From Aggregatilineales bacterium (GTDB taxonomy: Bacteria; Chloroflexota; Anaerolineae; Aggregatilineales; Phototrophicaceae), in assembly GCA_029975765.1 (NCBI GenBank), contig JARKOK010000111.1:1-34238 (forward strand): a DNA stretch of 34,238 nucleotides, written 5' to 3'. The notes beneath the pieces were generated by a model. The model was not told where the DNA came from, ran no database searches, and was given only the letters and a program-made list of their open reading frames with translations. A program made the translations under genes and the position numbers. Every line of letters begins with the position of its first letter. Position 1 is the stretch's first letter. Positions 1 through 34,238 of this stretch are shown here, one piece after another.

Positions 1-100
1 CCCCTCCCCGAATTCGGGGAGGGGTGTTGTGTCCGGCATTTGCTCCCCTCTCCCCTGAATTCGGGGGAGAGGCGTTGGGGGTGAAGGGGTTTGGAAGTCT
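1..100. repeat. G/C-rich palindromic intergenic element (longer family)
   Basis: Bases 1-24 are a perfect palindrome with 12-base arms (CCCCTCCCCGAA and its complement) centred on GAATTC. Bases 47-72 are a second, nearly perfect one (CCTCTCCCC arms) also centred on GAATTC. The tail GGGGGTGAAGGGG...GGAAGTC resembles pieces of the elements near 10413, 17739 and 26750. It lies upstream of the ABC ATPase gene and may continue beyond the window start. Confidence 0.6.
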
Positions 101-114
101 TAACTTGATGCCTA

Positions 115-144
115 TGGGTAGGTTTCTAAACCCGCCCCTACCCA
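115..144. repeat. Small inverted repeat, degenerate GTAGGGG-type copy
   Basis: TGGGTAGG (115-122) pairs with CCTACCCA (137-144) around a 14-base loop. The ends resemble the GTAGGGG...CCCCTAC family found elsewhere in the window. A further 8-base inverted repeat, TAGAGTCA (161-168) with TGACTCTA (211-218), lies between it and the first gene. Whether either is a regulatory site or repeat debris cannot be told from sequence. Confidence 0.35.
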
Positions 145-282
145 GCCAACCGAGTTAGGGTAGAGTCATTTTTGACTGTGGATGGGAACATTCTGCCGAG
201 AAACAGCAATTGACTCTATAGAGCCTGCCCCGACTCCGGTTACAATACGGTCTTGCAGTATAACGATTGTCAAAGGGTATCC

Positions 283-1062
283 ATGTCAAGTGACGAAAAC
301 GAAAAGGTTCAGGACGCGCCGCTGCTGGCGGTGAACGGTGTCACCTATCGCTATGGCTCGCTCAACGCGCTGACGAACGCCTCATTTACCGCCGAGGCCG
401 GGCAGTTAATCGCCCTGGTCGGGCGCAACGGCGCGGGTAAGTCCACCCTGCTCAAGTGTATCGCCGGCTGGACGCAGCCGACCGACGGCGACATCCAAGT
501 ACACGGCTACCCGGTCGTCAAAAACGAACGCTACGTGCGCGAGCATCTGATTCTCGTGCCGGACACGCCGCCGTTTTATGACGAACTGACCGCCTGGGAA
601 CACATGCAGTTCGTGGCGCAGGCGCACGGCTGGCGCGGCTGGGAGGATGACGCGGAAGATTTGCTCAGCCGCTACGGCCTGCTGGCGAATAAAGAGGCGT
701 TCCCATTCACCTATTCGCGCGGGATGCGTTACAAGCTGGCGCTGTGTATGGCGCTGCTGGTCGAGCCGGAAATGCTGCTGCTGGACGAGCCGCTTGGTCC
801 GCTTGACCCGGTATCCGCCGATGAACTGTGGGTGCAGTTGAACCGCCATCGCAACGACGGCATGACCATCCTTCTGAGCAGCCATCAACTGCCTGCCGAC
901 GCCCATGCCGACCGCTACCTGATTATGGAGCAGGGCGAAATCATCGCCGACGGCTCGCCGGATGACCTGCGCGCGACCTTCAGCCTGAATGGGTCGCTGT
1001 CGCTGGATGATCTGCTGCGGGCGGCGATTCGCGCCCGGCGAGGCGATGCCGCCCATGCGTGA
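283..1062 (+). CDS. ABC transporter ATP-binding protein (EcsA-like)
   Basis: This 259-residue protein is a single nucleotide-binding domain that would energise the membrane protein encoded next. Walker A is GRNGAGKST (residues 47-55), Walker B is MLLLDEP (164-170), and an H-loop SSHQ follows. The signature motif is unusual, YSRGMRYK (about 144-151), instead of LSGGQ; EcsA-type and related export ATPases show a similar SRGM/SKGM form. I start at ATG 283, five bases after AAAGGG (272-277), rather than the upstream in-frame TTG at 253. Its end overlaps the start of the next gene, which implies translational coupling. The substrate is unknown; export or a membrane-maintenance role is inferred from the EcsAB resemblance only. 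Confidence 0.85.
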   Translation: MSSDENEKVQDAPLLAVNGVTYRYGSLNALTNASFTAEAGQLIALVGRNGAGKSTLLKCIAGWTQPTDGDIQVHGYPVVKNERYVREHLILVPDTPPFYDELTAWEHMQFVAQAHGWRGWEDDAEDLLSRYGLLANKEAFPFTYSRGMRYKLALCMALLVEPEMLLLDEPLGPLDPVSADELWVQLNRHRNDGMTILLSSHQLPADAHADRYLIMEQGEIIADGSPDDLRATFSLNGSLSLDDLLRAAIRARRGDAAHA

Positions 1063-2557
1063 TCTCCAGTTGGTCGCCGCGCTGCGCTGGCGGCAGTTCC
1101 GCGAAGATGCCGTCTACTGGCTGCGAACGGTCGGTTACGAACCGGGCAACCACTCGTTTTCACAGCGCATTTACGTGCTGTACCTGCTGCTGATCGGCCT
1201 GTTCTGGGTCGGTTCGATGCTGTCCTGGGGTTACGAACAGGCGACCTTTTTCGGGCGGCAGTTCACGCCGGACACGCTGGCCGGGTGGCTGGCGGCGCTG
1301 CCCTGGGTGGTGCTGGTGATTCAGGTGAGCGCGCTGACCCTGGCGCTGCGCAGCACCCCGCTGAAGCTGTCCTTCCCGGATATTGCTTACGTGGTGGGAT
1401 CGCCGGTGGAACGTTCCGCGCCGGTCATTTTCGGTTTTATCCGGCAGACACTCACCCGCGTCGTGTTTCTGGGCGGGCTGGCGGCGCTGATCGGCGTGCT
1501 GCTGGTGACGCCGGTGGACATCGAAGGGCGCGGGATGGGCAGTCTGCGCGGCTTTGTCGCTGCCGCTGTGCTGGTGGTGCTGACGTGGGCGCTGGCGTGG
1601 CTGCTGGGTGTGCTGCGGCTGATTTTCCCTGGCCTGCGCGAGCAGCGGTATCTGTGGCTGCTGCCGGTGGCGCTGCTGGGGGTGGCCTATGTCGTGCCGG
1701 ACGCGCTGCTGTGGCCGGGGCGCACGCTGCTGCTGGTGATCTACGGCCAGCCGCAGGGCTGGCTGCCGCTGCTGCTGCTGACCGGCGGCGCGCTGGTGGT
1801 GGTGGCGCTGCTGTTCCGCATCAGCGACCGGGTGAACATGATGCACGCCGCCGATGAAAGCATTGTTTACGCCCGTATCAAGGCGCTGGGGCTGATGGCC
1901 TGGCGCGACCCGCGCCTGCAGCTGCGAATTCACGGGCAGACCGCCCGCGCCCGCCGCCGCGCCTGGCTGCGTTTGCCGAATGCTTACGGCTTTAATGGGC
2001 TGGTGGCCCGCGCCGCCCTGAGTTATGTTCGCCACCCGCTGATGCTCATCACCACCGCACTGTGGGGCGCGGCCATGACCTACGTCGCCGTGCTGGTCAT
2101 CACCGAACCGCTGCCGGTACAGTTGTGGATTGGCTGGCTGCTGGTGGCCGGGCTGGTGCCGCCGGTCGGCCTGCTGTATGTGTTCCGCGCCGATCTGGAA
2201 GAACGGTTCCTGCGCCAGTTCGTACTGATGGATCACCTGAGCGTGCTGGCCGCCGACGCGCTGCTGCCGCTGGCGGCGCTGCTGCTGGGCGCGCTGGCGG
2301 CCTGGCTGCTTCAGGGTTTCGCCGCCGAGGTGACACTCATTGGCGTGGCGCTGATCGTGCTGGTATGCCTGCTGCTGACACTGTCCGGCGCGGCGGCGCT
2401 GTCCAACCGGCGGGTGCTGCTGACGCGGGTGCTGATTACGGCTGCCAGCCTTGGCGTGATGGTGCTGGCCGGTATGGGGCTGGGGCCGGTGGCGGCGCTG
2501 GCCGTCGGGGTGGTGATTGCTTTCATCCTCGCGGGTGTGATCATGGGGGAGGGGTGA
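1055..2557 (+). CDS. Polytopic membrane protein, permease partner of the ABC ATPase
   Basis: This protein of about 500 residues is dominated by long Leu/Ala/Val-rich segments, roughly ten to twelve predicted membrane spans by eye, with a charged loop in the middle (around residues 260-320). It overlaps the ATPase stop codon by eight bases, so the pair is almost certainly one two-gene transporter. The start is chosen at ATG 1055, which has AGG at 1041-1043 upstream; an in-frame ATG at 1046 is the alternative. The size and coupling fit EcsB-like or ABC-2-like exporters, but no family motif could be confirmed. The codons are strongly GC-biased (runs of CTG), which produces long antisense open frames that I discount. 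Confidence 0.75.
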   Translation: MRDLQLVAALRWRQFREDAVYWLRTVGYEPGNHSFSQRIYVLYLLLIGLFWVGSMLSWGYEQATFFGRQFTPDTLAGWLAALPWVVLVIQVSALTLALRSTPLKLSFPDIAYVVGSPVERSAPVIFGFIRQTLTRVVFLGGLAALIGVLLVTPVDIEGRGMGSLRGFVAAAVLVVLTWALAWLLGVLRLIFPGLREQRYLWLLPVALLGVAYVVPDALLWPGRTLLLVIYGQPQGWLPLLLLTGGALVVVALLFRISDRVNMMHAADESIVYARIKALGLMAWRDPRLQLRIHGQTARARRRAWLRLPNAYGFNGLVARAALSYVRHPLMLITTALWGAAMTYVAVLVITEPLPVQLWIGWLLVAGLVPPVGLLYVFRADLEERFLRQFVLMDHLSVLAADALLPLAALLLGALAAWLLQGFAAEVTLIGVALIVLVCLLLTLSGAAALSNRRVLLTRVLITAASLGVMVLAGMGLGPVAALAVGVVIAFILAGVIMGEG

Positions 2558-2579
2558 CGCCGACCGCCGGCAATTTGTA

Positions 2580-2642
2580 CTGGAACCTGTTTCCAAAATG
2601 CGCCTCACCGGCTGCGAGAGGAAAGTCCGAAACAGGTTCCAG
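2580..2642. repeat. 14-base perfect inverted repeat after the ABC operon
   Basis: CTGGAACCTGTTTC (2580-2593) pairs perfectly with GAAACAGGTTCCAG (2629-2642) across a 35-base loop that holds AGAGGAAAGTCCG. It starts 23 bases after the permease stop codon, so it could end that transcript, but there is no T-tract. The loop sequence matches a conserved stretch of bacterial RNase P RNA by coincidence or descent; the rest of that RNA is absent. Confidence 0.45.
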
Positions 2643-2802
2643 GCCGCCGGGTGGCTGCTTCTCGAAGAACACCCATTGACAGCGTTCGCGTATCGCCCTC
2701 TCCCGATTTCCCCTCCTTTTTCCCTCCTGTTCGGACGGTGATCCTCGTTCTCAACGGCTGTATCGTACAGCTAACGGTAACGAACAGTAGAGCGAGGGCA
2801 CG

Positions 2803-3042
2803 ATGTTCCACTATACACTGAAGGACATACTGCTCGACGAGCAACACCGCCGCGAGCTGTTACACGACGCTGAACGTGATGGGCTGGCAAAGATCGCCCG
2901 GTCATCCCGCGGCAGCATCGTTCAGCGGGTTCGTTTAGCTGGAGCGGCAGTCATCGCCTTCATCGGTGTGCGGCTGGCAGCCCGCCGCCGACCGGCCTCC
3001 GCCGTCCGACGGGTGCAGTGGGTGCGCCGCCGCGCGCATTAA
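2803..3042 (+). CDS. Small basic protein with one hydrophobic segment
   Basis: The predicted product is 79 residues. An acidic and basic N-terminal half (HRRELLHDAERDGLAKIARS) is followed by a single hydrophobic stretch, AGAAVIAFIGVRLA, at about residues 46-59, and an Arg-rich tail. It starts at ATG 2803 behind AGCGAGGG and is followed by a good terminator, both of which argue for a real gene. The N-terminal pattern recalls short proteins common in Chloroflexota genomes, but I recognise no family. A function cannot be assigned; a tail-anchored membrane protein is one reading. A small inverted repeat GCTGTA/TACAGC (2757-2771) upstream could be an operator. Confidence 0.55.
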   Translation: MFHYTLKDILLDEQHRRELLHDAERDGLAKIARSSRGSIVQRVRLAGAAVIAFIGVRLAARRRPASAVRRVQWVRRRAH

Positions 3043-3065
3043 CCTTACCCGTATGCTTCATGCTG

Positions 3066-3110
3066 GCGCCGGGGTGAACACGCGCACCCCGGCGCATTTT
3101 AATTTTCTTA
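3066..3110 (+). terminator. Rho-independent terminator
   Basis: GCGCCGGGGTG (3066-3076) pairs perfectly with CACCCCGGCGC (3085-3095) over an 8-base loop and is followed by ATTTTAATTTTCTT. It closes the small basic-protein gene. Confidence 0.8.
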
Positions 3111-3154
3111 AACGAATTTTGGGATATTCTGCACAAAATTAACGAAATTTTCAG

Positions 3155-3183
3155 TGTACAAATTGACTAATGTCGGGTATAAT
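3155..3183 (+). promoter_or_regulatory. Candidate sigma-70-type promoter
   Basis: A perfect TATAAT lies at 3178-3183, with TGTACA (3155-3160) 17 bases upstream as a partial -35. The region just before it is locally AT-rich. It would drive the DUF2917-like gene with a leader of about 38 bases. A TTGACT at 3163 is too close to pair with this -10. Confidence 0.5.
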
Positions 3184-3227
3184 ACAGGTATAACGTGAAA
3201 GATTTCACAAGAACTGGAGCTGTCTTC

Positions 3228-3488
3228 ATGGCAACCCTGGCAAGACCGGTACTGACTGAATATGTGCGGACTCCCGTGAATGTGCGTCGGCTGGAAGTCG
3301 GTGACGTTGCTGTTCTGCCGCGTGCCGATCAGGTGCTGCATGTCATTTCGGGGTGCGCGTGGATCACGCTGAATCAGGATGACATCATCGTACAGGGCGG
3401 AGACAAGGTCACGCTGTATCCCGGCAAGTATGCGCCGGTCATCTCCGCAATGGGCAGTCGCCAACTGGTTTACGAAATCATCTCCTAA
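3228..3488 (+). CDS. DUF2917-like small cupin-fold protein
   Basis: This 86-residue product has a central beta-rich pattern (RLEVGDVAVLPRADQVLHVI, then SGCAWITLNQDDIIVQGGDK, then VTLYPGKYAPVI) that fits the DUF2917 family: a GD turn, an SGxxWIT core, then a second GD turn. The family has no known activity. I start at ATG 3228, with GGAG at 3217-3220, instead of an in-frame GTG at 3195. It stands alone between a terminator and the convergent stress-protein gene. Confidence 0.65.
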   Translation: MATLARPVLTEYVRTPVNVRRLEVGDVAVLPRADQVLHVISGCAWITLNQDDIIVQGGDKVTLYPGKYAPVISAMGSRQLVYEIIS

Positions 3489-3503
3489 TCACCTCCCTTC
3501 AAG

Positions 3504-3546
3504 AACAGGGCTGGCGGCACGTTTTTGGGTGCTGTCCAGCCCTGTT
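3504..3546. terminator. Bidirectional terminator-like hairpin
   Basis: AACAGGGCTGG (3504-3514) pairs perfectly with CCAGCCCTGTT (3536-3546). It sits between the convergent stops of the DUF2917-like gene (3488) and the stress-protein gene (3569), where a shared terminator would be expected. T-runs are short on both sides. Confidence 0.6.
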
Positions 3547-3568
3547 TGATTCTGAGGCGGTGACGGAT

Positions 3569-4015
3569 TTAGGGAGTCCATCCCAGATTAGGGTCGGGCG
3601 CGGCATCGGGGACTTCCTGCGGGGTTTCCTGGCGGACGCGGTTCGGCACGACCAGCACCGGACACAGCGTTTGTTCCAGCACTTCGCTGGTGACGCTGCC
3701 ATACAGCAGCTTTTGCAGCCCTGACCGCCCGTGCGTACACATGGCGATCAAGTCCACGCCCAGCTTAATCGCGCGGCTGACGATCACTTCGGCGGCGCTG
3801 CCTTCCTGGATTTCATACTTCACCTGATACCCTTCCAGTCGCAGCCGTCCGGCCACTGGTTCCAGATAATCCATCGCGGTTTTCACATCGGTCTCCGCCG
3901 CGACTACCGTCAGCAGCGTGATCTGCCCATCCGGTCGCAGGATGTGTTTGACCGGATAAATCGCCTGTTCCGCCAGCTTTGAACCATCCAGTGGAATTAA
4001 CACATGGTTGAGCAT
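3569..4015 (-). CDS. Universal stress protein (UspA family)
   Basis: This single-domain UspA protein has 148 residues, the usual length. The N-terminal strand is HVLIPLDGSKLAEQAI. The ATP-binding signature THGRSGLQKLLYGSVTSEVL (about 94-113) carries Gly96, Gly99 and Gly106-Ser107, and CPVLVVP follows as the last strand, so nucleotide binding is likely. A Pro/Glu-rich tail of about 25 residues follows the domain. Such proteins modulate stress survival; no target can be read from context. The start is ATG 4015 with AAGG upstream on the minus strand. Confidence 0.9.
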   Translation of the reverse strand: MLNHVLIPLDGSKLAEQAIYPVKHILRPDGQITLLTVVAAETDVKTAMDYLEPVAGRLRLEGYQVKYEIQEGSAAEVIVSRAIKLGVDLIAMCTHGRSGLQKLLYGSVTSEVLEQTLCPVLVVPNRVRQETPQEVPDAAPDPNLGWTP

Positions 4016-4115
4016 ACATCAACAACCTTGCTGGTAGAAATGAAAGTAGGGGCGGCCTACTGGCCGCCCGCCAGGGAGCGCACACCGTCGCCTTGTTACA
4101 CAACCCCGTCACTCC

Positions 4116-4244
4116 AGCTTGTCGGTGTCTTAAGTACAAGCAAATTAGAAATGTCGGGTGTAGGGGAGGGTCTCAGACCCTCCCCTACTACAGAAAAACA
4201 TCCGACAGAACTTATCTGTTGGTACTTAGCTTGTCGGTGTCTTA
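4116..4244. repeat. Palindromic element flanked by 17-base direct repeats
   Basis: AGCTTGTCGGTGTCTTA occurs at 4116-4132 and again at 4228-4244. Between the copies, outer arms TAAGTAC (4131-4137) and GTACTTA (4222-4228), then TGTCGG (4153-4158) and CCGACA (4202-4207), surround the perfect palindrome at 4160-4188. The arrangement resembles a small non-coding mobile element with target duplication, but no transposase or exact border was found. Confidence 0.5.
4160..4188. repeat. 29-base perfect palindrome, GTAGGGG family, copy A
   Basis: Arms GTAGGGGAGGGTCT and AGACCCTCCCCTAC (14 bases each) flank one central C. An identical 29-base copy occurs at 16568-16596. Confidence 0.85.
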
Positions 4245-4322
4245 GTTACAGTTTAAGCGAAAGCCGGATGCTGCGCTATAATCAGCGAAGTGATTTTGTA
4301 CTAATCAGATACCGAGGAAACC

Positions 4323-5300
4323 ATGAGCCGTAAAGTACGATGGGGTATTATCAGTACCGCCAATATTGGCCGCCACCGTGTCATACCGGCGATTCAACAG
4401 TCGAGCAATGGAACGGTAGTCGCGGTTGGCAGCCGTTCGCTGGACAAAGCGCAGGCTTTCGCCGCCGATCTGACTATCCCGAAAGCCTATGGCAGCTACG
4501 AGGAACTGATCGCTGACCCGGAAGTGGATGCGATTTACAACCCGCTGCCGAACAGCGAACATGCCGAATGGAGTATTCGCTGCGCTGAAGCCGGCAAGCC
4601 GGTGCTGTGCGAAAAACCCTTTGCCAGCGACGCGCCGGAAGCCCAGCGCATGACCGACGCATTCACCTCGCGCGGGGTGCTGTTTGCCGAGGCGTTTATG
4701 TACCGCTTTCACCCCCAGACGGTTAGACTGCGCGAACTGCTGGCCGCCGGGACTGTCGGGCGACTGACGGCGATCAACAGCGCGTTTACATTCAGCATCA
4801 GCAACGAAGCCGATATTCGACTGGACAGGGCGCTGGCCGGCGGCGGGCTGATGGATGTGGGCTGCTACTGCGTGAACATCACCCGTTTGCTGACCGGCCA
4901 GGAACCGGAGCGTGTGCAGGCCGTTGCCCTCTGGGGAGCTGCTTCCGGCGTGGACGAAATGCTGGCGGGAGTCATGGAATTTCCGTCGGGCGTGATCGCG
5001 CATTTTGACTGCGGTTTTCGCGCCTTACGTACCAACTACTGTGATATTCGTGGTACGACCGGGCGCATGTTTGTTGAGCCGGTGTTTAATCTGGAGCCAA
5101 CGCAGGACGGCCTGATCCATATCTGGCGCGGCGACAGCTACGAACAGATTAAAGTACCGGCGGTGAACCAGTACACGCTGATGGTGGAAGATTTTGCCGA
5201 CGCGCTGCTGAACCACCGCCCACCGCGTTATCCGGCACAGGATGGTGTGAACAACATGCGCGCGCTGGATATGCTGTACGCGGCGGCAGGCCGCCCGTAA
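4323..5300 (+). CDS. Gfo/Idh/MocA family NAD(P)-dependent oxidoreductase
   Basis: The 325-residue product has an N-terminal Rossmann half starting RWGIISTANIGRHRV. The family signature CEKPFA, with the substrate-binding lysine, is near residue 99. A C-terminal alpha/beta half contains GGGLMDVGCYCVN, the usual place of the catalytic acid and substrate contacts. These enzymes oxidise or reduce sugars and cyclitols. The GGGLMDVGCY pattern is closest to the dihydrodiol dehydrogenase/NADP xylose dehydrogenase subgroup, but the substrate is not determinable here. It starts at ATG 4323 behind GAGGAAA. It is separate from the apiose cluster and clearly different in sequence from the apiose dehydrogenase at 14605. 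Confidence 0.85.
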   Translation: MSRKVRWGIISTANIGRHRVIPAIQQSSNGTVVAVGSRSLDKAQAFAADLTIPKAYGSYEELIADPEVDAIYNPLPNSEHAEWSIRCAEAGKPVLCEKPFASDAPEAQRMTDAFTSRGVLFAEAFMYRFHPQTVRLRELLAAGTVGRLTAINSAFTFSISNEADIRLDRALAGGGLMDVGCYCVNITRLLTGQEPERVQAVALWGAASGVDEMLAGVMEFPSGVIAHFDCGFRALRTNYCDIRGTTGRMFVEPVFNLEPTQDGLIHIWRGDSYEQIKVPAVNQYTLMVEDFADALLNHRPPRYPAQDGVNNMRALDMLYAAAGRP

Positions 5301-5441
5301 GCGGCGGGATGGACGTAAGTGGCACTCGTCAGGGCGGGGGAGATGCGTGACAATCATCGTGTTTGTGACGGTGGTGGCCGCTGTCTGACCGCGACCAGCC
5401 GCCGCAAGCCTATCGCCAGCCACTGACTGCCAGGATGTATC

Positions 5442-6260
5442 ATGCCGGAAAATGCTATCGCGTTACTACTCGTCGGGTTAATCGCCGGGGTTGCCTCCGG
5501 CATGTTTGGAATCGGCGGTGGGGTTGTCATCGTTCCCGCGCTGGTCATCCTCGGCTTTGAGTTAAAGGAAGCGGTCGGTACGTCGCTTGGCGCGCTGCTG
5601 ATGCCGGTCGGCATTTTCGCCGTGATCGCTTACTATCGCGCGGGTAAACTCAAACTGGGTATCGCTGTGCCGATTGCGGTGGGGCTGATCGGCGGCAGCA
5701 TCGTCGGCGCGCAGATTGTCCGGGGACTGCCAACGGCTACCTTGCAGCAGTTATACGGCATTTTTCTGATCTGGATTGGCTGGCGCTTTGCCGAACCGCG
5801 CAAAATCTGGCGGCAGTGGCGCAGCCAGACGCCCACGCCCCAAACGCCGGACGCCGAAGCGGAAGTGAGCTACTCGTGGTATTTCCTGCTGGGGGTTGGT
5901 CTGGTGGCCGGGGTGCTGGCGGGCATGTTTGGTATCGGCGGCGGCGCGATCATCGTCCCGGCGCTGGTAGCGTTTCTCAGGTTCGATCAGAAGCTGGCGG
6001 TCGGCACGTCGCTGGCGGCGCTGCTGCTGCCCGTGAGTCTGGGCGCGGTCATCACATATTATCAGGATGGTAATCTTGAACCGGCAGCGGCGGTGCTGGT
6101 GGCCGTCGGGCTGCTGGTCGGCGCGCTGGGTGGGGCAAAGATCGCGCTGGGGCTGCCGTCCAAAACCGTCAAGCAGTTATATGGTTTCTTCCTGATCTTC
6201 ATCGGCCTGCGTTTTGTCGGCGCGCTTGATCCCATCATCAACGCGCTGGCCGGAAAATAA
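5442..6260 (+). CDS. TauE/SafE family anion exporter
   Basis: This 272-residue integral membrane protein consists of two homologous halves, each opening with the same motif: LIAGVASGMFGIGGGVVIVP near residues 12-31, then LVAGVLAGMFGIGGGAIIVP. A polar linker (RQWRSQTPTPQTPDAEAEVS) separates the halves. The duplicated GIGGG signature and the seven to eight hydrophobic spans define TauE/SafE (PF01925), a family that exports sulfite, sulfoacetate or similar organosulfur anions. No sulfur genes lie nearby, so the substrate is open. The start ATG 5442 has CAGGA just upstream. Confidence 0.9.
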   Translation: MPENAIALLLVGLIAGVASGMFGIGGGVVIVPALVILGFELKEAVGTSLGALLMPVGIFAVIAYYRAGKLKLGIAVPIAVGLIGGSIVGAQIVRGLPTATLQQLYGIFLIWIGWRFAEPRKIWRQWRSQTPTPQTPDAEAEVSYSWYFLLGVGLVAGVLAGMFGIGGGAIIVPALVAFLRFDQKLAVGTSLAALLLPVSLGAVITYYQDGNLEPAAAVLVAVGLLVGALGGAKIALGLPSKTVKQLYGFFLIFIGLRFVGALDPIINALAGK

Positions 6261-6274
6261 CGACCGCCTTGACC

Positions 6275-6298
6275 GGGGGCGGCGTTCCCGCCGTCCCC
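6275..6298 (+). terminator. Possible terminator hairpin
   Basis: GGGGGCGGCG (6275-6284) pairs with CGCCGTCCCC (6289-6298) with one mismatch and a TTCC loop, 15 bases after the exporter stop. There is no immediate T-run, only TTTTTT at 6321-6326. Confidence 0.4.
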
Positions 6299-6353
6299 GT
6301 ACTTTCCTCCTACCCCGAACTTTTTTCCTACGCAGTTCTGAAACGCGCCTCTG

Positions 6354-6359
6354 TATAAT
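6354..6359 (+). promoter_or_regulatory. Candidate -10 element for the secreted GH99-like gene
   Basis: A perfect TATAAT lies 62 bases before the chosen start codon. No convincing -35 is seen at the expected spacing. Confidence 0.4.
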
Positions 6360-6420
6360 GGCAAACGCAATCGAACGATTGTGCGAATACCTGAGGTCGG
6401 TTTATAAGGAGAAAGTTCAC

Positions 6421-7665
6421 ATGCGAACATCGCTTCGCGTTTTCGTGATGGCGCTGGCCGTGCTGCTGGTCGCGGCGCTGGGGCTGCAAACGCAGCCGGC
6501 GCAGGCCGCCAGCCGGCAGGTCTGGGCGTTCTATTTTGGCTGGTATACGGGCGACACCTGGGGGGATGGCCGCCTGGCCGACCGCCCCGCCAATCCCTAC
6601 GATTCGCGTGACGGCGGCGCGCTGGGGCGGCAGATTGACGAAGCCAAAAGCGCCGGCATTGATGCGTTCATCGTCAGTTGGTTTGGCCCGAAGGGTGACA
6701 ATATCACCAACCAGAACTTTAACGCCCTGCTCGATCAGGCGTCAGCACGTGGATTCGGCATTGGCGCGGCGGTAGACATGCAGGAAGGCGGCTACAACGC
6801 CACGACCGACGAAGTGCTGGAGTCGCTGCGGTATCTCATTCACGACCGTGTTAACCATTCCGGCTATCTGCGCTACGATGGCAAGCCGGTGATCTACTTC
6901 TGGAATCAGGGGCGCTTCTCGGTAAGCGACTGGCGCAGTATCCGTAATCAGGTGGATCCCGACCGCAGCACCATCTGGGTCGCGGAAGGCACAAATACGG
7001 GCGTGCTGTCAGTGTTTGACGGCCTGTACCTGTTTAATACCGCCTGGGCAGCGAACCCCGGCGCGGTGGCCGCGCAGTGGAAACGTAACGTGCAGGCAGC
7101 GGGCGGCTGGTTCTACACACCGACCGTGCTGCCCGGTTGGGACGAATCCCGCATCGCGGGGCGCGCCAATCCCACCAGCCCGCAGGATCGCGGCGGTGCC
7201 AGCTTCCTGACGCGCAGTTGGACGGGCGCGGCCAACAGCGGCGCGAACGCCATCCTGATCGTAAGCTGGAACGAATACTTTGAGAACTCACACATCGAAC
7301 CCAGCCAGAATTTTGGCACGACGGCGCTGGATACGCTGCGCCCGTTGATCGCCGCCTGGGAAAGCGGCCAGGCCGCGCCGGACGTGAGCGCCCCTGTGCC
7401 GTCCACCGGCGAAACGGCGGGCAGTCCGCCCGGCACGCCCACCGGTATCACGCTGACGATCACCAACAACGTGCGCTTCCGTGCCGCGCCGAATACCACC
7501 GCGACGGTTCTGGGCAACCTGCCATATCAGACGGTGGTGGAGGTCGTAGGCCGGTCAGGTGATGGCGCGTGGATTCAGGTGAACTACCAGGGCCAGAGCG
7601 GCTGGGTGTCCGGCCAGTTTGGCCGTCTGAGTGACGACCTGAACAAACTTCCCGTCACCGGATAA
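6421..7665 (+). CDS. Secreted GH99-like glycoside hydrolase with C-terminal SH3b domain
   Basis: The product has 414 residues. An N-terminal signal peptide (MRTSLRVFVMALAVLLVAAL, ending AQAA near residue 30) directs export. The catalytic-type barrel begins VWAFYFGWY and contains DEAKSAGIDAFIVSWFG, YFWNQGRFS and SWNEYFENSHIEPS; the last resembles the NEWxExxxIEP motif of GH99/GH71-like enzymes that act on mannans and related polysaccharides. After a Pro/Thr linker (about 325-350) an SH3b domain (NVRFRAAPNTTATVLGNLP...GWVSGQFG) may bind cell wall or glycan. I chose ATG 6421 behind AAGGAGA, since the upstream frame lacks a signal peptide. The exact glycoside substrate is unknown. Confidence 0.8.
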   Translation: MRTSLRVFVMALAVLLVAALGLQTQPAQAASRQVWAFYFGWYTGDTWGDGRLADRPANPYDSRDGGALGRQIDEAKSAGIDAFIVSWFGPKGDNITNQNFNALLDQASARGFGIGAAVDMQEGGYNATTDEVLESLRYLIHDRVNHSGYLRYDGKPVIYFWNQGRFSVSDWRSIRNQVDPDRSTIWVAEGTNTGVLSVFDGLYLFNTAWAANPGAVAAQWKRNVQAAGGWFYTPTVLPGWDESRIAGRANPTSPQDRGGASFLTRSWTGAANSGANAILIVSWNEYFENSHIEPSQNFGTTALDTLRPLIAAWESGQAAPDVSAPVPSTGETAGSPPGTPTGITLTITNNVRFRAAPNTTATVLGNLPYQTVVEVVGRSGDGAWIQVNYQGQSGWVSGQFGRLSDDLNKLPVTG

Positions 7666-7678
7666 CCCTGACACAAAC

Positions 7679-7703
7679 CAGGGGCACGGCTGCCGTGCCC
7701 CTG
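7679..7703. terminator. Strong hairpin between convergent genes
   Basis: CAGGGGCACGG (7679-7689) pairs perfectly with CCGTGCCCCTG (7693-7703) around CTG. It lies between the stop codons of the GH99-like gene (7665) and the P450 gene (7711) and probably serves both; CTCTTTC follows on the plus strand. Confidence 0.7.
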
Positions 7704-7710
7704 CGCTCTT

Positions 7711-9108
7711 TCACCCCATAACGGCCTGGGAGGCAGTGGGGATAACGGCCTGCGGCTGGCGCGCTTCCAGCGTCATGGGCAGGCCGTCTTTCGGATTGAG
7801 CGTAATCAACGGCAGCGCCCTCACCTGCTGTCCCGGCGCGAGGCGCAGCCGGAAGCGGCTGGCGACCGTTGCCAGAATCAGCCGCGCTTCCATCATGGCG
7901 AAACCGTTGCCGATGCAGATGCGCGCCCCGCCGCCAAAGGGGATATAGGCGTATTTGTGCAGGCGGCTCTCGTTGTCCGGGCTGAAACGTTCCGGCAGGA
8001 AACGCTCCGGCTCGTCCCAGTAGGCCGGGTGGCGGTGCGTCAGATAAGACAGGATGCCCACCGAACTGCCGGCAGGCACAGTGTAGCCGCCCAGCTCCAC
8101 CGCTTCAATCGCCATCCGGCCAAAACCCCATGCTGGAGGGTACAGCCGCAGCGTTTCCTTCACCACCATTTCCGTATACGGCAGCCGGTCGAGATCGGCC
8201 AGCGTGGGCGCGCGACCGCCCAGCACGCTGTCGAGTTCGGCGTGGAGTTTCGCTTCGACTTCCGGGTGTCGTGCCAGCAGCAGCCACGTCCAGTTCAGCG
8301 CGTTGGCGGTCGTTTCATGTCCGGCCAGGAACAGCGTTACGGTTTCATCGCGCGCCTGCTCATCGGTCATGCGCGTGCCGTCCTCGTCCTGGGCCAGCAG
8401 CAGCATGGACAGCAGATCGCCCCGGTCGTCACTGCCGGCGGCGCGCCGCCGGTTGATAATGCGGTAAATGATCTCGTCCAGATCGCGGCGAGCGCGGGTG
8501 GCGCGGCGCTCCAGCGGCAGCAGCAGTATCGGCAGGTTAAGCTGCATACTGCTGCCGCCGTACTGCTGAACTGCTTCCATCGCCCTGCCGACGCGCTCCA
8601 CATCGCCCGAAACGTCCGCATCGAACAGCGTTTTGGCGACGATGAGCATGGTCAGCCGGGTCATCTCGCGGGCGATGTCCAGCCGCGCGCCGTCGTGCCA
8701 GCCGTCCAGCATCCGTTCGGTGTAGCTCACCATCGTGTCGCTGTAAGCCGCGATGCGTCGGGCATGGAAGGCGGGCGCGGCCAGCCGCCGCTGCCGTTTC
8801 CAGAATTCGCCGTCGCTGGTCAGCAGTCCGTGACCGAGAAACCGCGCCAGCCCGTATTTTTCGTCGGTATAATCACTGTCTTTGTGGAATTTGTGGGCCT
8901 GCGCCACCACAACCTCGTGAATGATGTCCGGGCTGACAACGACGTAATTCAGCACTTTGCCGCGCACAACGAAAAAATCGCCATGATCGCGCCACCAGCG
9001 GGTGAAAGTCCCCAGCGGATCGCGGGCGACCTGCCAGATAATCCGGGCCACATCAATCAGGTTGGTCATGGGGGGCGGCCCCGGTGGAAATTGGACAGCA
9101 TCCATCAT
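7711..9108 (-). CDS. Cytochrome P450
   Basis: This 465-residue soluble P450 has all the hallmarks. The I-helix oxygen-activation motif is AGHETT (262-267), the K-helix ExxR is ETLR (318-321), and the heme loop FGGGARICIG has the thiolate ligand Cys398. The Pro-rich FPPGPPP near the N-terminus and the overall pattern (KYGLARFLGHGLLTSDGEFW) resemble bacterial members of the eukaryote-like CYP4/CYP102 side of the family, which often hydroxylate fatty acids or terpenoids. No ferredoxin or reductase partner lies in the window. It is divergent from an alpha/beta hydrolase gene. Start ATG 9108; a second ATG follows immediately at 9105. Confidence 0.95.
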   Translation of the reverse strand: MMDAVQFPPGPPPMTNLIDVARIIWQVARDPLGTFTRWWRDHGDFFVVRGKVLNYVVVSPDIIHEVVVAQAHKFHKDSDYTDEKYGLARFLGHGLLTSDGEFWKRQRRLAAPAFHARRIAAYSDTMVSYTERMLDGWHDGARLDIAREMTRLTMLIVAKTLFDADVSGDVERVGRAMEAVQQYGGSSMQLNLPILLLPLERRATRARRDLDEIIYRIINRRRAAGSDDRGDLLSMLLLAQDEDGTRMTDEQARDETVTLFLAGHETTANALNWTWLLLARHPEVEAKLHAELDSVLGGRAPTLADLDRLPYTEMVVKETLRLYPPAWGFGRMAIEAVELGGYTVPAGSSVGILSYLTHRHPAYWDEPERFLPERFSPDNESRLHKYAYIPFGGGARICIGNGFAMMEARLILATVASRFRLRLAPGQQVRALPLITLNPKDGLPMTLEARQPQAVIPTASQAVMG

Positions 9109-9195
9109 GTTGGTGCAACCTCAATCACTAACGGCCAACGTTGTGGACTATCGTGCCAGACGTGGATGAACGCCGCGTGATAAAAGCGGCGCGTG

Positions 9196-9213
9196 TTGTG
9201 AGAATTTGCACAA
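9196..9213. promoter_or_regulatory. Imperfect palindrome in the P450/hydrolase divergent region
   Basis: TTGTGAGAATTTGCACAA has perfect TTGTG/CACAA ends and an AT-rich centre, the form of a repressor operator. It lies 88 bases before the P450 start and 164 bases before the hydrolase start. TATGAT at 9251-9256 is a possible -10 for the hydrolase side. No regulator gene is adjacent, so this is a guess from shape and position. Confidence 0.3.
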
Positions 9214-9376
9214 ATACCGTCCGGCTTATCGAAATCTAACGGCCATACGGTATGATCAAACTATATTCGATTTACCGGGATACGACAATCGGCGCGCCGG
9301 TCGGCAGATCACGATGCCGGGTGAGCGCATGTGATCGCATCCTGCCCGCAGTCAGGCTACAGAATGGAGGGACACT

Positions 9377-10396
9377 ATGCCCCAGGACGAACGGAACGAG
9401 GTTGGGTCGGCGCTGCTGGCCGGGCTGGGCGGCGCGGCCTCGCTGCTGGCCTCAGTGGTTGGCGGCTGGATCGCCTACAGCCGGCTGGCCGTGAACCATG
9501 ATATGCGGCTGCCGCTGGCGATGCAGGCCGAACGGCGGATATTTTCCTCGCCCCGGATTGGTGTGGTCAGCTACTACGCCGATACCCAGGCCGAGGGCCG
9601 CCCGCTGGTGCTGATCCACGCCATTAACGCGGCGGGCAGCGCCTACGAGATGCGCCCGCTGTTCGAACGCTACCGGTCGGCACGCCCGGTGTACGCGGTT
9701 GATCTGCCGGGCTTCGGTTTTTCGGAACGCTCCGACCGCGAGTATACGCCGCAGTTGTACGCGCAGGCGATCATCGAACTGCTGGCGACACAGGTGGGGC
9801 AGGCCGCCGATGTGGTGGCGCTGTCGCTGGGCTGCGAATTTGCCGCGCGCGCCGCGCTGGAACGGCCTGATCTGTTCCATTCGCTGACGTTCATTTCACC
9901 CAGCGGCCTGAGTGCCAGCCGCCAGAAAAAAGCCTCGCAGCAGATCAGCGGCACCGCCGGCAGCGATACCGCGTTCGCGGTGCTGTCGTTTCCGCTGTGG
10001 AGTCAGGCGTTTTATGATTTCCTCACCACCCGTCCGGTTATCCGCTACTTTCTGCAGCAGAGCTTCGTTGGTGAGGTGCCGCAGGATTTGCTGGACTACG
10101 ATTACCTGACCGCGCACCAGCCGGGAGCGCGTTATGCGCCGGTGTATTTCGTCAGCGGCAGGCTGTTCACGCGGAACATCCGCGAAGCGGTCTACGAACG
10201 GCTGACGCTGCCGGTGCTGGTGCTGTACGATGAAGATGCGTTTGTGACCTTCGACACGCTGCCATATCTGGTCAATGTGTGTGCCAACTGGACGGCGCAG
10301 CGCCTCGCGCCGACCAAAGGCTTACCCCACTGGGAGCAGCCGGAGGCCACCGCGCAGGCGATGGAAACCTTCTGGCGGGAACAGGTGAAAGTGTAA
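9377..10396 (+). CDS. Alpha/beta hydrolase
   Basis: The protein has 339 residues with a hydrophobic N-terminal segment (SALLAGLGGAASLLASVVGG, residues 11-30) that may anchor it in the membrane. The hydrolase core follows: LVLIHAINAAG for the oxyanion turn, VDLPGFGFSERS, and the nucleophile elbow ALSLGCE with Ser150 (SxG without the first Gly). A probable acid is Asp285 or Asp287 in LYDEDAF, and the histidine is His318 in GLPHWEQP. It looks like an esterase/haloalkane-dehalogenase-like hydrolase; the substrate is unknown. The start ATG 9377 has a strong GGAGGGA site. The divergent layout with the P450 suggests, but does not prove, joint action on a lipid-like substrate. Confidence 0.85.
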   Translation: MPQDERNEVGSALLAGLGGAASLLASVVGGWIAYSRLAVNHDMRLPLAMQAERRIFSSPRIGVVSYYADTQAEGRPLVLIHAINAAGSAYEMRPLFERYRSARPVYAVDLPGFGFSERSDREYTPQLYAQAIIELLATQVGQAADVVALSLGCEFAARAALERPDLFHSLTFISPSGLSASRQKKASQQISGTAGSDTAFAVLSFPLWSQAFYDFLTTRPVIRYFLQQSFVGEVPQDLLDYDYLTAHQPGARYAPVYFVSGRLFTRNIREAVYERLTLPVLVLYDEDAFVTFDTLPYLVNVCANWTAQRLAPTKGLPHWEQPEATAQAMETFWREQVKV

Positions 10397-10767
10397 GAAA
10401 CCGTTGGAAAAGCCCTCACCCCAAACCCCTCTCCCTCAGGGAGAGGGGCTTAAGCGGTCTCTTCTCCCCTTCTCCATGACGCGCTGAGGAGCGGGGGTGC
10501 AGGCAGGGACATCATGGGTCTGGAAGTCCCCTCCCTGCGCAGCGGGGAGGGGATTTAGGGGAGGGGACATATCCATTCTTCTCATCAGGCGCTCATCGAA
10601 TTGACCCTAGCCATTCGCTGTAAGGTGTGAGAAAATCTTCAATGATAGGGTCAATAACGTCCTGGTTTCCTCTGCATTTCGCGTTTTTTCTGCTTCTGCA
10701 TTGATTGCCACGTCAGCTTACCCACTCTATCAACCGTATATCTGTTCAGTTTCAGGAGAAAGCCACC
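10397..10767. other. 370-base gap: repeat element and structured leader
   Basis: No gene is seen. The first half is a G/C-rich palindromic element (10413-10566). The second half, directly before the RNA-binding protein gene, has a 10-base inverted repeat ATTGACCCTA (10600-10609)/TAGGGTCAAT (10646-10655) and T-rich sequence (10680-10705), which could form a long structured 5' leader. Confidence 0.55.
10413..10566. repeat. Longer-family G/C-rich intergenic element
   Basis: It begins CCCTCACCCC, contains CCCCTCTCCCTC next to GAGGGAGAGGGG (a perfect hairpin around 10427-10449), then GGAAGTCCCCTCCC and an ending GGATTTAGGGGAGGGG. The same blocks in the same order occur at 26750-26866. Confidence 0.65.
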
Positions 10768-11082
10768 ATGGCAAGCAAGTTGTACGTTGGCAATATGTCA
10801 TATTCCACCACGCAGGATCAGATTCGCACCCTGTTCGCTCAGGCCGGCGAGGTGACGGAAGTCACCCTGATTAACGACCGCGACACGGGCCGCCCCAAGG
10901 GGTTTGGTTTTGTGCAGATGGCGACCGAAGAAGGCGCGCGCGAAGCGATCAAGCGTTTTAACGGTCAGACGGTAGACAGCCGCGCGCTGACCGTCAGCGA
11001 AGCCCGCCCGCGTGAAGAGCGTTCCGGCGGCTTCGGCGGCGGCTCGCGCGATTATTCCAATAACCGCCGTAACCGGTTCTAG
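10768..11082 (+). CDS. RRM-domain RNA-binding protein
   Basis: This 104-residue protein has one RNA recognition motif: RNP2 is LYVGNM (5-10) and RNP1 is KGFGFVQM (44-51), with aromatic residues in the RNA-contact positions. A short Gly/Arg/Asn-rich tail (GGFGGGSRDYSNNRRNRF) follows. Such single-RRM proteins in cyanobacteria and Chloroflexota bind RNA and are often cold-inducible; a chaperone role is inferred. It starts at ATG 10768 behind CAGGAGAAAG. The long, structured upstream region would fit post-transcriptional or temperature control, which the sequence alone cannot show. Confidence 0.92.
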   Translation: MASKLYVGNMSYSTTQDQIRTLFAQAGEVTEVTLINDRDTGRPKGFGFVQMATEEGAREAIKRFNGQTVDSRALTVSEARPREERSGGFGGGSRDYSNNRRNRF

Positions 11083-11112
11083 ACCGGCAGCAGCACCAGC
11101 CTGACAACACAG

Positions 11113-11151
11113 AAACCGGGTGAGCGCCAACCGTTCATCCGGTTTTTATTT
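11113..11151 (+). terminator. Rho-independent terminator
   Basis: AAACCGGGTGA (11113-11123) pairs with TCATCCGGTTT (11133-11143 region) with one G-T pair, then TTTATTT. It closes the RRM gene and overlaps the stop codon of the convergent gene at 11146. Confidence 0.75.
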
Positions 11152-11604
11152 CGCGTCCAGATTGCCGGATGCCTGTAACGCATCCCGCGCGGCCCGCGCC
11201 CAGGCGCGCACGCTGGCGCAGTAGTTTGGTTCGCCGGCGGCCACGACATCGGCAGCGGTCATCGTCCATGTTACCGGATGGCGGTACGCGCCCACCGATT
11301 CCGCCGTCGCTTTGATGTTCCATGTCCGTTTGCCAGAGTCCACCCGGTCGCGGCTGCGGCGGCGGATTTCCGACGGCGGCAGGTTTTCATCCACAAACGC
11401 CACCAGCAGCCGCAGTCCCTCCGCCAGCCCTTCGCGCGAGTACAGGTGCGGGTGCTGCAAGTGGTAACACAGCACCAGCAGGTGATGTACCACGCCGTTG
11501 GCGGGGTTCTCCGCTTCCCAGTACAGCATCTGGTGAAAATAATCGTCGCAGGTTGTGCCGTCAGGCTGCGGCGCGCCGCAGGCGGGGCAGTGGGATGGAG
11601 TCAT
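11146..11604 (-). CDS. DUF5946-like protein with CxxC motif
   Basis: The 152-residue product opens with SHCPACGAPQPDGTTCDDYFHQ, giving Cys6, Cys9 and Cys19, a possible metal site. VVHHLLVLCYHLQHPHLYSREG then contains several His and is the most family-like stretch. I connect it to DUF5946, whose function is unknown. The C-terminal part ends in an Ala-rich helix (VRAWARAARDAL). The start is ATG 11604, with GGGAGACGCTG upstream. It is convergent with the RRM gene and unrelated to its other neighbours. Confidence 0.65.
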   Translation of the reverse strand: MTPSHCPACGAPQPDGTTCDDYFHQMLYWEAENPANGVVHHLLVLCYHLQHPHLYSREGLAEGLRLLVAFVDENLPPSEIRRRSRDRVDSGKRTWNIKATAESVGAYRHPVTWTMTAADVVAAGEPNYCASVRAWARAARDALQASGNLDAK

Positions 11605-12006
11605 CAGCGTCTCCCGGCATATCAGCCTCTCATCGTAAGGCGGCTGGTCTTTGCCAGCCGGTTCCAGCTCAGGCTGGTCGCAAGCTCAACGCAGGATCAA
11701 GGCAGTCAAAAAGGTACAGGAAAGGCCCGCGATGGCTGCCCTGCCGGTCACATACGTTCAACTGTGGCAGTATACCCCCGTTTTTCTGTTCGGTGATGAA
11801 TAGCGGCTCACCTTTTGGGGCGAACTGTCCCTGGAGAAAAATACGTGAAGCGGTTTCGCGGGGTATATAACTAATGCTAGGTACCGGTTCGGTGGTGTGA
11901 GAGGAAATTACCCGGATAAATTCTGAGCATCAGTAATAAACCTTAAGGTTTCGTGGAAAACCCCTGTGGTAATATTTGGAAATGTTCCTTTATCACTGGA
12001 GGCTAT
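11605..12006. other. 402-base gap without a recognisable gene
   Basis: Neither strand has a convincing frame. The second half is AT-richer than the surroundings (TATATAACTAATGCTAGG around 11863-11880, AATATTTGG near 11971), consistent with promoter sequence for the gene starting at 12007. No clear -35/-10 pair or repeat was identified. Confidence 0.5.
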
Positions 12007-12738
12007 ATGCTCGCTTATATTCGTTTACGGTCTGTTATGCTGGTATGCGTGCTGCTGGTCCTGGGCTTCACCGCCGTTCAGTTGGTTTCTGCCGCCGTAT
12101 CATCCAGCGGCATTACCTGTCCTGGGAACCTGCGCCTGAACGCGCAATTTGATGTAAGTGCCGTAAATGAGTATCGCGTCAGTGGCAGCGGCCCCGGCCT
12201 GCCTACGGCGACGTATACATCCTCGGACACCGCAGGCGAGAATTTTACCTGGATGGTGAAGGGTCCGGGTACATGGAGCGGGCTTACCCTGGAGTGGCGG
12301 CGTCCTCCCGCCGTTCCGGATTGGGCTGTATCCGATTTCACAACTTCTCTCACGTATAAGTGTGTGGGGGAAGCTGACAATGAGCCTGGCCCACCGGCGA
12401 TGAACCTGTTCGATGGCCGGATCAATAACTTTCAGGATCGGGACGTGGCGGCCCCGGTCGCCATCTACGAAGGCTCGATCAAGGTTTATGGCATTGACCC
12501 TGTCAGCGGTGACGGCTGGCTGGATGTCGATATAACGAAGGAAACTATCGAAGCCGTCGGTATCCCGGCGGATGTGCCTGCGCTGCTGGGGCAGGGCACG
12601 AATCACTACACCGGTATCGGCATCTTTGTCTACCGCCTGCCGACTGGCGAATTTCAGGTAAATACACACTATCACGATGGAAAGCCGTACATCTTTGCGT
12701 GGGATGGCGACGGCGGCAAGTGGCACTTCGCGGGGTAA
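12007..12738 (+). CDS. Secreted protein of unknown function
   Basis: The protein has 243 residues. MLAYIRLRSVMLVCVLLVLG begins a signal peptide that likely ends near VSAA (residue 29). The mature part is Gly/Pro/Asp-rich and probably all-beta. Its first third has Trp/Ser/Thr-rich strands (NFTWMVKGPGTWSGLTLEWR); a later part reads DRDVAAPVAIYEGSIKVYGI and ends FAWDGDGGKWHFAG. A Cys pair (in ITCPG and TYKCVG) could form a disulfide. I recognise no family. ATG 12007 is chosen for its GGAGG site and because it opens the signal peptide. A strong terminator follows. Confidence 0.75.
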   Translation: MLAYIRLRSVMLVCVLLVLGFTAVQLVSAAVSSSGITCPGNLRLNAQFDVSAVNEYRVSGSGPGLPTATYTSSDTAGENFTWMVKGPGTWSGLTLEWRRPPAVPDWAVSDFTTSLTYKCVGEADNEPGPPAMNLFDGRINNFQDRDVAAPVAIYEGSIKVYGIDPVSGDGWLDVDITKETIEAVGIPADVPALLGQGTNHYTGIGIFVYRLPTGEFQVNTHYHDGKPYIFAWDGDGGKWHFAG

Positions 12739-12756
12739 TGGCATAGGTGGTAAATA

Positions 12757-12793
12757 AAAACAGGCGAGCCTATCAGCATGGCTCGCCTGTTTT
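12757..12793. terminator. Strong rho-independent terminator
   Basis: AAAACAGGCGAGCC (12757-12770) pairs perfectly over 14 bases with GGCTCGCCTGTTTT (12780-12793), with a 9-base loop. A/T runs on both sides allow use in either direction; it closes the secreted-protein gene. Confidence 0.9.
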
Positions 12794-13078
12794 GCTTTCG
12801 GCAGCAGACACCACCGCCTGCCCGCCGCACAGGTTGTCCAACGCATCTCTACGGCTGAGCTGACGCCGCACAGTCGGTAGATAAAGTTTTCCACCGGGCG
12901 CGGGAACGGTGCTAGGCGGGTGCGCTCAGAGAGGGTTTCGTGAGGTATAATTAATGTCGTATGTATATTGCAAACACCAGCGCCTTTTGCCGTGAGGTAC
13001 GCCCTGTGGAGCATTGAAACCATTCGGGCTATCCGCGCCTTAAGTGTACGCGGTGGGCCTACCATTTAAGGAGTCACA
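12794..13078. other. Gap with a -10-like site before the small membrane protein
   Basis: No credible gene is present; the long minus-strand frame crossing this area is antisense to the secreted-protein gene. TATAAT (12946-12951) is followed by an AT-rich stretch, and GGAGT lies just before the ATG at 13079. No convincing -35 was found. Confidence 0.45.
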
Positions 13079-13414
13079 ATGTATCAAAAGTTCGGGGGTA
13101 CTTTTGAACTGGCGTCCGTGCTGTGCAAAGTGCTGGCCGTCATTTACGGCGTGGGCGGGCTACTCGCTGGCATGTCTGTGATGTTTGGTCGTGAGGGGTT
13201 CATTGCCGGAGGTATCGTTATCGTCGCTGTGCTGGCGTCGGCTTTCCTGACGTATGCTACCGGTGTTGTTTTTGACTTTCTGGCGCAGGTGTGCGCGGCG
13301 ATAGACTACCTGGAACTGAACGCTGACAAGACCAACAAGGCGGTTGTCAGCACGCATGATTTGCTTGATTCCATGCGGCGGCGGCGGGTGGATACAGGAC
13401 AGAAAAGTTCCTGA
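13079..13414 (+). CDS. Small two-span membrane protein of unknown function
   Basis: The product has 111 residues. Hydrophobic spans lie at about 10-36 (ELASVLCKVLAVIYGVGGLL onward) and 40-66 (GFIAGGIVIVAVLASAFLTY), separated by a short charged loop (GRE). A polar C-terminal helix (DYLELNADKTNKAVVSTHDL) probably faces the cytoplasm. It resembles the short membrane proteins with a C-terminal coiled tail common in many phyla; I assign no family. ATG 13079 follows AAGGAG at good spacing, and a terminator lies 31 bases after the stop, so it is a stand-alone gene. Confidence 0.7.
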   Translation: MYQKFGGTFELASVLCKVLAVIYGVGGLLAGMSVMFGREGFIAGGIVIVAVLASAFLTYATGVVFDFLAQVCAAIDYLELNADKTNKAVVSTHDLLDSMRRRRVDTGQKSS

Positions 13415-13444
13415 TTTGGGACTGAAACACAGTGAGAATCAAAA

Positions 13445-13482
13445 AGGGCGCTTACCATCATCCGATAAGCGCCCTGCTTTAT
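13445..13482. terminator. Bidirectional terminator
   Basis: AGGGCGCTTA (13445-13454) pairs perfectly with TAAGCGCCCT (13466-13475). GCTTTATT follows on the plus strand, and on the minus strand the hairpin runs into TTTTTGATT. It serves both the small membrane protein and the convergent Uma2-type gene. Confidence 0.85.
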
Positions 13483-13497
13483 TCCGCATGTATGGAA

Positions 13498-14049
13498 TCA
13501 GTCCGCCAGCAGATCATCTACCGGGATGGCCGCGCCATGCAGCACCGCCGCTGCGAAGGTCTGCCCCGGCCCGTACACCCCCTGCTGCACCAGCGCCTCG
13601 CCGTCGCGCCGGTAGACTTCCACATACCGTTCCACCGGATCAATCATCCAGTACTCGCGCACGCCGTAACGGTCGTAAAGCTCGAACTTGTCAATCTTGT
13701 CACGGCGCACGCTGCCGGATGAAAAGACTTCCACCACCAGATCGGGCGGGCCGACCAGCCGCTTGTCGCCGACTTCACACCGGCTGTCCGGCGCGAGGTA
13801 GACCACATCCGGCTGCGGCACCTGCCCCTCATCCAGATACACATCAATCGGGGAGGCGTACACCCTGCCCCCCAGCGTGTTTGCCAGCGTTCGCAGGACA
13901 AAATAGGTGCTGCCGGTAATGGCCTGGTGGCGCGGGACAGGCGCGGGACTCAAAATCAACTCCCCGTTGAGGAGTTCCATCGGCTGCGTGGTTTCGGGCA
14001 GCGCGAAGAACTCGGCGGCGGTCATGCGGGTCCGGGTGATCTCAACCAT
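13498..14049 (-). CDS. Uma2-family putative endonuclease (DUF820)
   Basis: The 183-residue product is typical in length. A PD-(D/E)XK-like core is visible: the N-terminal MTAAEFFALPETTQPMELLNGE (family entry motif with ELLNGE), PQPDVVYL with Asp81, DLVVEVFS with Glu107, and Lys118/Lys121 in the following helix (RRDKIDKFELY). The end of the domain reads YGVREYWMIDP. Uma2 proteins are abundant in Chloroflexota and cyanobacteria and are thought to be nucleases linked to mobile elements; this is not proven. ATG 14049 has GAGGAG upstream. It adjoins a decayed gene, which fits a region of DNA turnover. Confidence 0.9.
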   Translation of the reverse strand: MVEITRTRMTAAEFFALPETTQPMELLNGELILSPAPVPRHQAITGSTYFVLRTLANTLGGRVYASPIDVYLDEGQVPQPDVVYLAPDSRCEVGDKRLVGPPDLVVEVFSSGSVRRDKIDKFELYDRYGVREYWMIDPVERYVEVYRRDGEALVQQGVYGPGQTFAAAVLHGAAIPVDDLLAD

Positions 14050-14056
14050 CGTTCCG

Positions 14057-14500
14057 TTACTCCTCGCTCATGCCCCTATTATGCCACAGGTTTATCCCGG
14101 TTAACCGCGCCAGCCAGGGGTACTGCTCAAAATCGTCCCACGACTTGATCAGCCCGGCTTCCATCGTCGCCCATTCGCGCTTGCCCCGGCTGAGTCCCGC
14201 CATGTCCTCAGTTTTTTCGCGGCCAAACGGCAGGGTGTAGATCGGTCGCATCGAATCGCGTCCGCGCCGACGGCTGTCCACAGCTCAACCATCATGCGCG
14301 TCCAGCGTTCCCCTTCGATTTTGTCCAGCGGCGTGTTCGCTACGTCCACGCCCATCAGCGTGGCGATGATCTCGCGGCCTACCAGCATTTCCATCACCGG
14401 CACGCGCCCGATTTCATCCTGGCGCAGCAGAACTGTTCGCAGTTCGTCAAAATTGGCTTCGTGAGGAAATTTGGGGAGTAATATCTTAAGCTCTTTTCAA
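14057..14500 (-). pseudogene. Decayed N-terminal part of a uroporphyrinogen-decarboxylase-like gene
   Basis: Reading the minus strand from about 14500, one frame gives ELKILLPKFPHEANFDELRT, VLLRQDEIGRVPVMEML and VGREIIATLMGVDVANTPLD through WTAVGADAIR. The sequence then jumps to another frame around 14247-14258 and continues MRPIYTLPFGREKTEDMAGL and KREWATMEAGLIKSWDDFEQ before ending after YPW at a stop (14057). These segments match the start of URO-D-like methyltransferase/decarboxylase proteins, which are normally over 300 residues. There is no usable start codon, one frameshift, and the C-terminal half is missing. Similar genes often accompany sugar clusters, so it may be a former member of the neighbouring operon. 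Confidence 0.7.
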
Positions 14501-14526
14501 AGCAAATATTTGAGGATTTCCATACT

Positions 14527-14592
14527 CCTCACCCCACTCGCTGCGCTCGTTTCCCCCTCTCCAAAAATTGGAGAGGGGGTCAGGGGGTGAGG
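14527..14592. repeat. Longer-family G/C-rich palindromic element
   Basis: The outer arms CCTCACCCC (14527-14535) and GGGGTGAGG (14584-14592) enclose the perfect inner hairpin CCCCCTCTCCAA (14553-14564)/TTGGAGAGGGGG (14568-14579). It lies 13 bases after the apsD stop on the minus strand and could act as the transcript end. Confidence 0.7.
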
Positions 14593-14604
14593 ATGGTGAT
14601 GGCT

Positions 14605-15657
14605 TTAGCACCCCGGCAGCAGCACATCCTTGCCCAACACCTTGCCGGTGCGGGCCGATTCATACGCGCCGAACACCAGCCGCACCGTCTTCAGATTGTC
14701 GTCGCCGGTGGTTTCGCCGGGTTCAAGTCCCTTCAGCGCGCGGGCGATGTTCCACTGCTCCGGCACGATGCTCGAATGTGGCACGTCATAGGCCGGATCA
14801 GCCCAGGCGTAGTGCGGCGGCTTGTGGCGCGAGGCAAACACACCCTCGCTGGTGGTTTCCCGAATCCAGAAGTCCGGCGCAAGTTCGAGGAATCCCCGGT
14901 CGCCTTCCACCTGAATGTACGTTTCCGGGAAGCGGTCATGTTCGCGTCTGGTGGCGTAGCTCATATCAGCCACGACCGTCACACCATCGCCCATTCGCAT
15001 CATCACCGTCGCTGAGTCTTCGCCTTTGATTTCAGGATTGACACGGTGGGTATGGGCATAGAGCGAGGTGGCATCGCCAAATAAATACCGCGCCGCATCG
15101 AGGATATGGCTGCCGATGTCCGTCAGGATGAACTGTTCCAGTTCTTTCAGGAACGGCTGATTATCAAACACCGGGAAGCTGTTGCGGTAGTCAATGTGGG
15201 CGCGGAAAAGTTTCCCGATGTGGCCTTTGTCAAGCTGGTGTTTAAAGGCGCGAATGGCGGTCTGCCAGCGCCAGTTTTCGTTGATATACAGCGGCACATT
15301 ATACTGCTTACACACGTTGACCAGCGCCTCGGCTTCTTCCAGCGAGGTCGCCATCGGCTTCTGGCACACAACCGGCAGGCCGCGTTCCGCCGCCATTTTG
15401 GTGTGCGGGTAATGCTGTTCGACGGCGGTGCAGATGTCCACAAAATCGAGATTGTCCCGTTCCGCGTCCAGCAGGGCTTCAGGGTCGTCGTACACCTTAT
15501 CCAGCGGGATGCCAAACTGCGCCGCCAGCTTTTCCGCCTTCGATCTGGTGCGATTGTACAGCGCCACACACTCGACTTCGCCGGTTTCATTCCAGCCGGG
15601 AAGCTGGTAGTACGCCCAGAAGCCGGTGCCAAAGAGAGCAAATTTCAGTTTCGGCAT
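14605..15657 (-). CDS. apsD: D-apiose dehydrogenase, Gfo/Idh/MocA family
   Basis: It likely oxidises D-apiose to D-apionolactone with NAD+. The 350-residue protein has a Rossmann N-terminal half (FALFGTGFWA, Gly10 and Gly12), the family lysine in CQKPMA (Lys100-Pro101) and a catalytic-type DIGSHILD (Asp180, His184). Segments such as VECVALYNRTRSKAEKLA, INENWRWQ and NSFPVFDNQPFLKELEQFIL are what I recall of ApsD proteins of the D-apiose pathway. The assignment is strengthened by apnO, apnL and oiaK in the same locus. It begins three bases after the preceding gene's stop, with AAGGA overlapping that stop, so the two are translated together. It is the last gene of the minus-strand arm. Substrate specificity is inferred. 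Confidence 0.8.
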   Translation of the reverse strand: MPKLKFALFGTGFWAYYQLPGWNETGEVECVALYNRTRSKAEKLAAQFGIPLDKVYDDPEALLDAERDNLDFVDICTAVEQHYPHTKMAAERGLPVVCQKPMATSLEEAEALVNVCKQYNVPLYINENWRWQTAIRAFKHQLDKGHIGKLFRAHIDYRNSFPVFDNQPFLKELEQFILTDIGSHILDAARYLFGDATSLYAHTHRVNPEIKGEDSATVMMRMGDGVTVVADMSYATRREHDRFPETYIQVEGDRGFLELAPDFWIRETTSEGVFASRHKPPHYAWADPAYDVPHSSIVPEQWNIARALKGLEPGETTGDDNLKTVRLVFGAYESARTGKVLGKDVLLPGC

Positions 15658-15660
15658 ATT

Positions 15661-16479
15661 TTATTCCTTGATGAACTGTCGTAAATAGGTGACACTTTCG
15701 CGCGCCCACCGCGCTTCCATCGCCACCGTTTCGTCAATCGTGATCTGCATCGGCAGCCAGGCTTCGATGATGGCGTTGAACTGCCGCCCGTAATGGTTAA
15801 GCCGGTTCAGCAGCCAGGGAATATCCAGCATTCCCTGTCCGGTAGGCCGCCCGGTGATTTCAAAACCCATCGCGTGACCGGCGCGTTTGACCACAAATTC
15901 CTTGACATGCAGGTTGACCACGTAACAGCCGAGTGTTTCGACCACCATTTCCGGCCCTTCCAGCGAGCCGAACGAGTTGACGGTATCCAGGCAGATGCCC
16001 ACGTTGGGACTGTTCAGTTTTTCGATGATGCCGGCCAGTGCCTTCACTTTAAAACGGTCATGGTTTTCAATCGCCAGTGTGATGCCGGCTGCTTCCAGTT
16101 CCGGCAGCACGGCACGAATCAGGCTGACGACTTCCTCCGGCGAAGGGCGGTGGTCTTTGCTGTCCACCACCACGCGCAGAATGGACGACTTGAAGAATCT
16201 GGCGATTTCAAGATACTGCCGCAGGTGATCGGTCTGGATGCCGCGCGTGCCGACTTCGATGGCGATCAGGCGTTTGGCTGCATCGTCGCGCAGGGCGTGA
16301 AGCTGCTCGTCAGACAGCGTATGCAGCGGCAGATTGTCCGCGATTTGCACCAGCCGCAGACCGAGCCTGTCGGCGAAGTCGAGCAGCGCAAAGGCATCCA
16401 TCGGCTGTTTCGGCTGGTCGTAACCGGGCACGCCAATCGCCCAGGCCACACCATACGTGCCGAGTCCTAAAACGGTCAT
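15661..16479 (-). CDS. Xylose-isomerase-like TIM-barrel protein, possible 3-oxo-isoapionate decarboxylase
   Basis: The 272-residue protein is an AP-endonuclease-2/xylose-isomerase-like barrel. Metal-site strands are visible: ENHDRF, then GICLDTVNSFGSLEGP with the Asp, NLHVKEF with the His, and the C-terminal IIEAWLP with the Glu. GYDQPKQPMDAFALLDFADR and LVQIADNLPL are distinctive. In known D-apiose loci proteins of this fold act either as 3-oxo-isoapionate decarboxylase (OiaC) or as D-apiose isomerase. The EGP/DTVNSFG pattern makes me lean to the decarboxylase, weakly. ATG 16479 is chosen for GGAGAAAATCCC in front; the longer frame upstream runs through a palindromic repeat. It is tightly coupled to apsD. 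Confidence 0.65.
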   Translation of the reverse strand: MTVLGLGTYGVAWAIGVPGYDQPKQPMDAFALLDFADRLGLRLVQIADNLPLHTLSDEQLHALRDDAAKRLIAIEVGTRGIQTDHLRQYLEIARFFKSSILRVVVDSKDHRPSPEEVVSLIRAVLPELEAAGITLAIENHDRFKVKALAGIIEKLNSPNVGICLDTVNSFGSLEGPEMVVETLGCYVVNLHVKEFVVKRAGHAMGFEITGRPTGQGMLDIPWLLNRLNHYGRQFNAIIEAWLPMQITIDETVAMEARWARESVTYLRQFIKE

Positions 16480-16495
16480 GGGATTTTCTCCATGT

Positions 16496-16547
16496 GTAGG
16501 GGCGAGGCATCCCACAGGGATTTCCTTCGGTCATGCCTTGTCCCTAC
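16496..16547. repeat. GTAGGGG-family inverted repeat
   Basis: GTAGGGGCGAGGCAT (16496-16510) pairs at 13 of 15 positions with ATGCCTTGTCCCTAC (16533-16547). It lies 16 bases upstream of the TIM-barrel start codon. Confidence 0.7.
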
Positions 16548-16567
16548 GGATGAATTGACATTGACGC

Positions 16568-16596
16568 GTAGGGGAGGGTCTCAGACCCTCCCCTAC
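16568..16596. repeat. 29-base perfect palindrome, GTAGGGG family, copy B
   Basis: It is identical to the copy at 4160-4188 (14-base arms, GTAGGGGAGGGTCT). Its edge supplies the TAG stop (16593-16595, minus strand) of the mutarotase-like gene. Confidence 0.9.
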
Positions 16597-17660
16597 AATC
16601 GAACCCCTAATAAAAAGTGCGCGATCCGGCGAATCGCATCCGGCGCGCCAACGTAGGCCCACAGCAAAAATGTATCGGTGCTGCTGGCTCGCCCGGCGCC
16701 AATCGTCTGCCCGCTGCATTCCATTTCGCCAAAGCCTACGCCGCCCGTGCTGAACTGTCCGCCGTCGTTATAGACGTGGACGGAGTGACCTGTTTCCCCC
16801 TGTTTATCAGGTGGTTCCTCAGCATAGATGGACGATGGATTGTTGAAGAAGGAGCGTACCAGCAGATAGTCGCGGCCATCCGGCAGCGTATGATGATAGC
16901 CCATACGCCCGGACATGCAGGCGGCCTTGTAGCCCACTTTGTACTGGCGCTGGCCGGTGATGGGCAGCCGCAGGTGCGGCACGTCACCGAAGCCGACAGC
17001 CCGCGCTTCGTCCGGCACATCGCCGCAGTAATCTGAGGCGCGGATTTCCGGCGCGCAGGGGATAAGCAGTTGGCCGCCCGCATTGACCTGCACCAGATTC
17101 CAGATTTCGCTGAGGATGGGGGTGTCGTTGAGTTCAGCCAGCATCGCCGTCTGTTCATATCCGGCATATAAAACGCCGCGCAGCAGCGCAGCATCCGTGT
17201 GCAATGGGTTGGCTATCGGGCGAACGGCGCGGCGCACGTCCAGTCGCTTCGTACCGGCGGCGGTGTTGTAAGCCGTCAGGTTGATCTGCTGGTGAAACGT
17301 GACGGTATCGCCGCTGACGGTCAGGTTGTAGCTGCCGGGGTCTATGGCTGGGGGAACGGACAGCGTACCCCAGAAGTCATTACGGTCGCGGACATTGTAC
17401 TGAATCTCTGGCGCGATCCAGCAGCGTTCGCCGCCCAGATTCCAGCCGCCTTCGGCCACAAACTGCCTGAAACTCTCAGGTGAGTTTAACGCGGCCTGAT
17501 TCGTCCACAGCAGATTTTCGGAGTCTGGTGTGGGGAACAGTCCCAGCACACGCGCGCCGCGCTGCGTGACCAGGGCGCAGGCGTCACCCTGCAAGGGCAG
17601 TACGTGATATAACTCACCCGCACCGTCCAGCGTTTGTCGTAGTTGCGTCAGGGTTGGCAT
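16593..17660 (-). CDS. Putative mutarotase-fold protein of the apiose locus (DUF6786-like)
   Basis: This 355-residue protein is probably all-beta. The stretches QRGARVLGLFP, ENLLWTN and GGWNLGGERCWIAPEIQYN resemble DUF6786 and aldose-1-epimerase-like galactose-mutarotase folds, in which a sugar lies across a beta-supersandwich. Further marks are PHLRLPITGQRQYKVGYKA and VHVYNDGGQFSTGGVGFGEM. No catalytic residue can be fixed by eye. Its place between apnO and the TIM barrel suggests a task on apiose or a precursor, for example anomer or lactone handling; this is inference. It starts at ATG 17660 with AAAGG about 11 bases upstream. Its stop codon lies within a repeated palindrome, so the C-terminus may have been shortened by that element. 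Confidence 0.55.
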   Translation of the reverse strand: MPTLTQLRQTLDGAGELYHVLPLQGDACALVTQRGARVLGLFPTPDSENLLWTNQAALNSPESFRQFVAEGGWNLGGERCWIAPEIQYNVRDRNDFWGTLSVPPAIDPGSYNLTVSGDTVTFHQQINLTAYNTAAGTKRLDVRRAVRPIANPLHTDAALLRGVLYAGYEQTAMLAELNDTPILSEIWNLVQVNAGGQLLIPCAPEIRASDYCGDVPDEARAVGFGDVPHLRLPITGQRQYKVGYKAACMSGRMGYHHTLPDGRDYLLVRSFFNNPSSIYAEEPPDKQGETGHSVHVYNDGGQFSTGGVGFGEMECSGQTIGAGRASSTDTFLLWAYVGAPDAIRRIAHFLLGVRL

Positions 17661-17738
17661 GGTTTAAGCAACCTTTTTCGAGCGGGAGGCACGAACAATG
17701 CTGGCCTCCTCAGGAAAACAGGGTTATTACCTTAAAAT

Positions 17739-17830
17739 CCTCAACCCCTGCCCCCTCTCCACTGCGTAGAGAGGGGGTACATTATGCGGTTGAAGTCCCC
17801 TCTCCATAGAATGGGGTAGGGGTGGGGAGA
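17739..17830. repeat. Longer-family G/C-rich element
   Basis: CCTCAACCCCTGCCCCCTCTCC is followed by AGAGAGGGGG, GTTGAAGTCCCCTCTCC and GGGGTAGGGGTGGGGAG, the same block order as at 10413 and 26750. It occupies most of the 179-base gap between the apnO stop and the mutarotase-like start. Confidence 0.65.
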
Positions 17831-17839
17831 GAATGAATA

Positions 17840-18700
17840 CTACACTTTCACCGGTTGGTTCAGACTGTCGGTGATCTCCCGCACGCTGTGTTTCAGCGCG
17901 TCGAGGTTCATAATGTTTTCTTTCCAGTCCGGCTTGAAGATTTTTTCGTAGGCTTTGGCAATCGCTAGTTTCGCGCCGTCCGAGAAGGGGAAGCCAGAGA
18001 AGCCAAAGATGATGGCAAATTCGATGCGCGCGTGGCCGCTGAGGAATTCCCAGGCCGCGTCCGCTGGAACGCCCATCTCGACGGCTTTATCATAGGCTTC
18101 CTTAATGGCGCTGATACACGTCGCGGCGAAGGTTTCCACCAGCGCCGGTTCGAGGATTGCCATCTGCTCAACGGTGATGCGGAATGAGGTCAGCACCGGC
18201 GCGTACATATCGCGGGCGATCGCGTTGCCCTTTTCGTAATCGGCGTCCGGGCCATGATACAGCGCGTTGACGATGTGGTGTTTGGCCTTTACGCCGCCGA
18301 ACCAGTCGGTGCGGGCTTCTTCCGTCACTTCGTCATGGAACATGGGCGGGTGGCACGGATGGCTGACGAAATAGGTCAGATCGTCACGCACGGGCATCAC
18401 TTCGGCATAGGCCGCCGCTGGATCGAGGCCGATGACCATCGTGCCGGGGCGCAGCGTCGGGATGATTTCATGGGTGATCTTGCCGATTAGCCGGTCGGGC
18501 AGCGCCAGAATTACAACGTCGGCGTCGGCCAGGGCTTCAGCCTGCGGCGTGGTTTTCAGGCCGCGTTTCGCGAGATTGGCAATCCCCACTTCGCTGACTT
18601 CGACATATCGCATGTCATATTTGTCCGACATCTTCATCAGATTGTCGGTGATGCGGCAGCCCATTTTGCCGCCCGCGCCCATGAGTGCAACTTTCAACAT
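17840..18700 (-). CDS. apnO: D-apionate oxidoisomerase
   Basis: It likely converts D-apionate to 3-oxo-isoapionate by NAD-dependent oxidation with migration of a hydroxymethyl group, similar in logic to ketol-acid reductoisomerase. The 286-residue protein opens VALMGAGGKMG (Gly8, Gly10, Gly11, Gly14), a dinucleotide-binding loop. It continues DADVVILALPDRLIGKITHE and DPAAAYAEVMPVRDDLTYFV, then the distinctive VSHPCHPPMFHDEVTEEA. A helical C-terminal half (FSGFPFSDGAKLAIAKAYEK) would form the shared active site of a dimer. Generic annotation calls such proteins phosphogluconate-dehydrogenase C-terminal-like. The locus context makes ApnO the best call. ATG 18700 has AGGAG eleven bases upstream. 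Confidence 0.82.
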   Translation of the reverse strand: MLKVALMGAGGKMGCRITDNLMKMSDKYDMRYVEVSEVGIANLAKRGLKTTPQAEALADADVVILALPDRLIGKITHEIIPTLRPGTMVIGLDPAAAYAEVMPVRDDLTYFVSHPCHPPMFHDEVTEEARTDWFGGVKAKHHIVNALYHGPDADYEKGNAIARDMYAPVLTSFRITVEQMAILEPALVETFAATCISAIKEAYDKAVEMGVPADAAWEFLSGHARIEFAIIFGFSGFPFSDGAKLAIAKAYEKIFKPDWKENIMNLDALKHSVREITDSLNQPVKV

Positions 18701-18791
18701 GATTGAGAACTCCTAAAAATGAACAGTCAACATTGAATTGGTCTGCAAAGTCGTTCTTTCACGACGGCTTTGTTCGTTCAGATACTTTTCT

Positions 18792-18843
18792 GTAGGGGCC
18801 GCCTATGTGCGCGCCCTGGGCGACCACACAGGGTCGCCCCTAC
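18792..18843. repeat. GTAGGGG-family inverted repeat
   Basis: GTAGGGGC (18792-18799) pairs with GCCCCTAC (18836-18843), and an inner hairpin GGGCGACC/GGTCGCCC overlaps the right half. It lies between the last transporter gene and apnO and could trim or attenuate the operon transcript. Confidence 0.7.
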
Positions 18844-18854
18844 GGTTTTGGTGT

Positions 18855-19883
18855 TCAGCTTTCCACCGGACGGATGAACCGCCGTTTAAGTTTGACGAGG
18901 TTGGCTTCGCGCAGGCTGTCAAAGAAAACGGCGATGAAGATGATGCCGCCGCGCACCATCGGCTGGATGTACAGGTTGACGTTGTTGAATTGCAGCATGT
19001 ACTGCACCATCTGGATCAGCAGCGCGCCGATCACCGTCCCCAACACATTACCAACGCCGCCAAACAGGCTGGTGCCGCCCAGCACAGCCGCCGCGATAGC
19101 ATCAAACTCCTTACCTTCGGCGAAACTGCGGTCAAGCCGCCCGATCTGCGCGATCAGGATGAAACCCGCCAGCGCCGCGCAGAAACCCGACACGATGTAG
19201 ACGGTGGCCGTCACCCGGTCACTGTTGATACCGGCCTTCTTCGCCACTTCCACGTCATTGCCAACGGCATAGACCTGCCGCCCTAAAGGCGTGCGCGTCA
19301 GGATGAGGTACGCCAGGGCAACGACAATGCCAAAGGCGATGATCGGCATCGGGATGCCCAACGGAGAGATCAGGCCGAAGTCGAGCATCTGTCGCGGAAA
19401 GTCAATCTGTTTGGACTCCGTCAGCGCCGTGCCGATGCCGCGCCCAACGACCAGCGTGCCGAGCGTGACCATGAACGGCACAATCTTCAGCCTGACGATG
19501 CAGAAGGCGTTAAAGGCACCAAACAGCGTGCCGACCAGCAGCGCGACCAGCAGCGCCGGTATCACGTCAAATCCCTGATGGCGCATCAGCAGCCCGGCCA
19601 CGACGGACGACAGGTACATATTCGAACCCACCGACAGGTCAATCCCGGCAGTCAGCAGCACAAACGTCATGCCGACGGCGATGATGCCGGTGAAGGATGC
19701 CTGCTTGGTGATATTGATGATGCTGTTCAGGAGGTTGTTGCCTTCAAACAGCTTGGGCGACGACAAACCAAAGATCACGAACACGGCGATGAACAGGACG
19801 ATAGTGGAATAGTTCAGCAGCAGTTGGGCAGCGTTGGTGCGCCCATTTGCGCTGCTTTTGGGTTTCAGAATATTCACGCTCAT
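18855..19883 (-). CDS. Sugar ABC transporter permease (ribose RbsC class), second subunit
   Basis: This 342-residue membrane protein has 8-10 hydrophobic spans and typical BPD_transp_2 stretches: GITMTFVLLTAGIDLSVGS-like (GMTFVLLTAGIDLSVGSNMY), FNAFCIVRLKIVPFMVTLGT, and near the end AAAVLGGTSLFGGVGNVLGT. It belongs to the importer class for pentoses and related sugars. Its ATG overlaps the ATPase stop by four bases (ATGA), so the two are coupled. With the permease at 21412 it would form a heterodimeric channel. The substrate, D-apiose, is inferred from the downstream enzymes. Confidence 0.9.
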   Translation of the reverse strand: MSVNILKPKSSANGRTNAAQLLLNYSTIVLFIAVFVIFGLSSPKLFEGNNLLNSIINITKQASFTGIIAVGMTFVLLTAGIDLSVGSNMYLSSVVAGLLMRHQGFDVIPALLVALLVGTLFGAFNAFCIVRLKIVPFMVTLGTLVVGRGIGTALTESKQIDFPRQMLDFGLISPLGIPMPIIAFGIVVALAYLILTRTPLGRQVYAVGNDVEVAKKAGINSDRVTATVYIVSGFCAALAGFILIAQIGRLDRSFAEGKEFDAIAAAVLGGTSLFGGVGNVLGTVIGALLIQMVQYMLQFNNVNLYIQPMVRGGIIFIAVFFDSLREANLVKLKRRFIRPVES

Positions 19884-21415
19884 GCGCCGTTACTCCCGTT
19901 ACCGTTGCTGCTCTCGCGGAAGGCTGCCCGGAGGATGGCCTCCTGGTCGAACTCCTCCCGCGTGAAGTGACCAAAAACCTCGCCCCGGCTCATCACCACG
20001 ATGCGGTCACACATGCCCATCAGTTCTTCCAGTTCGGAGGAGATGAACAGGACGCCGCTGCCGCTGGCTGCAAGCTGGTCAATGATGCTGTAAATTTCGT
20101 ACTTCGCGCCCACGTCAATACCGCGTGTTGGTTCATCCATGATGAACACGGAAGGTTTTGACAGCAGCCACTTGGCAACGACGACTTTCTGCTGGTTGCC
20201 GCCGCTCAGACTCTTGGCCGGCTGGACGACGATGCTGCCGCTTTTCAACTGCAACTGGTTCGCCACTTGTCCGGCGGCGCTGACCATCTCGTGCTGGTTG
20301 ATGACCTGTGTCACCTTACCGGCGAAAGCGGGCAGCGATACCAGCGCGATGTTGTCCGCGATGTTGATGTTCATCAGCAGCCCTTCTTCGCGGCGGTTTT
20401 CGGTCACGAAGGCGATATTGTGGCGGATACTCTGGCGGACGGATGAACGGTTAAGCGCCCGGTCATTGACCCTGACTTCGCCCTGCTCGAACGTATCCAG
20501 GCCAAATAACATGCGCGCCAGTTCGGTACGCCCCGAACCCATCAGCCCGAACAGCCCAACCACTTCACCCCGGTTCACCTTCAGATGCACGTTTTCAACA
20601 ATACCTTTGGCCGAAATACCCCTCAGTTCCAGCAGCGGTTCGCCGGTCGGAACGGAGGTGCGTTCGGGATATAACTGCTCGATGCTGCGCCCGACCATCA
20701 GCGCGATCATACGGTTGGTGTCGAAGTTCCGCGCCGGTTCCTGCGTGACCAGCAGGCCGTCACGCATGACGGCGATCTGGTCAGAAATCGCCAGCACATC
20801 GGTCAGGATGTGCGAGATATAGACCAGCGCCTTGCCCTGCTCCCGCAGACGGCGCATGATCTCAAACAACTTTTCGGTCTCGCGGTTGGTCAGGGAGGTG
20901 GTCGGCTCATCGAAGATAATCAGCGAAGCATCCAGATACAGCGCCTTCGCGATTTCCGCCAGCTGGCGCTCGCCCGGCGACATCCGGTCTACCTGCATAT
21001 CGGGCGACAGGTCGAGGCCGACGGCGGCCAGCACTTCGCGGGTGTGGCGGCGGACGGCGGCGCGGTCAATGAACCGGAATGGGCCGCGTCCGATAGTCGG
21101 GAAACCTTCGATGAAGATGTTTTCCGCGATGGTCAGGTTGGTGAACAGGTTCAGTTCCTGATGGATGAACGCGATGCGGGCGCGGGTGGCATCGGCAGGG
21201 TTGCGCGGCGCGTAGGGTTTGCCCTGGTAGAGCATCAGGCCGCTGTCCGGCTGCACCACGCCGCCGATCAGGTTCATCAGCGTGCTTTTGCCCGCGCCGT
21301 TCTGCCCGATCAGGCCGAGGATTTCGCCCGCGCCTACCCTGATGCTGACCTCCCGAACGGCGGGAATACCAAAGAAGGTTTTGCTGATCTGCTGCGTTTC
21401 GAGCACAGGGGTCAC
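19880..21415 (-). CDS. Sugar ABC transporter ATP-binding protein (RbsA class, two domains)
   Basis: The product has 511 residues with two nucleotide-binding domains. The first has Walker A GQNGAGKST (37-45), signature MSPGERQLAEIAKAL and Walker B SLIIFDEPTTSL. The second has a degenerate Walker A (GLMGSGRTELAR), the full signature LSGGNQQKVVVAKWL and DEPTRGIDVGAK, all as usual for carbohydrate-uptake CUT2 ATPases. It powers both permeases encoded beside it. It starts with GTG at 21415, overlapping the preceding permease stop by four bases (GTGA). The three transporter genes therefore form one tightly coupled block. Confidence 0.95.
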   Translation of the reverse strand: MTPVLETQQISKTFFGIPAVREVSIRVGAGEILGLIGQNGAGKSTLMNLIGGVVQPDSGLMLYQGKPYAPRNPADATRARIAFIHQELNLFTNLTIAENIFIEGFPTIGRGPFRFIDRAAVRRHTREVLAAVGLDLSPDMQVDRMSPGERQLAEIAKALYLDASLIIFDEPTTSLTNRETEKLFEIMRRLREQGKALVYISHILTDVLAISDQIAVMRDGLLVTQEPARNFDTNRMIALMVGRSIEQLYPERTSVPTGEPLLELRGISAKGIVENVHLKVNRGEVVGLFGLMGSGRTELARMLFGLDTFEQGEVRVNDRALNRSSVRQSIRHNIAFVTENRREEGLLMNINIADNIALVSLPAFAGKVTQVINQHEMVSAAGQVANQLQLKSGSIVVQPAKSLSGGNQQKVVVAKWLLSKPSVFIMDEPTRGIDVGAKYEIYSIIDQLAASGSGVLFISSELEELMGMCDRIVVMSRGEVFGHFTREEFDQEAILRAAFRESSNGNGSNGA

Positions 21416-22599
21416 GAGCGCACCTCCCGGTTCATCAGGCGGGTACGGGTGATGTCCAGCAGCGCCGCAATCAGGATGACGACACCTTTTACCGCGTCAA
21501 TCACAAACGGCGATAGTTTCATGGCGTTGAGGATGTTCAGCAGCAGGACAAAAAAGGCCACACCGAAGAATGTGCCCTTGATCGTCCCCTTGCCGCCAAA
21601 CAGGCTGGTGCCGCCGATGACTGCCGCGCCGATGATGTCCATCAGCAGGCCATCACCCAGCGAGGGGCGGCCAATTTCCAGCCGCGCCGAGTAGAGAATG
21701 GCCGAGACCGCCGCGCAGAAGCCGCTGAAAGCGTAGACCATCATAATGACCCGGCTGCCGGGCACGCCGGACACTTCCGACGCCCGGCGGTTGGTGCCGA
21801 TAGAGTACATCTGGCGGCCAAACACGGTCCGTTTGAGGATGAACTGCGCCACCACCGCCAGGCCGACGGCGATCACGAACGGGTACGAGATGAGAGGTAA
21901 AACCTCGCGCCGGGCAATTTCCGGCGTCAGTTTAGGACCGAAGTAGACTGAAACAATATCGCCTTTGCCAAGCAGCAGGAAATCAGCCGGCAGGCCGGAA
22001 ACATTACGGGAAGCGGTCAGCCACAGCGCCAGTGCGCTGAAAAATATCATGGAAACCAGCGTTACCATGAACGGCGCCATCTTAAAACGGGTGATGGCAA
22101 AACCGTTCCACAGCCCGATCAGCGTGCCAAACAGCAGCATCACGATGACACCGATGGGGGTTGAATTAGGAACGCCCGCCAGGATGCCGCCTTTGTCGGA
22201 AATCAGAGTTCCCCACAGTGGGCTTTTATCAAACGTTGCGGCATCGAGCGTCTGGGTGATAAAGAGCGCACCCACCACGCTGGTGACAGCCATAATCGAA
22301 GTCACCGACAGGTCAATACCACCAAGAATCAGGACGAACGTCTGGCCGATAGCGACAGCCAGCAGCGGCCACATGTTGGCAAGCTGGTTGCTGATATTGA
22401 TCGGAGCGGATAAGGTTGGAAAGGCCGTTGAGGCCAGGACAAAGAAAATGATAATTAAGTAGAGGACAAAATAGTCTGACAGCAGCACCCGCCGCAGAAA
22501 CGTCAGCAGCGGATTTCCAGTCCGGCGCGGCGCGGTTTCCACGACAATCGAGGGGGACAGGCTGACGGCGGATTTCAAACGATCATCAAGAGTAGACAC
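21412..22599 (-). CDS. Sugar ABC transporter permease (ribose RbsC class), first subunit
   Basis: This 395-residue BPD_transp_2 protein is longer than its partner. It has a cytoplasmic N-terminal extension of about 35 residues and an extra hydrophilic stretch after DLSVTSIMAVTSVVGALFIT (DAATFDKSPLWGTLISDKGG). Family segments include FVLILGGIDLSVTSIMA, NGFAITRFKMAPFMVTLVSM and GAAVIGGTSLFGGKGTIKGT. It starts with GTG 22599 behind GAGGCAGAAACC. It is separated from the binding-protein gene by 166 bases carrying a large inverted repeat, a layout that often lowers permease levels relative to the binding protein. Confidence 0.9.
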   Translation of the reverse strand: MSTLDDRLKSAVSLSPSIVVETAPRRTGNPLLTFLRRVLLSDYFVLYLIIIFFVLASTAFPTLSAPINISNQLANMWPLLAVAIGQTFVLILGGIDLSVTSIMAVTSVVGALFITQTLDAATFDKSPLWGTLISDKGGILAGVPNSTPIGVIVMLLFGTLIGLWNGFAITRFKMAPFMVTLVSMIFFSALALWLTASRNVSGLPADFLLLGKGDIVSVYFGPKLTPEIARREVLPLISYPFVIAVGLAVVAQFILKRTVFGRQMYSIGTNRRASEVSGVPGSRVIMMVYAFSGFCAAVSAILYSARLEIGRPSLGDGLLMDIIGAAVIGGTSLFGGKGTIKGTFFGVAFFVLLLNILNAMKLSPFVIDAVKGVVILIAALLDITRTRLMNREVRS

Positions 22600-22652
22600 G
22601 GTTTCTGCCTCAACTTCCGTGTGCAGGACACAACCGGGCGGGGAACCATTGT

Positions 22653-22729
22653 AACCGTAGGGGAGGGCTGCAAGGTCACCCTGGGGCGGGTCACGTCCTT
22701 CAGTCGCACCCTGGCCCGCCCCTACGGTT
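22653..22729. repeat. GTAGGGG-family inverted repeat between binding protein and permease genes
   Basis: AACCGTAGGGG (22653-22663) pairs perfectly with CCCCTACGGTT (22719-22729), 77 bases overall, with CTGGGGCGGG and CCTGGCCCG inside. In an operon mRNA this would fold into a long hairpin just after the binding-protein stop codon. Confidence 0.75.
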
Positions 22730-22765
22730 CAGCCGGAATAAACCGGCCTCCCCATGTTCGATGGT

Positions 22766-23803
22766 TTACTGATCGAGGAAACCCTCACGGTAGAGCTTGC
22801 AGCCCCACATATCGTCACTCTGCCAGATGAAGTTACCCGCCGTCAGCGCGAAACCGGGGTCGAGCAGCACTTCGTTCGGCTGGGTGTCGCCCTCTTCAAC
22901 GGCCTGGAGCAGGCGGTTCATCGTCAGTTCGGCTTCATAGAACAGGTTCTGCACGCCGGTCGCGTCCACCAGACCCTGTTCAATCAGCATACAGGCGGTG
23001 GCATCGCCGTCGAGACCAGCCATCAGGACATGGTTCGGGTCGCCCATCGGCACCCACTTGCCGCGCGGTTCCAGCACCGAACGGATGGTGGGGAACAGGA
23101 AGTCCGACGAGGTGTAGAGGAAGTCCACATCCGGGTTGGCGGTGATGGCGGCTTCCAGGTTCGCCAGCGCGGTGGCCGCGTCCCATTCCGAGGCAACTTC
23201 AATCGGATCGGCGAACATGCCGGGGTATTTCTCGTTGTAACGATTGATGACGTTGAAGAAACCTTCACGGCGGCCAATGGCGTTGGTGTCCTGCAGCGCA
23301 CCGACGACGATCAACGGCTTGATCGGTTTGCCAGTGGCTTCCCACTTCGCCAGCGCCTTCTGAGCGATGAATTCAACGGCCTGTTCGGTGGCGCTCACGT
23401 TGTCGGCGACGACGGTGATGCCCTTGCTGCGATCATTGGGCGGACGGTTGAAGACCGCTATCGGAATGTCGGCGTCCTGCGCTTCGTTGATGATGGTCAC
23501 GGCGCTGTCACCGTCCTGCGGGATGATGATGATGCCGTCCACGCCCTGGGCGATGCACTCGCGCACCTGCTCAAGCTGGCGGTCGGGGTTTTCGTTGGCG
23601 TTGTATTCCAGCACTTCATGCCCCTGCTCACGCAGCGTTTCGGTGATGGCCTTGTGGCCGGCAACCCAGAATTCCGTTTCCAAATCCTGGAAGCCAAAAC
23701 AAATGGTCAGCTTATCCTGGGCCAGGGTTGTGCCGAACATCATCGTCGCCAGTAATGCGACCACAATGAGAGCAATCCCGTGTTTTGTCAATTTATTGAA
23801 CAT
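22766..23803 (-). CDS. Sugar ABC transporter substrate-binding protein (ribose-binding class), probably for D-apiose
   Basis: The 345-residue periplasmic-binding-protein fold (Peripla_BP_4) is preceded by a signal peptide, HGIALIVVALLATMMFGTTLAQ, cleaved near residue 28; there is no lipobox. The mature part opens LTICFGFQDLETEFWVAGHK and has the hinge-domain patterns AQGVDGIIIIPQD, IPIAVFNRPP and GDATACMLIEQGLVDATGVQ. It would bind the sugar outside the membrane and deliver it to the two permeases. I start at ATG 23803, behind GGAAAGGAAATAAATCC, and discard an 17-residue upstream extension. Apiose as ligand is inferred from the catabolic genes; solute-binding proteins of this class were how the D-apiose pathways were found. 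Confidence 0.88.
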   Translation of the reverse strand: MFNKLTKHGIALIVVALLATMMFGTTLAQDKLTICFGFQDLETEFWVAGHKAITETLREQGHEVLEYNANENPDRQLEQVRECIAQGVDGIIIIPQDGDSAVTIINEAQDADIPIAVFNRPPNDRSKGITVVADNVSATEQAVEFIAQKALAKWEATGKPIKPLIVVGALQDTNAIGRREGFFNVINRYNEKYPGMFADPIEVASEWDAATALANLEAAITANPDVDFLYTSSDFLFPTIRSVLEPRGKWVPMGDPNHVLMAGLDGDATACMLIEQGLVDATGVQNLFYEAELTMNRLLQAVEEGDTQPNEVLLDPGFALTAGNFIWQSDDMWGCKLYREGFLDQ

Positions 23804-23915
23804 GGATTTATTTCCTTTCCAAAGTAAATAAAACACGATTGTTGGATCGGACATGGAGTGCCGGTGTGTCCTTTTCGCTCCCTCCTTTTAGTTTATTTCT
23901 CCGAAAACTCGCTCA

Positions 23916-24650
23916 TCATCCATCGGGATGTTGAAGCCACGTTTTGGCCTGCCGCCGGCCAGATTTCCTGCCGCGTCGTTTGTTAAGCCCACGAACGGCG
24001 GCCATACATTCGGCGGCCACGCGCTGGTTAATCCGGCGATTTTCCTGACAGATACGGCCCAGATTACGCGCGCGGTAAGCATCCAGAATCGCGCAGTGAT
24101 CCTCTATCGCCAGGTACTCGTCGTAGCCCGGATCGGCATCGGCCCGCAGGTACAGCACCGCCGCGATCTGGGCCACGATTTCCTGCCAGTTGCGCATCAG
24201 CAGGGGGTGGTTGCTGTAATTAATCAAATACTGGTGGAAAGCCATATCCGTACTGCGCACCTGCTTAAAATCGTTCTGTTCGATGTAGGTGCGCTGGGTA
24301 TTGATGAGACCCTGCAGGTAGTCGAAATCGGCGTCGGTCAGTGTAGGATGAATCAGTTCAGCAGTGAAATTTTCCAGGGTTGTCCGCATGGAGAAGATGG
24401 CTTCTACGTCCTCTTCATTAAATGCGCGGACAAAACAGCCCCGATTCGGTACGGAGACGATCAGGGCTTCGCGTTCCAGGATAATCAGGGCTTCTCGCAC
24501 CGGTGTGCGGCTGACACCCAACTGCTCAGTTAATTCCGCTTCCGTAATGTGGTCGTTGGGTTTTAAACGCCCTTCAATAATGGCCGTGCGGATTTGTTCA
24601 GCGACCTGTTCGCGCAGGTTGATCGGGCGTATTTGTGAGAAAACTTTCAT
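23916..24650 (-). CDS. GntR family transcriptional regulator, FadR subgroup (FCD domain)
   Basis: This 244-residue regulator is the likely switch of the apiose locus. The winged helix-turn-helix spans about residues 10-75, with the recognition helix LGVSRTPVREAL (44-55) and wing VSVPNRGCFV. The all-helical FCD domain (about 80-220) carries metal-site residues in DMAFHQYLI and later EDHCAILDAYRAR, where a pathway acid such as apionate could bind. A basic tail (NKRRGRKSGRRQAK) follows. It is the first gene of the minus arm, and its promoter coincides with a palindrome of the right form, so autorepression is likely. The ribosome site before ATG 24650 is weak. Confidence 0.9.
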   Translation of the reverse strand: MKVFSQIRPINLREQVAEQIRTAIIEGRLKPNDHITEAELTEQLGVSRTPVREALIILEREALIVSVPNRGCFVRAFNEEDVEAIFSMRTTLENFTAELIHPTLTDADFDYLQGLINTQRTYIEQNDFKQVRSTDMAFHQYLINYSNHPLLMRNWQEIVAQIAAVLYLRADADPGYDEYLAIEDHCAILDAYRARNLGRICQENRRINQRVAAECMAAVRGLNKRRGRKSGRRQAKTWLQHPDG

Positions 24651-24685
24651 AAAAATCGTTTCAACGTAATGGAAAATTTTGCTGC

Positions 24686-24713
24686 TTGCTGAGTCAGAAT
24701 ATGAGAGTATAAT
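24686..24713 (+). promoter_or_regulatory. Candidate promoter of the apnL-RLP-oiaK arm
   Basis: A perfect TATAAT lies at 24708-24713, with a weak -35, TTGCTG (24686-24691), 16 bases before it. Transcription would start near 24720, inside the operator, leaving a leader of about 88 bases before apnL. Confidence 0.5.
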
Positions 24714-24716
24714 GAG

Positions 24717-24745
24717 ATTGTATACAGTATGCTGTATATTGTCAA
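24717..24745 (-). promoter_or_regulatory. Promoter of the regulator/transporter arm
   Basis: On the minus strand TTGACA (24740-24745) and TACAAT (24717-24722) are separated by exactly 17 bases, nearly a consensus sigma-70 promoter. The spacer is filled by the palindromic operator, so a bound repressor would block RNA polymerase. Confidence 0.75.
24721..24738. promoter_or_regulatory. Probable GntR/FadR-type operator
   Basis: TATACAGTATGCTGTATA is a perfect inverted repeat (TATACAG/CTGTATA, 4-base centre). FadR-subgroup regulators commonly bind TGTATACA-like sequences. It overlaps the minus promoter and would sit at the start point of the plus-arm promoter. A second related site, TTGTCATACAA, lies at 24747-24757. 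Confidence 0.7.
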
Positions 24746-24807
24746 GTTGTCATACAAATGTGATTATTTTCACAAATGAATATGGGGGGTATTGAAAGGC
24801 TAAACTT

Positions 24808-26736
24808 ATGAATTCACTTTCCCAAAACAGGATTTATTACGGCAGCGATGCTCCCCTGCCTGAAACGCTTCCTCTCCGCGCCGGGCCGTTGAGTCTGATT
24901 TACGACAACGGCAGCCTGCGGATGGTCAAACTGGGCGGGCAGGAGGTGCTGCATCAGATTTATTCCGCTGTGCGTGATCAGAACTGGGGCACGATCCCCG
25001 GCCAATTGAGCGATGTGCGGATTGACCGGCAGCCCGCCTCGTTCCACATCCACTATCGTTCCGAACACAAACACGGCGAGATTCATTTTGTCTGGACGGG
25101 CGACATCAGCGGCACGCCGGATGGCACGGTCACGTTCAGCATGGACGGCGCGGCGCTGTCAACCTTCAACCGCAACCGCATCGGCTTCTGCATCCTGCAT
25201 CCCATCAACTGCGCCGGCAAAGCCTGCACGATTGAGGACGTGGATGGCAATACCTACGAGGGCGCCTTCCCGCGTGAGATCGCGCCGCACCAGCCATTTC
25301 TGAATCTGCGCAAAATCACGCATGAAGTCCTGCCCGGCGTGCAGGCTGAAGTCTGCATGGAAGGGGATACCTTCGAGATGGAAGACCAGCGCAACTGGAC
25401 GGACGCCTCGTTTAAGACCTACTGCACACCGCTCGGCCTGCCCTTCCCGGTAACAGTCGAAGCCGGGATGAAGATCAGCCAGAAAATCACGCTGCGATTA
25501 ATCGGCGGCGCGCCGAAGATCGAAACAGCATCCGGCGGTCTGACGTTTAACATCCTCGATGAGACGACTCCACTGCCGGACATCGGCCTGGGCGCGGCCA
25601 GTCACGGCCAGCCGTTGACCGAGCGTGACATCGAACGGCTGAAGGCACTGAATCTGTCACATCTGCGAGTGGACGTGAAATTCGCTCAGCCGGACTACGA
25701 AGCGAAATTCCGGCAGGCAGCGCAGGAAGCGGCAGCAATTGGCGTGGGGCTGGAAGTGGCGCTGTTCCTGACCGATAACGCTGAAGCCGAACTAGCCACC
25801 TTCCGCCTGCTGCTGGAACAGCTTCAACCTCGAATATCGCGCTGGTCGGTGTTTCATCAAAAGGAAAAGTCCACGACGACCAAATGGGTAATGCTGGCGC
25901 GCGAACGGCTGGGGGAATGGGCGGAACGCGCTTCGGTTGGCGCGGGCACGGATGCCTTTTTCACCGAACTTAACCGCGAACGCCCGCCGGTCGAAGTCGC
26001 TGACTTCGTAACTTTTTCCAACAACGCGACGGTACACGCGGTAGACAACGCCTCAGTCACGGAAACGCTGCTGACGCAGGCGGAAACCGTCCGCAGCGCG
26101 AAAGCGTTCGCCAATGGCCTGCCGGTCGTCGTCAGCCCGATCACCTTCAGGATGCGCTGGAATCCCAACGCCACCGGCCCCGAACCGGCCACGCCTCCCG
26201 GCGAACTGCCGCCCCAGGTGGATGCGCGTCAGATGTCGCTGTTCGGCGCGGGCTGGACGGCGGGCAGCATCAAATACATGGCGGAGAGCGGCACGGCCTC
26301 GGTGACCTATTACGAAACCACCGGCTGGCGCGGCGTGATGGAAACCGCCAAAGGTTCGCCTGTGCCGGAGAAATTCCACTCCATTCCCGGTGGTGTGTTC
26401 CCGCTGTACCACATCTTTGCCGATATAGGCGAGTTCAAGGGTGGCGAAGCCGTTCGCAGCCAATCGAGCGATCTTCTGGCCGTTGATGGCCTGGCGCTGC
26501 GAAAAGGCAGCCAGACGCGCCTGCTGCTGGCGAACTTCACGCCGGATAAACAAACCGTGCTGATACCGGGACTGAGCGGGTCGTGGATACTCAAACTGCT
26601 GGACGAAACCAATGCCGAAGCGGCGATGTCCGACCCCGACGCTTACCGCGCTCAGGCCGGGCAGCAGCTTGAAGCCGGCGCGGACGGCCTGCGCCTGACC
26701 CTGCCGCCGTTCGCGGTTGTCAGGGTGGATGGGTAG
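24808..26736 (+). CDS. apnL: D-apionate lactonase
   Basis: It likely hydrolyses D-apionolactone, the product of apiose dehydrogenase, to D-apionate. The 642-residue protein has no signal peptide. Its first third is beta-rich and carries the stretches I associate with ApnL: NRNRIGFCILHPINCAGKAC (121-140), PREIAPHQPFLNLRKITHE (155-173) and EGDTFEMEDQRNWTDASFKT (185-204). The rest looks like a TIM-barrel plus beta-sandwich arrangement (SHLRVDVKFAQPDYEAKFRQ; GLEVALFLTDNA), with a C-terminal strand set ending LPPFAVVRVDG. It is the first gene of the plus arm, directly downstream of the shared operator. ATG 24808 has GAAAGG nine bases upstream. Confidence 0.82.
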   Translation: MNSLSQNRIYYGSDAPLPETLPLRAGPLSLIYDNGSLRMVKLGGQEVLHQIYSAVRDQNWGTIPGQLSDVRIDRQPASFHIHYRSEHKHGEIHFVWTGDISGTPDGTVTFSMDGAALSTFNRNRIGFCILHPINCAGKACTIEDVDGNTYEGAFPREIAPHQPFLNLRKITHEVLPGVQAEVCMEGDTFEMEDQRNWTDASFKTYCTPLGLPFPVTVEAGMKISQKITLRLIGGAPKIETASGGLTFNILDETTPLPDIGLGAASHGQPLTERDIERLKALNLSHLRVDVKFAQPDYEAKFRQAAQEAAAIGVGLEVALFLTDNAEAELATFRLLLEQLQPRISRWSVFHQKEKSTTTKWVMLARERLGEWAERASVGAGTDAFFTELNRERPPVEVADFVTFSNNATVHAVDNASVTETLLTQAETVRSAKAFANGLPVVVSPITFRMRWNPNATGPEPATPPGELPPQVDARQMSLFGAGWTAGSIKYMAESGTASVTYYETTGWRGVMETAKGSPVPEKFHSIPGGVFPLYHIFADIGEFKGGEAVRSQSSDLLAVDGLALRKGSQTRLLLANFTPDKQTVLIPGLSGSWILKLLDETNAEAAMSDPDAYRAQAGQQLEAGADGLRLTLPPFAVVRVDG

Positions 26737-26749
26737 GTAGGTTGGGCAC

Positions 26750-26866
26750 TTTGCCCTCATCCTCCGTCCCCTTCCGCTCCGCGTCAGGGTGAAGGGGAGA
26801 GATATGGTTCTCTAAACGTCTTTAAGTCCCTCTCCATGAGGGAGCGGGATTTAGGGTGAGGGCAAA
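26750..26866. repeat. Longer-family G/C-rich element with inverted ends
   Basis: The terminal arms TTTGCCCTCA (26750-26759) and TGAGGGCAAA (26857-26866) are perfect inverted repeats. Inside are CCGTCCCCTTCC, GTGAAGGGGAGAG, TTTAAGTCCCTCTCC and GGATTTAGGGTGAGGG, shared with 10413-10566. It fills the gap between apnL and the RLP gene. Confidence 0.7.
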
Positions 26867-26898
26867 AAACGTTAACTGTAACCGAGGTAAATCATCTA

Positions 26899-28170
26899 AT
26901 GACCCCCGCCGATGTTGTGCGCTGTACATATCTGATCGAGTCGCCGTTTCCGCCGGAACGGGCCGCTGACATCACCGCCGCCGCGCTGTCGTCCGGCACG
27001 TTTACGAAAGTACCCGGCGAAACCGAAGCACTGAAACAACGATTCTCGGCAGTAGTAGAGAAGGTTGAGGCGCTGGAAACCGTTGAACAGGCGGCTCTGC
27101 CTTACGGCGAAAGTCCGCTTCAAACGCCGCACTACCGCGCGCAGGTGATGGTCAGCGTGCCGCTGGAAGTCACCGGCATGGAACTGTCAACGCTGCTGGC
27201 GGTGGTGCTGGGCGGCGTGACCGAACTGCGCGAGTTATCCGGCCTGCGCCTGCTGGACATCGAACTGCCCGCCGCGTTTGGCGAGGCGCATCCCTGCCCG
27301 CAGTTCGGCGTCAACGGCACGCGCCGGCTGACCAACGTTTACGACCGTCCCATCATCGCTTCGATCATCAAACCGAATGTTGGCCTGCTGCCGGAACAAA
27401 CCGCCGCGATGGTTCGCTCGCTGGCGGAAGCCGGTGTGGACTTCGTCAAAGATGACGAAAAGATGACCAATCCGCCGTATTCACCGCTGGCGCAGCGTAT
27501 CGAAGCGGTGATGCGCGTCATCAACGATGTGGCGGATCGCACCGGCAAACGCACTATGTTTGCGTTTAACATCAGCAGCGACGACCCGGAAACCCTCATA
27601 CGCAATCACGATTTAGTGCTGGCTGCGGGTGGCAGCTGCGTTATGGTGAACATCAATCACGTCGGCTACGCCGGCGTGCGTTATCTGCGCCGCCGCAGCC
27701 AGCTTCCGATTCATGCCCACCGCAATGGCTGGGGCATGATGACCCGCTGCCCGCTGCTGGGCATGGAATTTAACGCCTACAACAAATTGTGGCGGCTGGT
27801 CGGTGTTGACCACCTGCATGTGAACGGCATTCGCAACAAATACTGGGAAGCCGATGCGTCAGTGGTCAATGCCATCGGACAGTGTTTGACGCCGTTGTTC
27901 AGCCAGGAAGACCGGCTGCTGCCGGTGGTGGGTTCGGGCATGTGGGCGGGGCAACTGCCGGACACCTACCGGCTGACGCGAACAACCGACTTCATGTACA
28001 TCGCCGGAGGGGGGATTCAGGGGCATCCCGGCGGCGCGGCGGCGGGTGTGTTATCGCTGAAGCAGGCATGGGAAGCCTCGGTACAGGGCATCACACTCGA
28101 CGAATATGCCCGCGATCATGCCGAACTGCGGCAGGCATTAGAGAAGTTTGGCAAGAAAACGAAGGCGTAG
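26899..28170 (+). CDS. RuBisCO-like protein, likely 3-oxo-isoapionate 4-phosphate decarboxylase or transcarboxylase/hydrolase
   Basis: The protein has 423 residues, the normal large-subunit length. Against RuBisCO it keeps IIKP (Lys158, equivalent to K175), DFVKDDE with the carbamylatable Lys184 and metal ligands Asp186 and Glu187, HAHRN (His274, Arg275), HVNGIRNKYWE (His307, and Lys314 at the loop-6 position), and the phosphate-site GGGIQGHPGG. It differs at Asn160 (K177 in RuBisCO) and Gly106 (N123). It is therefore a form IV protein, not a CO2-fixing enzyme. Between apnL and oiaK it fits the two RLP activities known from D-apiose loci: decarboxylation to L-erythrulose 1-phosphate, or cleavage to 3-phosphoglycerate and glycolate. 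No erythrulose-phosphate isomerase genes are nearby, which mildly favours the second. ATG 26899 follows CGAGGT. Confidence 0.88.
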   Translation: MTPADVVRCTYLIESPFPPERAADITAAALSSGTFTKVPGETEALKQRFSAVVEKVEALETVEQAALPYGESPLQTPHYRAQVMVSVPLEVTGMELSTLLAVVLGGVTELRELSGLRLLDIELPAAFGEAHPCPQFGVNGTRRLTNVYDRPIIASIIKPNVGLLPEQTAAMVRSLAEAGVDFVKDDEKMTNPPYSPLAQRIEAVMRVINDVADRTGKRTMFAFNISSDDPETLIRNHDLVLAAGGSCVMVNINHVGYAGVRYLRRRSQLPIHAHRNGWGMMTRCPLLGMEFNAYNKLWRLVGVDHLHVNGIRNKYWEADASVVNAIGQCLTPLFSQEDRLLPVVGSGMWAGQLPDTYRLTRTTDFMYIAGGGIQGHPGGAAAGVLSLKQAWEASVQGITLDEYARDHAELRQALEKFGKKTKA

Positions 28171-28197
28171 GGGGGACGCGGCATGCCGCGTCCCTAC
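28167..28197. repeat. GTAGGGG-family palindrome containing the RLP stop codon
   Basis: GTAGGG-GACGCGGCA pairs with TGCCGCGTCCCTAC; the left arm has two extra G. The TAG at 28168-28170 is the RLP stop codon. The hairpin lies 31 bases before the oiaK start. Confidence 0.8.
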
Positions 28198-28227
28198 AAA
28201 ATGATATTCGCAAGAAAGGACATTCTC

Positions 28228-29589
28228 ATGACTGACTTATTACTCACGTTTTACGGCGATGACTTTACCGGCTCAACCGATGTGATGGAGTCGCTCGAAA
28301 TCGGCGGTGTGCCCACCGTGCTGTTCCTCGAACCGCCAACGCCGGAGCAGCTAACCGGGCGCTTTGCCAGCGTCCGCGCGGTCGGTGTCGCCGGGGTCAG
28401 CCGCACCATGACCCCCGCCGAGATGGACACAGAACTCATCCCTCGTTTCAAGGCGATTGCCAGCCTGGGCGCGCCGTTTTTTCATTACAAAATCTGCTCC
28501 ACCTTCGACTCGTCGCCAACCATTGGCAGCATCGGCCACGCGATTGACATCGGCTTCGACATTTTTAAGCCGCCGGTTGTCCCATTAATCGTCGGCTCGC
28601 CGGCGCTGCGCCGCTATGTGGTGTTTGGCAACCTGTTCGCGCGCGTGGGCGAAGTCACCTACCGGCTGGATCGCCATCCGACGATGAGCAAACACCCGAT
28701 CACGCCGATGAACGAAAGCGACCTGCGGCTGCATCTGGGCAAACAAACCTCGCGCTCGATGGGGCTGATTGACGTGTGGCACATGGAAAGATCGGACGCC
28801 GAGATTGACGCACGTTTCCAGCAGTTGATGAACGATGGCGCGCAAATCGTGCTGTTTGATACGCTCGACCAGCGGCATCTGGCGCACATCGGGCGTATTG
28901 TCTGGGGGCTGCGCGGCGACAAGCCGGTGTTTTTTGTCGGCTCATCCGGCGTTGAAAACGCGCTGACGATGCACTGGCAGGCGGTTGGCGTGGTCGAAAA
29001 ACCGGAACCGCTCCAATCACCCGGAAAAGTGGATCAACTCGTTGTGGTTTCTGGCAGCGCCGCGCCACCGACCGCCGAACAGATTGATTATGCGCTGGAA
29101 CGGGGTTTTGCCGGCATCCGGCTGGATTCCCCGTGTCTGGTTGATCCGGCTGCTGCCGACGCCGAACGCGAAAAAGCGATTCAGCAGGCGCTGACCATCC
29201 TGGGTAACGGCGGCAGCGTGCTGCTGTATTCGGCGCGCGGGCCGGAAGACCCGGCGATTGGAATGACAAAACAGTATATGCAGTCCATCGGCCTCGATCC
29301 GCAGACAGTGGGCAGCCGTTTGGGGACGCAGCAGGGGCTTATCCTGCGGGAACTGCTGGAACGCACCGGCCTGAAGCGGGCATGTGTGGCGGGGGGCGAT
29401 ACCTGTGGTTACGCCTCCAAACAACTGGGCATCTACGCGCTGGAAACAATTGTGCCGATTGCGCCCGGCGCGCCGCTGTGCCGCGCCAGTTCCAATCAGC
29501 CGCGTTTTGATGGTCTGCAAATTTCGCTGAAGGGCGGCCAGAACGGCGCAGCCGATTATTTCGTCAAAATCCTGAACGGCGGCGCTTAA
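28228..29589 (+). CDS. oiaK: 3-oxo-isoapionate kinase (four-carbon acid sugar kinase family, DUF1537)
   Basis: It likely phosphorylates 3-oxo-isoapionate at O4 with ATP, giving the RLP substrate. The product has 453 residues. The N-terminal substrate domain (PF07005) begins FYGDDFTGSTDVMESLE; the C-terminal nucleotide domain (PF17042) has VVVSGSAAPPT, SVLLYSARGPEDPA and the glycine-rich CVAGGDTCGYASKQLG. Family members (OtnK, DtnK, OiaK) act on C4-C6 acid sugars, and the neighbours decide in favour of OiaK. I start at ATG 28228 with AGAAAGGA upstream; the longer frame from 28183 runs into the palindrome. It is the last gene of the plus arm. Confidence 0.85.
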   Translation: MTDLLLTFYGDDFTGSTDVMESLEIGGVPTVLFLEPPTPEQLTGRFASVRAVGVAGVSRTMTPAEMDTELIPRFKAIASLGAPFFHYKICSTFDSSPTIGSIGHAIDIGFDIFKPPVVPLIVGSPALRRYVVFGNLFARVGEVTYRLDRHPTMSKHPITPMNESDLRLHLGKQTSRSMGLIDVWHMERSDAEIDARFQQLMNDGAQIVLFDTLDQRHLAHIGRIVWGLRGDKPVFFVGSSGVENALTMHWQAVGVVEKPEPLQSPGKVDQLVVVSGSAAPPTAEQIDYALERGFAGIRLDSPCLVDPAAADAEREKAIQQALTILGNGGSVLLYSARGPEDPAIGMTKQYMQSIGLDPQTVGSRLGTQQGLILRELLERTGLKRACVAGGDTCGYASKQLGIYALETIVPIAPGAPLCRASSNQPRFDGLQISLKGGQNGAADYFVKILNGGA

Positions 29590-29919
29590 CCCGGACGGGT
29601 CAGCCTCATGCAGAGGCGTTCAACAGCGCGCCTCGGCGCGAACAGCCGACTACCACCGGGCAAAGGGGTAGGGTAACCAACAAGATTAATTTGATGGGCC
29701 GCCGGGGAGCGCACACAGGCGCTCCCCTACAGCGTTCAACCCGTGTGCGCTGATTTTGCACCAGGTGGCGATGCCTACGCTCGCCCCGCGCTTGCCCGCC
29801 GCCGCTTGTGGACGATGCCCCCATACGGTAACATCATCCGGCGGTGGGGTCTGCCGGGATATGTTATGCCGTGTCTCGACTGCACCCCAAGGTGGCACTT
29901 TACGAGGGAGACAGCCATT
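29590..29919. other. 330-base gap with one inverted repeat
   Basis: No gene is supported. GGGGAGCGC (29704-29712)/GCGCTCCCC (29719-29727), followed by TAC, is another G/C palindrome of the GTAGGGG type. A similar, decayed stretch GGGAGCGCACACCG occurs near 4075. The epimerase frame is open upstream to about 29743, but that part lacks a Rossmann start and is not counted. Confidence 0.5.
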
Positions 29920-30909
29920 TTGACCCACGCGCTTATCACCGGCGGGGCCGGGTTCATCGGCAGCCATCTGGCGGAACGGCTGTTAGCGGACGGCCAGCAG
30001 GTGACGATCATGGACAATCTGAGTACCGGCCAGTTCCGTAACATTGTCCATCTCGAAGGTAATCCGCGCTTCCGGTATGCGATTGAGGATATTCGTAACA
30101 TTCATGTGCTTGACCGGCTGGCAAGCGAGTGTGACGTGATTTACCATCTGGCTGCCGCTGTCGGGGTGGAGAAGATCATCAGTGCGCCGATTGAAACGAT
30201 TGAAGTTAATATCGGCGGTACCGAAGTGGTCTTGCAGACCGCGCGGCGCTACCGCAAAAAAGTGCTGATCGCGTCCACGTCCGAGATTTACGGCAAGGGC
30301 GTGCGGTTTCCGTTTCATGAAGATGATGACCGGCTGATGGGGCCGACCACGCGCAGCCGGTGGAGCTACGCCGCCTCGAAGGCAATTGACGAATTTTTGG
30401 CCCTGGCATACCATAAAGAGGTTGGCCTGCCGGTGGTGATTATGCGGTTCTTTAACACCGTTGGCCCGCGCCAGACCGGGCAGTACGGCATGGTGCTGCC
30501 GCGCTTCGTGCGCTGGGCGCTGGCCGGCGCGCCGCTGGAAGTGTACGGCGATGGGCAGCAGTCGCGCTGTTTCTGCAACGTGCGGGATGTGGTGACGGCG
30601 ATGGTTGATCTGGCGGCGGCGCCGCAGGCTGTCGGGCAGGTATTTAACATCGGCAGCCAGGAAGAAATCACTATCGGCGAACTGGCCGAGCGCGTCCGGC
30701 AGCGCACCGGCAGCCGGTCGGAAGTGCGCTACGTGCCCTACGATCAGGCTTACGAAGCGGGTTTTGAGGATTTTCGGCGGCGGGTGCCCAGCCTCGAAAA
30801 AATTCGGGCGGCGATTGAGTGGTCGCCGACGATCCCGCTTGATCAGACGATTGATGAAATTGTGGCTTATTACCGGGAGGAAACGAACGATGGCCGAAAT
30901 CAGCCGTAA
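29920..30909 (+). CDS. NAD-dependent sugar-nucleotide epimerase/dehydratase (extended SDR)
   Basis: The 329-residue extended short-chain dehydrogenase begins HALITGGAGFIGSHLAERLL (cofactor loop Gly8 to Gly14). The catalytic set is STSEIYG (119-125) and Tyr150-Lys154 in YAASK. RFFNTVGPRQTGQYGMVLPR and SRCFCNVRDVV are the usual substrate-side motifs of UDP-glucuronate decarboxylase and UDP-glucose 4-epimerase relatives. It likely supplies an NDP-sugar for surface glycans. The best start is an unusual TTG at 29920, nine bases after GAGGGAG; no ATG fits the domain start. Its 3' end overlaps the pentapeptide gene by 20 bases. Confidence 0.88.
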   Translation: MTHALITGGAGFIGSHLAERLLADGQQVTIMDNLSTGQFRNIVHLEGNPRFRYAIEDIRNIHVLDRLASECDVIYHLAAAVGVEKIISAPIETIEVNIGGTEVVLQTARRYRKKVLIASTSEIYGKGVRFPFHEDDDRLMGPTTRSRWSYAASKAIDEFLALAYHKEVGLPVVIMRFFNTVGPRQTGQYGMVLPRFVRWALAGAPLEVYGDGQQSRCFCNVRDVVTAMVDLAAAPQAVGQVFNIGSQEEITIGELAERVRQRTGSRSEVRYVPYDQAYEAGFEDFRRRVPSLEKIRAAIEWSPTIPLDQTIDEIVAYYREETNDGRNQP

Positions 30910-31339
30910 AGAACTGATCCTGGCGCTTATTCCGTCAGGCAGCGCGCCCCGCCTGTCCGGCGTTGACCTGAGCGCGCTGGATATGACGCGCCTGAATCTG
31001 GAAGGCGCGAACCTGCGCGGCGCGAATATGAAGGTTTCCACCTGCCGCGAAACGATTCTGCGTTCAACCAATATGACCGGCGTGGACTGCACGACGGCGC
31101 AGATGCCGTTTGCCGATTTTTTTGGCGCGACCCTGCTGGGAGCGAATTTCACCGGCGCGAACCTGCAAGGCGTGCGCCTGGAGAACGCCAATTTGCAGAA
31201 CGCGGTGTTCAACGCGGCTAACCTGCTCAACGCCAATCTGAAAGGCGCGAATGTTAACGGCGTGAAGTTTGACGAAAATACAACCTGGCCGGATGGCAAA
31301 CGCGGCAGCCAGAGCAACCCGGCGAATTATACAAAATGA
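30890..31339 (+). CDS. Pentapeptide-repeat protein
   Basis: The product has 149 residues. After a short N-terminal helix (SRKELILALIPSGSAPRL) come about 20 tandem A(D/N)LxX-type pentapeptides, such as LNLEGANLRGANMK and ANFTGANLQGVRLENANLQN, which would fold into a right-handed quadrilateral beta-helix. It ends with the common cap FDENTTWPDG. Such proteins act as scaffolds or DNA mimics; no specific role is indicated. ATG 30890 has GGGAGGAAA upstream, within the epimerase coding sequence, so the two genes are co-translated. Confidence 0.92.
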   Translation: MAEISRKELILALIPSGSAPRLSGVDLSALDMTRLNLEGANLRGANMKVSTCRETILRSTNMTGVDCTTAQMPFADFFGATLLGANFTGANLQGVRLENANLQNAVFNAANLLNANLKGANVNGVKFDENTTWPDGKRGSQSNPANYTK

Positions 31340-31445
31340 TATGCGGCCTTGCCCGTGTCTGTCGCGCCGGAAAACCAGGCCGGCTGCAACCGCCGGTCTG
31401 ACAGCCTCGCATCTGTTTTGGGTTCCCCTGAGTGAAGATGGCCGG

Positions 31446-31946
31446 ATGGCGGCCAGACGTTTTAACGTCTGGCGGCTTCAGTTATGCCTCTCGCTGCTGG
31501 CGCTGCTGATCCTGTCCGCCTGTAACGCGGTCAGCGTGCCGACGACCACGCCCGAGGCGACCCGCCGCGCGCTTACGGCGGCGACTCCCTCACCCCTGAC
31601 GGCCAGCCCGCTGCCGGACGAGCCGACACCGACGCCGTTCATCTGGCCGACGCTGCCGCCCTCGCCCACGCCGGTCTGTCCTGACGCGCCGCGCACCCGC
31701 CTGATCGTACAGGAACGCGGGCGCGTGCTGCCGGACGACCCGCGTCCGGTGAACGTGCGCGAAGGGCCAGGCACCGATAGACCCGTCAAAGCGATTATGC
31801 CGGTGCTGTCGGTGTTTATGGTGCTGGAAGGGCCGGTCTGCAACGGCGGTTACAGTTGGTTCAGGATACGGTATGAGGCCGTTGAGGGCTGGATTGCCGA
31901 AGGCGACCGCACCAGTTACTACGTCGAGCCTTATCTGCCGGGCTGA
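31446..31946 (+). CDS. SH3b-domain lipoprotein
   Basis: The product has 166 residues. A lipoprotein signal peptide ends in the lipobox LSAC (23-26), so Cys26 would be lipidated. A Pro/Thr-rich linker (TPSPLTASPLPDEPTPTPFI) follows, then a bacterial SH3 domain (PVNVREGPGTDRPVKAIMPV...YSWFRIRYEAVEGWIAEGD) of the cell-surface binding type. I start at ATG 31446, the methionine that opens the signal peptide; the upstream frame overlaps the pentapeptide gene. The ribosome site is weak. The last 16 bases overlap the convergent DUF4013 gene. Confidence 0.8.
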   Translation: MAARRFNVWRLQLCLSLLALLILSACNAVSVPTTTPEATRRALTAATPSPLTASPLPDEPTPTPFIWPTLPPSPTPVCPDAPRTRLIVQERGRVLPDDPRPVNVREGPGTDRPVKAIMPVLSVFMVLEGPVCNGGYSWFRIRYEAVEGWIAEGDRTSYYVEPYLPG

Positions 31947-32605
31947 TCCACCTGTGAGGCGTACTGCGCCGTCAGGTAGCCGATGACCGGCAGCGCCAGC
32001 GGCGGCGCGATCAGCCAGCCAATACACGGGATGGCGAACACCAGCGCGAACAGCAGCGTCACAGCCAGCATAACGAGCACCCACACCAGGCTCACATCCA
32101 GCCGGCGGCGCACGGCATTAAACAGATCGCCGAACTGGAAGAACGTCACGCCGTTGTTTTCGTCGGCATAACGCGACAGGCCAAGCGCGAACATCGGCCA
32201 CGTCAGCAGGTTGTACACCAGCAGCAGCGGCACACCGCAGCACAGCGTCCCCAGCGACAGGGCGCTGCCAAGCACTCCTTCCTGCCAGAAGTTAGAGGTA
32301 GCGGCTGTCAGGCAGGCGAGCGCGAGGTTTGGCAGGTTATACACCAGCAGCGCCGCCAGCACATGCCCGCCTTTGCTCATCTTGTCGCCGTAGTTTTCCC
32401 AGCGCGGCAGGGGAAAGCGGTGGTGATTGTTCAGGTTACGAATCAGATCAACCAGATAACCGATCAGTGCCGCCCAGGCGACCAGACCAACCAGCAGCAG
32501 CGGCAGCGTAATGACCCCCACGAAACTCAGCGCCGCCGCCGTCACCAGCTTGCCGCTAATCTCCGGGTCTTCAAAGGCGTATGAAAAGGCGCGACCAATC
32601 TTCAC
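31931..32605 (-). CDS. DUF4013 family membrane protein
   Basis: The 224-residue protein has about five to six hydrophobic spans. It opens with the DUF4013 pattern (KIGRAFSYAFEDPE, a cytoplasmic amphipathic start) and continues FPLPRWENYGDKMSKGGHVL, a hallmark loop of this family (PLPxW....D....G). Its function is unknown; such proteins are common in Chloroflexota and archaea. I start at GTG 32605, directly behind an excellent AGGAGGAGA, rather than the longer frame. Its 3' end overlaps the convergent lipoprotein gene by 16 bases, leaving no room for a terminator between them. Confidence 0.88.
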   Translation of the reverse strand: MKIGRAFSYAFEDPEISGKLVTAAALSFVGVITLPLLLVGLVAWAALIGYLVDLIRNLNNHHRFPLPRWENYGDKMSKGGHVLAALLVYNLPNLALACLTAATSNFWQEGVLGSALSLGTLCCGVPLLLVYNLLTWPMFALGLSRYADENNGVTFFQFGDLFNAVRRRLDVSLVWVLVMLAVTLLFALVFAIPCIGWLIAPPLALPVIGYLTAQYASQVDQPGR

Positions 32606-32686
32606 ACTCTCTCCTCCTGGGCTGCGGTAGGGGATTATGCCTGAGGGCAGCCTTTTCGACAAGGTGAGTATGGACGCGCGACAGAC

Positions 32687-32711
32687 AAAAAAAGCCGGGG
32701 CGTACCCCGGC
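32687..32711 (-). terminator. Rho-independent terminator of the sensor/regulator operon
   Basis: On the minus strand GCCGGGG-TACG-CCCCGGC (32694-32711) is followed by seven T (32687-32693). It lies 11 bases after the response-regulator stop. Confidence 0.92.
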
Positions 32712-32722
32712 AGGAAGGTTCG

Positions 32723-33583
32723 TCAGGTGGGGACTGCCGCCGTGTAGAGCGCGGCCTTCAGCGCGTCAGCATCGGCGAACGGGCCGTCCGTATGCTGGAC
32801 AATGCCGCTGCGCAGCCGCAGTTCGCTGCTTTCGTCTATCGCCTGTGCCTGGTCGCGGTCGCGGTAAAAGTACTCGCGGGAGAGCCGCACCCGGTTTTCC
32901 ACCCGCTCGCGGATCGCGTTGACTTTTTCCGGCGTGGTGACGATCAGAAAATCTTCGGTGTTCAGGTGACCGATGAAATCATCCTCGCTGCCATGCTCCC
33001 GCACCGCGCCGCGTATCATCAGCGTTACGGCGCGCAGCACATCGTCCGCCGCGACGAAGCCATACGCCTCGCGGAACTTCACGATGCCGGCCAGCGACAG
33101 CAGCAGCGCCGCCCAGGGGGTATCACTGAGCAGCAGGCCATTCAGACGCTCCAGCGCCAGATCGTTTTCCGGCAGTTCGGTGACCGGGTTTGACAGGTTG
33201 GGACGGCTGGCGCGGGCAATCGCGTTCCGCACGCGCAGGCGCAGTTCCTGAATGTCAAACGGTTTGGTGATGTAATCCACCACACCCAGTTCCAGACCTT
33301 GCAGTTTGTCCACCCGGTCGCGTTTTTCCGTCAGGAAGATGATCGGCACGTCCATCGTGCGGCGCTGCGACCGGAGCTGGCGGCACACTTCATAGCCGTC
33401 AATATCCGGCAGGCGGATGTCCAGCATAATCAGGTGAAGGGTCTCCTGGCTGCTCACCTCCAGCGCGTCTTTGCCCCATGAGGCCGTGAAGGTGTCATAT
33501 CCCAGCGCGCGGAAGTACGAACTGAGCATTTCGGCCAGGTCAAGATCATCTTCAACGATCAGGAGTCTGTGTTTGTCACTCAC
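32723..33583 (-). CDS. Response regulator with degenerate GGDEF-like output domain
   Basis: The product has 286 residues. The receiver domain (1-120) is intact: acidic pocket Glu11/Asp12/Asp13, phospho-acceptor Asp55 in LDIRLPD, Thr85 and Lys107 in TKPFD. The C-terminal domain (about 140-285) has the length and helix pattern of GGDEF proteins, but the active-site loop reads HLNTEDF (206-212) rather than GGDEF, so cyclase activity is unlikely; a nucleotide-binding or protein-docking role is possible. I start at GTG 33583, behind GGGAGTGGGG, which overlaps the V4R gene stop by eight bases. A GTG at 33592 is the alternative. No histidine kinase is within the window. Confidence 0.88.
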   Translation of the reverse strand: MSDKHRLLIVEDDLDLAEMLSSYFRALGYDTFTASWGKDALEVSSQETLHLIMLDIRLPDIDGYEVCRQLRSQRRTMDVPIIFLTEKRDRVDKLQGLELGVVDYITKPFDIQELRLRVRNAIARASRPNLSNPVTELPENDLALERLNGLLLSDTPWAALLLSLAGIVKFREAYGFVAADDVLRAVTLMIRGAVREHGSEDDFIGHLNTEDFLIVTTPEKVNAIRERVENRVRLSREYFYRDRDQAQAIDESSELRLRSGIVQHTDGPFADADALKAALYTAAVPT

Positions 33584-34229
33584 GAACCCCACTCCCTATG
33601 GGTGTTTTGTGGATGGTAAAGACGCAGGTTTCACTGCCGCAGGCGCGGCATGAGGTTTCCATCACATAATATTCGTCGCCGTTGGAAATCCAGCGCATAC
33701 ATTCCTGCAAGTTGCCGGCCAGCGCATGACACACGGGTTTTTCCGCCGTTCGCCCCCAGGCCATCGGGCTGTTGTGGACGATGAAACGATAGGCCTGCGC
33801 GTCTTCCTCAAACGACGACTGCTGATCGGAAAAACTGGAATAAACGTTTGCCAGCGCCATCAGCCCCAGGCGACAGCGAGCATCGCGGGGGAGGGCGCGA
33901 AAGGCCGGGTCGTTCATACCGGCCAGCGCGCCGAACGACCGCATTCCGTGAGCGAAGCTGGCGCGGCCAATCCGCAGCGCCATCCCCCGCCCGCCGCGCT
34001 CCCCGTACATTTCTTCGAGCGCGACCTGAATGGCGGCCATCGCGGCGAAATCAAATTCTCCCGCCAGGTTATCGCCCGGCGGACGACCAATATAGGCCTC
34101 CAGCCCGGCCAGACCGAGGACGACGTTCAGGCCGCTCTGGCCCATCACATCTTCCATCGCCTGAAAGTAAAACCGGGCGATGCGATTGGGATAATACAGC
34201 CCACTGGGTGCGCGCACGGGTGTTGTCAC
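33576..34229 (-). CDS. V4R-domain sensor-type protein (possibly 5'-incomplete)
   Basis: The product has 217 residues from GTG 34229, but the frame stays open to the window edge, so the true start may lie outside. The C-terminal third is a V4R (4-vinyl reductase-like) small-molecule-binding domain: CHALAGNLQECMRWIS followed by EYYVMETSCRACGSETCVFT, with Cys194, Cys197 and Cys202 probably holding a metal, plus Cys167/His168/Cys177. The N-terminal part is helical with no recognised motif. Coupling by an eight-base overlap to the response regulator suggests it senses a ligand or hydrocarbon-like molecule and works with that regulator. Confidence 0.78.
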   Translation of the reverse strand: MTTPVRAPSGLYYPNRIARFYFQAMEDVMGQSGLNVVLGLAGLEAYIGRPPGDNLAGEFDFAAMAAIQVALEEMYGERGGRGMALRIGRASFAHGMRSFGALAGMNDPAFRALPRDARCRLGLMALANVYSSFSDQQSSFEEDAQAYRFIVHNSPMAWGRTAEKPVCHALAGNLQECMRWISNGDEYYVMETSCRACGSETCVFTIHKTPIGSGVRE

Positions 34230-34238
34230 ATGGGTTAC

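Follow-up and report, generated by a model that had tools for sequence, protein, structure and literature searches.

A probable GntR-controlled oxidative D-apiose gene cluster with a divergent RuBisCO-like protein in an uncultured Chloroflexota bacterium

Gene content and arrangement of the locus

The stretch of DNA analysed here (the window, 34,238 nucleotides) stems from a metagenome bin with 6.65% contamination, whose host belongs to an uncultured lineage of the Chloroflexota. Within positions 14605-29589 there are 12 genes that flank a single intergenic region (Table 1): on the minus strand, moving outward from the regulator, genes encoding GntR, a sugar-binding protein (SBP), a permease, an ATPase, a further permease, ApnO, a DUF6786-like protein, a TIM barrel protein and ApsD, and on the plus strand ApnL-like, RuBisCO-like protein (RLP) and OiaK genes. 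An earlier sequence-only reading had named most of these genes, and each of those is present as an intact reading frame with family matches far above chance; the order in which it listed them is not the physical order, and it left unnamed the conserved TIM barrel and DUF6786-like genes. The SBP gene contains an internal ATG at 23803 that precedes a signal-like segment.

Table 1. Features of the locus and the evidence for their assignment.
Feature	Position	Strand	Evidence
ApsD-like Gfo/Idh/MocA dehydrogenase (predicted D-apiose to D-apionolactone)	14605..15657	-	38-40% to Gfo genes of S. meliloti, Paracoccus and R. etli apiose-type clusters
AP_endonuc_2 TIM barrel, homologue of putative OiaC in Pantoea/Erwinia	15661..16515	-	PF01261; 35% to Pantoea At-9b protein
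DUF6786-like protein	16593..17660	-	PF20583 matched by 7/9 homologues (best 1e-13), not by window member
ApnO-like D-apionate oxidoisomerase (predicted)	17840..18700	-	PGDH_C PF16896 175 bits; 46-48% to R. etli, S. meliloti and Paracoccus cluster proteins
CUT2 permease	18855..19883	-	NCBIfam CUT2 permeases
CUT2 ATPase	19880..21415	-	NCBIfam AraG/XylG/RbsA-type
Second CUT2 permease	21412..22599	-	PF02653, NCBIfam
CUT2 sugar-binding protein (SBP)	22766..23854	-	RbsB/XylF-type; weak match to 5ibq (58 bits)
GntR/FCD regulator	23916..24650	-	PF00392, PF07729
Candidate operator ATTGTATACAGT (consensus ATTGTATACAAT) between GntR and ApnL	24717..24728		recurs in 11/11 GntR-bearing clusters
ApnL-like lactonase	24808..26736	+	NF049900 327 bits (cut-off 750); 31% to R. 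etli ApnL
RuBisCO-like protein (RLP), sister to OiaX without its two marker substitutions	26899..28170	+	NF042437 563 bits (cut-off 700); tree; residues H307, G279
OiaK-like kinase	28183..29589	+	NF042436 510 bits; tree

The divergent arrangement that had been proposed is borne out by the gap of 157 bases between the GntR and ApnL genes, which holds the operator-like palindrome. On window statistics the site carries no significance, with at least one such site found in 33 of 100 shuffles; the candidate operator is credible because of its recurrence in the upstream gaps of all GntR-bearing clusters, a count made in related genomes and in the same upstream regions that were inspected when choosing the motif. 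The gene set is probably co-regulated by GntR. The epimerase gene at 29743-30909 was not retained as a member of the locus: of the relatives' stretches examined, only that of G021 contains a close homologue (69%), separated from the kinase gene there by about 8.6 kb, while the match in G024 reaches 26%.

Correspondence with apiose-type clusters

The oxidative D-apiose cluster, as defined after Carter et al. 2018, reportedly comprises ApsD, ApnL, ApnO, OiaK and an RLP, and homologues of all five occur together at this locus. The clearest counterpart is ApsD: when R. etli ApsD was searched against the present genome, the window gene was the best of 16 Gfo/Idh/MocA matches (250 bits, next 82), and in the reciprocal search the full-length plasmid matches at 38-41% were rhizobial, with others at or below 30% (among the 40 of 1377 records listed). 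Curated apiose-dehydrogenase models were matched by neither the window ApsD nor that of R. etli. A second Gfo gene, at 4323-5300, was rejected as ApsD, being last of the 16 with 18-23% identity to the cluster ApsD. In case of ApnO, a structurally solved relative is available (5t57, 257 bits), and no ApnO model in the profile library searched was matched by the window or R. etli protein. OiaK is 42-46% identical to R. etli, S. meliloti or Paracoccus proteins; it scores 510 bits against the NF042436 (OiaK) cut-off of 700, more than the R. etli kinase of the reference cluster with its 473.

The ApnL-like protein and the SBP agree less well. Placement of ApnL among the characterised isofunctional proteins, on which the sequence-only reading had made its pathway call depend, was not obtained, as its score lies outside the range of proteins that pass the NF049900 (ApnL) cut-off (R. 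etli 1050, Labrenzia 925). Nor was ApnL accepted as a marker specific to apiose-using Chloroflexota: other members of the phylum have ApnL-like genes with no RLP, kinase or ApnO gene in the surrounding stretches examined. The window SBP is only the sixth of 24 matches of the R. etli SBP in the present genome (58 bits) and is not its orthologue; the ligand of its weak structural match 5ibq is, we take it, D-apiose.

Compared with the row on R. etli CFN42 p42f (OiaX, kinase, TPI, RpiB, ApnO, SBP, DUF2291, ATPase, permease, Gfo and ApnL, enzyme names partly assigned by inference), the window shares homologues of ApsD, ApnO, OiaK, RLP and ApnL together with the CUT2 ATPase and permease, and in both a GntR-type regulator is found (NanR adjoining oiaX in R. 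etli). The R. etli row has TPI, RpiB, DUF2291 and one listed permease, whereas the window has two permeases, no DUF2291, an added OiaC-like TIM barrel and DUF6786-like protein, and an RLP without the OiaX marker residues. The cluster of Labrenzia sp. THAF191a, which is presumed OiaT-like, agrees with R. etli in its upstream genes; its RLP is not labelled OiaX and keeps His and Gly, and as in the window neither TPI nor RpiB lies beside its RLP and kinase (19 kb examined); it differs in an RLP from another clade (48% identical), a high-scoring ApnL (925 bits) and an alphaproteobacterial-type transporter. The Pantoea/Erwinia ApnO-TIM barrel-TPI-DAK clusters, putatively of the OiaC route, have ApnO and a same-family TIM barrel in common with the window, but have no RLP or OiaK listed and instead contain a DAK-type kinase and a TPI-family protein.

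As the same set of enzymes occurs in known apiose-type clusters, there is good support for the apiose reading, and we consider it likely that the locus encodes a GntR-controlled oxidative D-apiose pathway, to which the TIM barrel and DUF6786-like proteins, as part of the same reading, would be accessory. The route proposed in the sequence-only reading stands in part: the reciprocal ApsD match, the homology of ApnO and OiaK and the adjoining GntR gene speak for it; the ApnL score, an SBP that is not the R. etli counterpart and an RLP that is not demonstrably OiaX do not. In the pathway as we picture it, the CUT2 transporter would import the sugar, ApsD would oxidise D-apiose to the lactone, the ApnL-like protein would open the lactone, ApnO would convert D-apionate to 3-oxo-isoapionate, OiaK would phosphorylate this product and the RLP would break down 3-oxo-isoapionate-4-phosphate. 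PMC11747546 describes a Rhodobacteraceae strain that can use D-apiose as its only carbon source and that carries genes for a lactonase, an apiose dehydrogenase, an oxidoisomerase, a kinase and a decarboxylase. The earlier remark that apiose use was not known to be established for this lineage agrees with our search, in which the portions of the literature covered held no described apiose cluster for Chloroflexota.

A full-length RLP was found in 12 of the 61 genomes searched, and the complete 12-gene set is clustered in 8 of the 11 other RLP genomes (nine genomes counting the present one). The TIM barrel and DUF6786-like genes occur in all nine transporter-bearing clusters that were followed to their ends. 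In G024 the GntR, ApnL, RLP, OiaK, ApnO and ApsD genes are present and the remaining cluster genes absent from the stretch examined; the DUF6786-like gene is also missing from the stretch examined of G021. A weak RLP match in G005 was discarded, there being no cluster gene in its surroundings.

The RuBisCO-like protein and the last step

The window RLP stays below the NF042437 (OiaX) cut-off, which the R. etli protein passes (784), though among the non-OiaX RLPs tested it scores highest (G013 492, Labrenzia 416). In the RLP tree (29 rows, omitting weak matches and the second and third Niabella sequences L035 and L038, the latter with its RLP match in two pieces) its clade lies beside OiaX, with values of 97/95 when G036 is included and 94/91 when it is not. 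Two positions, the RuBisCO-His position and the residue after HRNGW, carry His/Gly in 25 of the 29 RLPs and Gln/Asp in all four labelled OiaX, a marker pair identified in the present comparison and not a published criterion: the window protein keeps H307 and G279, while K188 is common with OiaX. Tree and marker residues do not demonstrate the window RLP to be an OiaX. In the kinase tree (28 rows, omitting L035, L038 and G036, which is cut by a contig end) the partner kinase groups with other Chloroflexota, whereas the RLP groups with OiaX. This mismatch points to an apparent exchange of the RLP between otherwise similar clusters; in the sister clusters the same gene context holds an RLP of another clade.

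The Xanthobacter OiaT yields 3-phosphoglycerate and glycolate, while the OiaX route is completed by LerI and DerI. Homologues of LerI, DerI and LerK were found neither in the window nor in the relatives' cluster stretches (E 1e-4), and no TPI- or RpiB-family gene lies in the cluster: the present genome has a single TPI and a single RpiB, both on other contigs. LerI as a second TPI was rejected, with one TPI copy in 15 of 16 genomes and none in the sixteenth (G022). However, the Paracoccus and Salipiger clusters are labelled OiaX and have no TPI or RpiB gene within the 29 and 25 kb examined; absence of these genes beside the RLP is thus weak evidence for the OiaT type, and our lean towards it is reduced. 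The position of the RLP beside OiaX in turn argues for decarboxylation, and as RpiB and RpiA are each present once, RpiB could serve as DerI; the single TPI might act on L-erythrulose-1-phosphate. On balance, we lean slightly towards a terminal step of the transcarboxylase/hydrolase type, in itself an even call, with decarboxylation to L-erythrulose-1-phosphate somewhat short of that. The locus is a lineage variant of the known pathway, differing from known versions in its RLP and last step.

Other readings of the locus

A bolder version would be a distinct Chloroflexota apiose pathway, in which an OiaX-neighbouring RLP with a RuBisCO-like active site replaced another cluster RLP, the kinase stayed, and reactions absent from proteobacterial routes fall to the TIM barrel and the DUF6786-like protein, one of which might for example isomerise L-erythrulose phosphate in a new way or process the sugar or lactone; we put this forward tentatively. 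The idea of the DUF6786-like protein as a mutarotase was rejected: profile comparison with two aldose-1-epimerase sets gave probabilities of 0.2 and 0.3%, hardly above two unrelated controls (0.1 and 0.2%). Searching the PDB with the protein's alignment returned nothing up to E 10, and its predicted structure has a pLDDT of 33.

A rather unlikely reading keeps the same apiose pathway with the RLP as an OiaX-like decarboxylase; the TIM barrel together with RpiB, or else with the housekeeping TPI, would stand in for LerI and DerI and deliver D-erythrose-4-phosphate. The sister position to OiaX, the shared K188, the comparatively high OiaX-model score, the constancy of the TIM barrel in the transporter-bearing clusters, the existence of clusters labelled OiaX that have no TPI or RpiB gene alongside, and the RpiB and RpiA of this genome speak for it. 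Against these are set the His and Gly kept where the four OiaX have Q and D, the presence of RLPs from another clade at the corresponding place in sister clusters, the want of a TPI paralogue and the core genes of G024, where no TIM barrel was found within the 31 kb examined.

It is improbable that these enzyme families serve here to break down a branched sugar or sugar acid other than apiose, for instance D-hamamelose. Related RLP-kinase pairs do occur in other contexts, ApnL and the SBP are the most divergent members, and Ochrobactrum, as quoted in PMC8914248, reportedly has a route for hamamelose whose final enzyme is an RLP; yet ApsD is a clear counterpart of the R. etli cluster gene, and ApnO, ApsD, ApnL, OiaK and the RLP match apiose-type clusters jointly.

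That the TIM barrel is a true OiaC decarboxylating 3-oxo-isoapionate to L-erythrulose, with OiaK and RLP as a side branch, is very improbable. In its favour, the Pantoea At-9b homologue of the TIM barrel sits between a TPI-family protein and ApnO, the Erwinia arrangement is alike and the E, D, H, E residues (presumably metal ligands) are conserved. Against it, the Dak1-type kinase expected for L-erythrulose is absent from 8 of 12 cluster genomes, the present one included, for which a DAK kinase branch was rejected, and TIM barrels related to a similar degree (34-37%) also belong to clusters that contain transketolase halves but list no ApnO gene.

A Form IV RLP is mentioned in Aggregatilineales with no role assigned in the portion of PMC8067394 available. 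The likely apiose pathway would suggest a concrete job for such proteins in Chloroflexota and link an uncultured lineage to the breakdown of a plant cell-wall sugar, and the apparent RLP swap between similar clusters offers a ready comparison for learning what in an RLP active site directs the reaction towards decarboxylation or towards transcarboxylation/hydrolysis. For PF13204, the apiosidase family (which we take not to be specific for apiosidases), the present genome has a 69-bit match only, and matches above cut-off occur in 6 of the 12 cluster genomes versus 8 of 49 others (p 0.02).

A conserved twelve-gene locus

The apiose-type locus, whose gene order and coordinates are collected in the table, is real and conserved, is probably under common regulation and most likely serves apiose catabolism. 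Its source genome is a metagenome bin of 5.97 Mb (594 contigs, 95.7% complete, 6.65% contaminated), of which the window is one contig. When 61 genomes were searched with the RuBisCO-like protein (RLP), 15 matched at E 0.001 and 12, the window genome counted, held a full-length relative at E < 1e-100; all 12 genes occur together in eight of the 11 other RLP genomes (G007, G009, G010, G013, G014, G015, G022, G031). The cluster of G036 is cut off by contig ends; in the 31 kb read of G024, genes for GntR, ApnL (lactonase), the RLP, OiaK (kinase), ApnO (oxidoisomerase) and ApsD (dehydrogenase) are present and the transporter, TIM barrel and DUF6786-like genes absent; and the 36 kb read of G021 holds, of the cluster genes, only ApnL, RLP and OiaK.

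The palindrome ATTGTATACAAT was found with at most one mismatch in all 11 genomes that have a GntR gene in the cluster stretch, lying in the gaps upstream of the GntR gene, the sugar-binding protein (SBP) gene, or the ApnL or RLP gene. Shuffled sequence would yield 0 to 0.35 matches at each locus with two mismatches allowed, a figure that overstates the surprise somewhat because the motif was chosen by inspecting the same regions. At up to one mismatch there is no site in the stretches of G021, which are without GntR (two of the three hold one two-mismatch match each), or in locus L029, whose contig starts inside ApnL; the single site in the window is unremarkable taken alone.

Features of the window and of comparison loci
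Feature	Sequence	Position	Strand	Remark
Apiose-type locus	window	14605-29589		12 genes
GntR, SBP, permease, ATPase, permease, ApnO, DUF6786-like, TIM barrel, ApsD	window		minus	order from regulator outward
ApnL-like, RLP, OiaK	window		plus	
RLP gene	window	26899-28170	plus	
Palindrome site	window	24717-24728		
Inverted repeat	window	18818-18839		between ApnO and permease genes; 8 bp perfect, 6-base loop
Additional Gfo/Idh/MocA gene	window	4323-5300		Gfo6-like, 152 bits
Cytochrome P450	window	7711-9108		nearest: pentalenene oxygenase (281 bits)
RHE_RS26630	R. etli, L058	13959-15254		oiaX of apiose-type cluster
ApnL homologue	Mesorhizobium ciceri, L005	10049-11944		with NAD(P)-dependent oxidoreductase and ABC transporter genes (UgpC, two permeases, extracellular SBP); gene list for 22 kb has neither ApnO nor RLP
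RLP and four-carbon acid sugar kinase	Natronosalvus rutilus plasmid, L059	9965-12689		

Likeness to proteobacterial clusters

The R. etli CFN42 p42f row comprises genes for NanR, oiaX, a kinase, triose-phosphate isomerase (TPI), RpiB, ApnO, SBP, DUF2291, ATPase, permease, Gfo and ApnL, several annotated by family only, with ApnL backed by its model (1050 bits). Labrenzia THAF191a shares this set, but its RLP is not labelled OiaX (the decarboxylating RLP), and TPI and RpiB are absent from the 19 kb read, as they are from the stretches read of Paracoccus TOH and Salipiger, whose RLPs are labelled OiaX. We take these clusters to be the oxidative apiose route of Carter et al. 2018. The window transporter has two permease genes and no DUF2291 gene. 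Identity of the window proteins to those of R. etli, Paracoccus and S. meliloti is 38-40% for ApsD, 46-48% for ApnO, 42-46% for OiaK, 50-53% for the RLP and 30-36% for ApnL, with 48% between the window and Labrenzia RLPs. The R. etli Gfo protein has 16 matches in the window genome: window ApsD comes first with 250 bits, the next reaching 82 bits.

For RLPs from Agrobacterium K84 and Xanthobacter, PMC6302742 reports decarboxylation and transcarboxylation/hydrolysis of 3-oxo-isoapionate-4-phosphate, and PMC11747546 describes growth on D-apiose as sole carbon source by a Rhodobacteraceae strain that has the five enzyme genes (lactonase, apiose dehydrogenase, oxidoisomerase, kinase and decarboxylase). 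RHE_RS26630 was studied under biotin-limited growth in PMC8914248, the main text of which is without the word apiose. Searches of mostly non-subscription literature on Chloroflexi/Chloroflexota and apiose or Anaerolineae and RuBisCO-like protein turned up no description of an apiose cluster in Chloroflexota.

Window ApnL scores 327 bits against a model cut-off of 750, whereas the R. etli and Labrenzia (925 bits) proteins lie above it. Of 301 genomes drawn from the whole phylum, 16 have ApnL-like genes, the window genome counted, and near those of nine other genomes no RLP, kinase or ApnO was found (5 to 36 kb read, several limited by contig ends; L090, L093-L099, L117); one of the nine, G218, has a gene resembling ApsD (52% identical) about 9 kb from its ApnL. 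The R. etli SBP has 24 matches in the window genome, window SBP being the sixth. The OiaK model cut-off, which window OiaK does not reach, does not discriminate, since the R. etli cluster kinase (473 bits) also lies under it. The sequence-only reading of a nearly complete oxidative D-apiose locus holds in part: the conserved unit and the first rank of ApsD speak for it, the ApnL score and the rank of the SBP against it. To judge from the sequences compared, the locus is a variant specific to its lineage, in which lactonase, importer and RLP are not nameable from homology alone.

The TIM barrel shares 35% identity with a Pantoea protein that we infer to be OiaC and whose gene lies between those of a TPI-family protein and ApnO; relatives of similar identity, however, occur with transketolase halves and TRAP transporters, and in its tree the Chloroflexota group falls with Pantoea/Erwinia (support 0.89, long branches). 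The 355-aa protein falls near DUF6786, which is matched by seven of nine homologues and not by the window copy; it is rarer than ApnL-like genes, occurring in three of 301 phylum genomes (the window genome, G244 and one weak match), and in G244 genes for an alcohol dehydrogenase and a fucose-isomerase-type protein are among those around it. As to apiose supply, PF13204 (Apiosidase) is above cut-off in 6/12 cluster genomes versus 8/49 others (p 0.02) and exceeds 200 bits in 5/12 versus 4/49 (p 0.01), both p values being optimistic since the genomes are related; the window genome has a 69-bit match only.

The RuBisCO-like protein and the end of the route

In a tree of 29 RLPs the window clade joins the four labelled OiaX proteins, both by itself (support 94/91) and together with G036 (97/95), and a topology that keeps every Chloroflexota row in one group is rejected (p-AU 0.0015). 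In the kinase tree (28 rows), by contrast, the 12 Chloroflexota rows form one group (94/92), and joining the window to the OiaX-partner kinases is rejected (p-AU < 1e-90). Given this conflict, the RLP appears, on the simplest reading, to have been exchanged inside a cluster whose remaining genes were inherited together (loci L017-L027 and the window); a less simple account, an ancient duplication followed by differential loss, may also apply. At the position of the RuBisCO-conserved His (aligned to 3a13) all four OiaX have Gln and the other 25 RLPs, window included, His, and after HRNGW the same four have Asp and the 25 Gly, markers that were picked after viewing the alignment and with few OiaX sequences.

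L-erythrulose-1-phosphate, the product of OiaX, requires LerI and DerI, whose families are presumably those of the TPI and RpiB genes in the R. etli row. At E 1e-4 the window yielded no homologue of R. etli LerI or DerI, or of Pantoea LerI or LerK, and the one TPI match and one RpiB match in the window genome lie on other contigs. Exactly one TPI is present in 15 of 16 genomes searched (none in G022); RpiA and RpiB are both present in single copy in the window genome, so RpiB could act as DerI. Dak1 kinases were not found in eight of the 12 cluster genomes, which rules out the L-erythrulose branch in those eight. With low confidence, and contrary to the position of the RLP in its tree, we favour direct formation of 3-phosphoglycerate and glycolate by the RLP, to which we would give an even chance; decarboxylation to L-erythrulose-1-phosphate, favoured by the tree position beside OiaX, is a serious possibility just short of even. 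As labelled OiaX clusters without adjacent TPI or RpiB exist, direct formation was rated slightly lower, and decarboxylation slightly higher, than would otherwise have been the case.

RLP-kinase pairs in other settings

In Bacteroidota, Verrucomicrobiota and Planctomycetota, five of seven loci with an RLP-kinase pair (L032, L034, L035, L036, L038) hold an aceric acid hydrolase homologue within the same 21 kb (model NF049879, 1128 bits in L034), and in all seven the pair is followed by genes for an SBF transporter and a protein of the Asp/Glu racemase family. This hints that aceric acid, like apiose a branched sugar of RG-II, may be broken down by an RLP-dependent route. The haloarchaeal plasmid of N. 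rutilus has cupin, zinc dehydrogenase and racemase-family genes near its pair.
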